A stretch of 18,708 nt of DNA, from NCBI GenBank assembly GCA_021782055.1, contig JAJXVP010000036.1:1-18708 (forward strand), read 5' to 3'. The stretch comes from a bacterium. Lineage in GTDB: Bacteria > Spirochaetota > Spirochaetia > JABEVK01. The translations under genes were made by a program, and so were the position numbers. Under the pieces are notes generated by a model, which was given only the letters and a program-made list of their open reading frames with translations, was not told the origin of the DNA and made no database searches. Positions 1 to 18,708 of this stretch are shown here, in pieces (positions within the stretch are counted from its first letter, which is position 1; each line of letters starts with the position of its first letter).

Positions 1-1019
1 ATGAGTTTGGCGCCGACGCCCTGAAGTTTACCTTGGTGTACATGTCAGCCCAGGGCCAGGATATTCTTTTGGACAAAGAAGGGTTCCGCCTGGGGTCAAA
101 GTTTGCCAACAAAGTGTGGAACGCCAGCCGTTACCTGTTGATGAATTTGCCCGACGAGGGCCTGTTGGCCCCTGAACAACTTAAGTGGACTACGGTGGAC
201 CGCTGGATTTTGACACGCTTGAACGGTGCCATTCTTGCCGTCGATGAGGCGATGGCCTCGTACAAGTTCAACGACGTGGGACACGTAATTTACGAGTTCT
301 TTTGGAATGATTTTTGCGATTGGTATATTGAGGCGTCGAAACGTGACTTATCGAGCGATCAGGTAGACCAGCGCCGCCAAGCCGCGACCAAGCTGTTGCT
401 GGTGCTCGAAGAGGCCCTGCGGTTAATGCACCCCTTCTTGTCGTTCCTTACCGAAGAGATTTCGCAAAAGTTGCCCCGACATGCCCCGAACCTGGTGACC
501 GCGCCCTTTCCAGTGGTCGACCCCCAACGGGAAGATCAGGCCAGCGCCCACGCCATGCAGGTGTTGCAAGAGATTGTTTCGGGTGTCCGTGCTCTGCGGA
601 GCGAGTTTACGATACCTGCCGAAAAACAGCTGAGGGTGAGCCTTGCCCTCAGCCCCGATGCACCGGCGCGGTCGTTTTTACACGAAGAAGAATCGTTAAT
701 CCGCTTCTTTATGAATGCCGAGTCGCTGTCGTGGACCGAGCTGGGCAACAAACTGCCCGGCGCTGTTAAAGTGATCGGTACCGGCTGGGAAGCTCACGTG
801 TTTGTCAAAGAGATGGTCGATGTTCCCAAAGAACGCGAAAAGTTGCACAAGACGATCGAGAAAACTCGCAAGTATGTGCAAGCGGTTGAAGCCAAGCTGG
901 CCAACGCGGCCTTTACGGCTAACGCACCCGCCGAAGTTATCCAAGCGGAACGCACCAAACGCGACGAGGCCAGTTCTACCCTGGTGCGCTTAGAAGCGTA
1001 CTTGGCCGACTTGGGTTGA
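1..1019 (+). CDS. valS: Valyl-tRNA synthetase, C-terminal part (5' truncated by window edge)
   Basis: ValS charges tRNA-Val with valine in the cytoplasm. Only the C-terminal third is present. The reading frame is open from base 3, upstream of the first ATG, so the gene continues off the left edge. The visible start FGADALKFTL is the stretch just after the catalytic KMSKS loop in class Ia synthetases, and AQGQDI then LGSKFANKVWNASR follow as expected. The middle is the helical anticodon-binding domain. The last 65 residues form the ValRS-specific coiled coil, including the typical segment ANAAFTANAPAEVIQAER. The stop is TGA at 1017-1019. Codons are clearly richer in G+C than in the genes from 2450 onward. 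The identification is firm; the spirochaete-like wording is an impression. Confidence 0.95.
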   Translation, partial: EFGADALKFTLVYMSAQGQDILLDKEGFRLGSKFANKVWNASRYLLMNLPDEGLLAPEQLKWTTVDRWILTRLNGAILAVDEAMASYKFNDVGHVIYEFFWNDFCDWYIEASKRDLSSDQVDQRRQAATKLLLVLEEALRLMHPFLSFLTEEISQKLPRHAPNLVTAPFPVVDPQREDQASAHAMQVLQEIVSGVRALRSEFTIPAEKQLRVSLALSPDAPARSFLHEEESLIRFFMNAESLSWTELGNKLPGAVKVIGTGWEAHVFVKEMVDVPKEREKLHKTIEKTRKYVQAVEAKLANAAFTANAPAEVIQAERTKRDEASSTLVRLEAYLADLG

Positions 1020-1021
1020 GA

Positions 1022-1035
1022 CTTCGGTGGGGAGC
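1022..1035. repeat. 14-bp direct repeat, copy 1 (copy 2 at 1311-1324)
   Basis: CTTCGGTGGGGAGC occurs exactly here and again at 1311-1324. On the minus strand copy 2 encodes LPTE of the SUMF-type pseudogene, exactly at the point where its reading frame breaks. Copy 1 lies just beyond the pseudogene's stop codon. The two copies may be footprints of the rearrangement that removed the middle of the gene, or a coincidence. Confidence 0.5.
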
Positions 1036-1045
1036 TTTACCACCG
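1025..1045. terminator. Weak hairpin between converging valS and the lipoprotein pseudogene
   Basis: CGGTGG at 1025-1030 pairs with CCACCG at 1040-1045 around a 9-base loop, directly after the valS stop and overlapping the last codons of the convergent minus-strand pseudogene. There is no T-run on either side, so a classic intrinsic terminator is not supported. It is listed as the only candidate between these convergent genes. Confidence 0.2.
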
Positions 1046-1773
1046 CGCGACCCGAAAGCCAATGAAGTTAAAGGCGTTGTAGAGTTCGGCACTCCCACGG
1101 GCAGAGACTTCGCTGGCGGCGGCATTACCCGAAAAGCTGTTGCCCCGCACGACTTTTTCTAGGTTCTGCTGGGCGGTGGTTGGGCCAGAGTAATCGGTAG
1201 TGTCGGTGCCAGGATACGCAGAATACCAATCTTGGCACCATTCGCTAACATTGCCGCTCATATCATAAAGCAAAAGTTCATTTGGGCTTTTGGTGCCAAC
1301 CGGGTGTGGCCTTCGGTGGGGAGCCGGTAGCCATTGGCTGACCTATTGATTTGGACAGCGTCCCAAGCTGGCGAATCGGTAACAGGAATTTTACCCCAAA
1401 GGGCAGGGTTGGTTGAGCCTAAAATTGAGTACACCGGCGTCAAGTTTTCGAGCTGGCTGAGGTCATTGCAAAACACCAGGCACGCATACCAGTTCGCGTT
1501 CTCGAAGGGAAGAGTGGCCCCCTGGTAAAAGCTCGGGTTGGGCAATTGCGTCACCGTCTGCCACTGCGCTTCGGTTATCAGGTTGGGGCTTAACGCAAAG
1601 GAACTCACCGTCATGTTGGCCGTTCCGTTGGCAAAGGTTCCCCCCGTGATAGGAACGAGTGCCCCCAGAGTTGGTGAGTTATAATTTTGCCCAGGCTGGT
1701 TTGTGGGACTCGTGGGCGAACCGCACGCCGCCAGCCCGACCAGCGCGACCAGCGTGAAAAACCTCAACCTCAT
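1037..1773 (-). pseudogene. SUMF1/FGE-fold lipoprotein, broken by internal deletion and frameshift
   Basis: The intact relative would be an exported lipoprotein with a formylglycine-generating-enzyme (SUMF1) fold. The start at 1773 gives MRLRFFTLVALVGLAAC, a signal peptide ending in a lipobox (LAAC, about residue 17). Family landmarks follow: GALVPITGGTFANG, then LITEAQWQ, then NGYRLPTE. In intact members RLPTE continues with AEWEYAARGG and about 40 further residues. Here the sequence jumps, with a frame change at about 1308-1314, to HPVGTKSPNELLLYDMSG. It then runs through GNVSEWCQDWYSAYPG to the usual end GFRVARW, with TAA at 1037-1039. A loss of roughly 100-130 bases that is not a multiple of three explains both the missing segment and the frameshift. 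An assembly error is possible but would have to remove a whole segment. Confidence 0.8.
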
Positions 1774-1872
1774 GACCTTTTTAGTATAAGGCAACGAAAT
1801 TTCTGCGTAAATGGCACCGGCGCGAAAATTTGTAAGCACAATCACGTTAAGAACAAGCCTACATCGCGACAA

Positions 1873-1960
1873 GTTTGTGATTGTAACGCAAAGAGTTTGT
1901 GATTACATCGCGAAGAGTTTGTGACTGTAACTCGGAGAGTTTGTGATTGTAACTCGGCGT
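1873..1960. repeat. Four tandem 22-bp repeats
   Basis: Four abutting 22-base units start at 1873, 1895, 1917 and 1939. Each begins GTTTGTGA and they differ at a few positions; units 1, 3 and 4 continue with (T/C)TGTAAC, unit 2 with TTACATC. The last unit and the end of the third lie within the 51-bp segment repeated at 3300-3350, inside the gene at 3212-3526. The array therefore looks like slippage or expansion from a fragment of that gene. Twenty-two is not a multiple of three, so repeat addition destroys the frame. There are no unique spacers, so it is not CRISPR. Confidence 0.85.
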
Positions 1961-1979
1961 GAAATAGACGTGAAGCTAA
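1929..1979. repeat. 51-bp direct repeat, left copy
   Basis: Positions 1929-1979 are identical to 3300-3350, an offset of 1371 bases. After one mismatch (1980) the next five bases (CGGGG) also match, and a further 30 or so bases are diverged but alignable. The left copy is upstream of the candidate operon promoter. The right copy is codons 30-46 of the gene at 3212-3526. The intervening 1.37 kb holds the small gene at 2080, the promoter region and the first two operon genes. Confidence 0.9.
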
Positions 1980-2079
1980 TCGGGGTGAGGAGGTGGAGCA
2001 ACCCAGGACCTCGTAGGGCTGGCTTGACGCTGAAACAGACTCGATCTAGGCTTAAAACCCGTGGATGAGGAGGTCGATT

Positions 2080-2289
2080 ATGCCAAGTTCGAACAATTAT
2101 TCAGCGATTTCGCGTATCGGGCGGCTTGAGAGAATCTCGGCCATTGAACCCATTCGGCCACGCGAGCGAAGCGATGGGGCCAAGCCTTTGGGCTTTGTGC
2201 CCGAGCCTTACAAGAACGGCAAGACCTTTTTTCAGATTCTTGTGGAAGCCATAAAACTTACTCAGGATGGAAGTGGCGAGAATGGGTAA
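2080..2289 (+). CDS. Small unrecognised protein
   Basis: The gene encodes 69 residues starting MPSSNNYSAISRIGRLERIS. The start at 2080 is chosen because GAGGAGG (2067-2073) sits 6 bases upstream as a strong ribosome binding site. The protein is basic and proline-containing in its first half (EPIRPRERSD) and then has a potentially helical segment (TFFQILVEAIKLTQDG). No signal peptide, membrane segment or family motif is seen. It lies between the repeat-rich flank and the operon, with about 165 bases before the next gene. It could be an ordinary small chromosomal gene or part of the island. Confidence 0.5.
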   Translation: MPSSNNYSAISRIGRLERISAIEPIRPRERSDGAKPLGFVPEPYKNGKTFFQILVEAIKLTQDGSGENG

Positions 2290-2315
2290 GGGGGAGGGGG
2301 TGGTGATTGGTTCTA

Positions 2316-2324
2316 TGGTATACT
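2316..2324 (+). promoter_or_regulatory. Candidate extended -10 promoter for the operon
   Basis: TATACT (2319-2324) is preceded by TGG, which fits an extended -10 element (TGn-TATAAT type) that needs little from a -35 box. No good -35 is seen upstream, where the sequence is a G-rich run. A perfect TTGACA (2343-2348) lies downstream but has no convincing -10 at 16-18 bases. The region to 2450 is AT-rich and is the only non-coding gap ahead of the block 2456-14841, so the operon promoter is probably here. Confidence 0.35.
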
Positions 2325-2381
2325 CGATAACTAAATAATCTATTGACAGACTTTATTCACTGTATGGGCCTTTTACTTATA

Positions 2382-2398
2382 TGTGGAAGTTTTCCACA
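2382..2398. promoter_or_regulatory. Palindrome TGTGGAA-n3-TTCCACA, possible operator
   Basis: TGTGGAA (2382-2388) and TTCCACA (2392-2398) form a perfect 7-bp dyad with a 3-base centre. It is placed between the candidate promoter and the first operon gene, where a repressor site would be expected. The right part, TTTTCCACA (2390-2398), also fits the degenerate DnaA-box pattern TTWTNCACA. There is no T-run, so it is unlikely to be a terminator. Confidence 0.35.
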
Positions 2399-2455
2399 CA
2401 GCAAGGTTCTTTAACGAAAAAAAAGTCTTAAAACTGGAACCCGTGGGATAAGTTG

Positions 2456-3007
2456 ATGCATGAAATGACCATTGAAGATTGTAAATCTCTGATGAGCAGC
2501 CCCATTTATCAGCAATTACTACAGGATTTTTGCAGACGTAGGCCATGTGGCCCCAAAGTAAAAAAGGCTTTGCTTGAGGCTTTCATGCGAAAGATAAAGG
2601 AAGAGAAGCCAAATTTCTTTGAGAATTATACCGACTTTGACCTTAGAAATATCGATTTTCTTCAGCCCGTGCTTTGGGATCTGCTAAGTTCTGAGCTAGC
2701 AAAGTATTTTAACGGCACGAAGGACGATGTGGATATTCCCTTACGCAGGGGCTTTCTCGAACATCAATATTTGATGATCGTGGGCAGTAAAGGTTCCGAT
2801 CCTCTTGGTGATGAGATGGCTAATTTGTTTTCTGCCTGGCTGTTGTTTCAACACAGGGATTGGGTTAAAACGCTTAAAACCTTTGCCATGCACCAAGGAA
2901 ATCTCGGATTTTGGAAGAGTGATGTAGAAGGTTTTGTTAAGGACTTCCATGCTTCAGGACTTTATGAGGGGTGCTTTTCGGACCGATCGAAAGGCGGAAG
3001 TTGTTAG
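2456..3007 (+). CDS. Unrecognised helical protein, first gene of the operon
   Basis: About 183 residues are encoded from the ATG at 2456 (weak GGGA ribosome site 7 bases upstream; ATG 2465 is an alternative). The protein appears soluble and mostly helical. Landmarks are MSSPIYQQLLQDFCRRR, NIDFLQPVLWDLLSSELAKY and EMANLFSAWLLFQHRDWVK. No catalytic motif is recognised. Its 3' end overlaps the next gene (2949) by 59 bases. The overlapping frame looks more protein-like near the end than this one does (SDRSKGGSC here), so a frameshift joining the two into one longer protein is a real alternative. Its position suggests an accessory or regulatory subunit, but no function is assigned. Confidence 0.55.
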   Translation: MHEMTIEDCKSLMSSPIYQQLLQDFCRRRPCGPKVKKALLEAFMRKIKEEKPNFFENYTDFDLRNIDFLQPVLWDLLSSELAKYFNGTKDDVDIPLRRGFLEHQYLMIVGSKGSDPLGDEMANLFSAWLLFQHRDWVKTLKTFAMHQGNLGFWKSDVEGFVKDFHASGLYEGCFSDRSKGGSC

Positions 3008-3215
3008 CCGATATTCGATAGGTCGATACCTAGATAATTCCCAGTTTCTGGAACTCTTCCAGAAAGGATGGATCGGGCGTACCTCCGTGGGGGCCTATTT
3101 GCTGAGTCGCTATGTTCAGGATCAACTTGGGAACGGCAACTCGGTGATTGTTGCGACGGTGCCTACCTCGTTTGGTGAAAGAGAGAGACGGCGACGACGA
3201 GGAGAAGCTCAATGA
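2949..3215 (+). CDS. Unrecognised small protein overlapping its neighbours
   Basis: The gene encodes 88 residues from the ATG at 2949, with AAGGA (2939-2943) 5 bases upstream. The core, SRYSIGRYLDNSQFLELF then GWIGRTSVGAYLLSRYVQ, looks like real protein. The end is a run of arginines and glutamates (GERERRRRRGEAQ) that looks atypical. It overlaps the preceding gene by 59 bases in another frame, and the next gene starts at an ATGA overlap (3212-3215). It could be an independent gene or the C-terminal part of the 2456 gene after a frameshift at about 2940-2960. No family is recognised. Confidence 0.5.
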   Translation: MLQDFMRGAFRTDRKAEVVSRYSIGRYLDNSQFLELFQKGWIGRTSVGAYLLSRYVQDQLGNGNSVIVATVPTSFGERERRRRRGEAQ

Positions 3216-3526
3216 AGCCACCTTGCCAGCCCATGGCTGACTTGAAACCCAGCCGAAGTCCCGTCAGCAACAATAAACTTAAGCACATTTTGCAAATCAA
3301 ACTCGGAGAGTTTGTGATTGTAACTCGGCGTGAAATAGACGTGAAGCTAAACGGGGGAGAGGACGTGGTGCACCCCGGGAGCTTGTGCGAGAGAGAGACT
3401 GGATCGACCCTGTTTCTCATGCGCTTGGACACGGAGTCCTGGTACCAGTTCAACGAAAAATACCCTGCTTTCATCAACGACAAAATCTTTATTCTATGCT
3501 ACTATTTTAAGAACATTTTACAATAA
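3212..3526 (+). CDS. Unrecognised small protein carrying the 51-bp repeat
   Basis: The gene encodes 104 residues. The ATG at 3212 overlaps the previous stop (ATGA) and has a strong ribosome site GAGGAG (3199-3204) 7 bases upstream, so independent translation is plausible. The middle, IKLGEFVIVTRREIDVKL then ESWYQFNEKYPAF, is strand-rich and very weakly recalls the beta-roll of cyclic-nucleotide-binding domains; this is not strong enough to name it. Codons 30-46 are the 51-bp repeat shared with 1929-1979. It ends 11 bases before the helicase gene. Confidence 0.5.
   Translation: MKPPCQPMADLKPSRSPVSNNKLKHILQIKLGEFVIVTRREIDVKLNGGEDVVHPGSLCERETGSTLFLMRLDTESWYQFNEKYPAFINDKIFILCYYFKNILQ
3300..3350. 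repeat. 51-bp direct repeat, right copy
   Basis: This copy is identical to 1929-1979 and lies in frame inside the gene at 3212-3526. It contains about one and a half of the 22-bp units that are tandemly multiplied in the left copy, so this copy is probably the source. Recombination between the two copies would delete 1371 bp, including the operon's likely promoter and first two genes. Confidence 0.9.
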
Positions 3527-3537
3527 GCGGTAAAACG

Positions 3538-6500
3538 ATGAGTTCTACTTCCATTCGAGATAACCATAACCATGGTACAGTTGGCGATTTCTTAAAGGAA
3601 CATGTTAAAATCGGGTCCCAGGTCTCGATTGTATCGGCTTACTTCACAATATATGCCTACCACCAGCTTAAGGGTCAGTTAGATAAAATTGAAGGTTTAC
3701 GTTTTCTTTTTGGCGAACCAACATTTATCAAAGCGATAGATCCTGACAAGGTTGAAACCAAACAGTTTCAAATCGAAGATTCATCGCTGGTCATTCCCGT
3801 GGAAAATAGGCTTTCCCAGAAGGCAATCGCTCGTGAATGCAAAGAATGGTTGCGGAACAAAGCGGAAATACGCTCCATGGTCAAGTCCAATTTCCTACAC
3901 GGAAAACTTTATCATATTCTTCAAAGCAATGGTGTAGAAAAAGCGATTTCGGGAAGTTCTAACTTTACTGTTAATGGGCTAGGCCTTGGTGGAAATAAAA
4001 ATATTGAGTTAAACCTAGTGGTTGATTCAGATCGAGACCGTGAAGAGTTGAGGAAATGGTTTGACAGTCTTTGGAACGATTCGACGGGTTTGGTGGAAGA
4101 CGTCAAAGGAGAAGTCCTACAGTATTTAGATCAGCTGTACACAGAGAACTCCCCTGAATTTATTTATTTCAAAACTTTATTTCATGTATTCGAAAGTTTT
4201 CTTGATGAAAGCACGGAAGGTGGACTTCTTAATGAACGGACCGGATTTTTTGATTCTGGTATATGGAATGCGCTTTATGACTTTCAAAAGGATGGAGTCA
4301 AGGGTGCAATCAATAAGATTTTAAAACACAACGGTTGCATCATTGCTGATTCAGTAGGTCTGGGCAAAACCTTCGAAGCCTTGGCTGTTATCAAATATTT
4401 TGAATTGCTCAACCAAAGGGTTCTGGTGGTCTGCCCCAAAAAATTGTCGGGTAACTGGACAATCTACCAGGCTACTCAGAACCATTCGTTGAATCCTTTC
4501 CCACAAGACCGGTTTGCCTATACAGTACTATACCATACAGACATGGGTAGGCTTTCTGGAACCTCGGATGCTAATGGTGTTGACCTCGAAAGCTTCAATT
4601 GGGGTGCTTATGACCTTGTTGTTATCGATGAATCCCATAATTTTAGGGGCAACCCTATAGAAAAAGCCCGTGAAGATGGAACTACGACTATGAACAGGGC
4701 GATGTGGCTCTTAGAAAAAGTGATCAAATCGGGTGCTAAAACGCGGGTACTTATGTTATCGGCGACACCTGTCAATAACACATTGAAAGACCTTCGTAAC
4801 CAGATTGCTTTTATCACTGAAGGGAAGAATGACGCTCTCGAGGCAAGTTGCGGCATACGCAATGTCTCGCAGACTTTGCAGAATGCTCAGACTCATTTTA
4901 CGAATTGGGCAGACCCCAAGAAAAACCCCGACCGTACGCTCAAACAGCTCCTTGAGAAACTTGATTCGGGCTTTTTCAAGATTCTCGACGAATTGACCAT
5001 TGCACGTTCACGAAAACACATCAAGAGCTTTTATAACTTGACTACTATCGGTAGCTTTCCCGTCCGGGAAAAGCCCCTGTCTCTATATCCCGATATCGAC
5101 CTTACACAGAGGTTTCCCTCGTATGATAGGCTCAACAAACAGATACTTCGCTACAAGTTAGCAGTGTTTAACCCGTCGTCTTACATCAAACCTGAGTTTG
5201 AAGCCAAGTACGAGGCCATGGAGGGTGCAGAATATCTGAACTTTCGGCAGAAGGATCGAGAAAATACCTTGATCGCCATGATGAAGGTTAATTACCTCAA
5301 ACGTTTGGAAAGTTCGATTGAAGCTTTTGAAGTTTCTCTCGATCGGACCATCAAAAAGATAGAAGACCTGGAAAAGCGGATTGCTGAGTATCTCAAAACC
5401 CACAGCAATTCCGAAGGCGTCTTGGTCGCCGATGAACCTGATTTAGAGGAAATGGAATCCGAAGACTTCGATGCCGATATATGGAAAGTTGGCAAGAAAC
5501 TTAAGTTTGATTTTGTTGACCTTGATTTAGAGCGCTGGTTGGGCGACTTAAAGTCAGACAAGGATGAACTGATTGACCTTTACAACAACGCCGCCTCGGT
5601 TACCATCGAACGTGACGCAAAGTTGGCCGAACTGAAGAAACAGATTGAGGCGAAGCTTACCCGACCTTTTAACGGCGAGAATCGAAAAATCCTCATCTTT
5701 ACGGCTTTTGCTGATACTGCCCAGTACCTCTACAGTGCATTGGAGTCGTGGTATCGGACCACCTTTCACAGAGAATGCGCGTTGGTATGTGGTTCCTTTA
5801 CCAAAACGAGTTTGGGACGTAATGATTTCGACTCTATCTTGATGAACTTTTCGCCCGTGTCCAAAAAACGATCTCAGATGAAGATGAGTTTACAAGGTGT
5901 TGAAATTGACCTTTTGATTGCCACGGATTGTATTAGTGAGGGGCAGAATCTTCAGGACTGTGACCTTCTGATTAACTATGACATTCACTGGAATCCCGTG
6001 CGTATCATTCAACGGTTTGGGCGTATTGACCGCTTGGGAAGTCTCAACAAAACAATTCGCCTGATCAACTTCTGGCCTACACGAGACCTGGATGCGTATA
6101 TCAATTTAAAGGAAAGAGTAGAGGCTCGCATGGCCCTGGTTGACGTCACAGGCACTGGCGAAGATAACATTCTGAATGCTGAACAGTTGCAAGAGCTAGT
6201 CTCGGAAGATCTGAAATACCGCAACAGACAGCTCAAGCGATTGCAAGAGGAAGTTCTCGACCTAGAAGATATGGATGCTTCTGTGTCGCTGACAGACTTT
6301 TCTCTTGACGATTTTCGCATGGAGCTTCTGCGATTCCTTGAGGAAAATAGACGAAAACTGGCACAGTCACCTTTTGGGCTTTATGCCCTAGTCCCTACCC
6401 CAAAGGGGCAGGAATTTAGCCAAACTGAAAAAGACATAATAAAGCCAGGAGTTATATTCTGCTTACGCCAAAAGGCCGTTGTAGCAAGAGCTGAAGAAGT

Positions 6501-6852
6501 GAACCCCCTGTCACCTTATTTTCTGGCCTATGTACGAGAGGACGGCTCGGTGAGGTACAATTTCACCCAGCCAAAGCAAATTCTTGAAATTATGCGCTTG
6601 TTATGCCAGGGTGTAGCATCGCCCCATGCCGCTTTGTGTGATGCCTTCAGCATTGAAACAGATGATGGGAGCAAAATGGATAAGTACAGTGACTTGCTCA
6701 AAAAAGTAGCAAATGAAATAGTCAGGATCCACCAAAAACGAGAGGCTGGTAGACTTGTCACAGGTGGGCGAGGTGCTGTCCTCCTTCCCCAGATGGATCA
6801 AGTGACACACCTAGACCAACTTGAGTTGATTACCTGGTTGATTATTAAATAG
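3538..6852 (+). CDS. PLD-like domain fused to SNF2-type helicase (DrmD-like)
   Basis: This is a 1104-residue DNA translocase/nuclease candidate. Residues 1-200 form a phospholipase-D-like domain with HGK (H121, K123) followed by SGSSNF (138-143) and an NIELN segment, a single HKD-like site. Residues 250-470 are the first RecA lobe: LYDFQKDGV, Walker A DSVGLGKT (271-278), DESH (364-367) and LSATPVNN. A long charged, coiled-coil-prone insert follows at about 530-720. The second lobe has KILIFTAFADTAQY, ATDCISEGQN and motif VI IQRFGRIDRLGS (about 824-835). The C-terminal 250 residues are unassigned. The domain order resembles SNF2-like helicases of defence loci, including DrmD of class 1 DISARM; that specific family call is inference. 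The gene is 11 bases after the preceding gene, and a micro-gene starts 8 bases after its TAG. Confidence 0.9.
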   Translation: MSSTSIRDNHNHGTVGDFLKEHVKIGSQVSIVSAYFTIYAYHQLKGQLDKIEGLRFLFGEPTFIKAIDPDKVETKQFQIEDSSLVIPVENRLSQKAIARECKEWLRNKAEIRSMVKSNFLHGKLYHILQSNGVEKAISGSSNFTVNGLGLGGNKNIELNLVVDSDRDREELRKWFDSLWNDSTGLVEDVKGEVLQYLDQLYTENSPEFIYFKTLFHVFESFLDESTEGGLLNERTGFFDSGIWNALYDFQKDGVKGAINKILKHNGCIIADSVGLGKTFEALAVIKYFELLNQRVLVVCPKKLSGNWTIYQATQNHSLNPFPQDRFAYTVLYHTDMGRLSGTSDANGVDLESFNWGAYDLVVIDESHNFRGNPIEKAREDGTTTMNRAMWLLEKVIKSGAKTRVLMLSATPVNNTLKDLRNQIAFITEGKNDALEASCGIRNVSQTLQNAQTHFTNWADPKKNPDRTLKQLLEKLDSGFFKILDELTIARSRKHIKSFYNLTTIGSFPVREKPLSLYPDIDLTQRFPSYDRLNKQILRYKLAVFNPSSYIKPEFEAKYEAMEGAEYLNFRQKDRENTLIAMMKVNYLKRLESSIEAFEVSLDRTIKKIEDLEKRIAEYLKTHSNSEGVLVADEPDLEEMESEDFDADIWKVGKKLKFDFVDLDLERWLGDLKSDKDELIDLYNNAASVTIERDAKLAELKKQIEAKLTRPFNGENRKILIFTAFADTAQYLYSALESWYRTTFHRECALVCGSFTKTSLGRNDFDSILMNFSPVSKKRSQMKMSLQGVEIDLLIATDCISEGQNLQDCDLLINYDIHWNPVRIIQRFGRIDRLGSLNKTIRLINFWPTRDLDAYINLKERVEARMALVDVTGTGEDNILNAEQLQELVSEDLKYRNRQLKRLQEEVLDLEDMDASVSLTDFSLDDFRMELLRFLEENRRKLAQSPFGLYALVPTPKGQEFSQTEKDIIKPGVIFCLRQKAVVARAEEVNPLSPYFLAYVREDGSVRYNFTQPKQILEIMRLLCQGVASPHAALCDAFSIETDDGSKMDKYSDLLKKVANEIVRIHQKREAGRLVTGGRGAVLLPQMDQVTHLDQLELITWLIIK

Positions 6853-6860
6853 GATAGGTC

Positions 6861-7031
6861 ATGAATATTGAAATGAGTCGACAGGCCGTAAATGCCACTC
6901 GTGAAGCCCTAGGCGATTTTGACCTTTGCTTTTTGAATGGAAAAAGTGCCGATCCTTGGCAAGCCGAAATCGAGGTACGCAAAGTCATTTTCGATCGGCA
7001 CGACACCCCTCAAGCAGGTATTGCGATATGA
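6861..7031 (+). CDS. Micro-gene of 56 codons between helicase and methyltransferase
   Basis: The ATG at 6861 follows the helicase stop by 8 bases and has AGGATAGG just upstream as a ribosome site. The product starts MNIEMSRQAVNATREALGDF and ends with TGA at 7029-7031, overlapping the next ATG (ATGA). The composition is protein-like (EIEVRKVIFDRHD) but no family is recognised. The sealed spacing on both sides is the main argument that it is real. A frameshift from the following micro-gene is possible but less likely, since both have proper starts. Confidence 0.55.
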   Translation: MNIEMSRQAVNATREALGDFDLCFLNGKSADPWQAEIEVRKVIFDRHDTPQAGIAI

Positions 7032-7225
7032 CACAGCGCGAAGAAGCTAAGGCCTGGTTGAGCTTTGCTCAACAGCACTGCCTCGTCCTTACTGGGTATG
7101 GAGCTTTGGTCCGGTATCTCTTTCAGCTCGAAAGACGTGATGATCAAGTTTATCAGGCTGTCAAGTTAGCTACAGAAGTCTTAGAAATTTTCAAACAGAT
7201 ACTCGCTAAGCGAGGAGACGAATGA
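7028..7225 (+). CDS. Micro-gene of 65 codons, coupled to the methyltransferase
   Basis: The start at ATG 7028 is chosen because it overlaps the preceding stop (ATGA); the open frame upstream of it does not look like protein. The product begins MTQREEAKAWLSFAQQHCLV and appears to be a small helical bundle (YQAVKLATEVLEIFKQIL). Its stop TGA (7223-7225) overlaps the methyltransferase ATG (7222-7224). Its last codons hold both the methyltransferase ribosome site and a small hairpin. A role as helicase/methyltransferase partner or as a translational coupler is inferred from position only. Confidence 0.6.
   Translation: MTQREEAKAWLSFAQQHCLVLTGYGALVRYLFQLERRDDQVYQAVKLATEVLEIFKQILAKRGDE
7202..7217 (+). 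promoter_or_regulatory. Hairpin overlapping the methyltransferase ribosome binding site
   Basis: CTCGC (7202-7206) pairs with GCGAG (7210-7214) around TAA. The paired GCGAG shares bases with the Shine-Dalgarno GAGGAG (7212-7217), 4 bases before the methyltransferase ATG at 7222. A ribosome finishing the micro-gene would melt the hairpin, so methyltransferase translation may depend on translation of the micro-gene. Confidence 0.4.
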
Positions 7226-10200
7226 AAGACATTGAGGCCAAGCGAAAGATTATTGACGGATTAAAACTGTTTGCTGACACAAACCTAACGGGAGCCGGTT
7301 TGGCTTTTTTTAGAACTCTCGGTTACACCACAGAACGACAAGCTCCTATGGCAGAAAAGACGTCAAAATTCTTTATTGAAAATTACGCCCAAGCCTCGGA
7401 AAAAACTTTCGATGCTAACAAAGCTTTATGTCAGGATTGGAAGTATGTCGACCTATTATTCCAGCTCACCAAAGATGATGTTAGCTCTCAGAATGAGCTT
7501 TTTGACACGGGACAGGTCGACGACACGATCATGGAAAGCTACCTCTTTTTTGTTATTGGCTTGGCCAAGGCAAGCTACAATCGGGGTGAACTGGCGAGAA
7601 TCACACGTGAAATTAACAAAGTCTTTCCTATGCCGGTACTGATTTTATTTGCGTACGGCGAAAAAGTAACACTTTCGATCATTGATCGTCGTCTGAATAA
7701 AAAAGATGAAATGAGGGACGTGCTAGAAAAGAAAGTCACCCTCATCAAAGACGTAAGAATCGTTACCCCACATAGAGCTCACGTCGAGATCTTATTTGAT
7801 CTTTCGTTTTTTGAATTGGAGAGGCAACATCAAGTACGCAACTTTGTGGAACTGCATAAGGCTTGGCGGTCTACCCTCGATATCAGTGCATTGAACAAGA
7901 AATTCTATCGGGAGCTTTCGAACTGGTACTTTTGGGCCATGGGGAGGGTAAGCTTTCCCGACGACGTAGAAAGTGATGGCGAAGTACGCAATGCTACGAA
8001 TCTTATTAGACTTATCACACGGATCATCTTTGTATGGTTCATTCGTGAGAAACAGCTCGTCGACGACCGATTGTTCGAGCGCCGAGAAATGGAAAAGATT
8101 TTAAAGGGTTTCTGTGCGAGCGAGCATTCAAACGTGTACTACCCAGCCATTCTGCAAAACTTGTTTTTTGGAACGTTGAATCAAAAAATGAATGAGCGTG
8201 GCTTTGCCGAAGAAGGAGATTTTAAAACCAATCGAGGCCAATACGGTGTCAAGAACCTTTATCGACACGCAGGGTTTTTTCAGATATCACCAGCAGAAGC
8301 CGTTTCCCTTTTTAAAGACGTTCCCTTTTTGAATGGCGGGCTTTTTGACTGTCTCGACAAAGAAGACGACCAAAAGGTTGTACGTTACGTGGACGGTTTT
8401 AGTCGCAACCCGAAAAAGCAGGCCTTCGTTCCCGATGCACTCTTTTTTAGCGATGAGCATGAAGTGGACTTGAATACTATTTATGGAACTCACGATCGGA
8501 CCTACCTTGTCAAAGGCCTTTTTAACATTCTTTCAGCTTACAAGTTCACTATTGCCGAGAATACGCCTGTGGAAGAAGAAGTTGCCCTTGACCCCGAACT
8601 ATTGGGCAAGGTTTTTGAAAACCTTTTGGCCAGTTACAACCCCGAGACCAAAACCACAGCCCGGAACAAAACGGGAAGTTTTTATACCCCGCGTGAAATT
8701 GTCGATTACATGGTTGATGAATCGCTGAAGGGGTACTTACAGCAAAAACTACAAGATGAATTAAAAATACCCGAAGCCGATGCCAAAGCGGGGCTCGATA
8801 TTTTGTTTATGTACACCGAACAAGAACATGCCTTTAATCCAGTTGAACGCGACTGTCTGATTAGAGCCATAGACGGCCTTAAAATTCTTGACCCGGCGTG
8901 TGGTTCGGGGGCTTTCCCCATGGGTATTTTGCACAAGTTGGTTTACATCCTTCACAAGCTCGACCCAAGAAACGAATTGTGGAAGCAGAGACAATTAAGT
9001 AAGGCCAGCACTCTCGACGATGCTGGCATCCGTGAACGGACTATGGACGATATTGAGCAGGCCTTTGCCAACAATGAACTTGACTACGGACGAAAATTGT
9101 TCCTCATTGAAAACTGTGTCTTTGGGGTCGATATTCAGCCTATCGCCGTGCAGATTGCGAAACTTAGGTTTTTCATTTCGCTGGTCATCGACCAAAACAA
9201 AAAGTCCGGTACCGAAAACCTTGGTATTCGCAGTTTACCCAACCTTGAAACTAAGTTTGTCGCCGCCGATAGCCTCATTGCTCTGAAGAAGCCCGACGGG
9301 GGACTGCTTCGCAACCCTGAAATTGATCGGCACGAAGTGGCACTTAAGGAATTAAGGCATACCTATTTTAGCGCACGATCACGCCACGAAAAGTTGGCTG
9401 TGCAAGACAAGGACAAGGCTCTTCGCCATACCATCGCCCAGTTGTTAGAAGCCGATGGGATGTCGCATCAAGACGCTAGCTTGGTGGCCAGTATTGACCC
9501 CTACGACCAAAATGCCAGTGCCCCCTTTTTTGACCCCGAGTGGATGTTTGGCATGACTGGTGGTTTTGATGTGGTGATCGGCAACCCCCCTTATGTTCAG
9601 ATTCAGAGTTTTTCGGGCAAACCAGAACAGGAACGCTGGGAAGCGCAGAGCTACAAAACCTATGCCAGAACGGGCGATATCTATTGTCTGTTCTATGAAC
9701 GGGGGTTCAGCCTGTTGGCAAGCAAAGGTAGCCTTTGTTACATTACCAGCAACAAATGGATGAGGGCCGGTTACGGCAAGGCGATGCGTAAGTTCTTTTT
9801 AAACCAGGGTACGCTTCGTAGCTTGATTGACTTTGGCGACTCTCCCCTTTTCGAAAATGCGACAACCTACACCAACATCGCCTTGTGGAGTGCTAGAAAG
9901 GGTTTGGGACCGGTTTTAGTTTACGATCTATCGCACAGCTACCAGGCCGAGACCAGTCTGTCAGAAGTGCTCAGCCTACAGGAACCCGGTGAGGCTTTGT
10001 TCACGGACGAAAGTTTTGTGATCGCTGCGGGGGCCCAAGCCGCCGTCAAGAAGCGTATTGAAGCTGTGGGCAAACCACTCAAGGACTGGGATATCCATAT
10101 ATACCGGGGCGTTCTCACTGGCCTAAACGAGGCCTTTATCATCGACCAAGCCAAATACGACGAGCTGGTAGCCGCCGACCCCAAAAGTGCCGAAATACTC

Positions 10201-11037
10201 AAGCCTATTCTGCGAGGGCGGGATATTAAACGGTATAAGGCCGAGTGGGCGGGCTTGTACGTGATCTTGGCTAAACTAGGTTCTCACAATTATCTGGAAA
10301 GGGAATATCCTGCTGTGTTCCAGCACCTCAGCCGGTTTGAAACCTCCCTTCGTTTACGAGGACAATGCCGTTATACCAGCTCTGGCAAACCCAAACGTAA
10401 CGCAGATTTTCCTGGGCAACACCACTGGCTGGAACTGGACAACAATCCTAAAGACGACTACTTAGCCGAGTTCGGGAAGGAGAAGGTGACCTGGGGCAAT
10501 TTGGCTCAAGCACCTCAATTTACCTTGGTACCACCGGGTATGTTTGTTAACGCTCCTAGCCCCCTTATCACGCCCTACACAGGCTTTCTTTTGGCCGTCT
10601 TAAATTCAACCGTGGTGAAATGGTTTCTGGCTTCAATTTGCATTGAACGTTCTGGCGGGTTCTTTGAATATAAGCCAATGTACGTGGAACAAATCCCCAT
10701 CCCCTCTATTTCCTCCGACTTACAAAAGCCCTATGAAGTTCTCGTCGACTGCATCCAGTTCGCCCATGCGCATAGTTTGACTGGCGAGGCCAAGGTTCTT
10801 GAGGCCGTGGTCGACGTGATGGTTTTTGGGCTGTACTTTGAGGAAGACATGAAGTCAGCAGGGTGTTACATAAACGACCGGGTGGCCGAAGTGGCGCTGG
10901 TCGAGGAATTGTCCATCACCGAGGTGATGAAACTGGTAATCGACCTGCAAAATGATGGACGGATTGCGTCTGCCTTGGTTAACTGCCAGACCGTCGGAGT
11001 GGTGAAGACGGTGCTAGGTCTGGACGTCCATGGGTGA
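7222..11037 (+). CDS. Eco57I-type N6-adenine DNA methyltransferase (type IIG/DrmMI-like)
   Basis: This 1271-residue protein is predicted to transfer a methyl group from S-adenosylmethionine to the exocyclic amine of adenine in a specific DNA site. The SAM-binding motif I is DPACGSGAFPMGI (from residue 557). The catalytic motif IV is GNPPYVQ (N788-Y791), typical of N6-adenine enzymes. TFYTPREIVDYM-like wording (SFYTPREIVDYM) precedes motif I, and the end has a TaqI-like target-recognition region with VEQIPIPSI. The first 400 residues resemble the N-terminus of large Eco57I-family proteins, but I cannot point to a PD-(D/E)xK nuclease site. It may therefore be modification-only, with cleavage supplied by the PLD helicases. 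It starts inside the micro-gene stop (ATGA) and overlaps the next gene by 8 bases. Confidence 0.92.
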   Translation: MKDIEAKRKIIDGLKLFADTNLTGAGLAFFRTLGYTTERQAPMAEKTSKFFIENYAQASEKTFDANKALCQDWKYVDLLFQLTKDDVSSQNELFDTGQVDDTIMESYLFFVIGLAKASYNRGELARITREINKVFPMPVLILFAYGEKVTLSIIDRRLNKKDEMRDVLEKKVTLIKDVRIVTPHRAHVEILFDLSFFELERQHQVRNFVELHKAWRSTLDISALNKKFYRELSNWYFWAMGRVSFPDDVESDGEVRNATNLIRLITRIIFVWFIREKQLVDDRLFERREMEKILKGFCASEHSNVYYPAILQNLFFGTLNQKMNERGFAEEGDFKTNRGQYGVKNLYRHAGFFQISPAEAVSLFKDVPFLNGGLFDCLDKEDDQKVVRYVDGFSRNPKKQAFVPDALFFSDEHEVDLNTIYGTHDRTYLVKGLFNILSAYKFTIAENTPVEEEVALDPELLGKVFENLLASYNPETKTTARNKTGSFYTPREIVDYMVDESLKGYLQQKLQDELKIPEADAKAGLDILFMYTEQEHAFNPVERDCLIRAIDGLKILDPACGSGAFPMGILHKLVYILHKLDPRNELWKQRQLSKASTLDDAGIRERTMDDIEQAFANNELDYGRKLFLIENCVFGVDIQPIAVQIAKLRFFISLVIDQNKKSGTENLGIRSLPNLETKFVAADSLIALKKPDGGLLRNPEIDRHEVALKELRHTYFSARSRHEKLAVQDKDKALRHTIAQLLEADGMSHQDASLVASIDPYDQNASAPFFDPEWMFGMTGGFDVVIGNPPYVQIQSFSGKPEQERWEAQSYKTYARTGDIYCLFYERGFSLLASKGSLCYITSNKWMRAGYGKAMRKFFLNQGTLRSLIDFGDSPLFENATTYTNIALWSARKGLGPVLVYDLSHSYQAETSLSEVLSLQEPGEALFTDESFVIAAGAQAAVKKRIEAVGKPLKDWDIHIYRGVLTGLNEAFIIDQAKYDELVAADPKSAEILKPILRGRDIKRYKAEWAGLYVILAKLGSHNYLEREYPAVFQHLSRFETSLRLRGQCRYTSSGKPKRNADFPGQHHWLELDNNPKDDYLAEFGKEKVTWGNLAQAPQFTLVPPGMFVNAPSPLITPYTGFLLAVLNSTVVKWFLASICIERSGGFFEYKPMYVEQIPIPSISSDLQKPYEVLVDCIQFAHAHSLTGEAKVLEAVVDVMVFGLYFEEDMKSAGCYINDRVAEVALVEELSITEVMKLVIDLQNDGRIASALVNCQTVGVVKTVLGLDVHG

Positions 11038-13711
11038 ATTAGGTAGAGAGGTTGAAATGGCTACGATAAGAACAACAAGCGACTCTTTCCCGGCAGGTTC
11101 CACTTGGGTTCGGGCCGACTTTCACCTCCATACCAAGGCCGACAAGGAGTTCAACTACACAGGCGAGGACAATAGTTTTGTAAAGGCCTACATCGAAGCC
11201 TTGAAGAAGGCAGAGATCAAAGTGGGGTTGATCACAAACCACAACAAGTTCGACAAAGGTGAGTTTGCCGCTCTGCGAAAAGGGGCGATGAGCGAGGGTA
11301 TTTTACTGCTTCCCGGTGTGGAACTGTCGGTCAATGACGGGGCTCATGGGATACATATGCTCATCGCCTTCGGCGACGAATGGATTGCCGAAGGCTCTGA
11401 CCACATCAATCCTTTTCTCCAAACGGTGTTCCAAGGAAAAACGCCCGTGGAATATGAAAACGAGAATGGGCGAACCAAGGAAGGGTTGGTTACCATTCTC
11501 GAAACCCTCAAGTCCTACCATAAAGATTTTTTCCTCATTTTTGCCCACGTGGAGGACCGATCAGGTCTTTGGACTGAATTAGATGGTGGGAGACTGGAAG
11601 AACTTGGAAGAAATGAAGACTTCAAAGATTTTACTCACGGGTTTCAAAAAGTCCGAACCCATGACCTGCCGGAGAGAAAATGCCGTGTCAAAGTTGAGAA
11701 ATGGCTCGGATGGTACCCTGCCGAAGTTGAAGGAAGCGACTGCAAAAAAATCGAAGAAATCGGCAAAGGTGAGAAGTGTTATCTCAAAATCGGGGCTTTT
11801 CACTTTGAAGCGGTGAAGTTTGCCTTGCGCAACGCTACCAACCGCGTCGCAAAAGAGCCTAAGCAGCACAAGCGCTCCTACATCAAACGGCTCCGCTTCG
11901 ATGGCGGCACTCTCGATGGCCACGAGATTGAGTTCTCGACAGGACTGAATACCCTGATCGGAATTCGTGGTAGCGGCAAATCCTCTCTCATTGAGGCGAT
12001 TCGCTATGGGCTAGACGTTCCCTTTGGCGAAAAGCCCCAAGACGAGAAATACAAGAAGGACCTCGTTCCCCATACCCTAGGAAGTGGGGGTAAAATTACC
12101 ATCATCGCGGTTGATGGTTTTGGCCAAGAATATGAAGTTCGGCGAATCTGGGGGCATGGACCAGAGGTCTTTGTGGACGGACTCCGTCAGCCGGGGGTTT
12201 CGATTCGAGAAACCGTTATCAATAAACCCCTCTATTTTGGTCAAAAAGACCTTTCCAGTTCGGGCGAAGGGTTCGAAAAGGATCTTGTAGAAAAGTTGCT
12301 TGGATCTGCTGTCAGCGAAATTCGAGTCAAAATCGAATTACAAAAAGATCGTGTTCAACAAGTAGCTGGGCGATTTAACAAACTCAAAGACATAGCCACC
12401 AGAAGAGAAGAAAACCAACAAAAGAAGTTGGACGCTGAATTCAAATTCGAGCGTTACAAAAAATATGGTATGGAAGAAAAACTTCAGAAGCAAATGGACT
12501 TTGACACCGATGGGCGCAAGCTGAATGAGATTAACCAAGCCGTCGCAAATTTTGCAGAGTCCCTTTCAGGAATTCTGGTGGACTACGAAGATACGATCCG
12601 TAATAGCCTTCTCTACAAATCCAAACAGAACAGCAGCTTTTTTCTTGGTTATTTCGAGGTATTCAACCGAGTCATGGCACAGTTGGAAAGCGTTGTCTCG
12701 GCTGTCGCAAATCTCAAAAATATTCTCCCCGATTTGGAGAAGCAGAAAACAGATTTCGCCGGAATCTTGCAGAGCCTCAAGGAAGAATTTGCTACAACGG
12801 AACGCACGATCGCCGATGAGCTGAAAGCCGCTGGCGTTCCCGCTGTACGGCCCGACGAGTTTCGCCAACTCAGCAAAACGATTGAACAAGCCAAGGCGAT
12901 CATCGAGGAATTGGACAAAGAACAGAACAAATCCAATGCCATTTACCAAGAACTTCTGAAAGAAGTATCAGCCTTGAATGAGCTTTGGTACCAGGAGTTC
13001 AAGTTGATAGAGGCTGAGATGGCCAAGGTGAACTCCCACCATTCTTCCTTGGTAATCGAAGTGAAATTCAAAGATGACAAAGAGGCGTTCAAGGCGTTCC
13101 TTAAAAGCATGATGGGGGGAAGCAACATTCGAGACCTCACCTATGGGAGGATCGTTGATCAATTTATTGATCCGGTAGCGATTTTTCAAGAAAAAGCCAA
13201 AGTCGACGAACTTCTGGGAAATAGTGCAACGGTTTTTTGGCAGTACTTCTCGGATGCACTGGACACGTTTCTCGTCTGGCAGGTTCCAAATCGATTCCTA
13301 ATCAAGTACAAAGGCAAAGAACTCACCGAACATTCGCTTGGTCAACGCGCGTCTGCGCTGATTCTTTTTGTGCTAAGCCAGCGAGAGCATGACCTGATCG
13401 TTATAGACCAACCAGAAGATGACCTCGATAACCAGACGATCTATCAAGACGTCATCAAACTGGTAAATAAACTGAAAGTTGACACACAGTTTATCCTTGC
13501 CACCCATAACCCTAACTTTCCTGTCTTGGGAGATGCTGAGATGGTGGTGTCCTGCGAATACCTGAACGACCATATCGATGTTCAACTGGGAAGCATTGAT
13601 GATAAAAAAGTTCAAGAACGAATTGTAAATATTATGGAAGGCGGTGAAGAAGCCTTCAACCGCCGCAAGGAGATCTACGGAATATGGAAACCTCGGAACT
13701 TCTTGAAATAA
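11030..13711 (+). CDS. TrlF/Ppl-like protein: PHP hydrolase plus SMC/ABC-type ATPase
   Basis: This 893-residue protein joins two modules. Residues 25-180 are a PHP metal-dependent phosphoesterase domain: HLH (H32, H34), TNH (H71), PGVEL (E98), HGIHM (H109) and FAHVED (H173) are the expected metal ligands. From about 300 there is an SMC/Rad50-like ATPase with Walker A GIRGSGKS (311-318), a coiled-coil middle (about 430-720), signature SLGQRAS, Walker B LIVIDQPEDD (from 789) and H-loop ATHN. This matches the TrlF family and the single-gene defence protein Ppl. The substrate is unknown; nucleotide or nucleic-acid hydrolysis gated by the ATPase is inferred. The start at 11030 overlaps the methyltransferase by 8 bases. 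The ATG at 11057, with AGAGAGG upstream, is an equally fair choice and keeps every motif. Confidence 0.9.
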   Translation: MGELGREVEMATIRTTSDSFPAGSTWVRADFHLHTKADKEFNYTGEDNSFVKAYIEALKKAEIKVGLITNHNKFDKGEFAALRKGAMSEGILLLPGVELSVNDGAHGIHMLIAFGDEWIAEGSDHINPFLQTVFQGKTPVEYENENGRTKEGLVTILETLKSYHKDFFLIFAHVEDRSGLWTELDGGRLEELGRNEDFKDFTHGFQKVRTHDLPERKCRVKVEKWLGWYPAEVEGSDCKKIEEIGKGEKCYLKIGAFHFEAVKFALRNATNRVAKEPKQHKRSYIKRLRFDGGTLDGHEIEFSTGLNTLIGIRGSGKSSLIEAIRYGLDVPFGEKPQDEKYKKDLVPHTLGSGGKITIIAVDGFGQEYEVRRIWGHGPEVFVDGLRQPGVSIRETVINKPLYFGQKDLSSSGEGFEKDLVEKLLGSAVSEIRVKIELQKDRVQQVAGRFNKLKDIATRREENQQKKLDAEFKFERYKKYGMEEKLQKQMDFDTDGRKLNEINQAVANFAESLSGILVDYEDTIRNSLLYKSKQNSSFFLGYFEVFNRVMAQLESVVSAVANLKNILPDLEKQKTDFAGILQSLKEEFATTERTIADELKAAGVPAVRPDEFRQLSKTIEQAKAIIEELDKEQNKSNAIYQELLKEVSALNELWYQEFKLIEAEMAKVNSHHSSLVIEVKFKDDKEAFKAFLKSMMGGSNIRDLTYGRIVDQFIDPVAIFQEKAKVDELLGNSATVFWQYFSDALDTFLVWQVPNRFLIKYKGKELTEHSLGQRASALILFVLSQREHDLIVIDQPEDDLDNQTIYQDVIKLVNKLKVDTQFILATHNPNFPVLGDAEMVVSCEYLNDHIDVQLGSIDDKKVQERIVNIMEGGEEAFNRRKEIYGIWKPRNFLK

Positions 13712-14841
13712 TTGGCCGTGGCGAGGACGGCAAGCACCAGTTCAAGGCAAATATTTCGAATGGCGGTTCTCTTGCCGCAGAAATCGTAGCTTTCTCAAAC
13801 TCAGGCGGTGGTCAGATCTTCATTGGCGTCAACGATGATGGAACGAGATCTGGGTTGACCGCCGAAAATCTAACCGGTAAACATGGCCTCAACCAACTCA
13901 TCTCCAGTGTCGCCTCCGATCAGGTCAAACCTGCTGTCAACGTCTCGACAGAGAACATTAAGCTCTTAGACGGACTGGTTGTCGTTGTTTCTGTCCAAGA
14001 TGGCATCAGCAAACCCTACTTTGACAATGCTGGAGTCATTTGGGTTAAGTCTGGTGCGGACAAGCGAAAGGTGACTTCCCGAGAAGAAATGCAACGGATG
14101 TTTCAGAAAGCCGGATTGGTTCATGGTGATGAGATTGCTGCAAACGGAGTGACGACGGCTGACATCGATTTGGACTATTTTCGGCGATTCTATCAAGCCG
14201 AGTATGGCGAGGAGTTGGCCCAGTCGGGAATCCCGCTCCCTCAGCTACTAGAGAACATGAACCTTGCCTCTGAAGGGGTTTTGAATATTGCAGGTTCTCT
14301 ATTATTTTCGCGGACTCCTAATGTTCGCCTTCCTGCCTTTATTGTAAAAGCCGTCGCTTTTCCGGGGACTACGATCGAGGAATCGAACTATCTTGATAGT
14401 AAGGACTTAACGGGGAAAATTGCCGACATTTTTCAGAAAACTATCAATTTTATCATTTCAAACCTCAGGTCAGTTCAGGGGGAAGGGGGATTCAATACAT
14501 TGGGCGAAGCCGAAATCCCACGCGAGGCCCTGGAAGAACTAGTTGCTAACGCACTTATTCACCGTGACTACTTTATTTCTGCCCCAATCCGCGTTTTCGT
14601 GTTTCAGGACAGGGTAGAAATAATCAGTCCTGGGCACTTACCCAACAACCTCACCATCCAAAATGTCCTCAAGGGAAACTCTAATATCAGAAACCCAATT
14701 TTGGCATCCTTTGCAACACGGATTCTTCCCTATCGTGGCCTCGGTAGTGGCATCAGGAGAGCTATTAAGGCATATCCCCAAATTTCTTTGGTGGATGACC
14801 GAGAAGGAAATCTATTTATTGTGACTCTTTCTAGAAGGTGA
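13684..14841 (+). CDS. Schlafen/AlbA_2-type protein with GHKL-like C-terminal domain
   Basis: This 385-residue protein has an AlbA_2 (Schlafen-like) nucleic-acid-binding fold at the N-terminus: HQFK (18-21), then AFSNSGGGQIFIGVNDDG (36-53). The C-terminal half carries ELVANALIHRDY (N289, H293) and YRGLGSGIRRA, typical of the RecG-related GHKL ATPase-like domain often paired with AlbA_2. Such proteins are annotated as transcriptional regulators or as RNases/effectors; the sequence does not decide which. It overlaps the PHP-ATPase gene by 28 bases, with ribosome site AAGGAGA (13667-13673), so the two are almost certainly co-translated and probably work together. Confidence 0.88.
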   Translation: METSELLEIIGRGEDGKHQFKANISNGGSLAAEIVAFSNSGGGQIFIGVNDDGTRSGLTAENLTGKHGLNQLISSVASDQVKPAVNVSTENIKLLDGLVVVVSVQDGISKPYFDNAGVIWVKSGADKRKVTSREEMQRMFQKAGLVHGDEIAANGVTTADIDLDYFRRFYQAEYGEELAQSGIPLPQLLENMNLASEGVLNIAGSLLFSRTPNVRLPAFIVKAVAFPGTTIEESNYLDSKDLTGKIADIFQKTINFIISNLRSVQGEGGFNTLGEAEIPREALEELVANALIHRDYFISAPIRVFVFQDRVEIISPGHLPNNLTIQNVLKGNSNIRNPILASFATRILPYRGLGSGIRRAIKAYPQISLVDDREGNLFIVTLSRR

Positions 14842-14904
14842 TAAATGCGGTTTTCCGAACCGAAAACACAGATGTGTTGACAGGCGATACAACCTTGCAC
14901 AGGT

Positions 14905-14942
14905 CATTGAAATCGTCGTTAAATAGAAAATGAATTTCAATG
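14905..14942. promoter_or_regulatory. 9-bp inverted repeat in the only large gap of the locus
   Basis: CATTGAAAT (14905-14913) and ATTTCAATG (14934-14942) are perfect inverted copies 20 bases apart. GTCGTTAA also recurs directly at 14915-14922 and 14942-14949. The element lies in the 136-base gap between the AlbA_2 gene and the SF1 helicase gene. A perfect TTGACA (14877-14882) and TTGCAC (14895-14900) precede it; TTAAAT (14919-14924) could serve the latter as a poor -10. A repressor operator over a secondary promoter is the simplest reading. Confidence 0.4.
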
Positions 14943-14977
14943 TCGTTAATGATGCCTGGCACCTCTGAGGTTGTGAT

Positions 14978-17900
14978 ATGGTCGAAATTAAAAAAAGAAT
15001 TGAACAACTCTCCGCTTTGGAAAAGGACCCCAAAAAGCACCTCTTGTACTATCGGCACGCCCTAGCTGATAGCGAACGCATGGATATTAACGCCAACACC
15101 GTCCAACAAAAAGGAGGCGTGTTCCCTCACGGAGGTAAGCCCTCTGATAGTCTGTTACAAAAACTTTTTACGGGCATCCCAAAAGAGACGACAAGCCTTG
15201 AAATCTTTTACTGCCCTTTGGCGATTCACGCCCGTAGGCAAGACGGGATTTCTTTCGATTCATCTGTTATCTACCCCTATTGGATACCCGCTGTCGTTGA
15301 CCGATCGGGTGGGTTCGGGCCTCAGCAAAAGGATTCGCTGCTTCCTTGGCTCATACGAGGAGTCCTTGCGCCTAACGACTACCAACCAAAGGAATACCCT
15401 GTTCTCTCAACGGTAGAAAAAGTTGATCAAGTGGGAACAAAACTTCAGTTATCTCGGGATTCCTGGACAAGTTATCTTGAGGGTGCCCTTGCTTATTTTC
15501 AAGAGCAAGTTGGTCAAGACATTTCAACCTTGTCTCTTGAAGGTTGGGCGGTTTCACACGACCAAATTGCCGTCATTCCCGCTGAGTTAAAAGGCACGAC
15601 ACACCAGTTAATTCAAGTTTGTGACCATTTTTTAGAACGGTCTGGAGGAAATCTCCCTGGCACGCTATCGTCCTTGCTCCTTCCCAGAACCAAGCCGCCC
15701 CTTGCTGTTGACGATCCTGACAGGGTCATAGTGGCTTCTAGCCACCACGGACAAATGGCCAACCGTTTTCCTTTAAGCCCTTCACAACGTGTTAGCTTAG
15801 CCTTGTTCAACTCTATGGCCACGCATCAAGTCTTTGCCGTCAATGGGCCTCCGGGAACAGGCAAAACAACGTTAATTCAAAGTATCGTAGCCGATGTTCT
15901 TGTCAAAGCCTTTCTTTCCAAAGGTAAGCCGCCGGTGATCGTAGGAACCTCGGTCAATAATAAAGCGATTACTAATATCCTCGACAGCTTCGCTTCTGTG
16001 ACCCCTAGCGAGTCTTTACGAACTGGCTTGAATGAGCGTTGGCTCCCACATTTGGAGGGCCTTGGTCATTATCTTAAAGCTCAATTTGCTGAAACGCAGG
16101 ACCAAGTTCTTAATGCCGGGTATTGGGTTAGTACACCAGGCTCAAACGGGGACGATGCCTACCATTCCTACTGTTCGAAGCATTCGAAAACCGACTGTGA
16201 ACTTTATTTTATCAGCAAATTTCTTGACTATAGCAAGGTTCCCCAGGTTGGCAGTTTAGAAGCCTGCGCCAAGATCATTAAAGAGAACGTCATTCGTCTC
16301 ACTGCGTCCCTAGACAAGCTGTCTCAAAGTATTAAAGTTGTCAGAGATTTCATTGCTCAGAATAACTGGCCAAAAAAGAACATCGCGACTTTGGGAACCC
16401 AGGTTGATGAAAAAATCGCTGCATTAGAAAGTAGACGCGCTGTTATTGACGCCTTGATTGAGCGTGAACACCTGCCCTTGCGACGCCCCTGGTTCCTGGT
16501 TCGATGGATAGAGCGCCTTCGGTTCGGGCATCCCCAAATTCGTTGGGCAAGAATCCAGTCGGAGCTCCTCACGACCTCCGATTCTTCGTTCAATTTTGAA
16601 AGTTCAGATTTCTATGGGCTAGCGAAAGAAGTTTGGAAATTTAGGCGACACCTCCTGCAAGAAAAGTTGACCTTGTACCGTTCGTGGCGAGAGGTTAAAC
16701 CTGACTTTGAACGCTTAATGCCCTATTTTGCTTCTGGTGAAGAAACCCCTGAATGGATTGAACAGGTTCAGAATAAGCTGGACTTAAAGGAACGGCACGA
16801 GGCTTTCTGGTGGGCTTTGCATGGTTTTGAGTGCCAGTGGCTCCTCCAACGCAGTGACGAAGCCTACGCGGCCCTGAACTCCGGACAGGCTCAAAGTACA
16901 CAGCGATGGGAACAGCGTTCTTATTTAACGCCCGTATTCGTGTCGACGCTTTTTTCTGTTCCTAATTTCTTTTCCTATACAAAAAAGACCCCTCAGGAAT
17001 CATGGTTAAAGTTTCCTTTGACCGACTGTATTGATCTTTTGATTGTTGACGAAGCCGGTCAGGTCGCGCCAGAATTGGGAGTTCCCGTCTTTGGTTTGGC
17101 TAAAAAAGCTTTGGTTGTCGGCGACGTTCGGCAACTGGAACCGATTTGGAGCCTACCAGCAAAGTCAATTGATTTTGCCAATAGCCAACGAGCTGGCCTC
17201 GTGAACAGTCGCCAGATTTACGAAGAGTGTTTTGAAAATTCGCAACGAAGTAGTGCCAATGGTAGCCTGATGGTTCTTGCTCAAGACGCCTCTGCTTACC
17301 TTTACCCTCCGCATTGGAAAGAAGCCGGTTCGCTTTTGGTAGAACATCGAAGGTGTGTTCCTGATATCATCGAATTTTGCAATCGCTTCGTGTATGAATC
17401 CCGTTTAGATATTAAGACAAAAGCCAAAGAATCGCTTTGGCCTGCCCTAGGGTATTGTCATATCGGCGGTGAGTCTAAAAAGGAATTCGGTTCACAGTCA
17501 AATCCTATCGAGGCTCAGGCTATCGCTACGTGGATTCAAAAAAATAAAGAAAAGCTCGTCAAAAAATATCAAACCGACCTTTCAGAGGTAATTGCCATTG
17601 TCACCCCGTTCAAGGGACAAAAAACAGCCATCACCAAGGCACTCAAGGACATGGGGGTTGAGGCGAATGCGATGGTGGTGGGAACCGTGCACTCGCTTCA
17701 AGGTGCCGAAAGGGCGATTGTGATTTTCTCGCCTGTCTATGGTCGAAATCATCAAAGTACCGATCTGTTTTTTAACCAGACGTACAACATGCTAAATGTT
17801 GCGGTTTCCCGTGCCAAAGATCACTTCTTTGTCTTTGGGAACATGTCCCTGTTTAGTCCAGCTTCATCAAATACTCCGGCTTCCAACCTCGGTCAACTGC

Positions 17901-18457
17901 TGTTCAAGGCACCGAGCAACGAACTTCTCAACGATTTTATTTTTGAAGAACCGCAGATTCCCTTTTTTGAGCAAGAGCCCATCGATCGCCTCGATGACCT
18001 TTCGCGGCATCGTAAAGCTCTGAAAAGGGCTTTTGAGATTGCGACGACACGTTTGGTTATCGTTTCACCATTTATTTCACAGGCCGCATTGCAAGCAGAC
18101 TCCATCGCGGAGCTTGTACAAAATGCGGTACAACGCCAGGTTGAGGTGCTTATTTACACAGATGCCCACCTTGATATTGTCGATGGGAAACTCAAACAAC
18201 AAGCGGCTGCAGGACGAAAAACTCTAGAAGACGCCGGTGCAAAGCTTAAAATTGTTTCTGGGATTCACAATAAGACCCTTATCATTGACCGTCAGGTATT
18301 CATAGAAGGTTCTTTCAACTGGCTCTCAGCAGTGCGGGATGAATCCAGTCCCTATCATAGGCATGAGACCTCTCTTGTCATTAAAGCACCATCCTGCGAA
18401 CGGTTTATCCTTCGTGCAGAAAATGAGTTGGGCCTTAACTCAAATGTTTCAAATTGA
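14978..18457 (+). CDS. Dna2/NAM7-type SF1 helicase with C-terminal PLD nuclease domain
   Basis: This 1159-residue protein is predicted to unwind DNA or RNA and cut it. GAGG (14967-14970) supports the start. Residues 1-270 are an unassigned N-terminal domain. Walker A is NGPPGTGKTT (from 289), followed by a long insert (about 350-640) interrupting the helicase core. Motif II is DEAG (691-694), followed by VVGDVRQLEPIW, VEHRRCVPDIIEF, VTPFKGQ, GTVHSLQGAE and NVAVSRAKDHFFVFG, all typical of the Upf1/Dna2 group. The last 160 residues are a phospholipase-D-like domain with a complete HKD site: H1097, K1099, D1104, then GSFN (1111-1114). There is one HKD, so a dimer would be needed for a full active site. 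The layout recalls the DUF4011-helicase-Vsr defence proteins (Hhe) with PLD in place of Vsr. Confidence 0.9.
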   Translation: MVEIKKRIEQLSALEKDPKKHLLYYRHALADSERMDINANTVQQKGGVFPHGGKPSDSLLQKLFTGIPKETTSLEIFYCPLAIHARRQDGISFDSSVIYPYWIPAVVDRSGGFGPQQKDSLLPWLIRGVLAPNDYQPKEYPVLSTVEKVDQVGTKLQLSRDSWTSYLEGALAYFQEQVGQDISTLSLEGWAVSHDQIAVIPAELKGTTHQLIQVCDHFLERSGGNLPGTLSSLLLPRTKPPLAVDDPDRVIVASSHHGQMANRFPLSPSQRVSLALFNSMATHQVFAVNGPPGTGKTTLIQSIVADVLVKAFLSKGKPPVIVGTSVNNKAITNILDSFASVTPSESLRTGLNERWLPHLEGLGHYLKAQFAETQDQVLNAGYWVSTPGSNGDDAYHSYCSKHSKTDCELYFISKFLDYSKVPQVGSLEACAKIIKENVIRLTASLDKLSQSIKVVRDFIAQNNWPKKNIATLGTQVDEKIAALESRRAVIDALIEREHLPLRRPWFLVRWIERLRFGHPQIRWARIQSELLTTSDSSFNFESSDFYGLAKEVWKFRRHLLQEKLTLYRSWREVKPDFERLMPYFASGEETPEWIEQVQNKLDLKERHEAFWWALHGFECQWLLQRSDEAYAALNSGQAQSTQRWEQRSYLTPVFVSTLFSVPNFFSYTKKTPQESWLKFPLTDCIDLLIVDEAGQVAPELGVPVFGLAKKALVVGDVRQLEPIWSLPAKSIDFANSQRAGLVNSRQIYEECFENSQRSSANGSLMVLAQDASAYLYPPHWKEAGSLLVEHRRCVPDIIEFCNRFVYESRLDIKTKAKESLWPALGYCHIGGESKKEFGSQSNPIEAQAIATWIQKNKEKLVKKYQTDLSEVIAIVTPFKGQKTAITKALKDMGVEANAMVVGTVHSLQGAERAIVIFSPVYGRNHQSTDLFFNQTYNMLNVAVSRAKDHFFVFGNMSLFSPASSNTPASNLGQLLFKAPSNELLNDFIFEEPQIPFFEQEPIDRLDDLSRHRKALKRAFEIATTRLVIVSPFISQAALQADSIAELVQNAVQRQVEVLIYTDAHLDIVDGKLKQQAAAGRKTLEDAGAKLKIVSGIHNKTLIIDRQVFIEGSFNWLSAVRDESSPYHRHETSLVIKAPSCERFILRAENELGLNSNVSN

Positions 18458-18520
18458 CGCCAAAATTGGAGTTGACACGGCAATAACGATTTCTTTTCAG
18501 GAAGAACCATACCGAATCTG
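18458..18520. other. Short gap between convergent island and acs genes
   Basis: These 63 bases separate two convergent stop codons. They contain a small palindrome CCAAAATTGG (18460-18469) and a TTGACA without a -10 partner. I see no stem with a T-run, so no terminator is called. Confidence 0.4.
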
Positions 18521-18708
18521 TCACACTTCGGCCAAGCTCTGACGTTCTTCGATCAAGCGTTCCACGATAGTAGGGTCGGCTAACGTCGTGGTATCGCCAA
18601 GATCCGAAAAGTCCTGCGACGCAATCTTACGCAAAATCCGCCGCATGATCTTGCCTGAACGTGTCTTGGGTAAACCGGGGACAATCATAATTTGATCGGG
18701 CACAGCGA
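18521..18708 (-). CDS. acs: Acetyl-CoA synthetase, C-terminal end (truncated by window edge)
   Basis: This AMP-forming ligase activates acetate to acetyl-CoA. Only the last 62 residues are present, on the minus strand with stop TGA at 18521-18523; the frame is open to the right edge. The segment [19 protein letters not shown] holds the C-terminal-domain lysine (in SGK) that is catalytic for adenylation and is the usual acetylation target in Acs. [17 protein letters not shown] follows, as is typical of acetyl-CoA synthetases rather than other acyl-CoA ligases. It converges on the island and has no evident functional link to it. Confidence 0.93.

Follow-up and report, generated by a model that had tools for sequence, protein, structure and literature searches.

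A preliminary description of the stretch of DNA analysed here (18,708 nucleotides, "the window") proposed that nine genes read in one direction form a single undescribed defence system, and the question raised by this locus is whether they are one machine or several units lying side by side. We find three defence units clustered in the region: HEL with MT, TrlF with TrlG, and MkoC. The TrlF–TrlG pair is already known from the published Photorhabdus TRL, and Mokosh type II, to which MkoC belongs, is known as well; the main finding is the placement of TrlFG across modification operons.

Organisation of the region

The nine ORFs occupy positions 2456..18457, and their single direction, noted earlier, is borne out by the ORF list and by positive codon log-odds of each in its own frame.

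g1, 2456..3007, plus strand: 183-aa ORF of no known family, codon usage coding-like
g2, 2934..3215, plus strand: 93-aa ORF with a TTG start, overlapping g1 by 74 bases; no family
g3, 3212..3526, plus strand: 104-aa ORF; no family over cut-off
HEL, 3538..6852, plus strand: HKD/PLD nuclease with SNF2 helicase, 1104 aa; PADLOC C3a139 "HKD+Snf2", 401.8 bits, residues 22–1101
g5, 7028..7225, plus strand: 65-aa ORF from ATG (99 aa from TTG at 6926), overlapping MT by 4 bases; no family
MT, 7222..11037, plus strand: adenine methyltransferase of 1271 aa, Eco57I and TaqI_C, weak N-terminal DUF4391 match
TrlF, 11030..13711, plus strand: PHP domain with ABC ATPase, 893 aa; NCBIfam NF045780; motif columns in alignment A2
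TrlG, 13684..14841, plus strand: Schlafen AlbA_2 (14–130) with HATPase_c_4 (300–365), 385 aa; 28-base overlap with trlF
MkoC, 14978..18457, plus strand: SF1 helicase with C-terminal PLD; PADLOC MkoC, 948.5 bits, residues 17–1150, profile positions 4–1131 of 1136

Tight spacing had been claimed for eight of the nine genes; it holds for six of the eight junctions (overlaps, or gaps of at most 11 bases), and the wide ones are HEL to g5 (175 bases, or 73 if g5 begins at its TTG) and TrlG to MkoC (136 bases). The domains assigned earlier to the five large genes (PLD with SNF2, Eco57I methyltransferase, PHP-type ABC ATPase, AlbA_2, and SF1 helicase with PLD) were right, although the HATPase_c_4 domain joined to AlbA_2 had gone unmentioned. 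The four small ORFs g1, g2, g3 and g5 matched no family over cut-off among the Pfam, PADLOC and NCBIfam profiles; g1, possibly the first piece of a degenerate gene, had no match above 45 bits in the 88 HEL loci. A promoter scan of the sequence gave 23 promoter-like sites vs 18.1 (sd 4.1) in shuffles, and a terminator scan gave 16 terminator-like sites vs 22.0 (sd 5.1).

The common direction, the mostly short junctions and the recurrence of the order HEL-MT-TrlF-TrlG in one other genome (L167, where trlG has an in-frame stop) speak for one new nine-gene defence system, which we nevertheless consider highly improbable. TrlF and MkoC were found in none of the 88 HEL loci, 38 of which extend 2.5 kb or more past MT; g1–g3 are likewise unmatched in these loci, the L167 TrlF was acquired separately, and the match of MkoC to a single-gene system already described spans the whole protein. 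The five large genes were seen as a full set only here, and what recurs is the four-gene order in L167 and TrlFG in other restriction operons.

Mokosh type II is a single protein consisting of an SF1 helicase and a C-terminal PLD, and the ninth gene agrees with it over the full length, with no difference of note and with Pfam matches to AAA_11/AAA_12 and PLDc_2. Judged from its sequence, MkoC is an independent Mokosh type II neighbour beyond the gap that follows TrlG, and its relatives lie apart from any annotated methyltransferase in 4/4 plasmid regions viewed. The likeness to Hhe suggested previously did not hold: Hhe scores were 23.8 bits with PADLOC and 24.6 with NCBIfam, where the cut-off is 2000.

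The restriction-like unit

In an alignment of 24 HEL proteins (A1), the GLGKT, DESH, QRFGRIDR, HGK and GSSN columns are invariant. MT carries the DPACGSG and NPPY motifs and matches Eco57I at 143.1 bits and TaqI_C at 42.8, with DUF4391 at 23.0 staying below its cut-off of 29.9. It follows HEL in 61 of 85 HEL relatives, as a downstream ORF in 59 of them and by tblastn in L041 and L060. Judging from the domains, MT would methylate adenine of self DNA, and the HKD/SNF2 helicase would travel along DNA and cut where the mark is absent. Among ten proteins downstream of MT, picked by size, eight are ABC ATPases of the SMC_N/AAA_23/AAA_21 kind, and an ABC ATPase behind MT is therefore common.

HEL and MT look like a methylation-based restriction unit rather than DISARM, in agreement with the preliminary description, which saw a DrmD/DrmMI-like pair outside that system. 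The NCBIfam DrmD score is 149.6 bits (cut-off 610), DUF1998 (DrmB) is unmatched in Pfam, and PADLOC DrmA is a cross-match of 73.9 bits, confined to HEL among the best 25 of 50 matches. Hma and Type-2 BREX-related systems also combine an HKD-SNF2 helicase with an N6-methyltransferase; the window differs from them in its Eco57I/TaqI_C-type enzyme with a DUF4391-like part, and neither the DUF499 ATPase nor DUF3780 has a Pfam match in the nine proteins. HEL scores 74.6 bits against HmaA, vs 1441 for the HmaA of L152.

The TrlF–TrlG pair

TrlF overlaps the end of MT by 8 bases and matches NF045780 over profile positions 2–944 of 944 with 542.9 bits, above the cut-off of 350, which 8/8 other TrlF proteins tested also passed. 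Its score for Ppl, the likeness supposed earlier, is 146.2 bits and stays below the NCBIfam cut-off of 1000. TrlG is 57.9–62.8% identical to plasmid proteins over the full length among the best 47 of 54 matches. Its structure model is only fair (pLDDT 74, pTM 0.42), and its Foldseek matches, with low TM-scores, include the tRNase domains of SLFN13, SLFN14, SLFN11 and SAMD9 together with the GHKL proteins RsbW/SpoIIAB. Position 19 is Gln (Q19) in all aligned proteins of the TrlG clade and Glu in more distant AlbA_2 proteins and in the distant pair L174; this replacement could weaken any RNase activity.

The pair is present in 38 of 5426 complete E. coli genomes (at least 80% coverage). In Pseudomonadota, TrlF is too rare for statistics: 12/398 genomes matched at E <= 1e-30 and only one match (G338) was close and nearly full length; in the class of G338, 2/369 genomes matched.

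Placement in modification operons

Our sample comprised 25 loci with a trlF–trlG pair and a TrlF longer than 600 aa; it left out L170 and L190, where TrlF runs off the contig, the broken copies L198 and L200, L199, which lacked a TrlF match, and the solo TrlF loci L104, L105, L194, L195 and L196. In 15 of the 25, a methyltransferase on the same strand is no more than 8 kb away from TrlF, in 13 by motif and in L168 and L169, whose mod genes the motif misses, by Pfam. With the identical motif pattern, none of 362 ORFs of at least 300 aa from 40 other 20-kb stretches, which represent genome background rather than defence-island background and hold one methyltransferase-like ORF in all, had a same-strand methyltransferase; neither did the solo TrlF loci (0/5). 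Clustering at 80% TrlF identity leaves 18 clusters; at least one member is embedded in 11 of them, and every member in 9.

The hosts are of seven kinds: type I, type III, BREX, Hma, MmeI-like, Eco57I IIG and HKD-SNF2 (L174, embedded by motif only, is unclassified as to host kind and stands outside the TrlF tree). Hosts of the type I, type III, BREX and Hma kinds carry the pair flanked by core genes that read the same way, and most junctions are overlaps or short gaps.

Type I, order 1: hsdR-TrlFG-hsdS-AAA-hsdM
Type I, order 2: hsdM-hsdS-AAA-TrlFG-hsdR
Type I, order 3: hsdM-hsdS-TrlFG-hsdR (hsdS assigned by reading of the sequence)
Type III: mod-TrlFG-res
BREX: PglX-TrlFG-PglZ-BrxL
Hma: HmaA-TrlFG-ORF-HmaB-HmaC
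MmeI-like: MmeI-DEAD-T5orf172-TrlFG
Eco57I IIG: IIG-TrlFG

The other 10 loci, among them one on a plasmid of Pseudomonas syringae and one on a plasmid of Yersinia ruckeri, yielded no same-strand methyltransferase, and TrlFG can therefore probably stand alone; of these ten, L149, L151 and L184 end at a contig edge less than 1 kb upstream, L183 has a methyltransferase on the opposite strand, and an hsdS-like ORF is found close to L184.

Close TrlF relatives occur in different hosts (88% identity between a type I and an MmeI locus, 76% between an Hma and a BREX locus), and the seven host kinds require 8 changes on the TrlF tree vs a possible minimum of 6. The window TrlF and its L167 counterpart, each downstream of HEL-MT, share 42% identity and do not form one clade (AU p=1.8e-9), which indicates separate acquisition. 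In this phylogeny, placement in modification operons recurred in separate TrlF lineages.

Discussion

The occurrence of TrlFG within several unrelated methylation defence operons suggests a portable back-up alarm. We propose, giving the idea an even chance, that TrlFG is a transferable guard similar to PrrC and PARIS, by which growth stops once something upsets the restriction system of the host. Guard function, trigger and RNase activity are predicted properties that we infer: TrlF, through its ABC ATPase and PHP parts, would sense a disturbed host restriction complex or its DNA, as might be caused by a phage anti-restriction protein, and would then free TrlG. As a putative RNase of the Schlafen type joined to a GHKL-type ATPase, TrlG would cut tRNA or other RNA and arrest growth. 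The earlier suggestion that the PHP-ATPase and AlbA_2 genes form a further effector is supported insofar as they make up a separate effector-like unit. More tentatively, and with some doubt, one TrlFG module may guard type I, type III, IIG/MmeI-like, BREX, Hma and HKD-SNF2 systems via a shared signal, such as a translocase stalled or inhibited on unmethylated DNA, and answer it with Schlafen-type RNA cleavage. The guard case is limited by there being one further HEL-MT-TrlFG locus only, with its interrupted trlG. Against it also count the ten pair loci in which no same-strand methyltransferase was found, the genome-background nature of the control, the 8 host changes on the tree where the minimum is 6, Q19 and the fair TrlG model with its low TM-scores, and the heat phenotype of the Photorhabdus locus.

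It is somewhat unlikely, in our estimate, that TrlFG is instead an independent abortive-infection pair, which neither senses nor needs restriction operons and travels with them since defence genes cluster. The pairs without a same-strand methyltransferase in the available sequence, the existence of solo TrlF genes, and the presence in the same island of MkoC, whose relatives nonetheless keep apart from methyltransferases, are what such a pair would lead one to expect. However, simple clustering would rarely put it between the core genes of four host kinds in the same direction, the placement recurs in separate lineages, and on a Yersinia plasmid small genes beside the pair are annotated as type I methyltransferase subunits, according to the accessible text of PMC7554251. 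We hold it quite unlikely that TrlFG, instead of guarding the restriction complex, works within it as a subunit that adds a nuclease or a DNA-end ATPase. PHP domains can act as nucleases or phosphatases, and ABC ATPases are frequent behind MT, but the hosts differ widely in architecture and keep their usual core genes without TrlFG, and at other loci the pair seems to occur by itself.

In our proposal, TrlFG would follow the guard logic of PrrC, a toxic RNase whose gene is linked to the EcoprrI (type Ic) restriction operon, silenced by it and described, in the part of PMC2610378 available, as invariably linked to type Ic; TrlFG differs in having two genes, Schlafen and PHP-ABC domains and seven host kinds. 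PARIS (AriA ABC ATPase with AriB TOPRIM), named a restriction–modification guardian in the available text of PMC12707154, likewise joins an ABC ATPase to a separate nuclease gene, but the TrlFG effector is a Schlafen AlbA_2 with a GHKL-type ATPase and its ABC ATPase carries PHP. No TOPRIM is found among the Pfam matches of the window proteins. Schlafen RNases close to BREX and BR (Hma), including an AlbA_2 protein with a histidine-kinase-type ATPase, are described in PMC12839542, in the available text of which PHP has 0 occurrences; to this picture our analysis adds TrlF as partner, and hosts of type I, type III and IIG.

The Photorhabdus laumondii temperature restriction locus, trlR-trlF-trlG, is reported to lie between polA and dsbA and to have a heat phenotype, the growth block at 36 C being lifted by trlG mutation or trl deletion (PMC7554251, the main text of which is without the word phage). 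The window resembles it in its TrlF, in the adjoining trlF and trlG, and in TrlG domain positions (AlbA_2 14–128 and HATPase_c_4 298–365 in Photorhabdus). The window pair differs in following a restriction unit and in lacking a trlR-like regulator, no regulator family being found among the window small ORFs with Pfam, PADLOC and NCBIfam; a search of the window with the 79-aa ORF that precedes TrlFG on Yersinia plasmid L103 gave nothing meaningful (best E 7.6). By title and abstract we found no paper treating TrlFG as a restriction-system guard, in a search outside which most subscription literature lies. The guard idea is a new reading of the unexplained heat-growth phenotype. PrrC and PARIS show that bacteria guard restriction enzymes by suicide modules, PrrC being described as tied to one restriction type; one pair occurring in seven kinds of modification system would point to an interface or signal of a general nature. 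Scans of IMG/VR gave five HEL loci, two TrlF loci and one TrlG locus.

Organization of the window

The nine ORFs, proposed as one undescribed defence system in the preliminary description, do not make up a single system; the window holds a common HKD-SNF2/methyltransferase unit, a TrlF–TrlG pair (TrlFG) and a Mokosh type II gene. Its point of interest is the pattern of TrlFG across host operons, which lies beyond what could be seen in the sequence alone. The ORFs run in a single direction (forward strand) from 2456 to 18457, each with positive codon log-odds in its own frame, and at six of their eight junctions neighbouring ORFs overlap or stand no more than 11 bases apart; the other two have gaps of 175 bases (73 when counted from a TTG start) and 136 bases. 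The GC content of the window drops from about 0.55 to 0.45 near position 2000.

Annotated features of the window
3-1019: 3' end of the valyl-tRNA synthetase gene (valS), by reading of the translation
Within 1-1902, opposite strand to valS: lipoprotein-like remnant, sulfatase-modifying-factor-like, by reading of the translation
Gene 4, HEL: HKD/PLD domain and SNF2 helicase; PADLOC 'C3a139 HKD+Snf2' over the whole length, 401.8 bits
Gene 6, MT: Eco57I-type adenine methyltransferase with TaqI_C specificity domain; N-terminal DUF4391 match below the cut-off
Gene 7, TrlF: PHP/ABC ATPase of the TrlF family, 542.9 bits against a cut-off of 350
Gene 8, TrlG: AlbA_2 at residues 14-130, HATPase_c_4 at 300-365
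Gene 9, MkoC: full-length match (Mokosh type II), 948.5 bits

Three short overlapping ORFs at 2456-3526, coding-like in codon usage and without a family match, may be the remains of one gene.

The HEL–MT unit and its accessory genes

Among 85 HEL relatives (the best 80 of 586 confirmed among 84,980 species genomes, plus five from IMG/VR), MT occurs as an ORF downstream of HEL in 59, with intervening genes in some, and tblastn located it there in two further loci, L041 and L060. The other 24 comprise 18 loci of a more distant clade (L067, L068, L080, L081, L083 and 13 others like them; HEL at 44-46% identity) and six in which the sequence ends within about 720 bases past HEL or inside it. In the distant clade the first ORF after HEL encodes a DUF4391-type protein on its own (16 of 18 by tblastn; Pfam check in L067 only), and in L067 type III mod and res genes, identified by Pfam, come next; distant-clade loci with enough sequence carry ORFs similar in size to these two. 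HEL and DUF4391 of this clade have the appearance of an addition to type III systems. The same combination stands on three plasmid records, with a methyltransferase next to it or a few genes further. In view of these neighbourhoods, the MT of the window looks as if a DUF4391-like part had been fused to a methyltransferase, and we infer that HEL–MT is a restriction–modification-like unit.

HEL–MT operons (L004-L065) have two accessory slots, the HEL/MT interval and the region after MT, which hold exchangeable genes. The interval carried YhcG/DUF1016 nucleases, KilA-N, Bro-N or Uma2 in the five loci tested, and AlbA_2 in L004, L018 and L019. Among ten proteins downstream of MT, picked by size, eight were ABC-type ATPases, some of which scored only close to the Pfam cut-off; the other two were a YhcG and a TIR-TPR protein. 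Across 88 HEL loci (the 85, with the best 80 of 586, plus the three plasmid loci), which extend at most 10 kb past HEL and often less, AlbA_2 was present in six and TrlF and MkoC in none; at least 2.5 kb after MT was available in 38, and at least 5 kb in 34, of the 60 loci with MT found by tblastn. Plasmid relatives of MkoC lay apart from any annotated methyltransferase in all four regions viewed (gene table incomplete). These regions belong to the top-ranked of 50 records, each of which matches only in part and covers less than 80% of the query. We therefore take MkoC to be an independent system, already known and consisting of a single gene.

The TrlF–TrlG pair

PMC7554251 describes trlR-trlF-trlG of Photorhabdus laumondii, where growth at 36 °C was allowed by trlG mutations or deletion of the operon, while trlF acquired no mutations; AlbA_2 and HATPase_c_4 occupy nearly identical positions in that TrlG and in ours. 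Pairs were collected from plasmids, IMG/VR and four genome samples; in 25 of 26 the two genes share 4-28 bases and in one they abut (by mechanical start calls), which suggests translational coupling. TrlG matched 54 plasmid records (E <= 1e-30), 52 with a coverage of 80% or more. Of 395 genomes from the phylum of the Smithella locus, 29 matched TrlG (E <= 1e-40) and 12 matched TrlF (E <= 1e-60); TrlF was further matched in 7 of 394 genomes of the phylum of the Chlorobi locus, in 2 of 369 of the class of G338 (a genome with a TrlF match), and closely in one of 398 Pseudomonadota genomes. One TrlG relative at 69% identity is named Treponema sp., so the bacterium that carries the window may be a spirochaete.

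The pair is embedded in a wide variety of restriction operons.

Host operons holding TrlFG
Type I: hsdR-TrlFG-hsdS-AAA-hsdM; IncA and IncC plasmids, and an E. coli chromosome beside Tn7-like transposition genes
Type I: hsdM-hsdS-AAA-TrlFG-hsdR; viral contig
Type I: hsdM-hsdS-TrlFG-hsdR; Vibrio plasmid, hsdS by reading
Type III: mod-TrlFG-res; two TrlF lineages, L168/L169 and L187
BREX: PglX (two ORFs)-TrlFG-PglZ-BrxL
Hma: HmaA-TrlFG-ORF-HmaB-HmaC; contig ends cut HmaA and HmaC
MmeI-like: MmeI-DEAD-T5orf172-TrlFG
Type IIG: Eco57I/TaqI_C IIG, then TrlFG
HKD-SNF2: HEL-MT-TrlFG; window and L167

In L242, adjacent to yhiM on the chromosome of E. coli JJ2434, the type I operon with TrlFG adjoins Tn7-like transposition genes, a setting shared with the IncC plasmid pNDM-1_Dok01.

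A same-strand methyltransferase lay within 8 kb of TrlFG in 15 of 25 loci gathered by homology to the window rather than at random (pair present, TrlF above 600 aa), 13 being recognized by motif, L174 among them by motif only, and L168 and L169 by Pfam. In the control, none of 362 ORFs with 300 aa or more had such a neighbour. It comprised 40 regions of 20 kb from other parts of some of these genomes and from a few further ones, held one methyltransferase-like ORF, and measures genome background, not defence-island background. Clustered at 80% identity, TrlF falls into 18 groups, of which 11 have a member embedded near such a methyltransferase and nine consist of embedded members only (Fisher p = 1.2e-13 for these nine).

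The TrlF proteins of the window and L167, the two HEL–MT–TrlFG loci known here (trlG of L167 has an in-frame stop), are 42% identical and do not form one clade; forcing them together lowers the log-likelihood by 249 (AU p = 1.8e-9; the window row has a long branch). TrlF is 88% identical between the MmeI locus and an IncC type I locus and 76% between the Hma and BREX loci, and seven host kinds on the tree of 14 embedded rows need at least eight changes against a least possible six. The pair has therefore passed from one kind of host system to another, entering HEL–MT, most simply, twice.

Possible function of TrlFG

The idea of restriction-system guards is established: PrrC and PARIS are so named in PMC12707154, and PMC12839542 places Schlafen RNases beside BREX and BR systems. 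According to PMC2610378, PrrC goes with type Ic, and RloC had a type I or III linkage in 8 of 73 cases. The best explanation of the pattern, with roughly equal chances of being right or wrong, is that TrlFG would act as a Schlafen-type guard of restriction systems not tied to one type. The main rival has TrlFG as an abortive-infection pair that acts on its own and lies in clusters with restriction genes, and 10 of the 25 pairs stand without a same-strand methyltransferase, three of them cut by a contig end within 1 kb upstream.

For a guard of the Schlafen type, the predicted TrlG model, only fair in quality (pLDDT 74, pTM 0.42), matches the tRNase domains of SLFN13, SLFN14, SLFN11 and SAMD9 and, lower in the list, the GHKL proteins RsbW/SpoIIAB, these matches having low TM-scores. 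E14, D15, Q19 and K21 are invariant across 48 homologs (residues 14-21, window 13723-13746). Among the aligned proteins of the TrlG clade position 19 is Gln with or without a TrlF partner, and more remote AlbA_2 proteins, like the divergent pair L174, have Glu there; Gln19 may alter or weaken RNase activity, which counts against the simplest model. The Photorhabdus growth block fits a toxic TrlG. In all seven aligned TrlF proteins, the columns that we take to be the ABC motifs (Walker A, LGQR signature, Walker B and H-loop) and most residues of the presumed PHP motif are kept.

Broken copies of trlF and/or trlG occur in L198, L200 and L167 (a Bergeyella plasmid, an E. coli IncC plasmid and the HEL–MT locus). 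Two IMG/VR loci carry one partner: L194 (5054-11118) has TrlF without TrlG behind ORFs that by reading resemble DNA methyltransferases, one of them of the cytosine-C5 kind, and the BREX-like locus of viral contig L241 (5875-16034) has a TrlG-like protein without TrlF, in the order PglX-like ORF, TrlG-like protein, 864-aa ORF and BrxL-like ORF.
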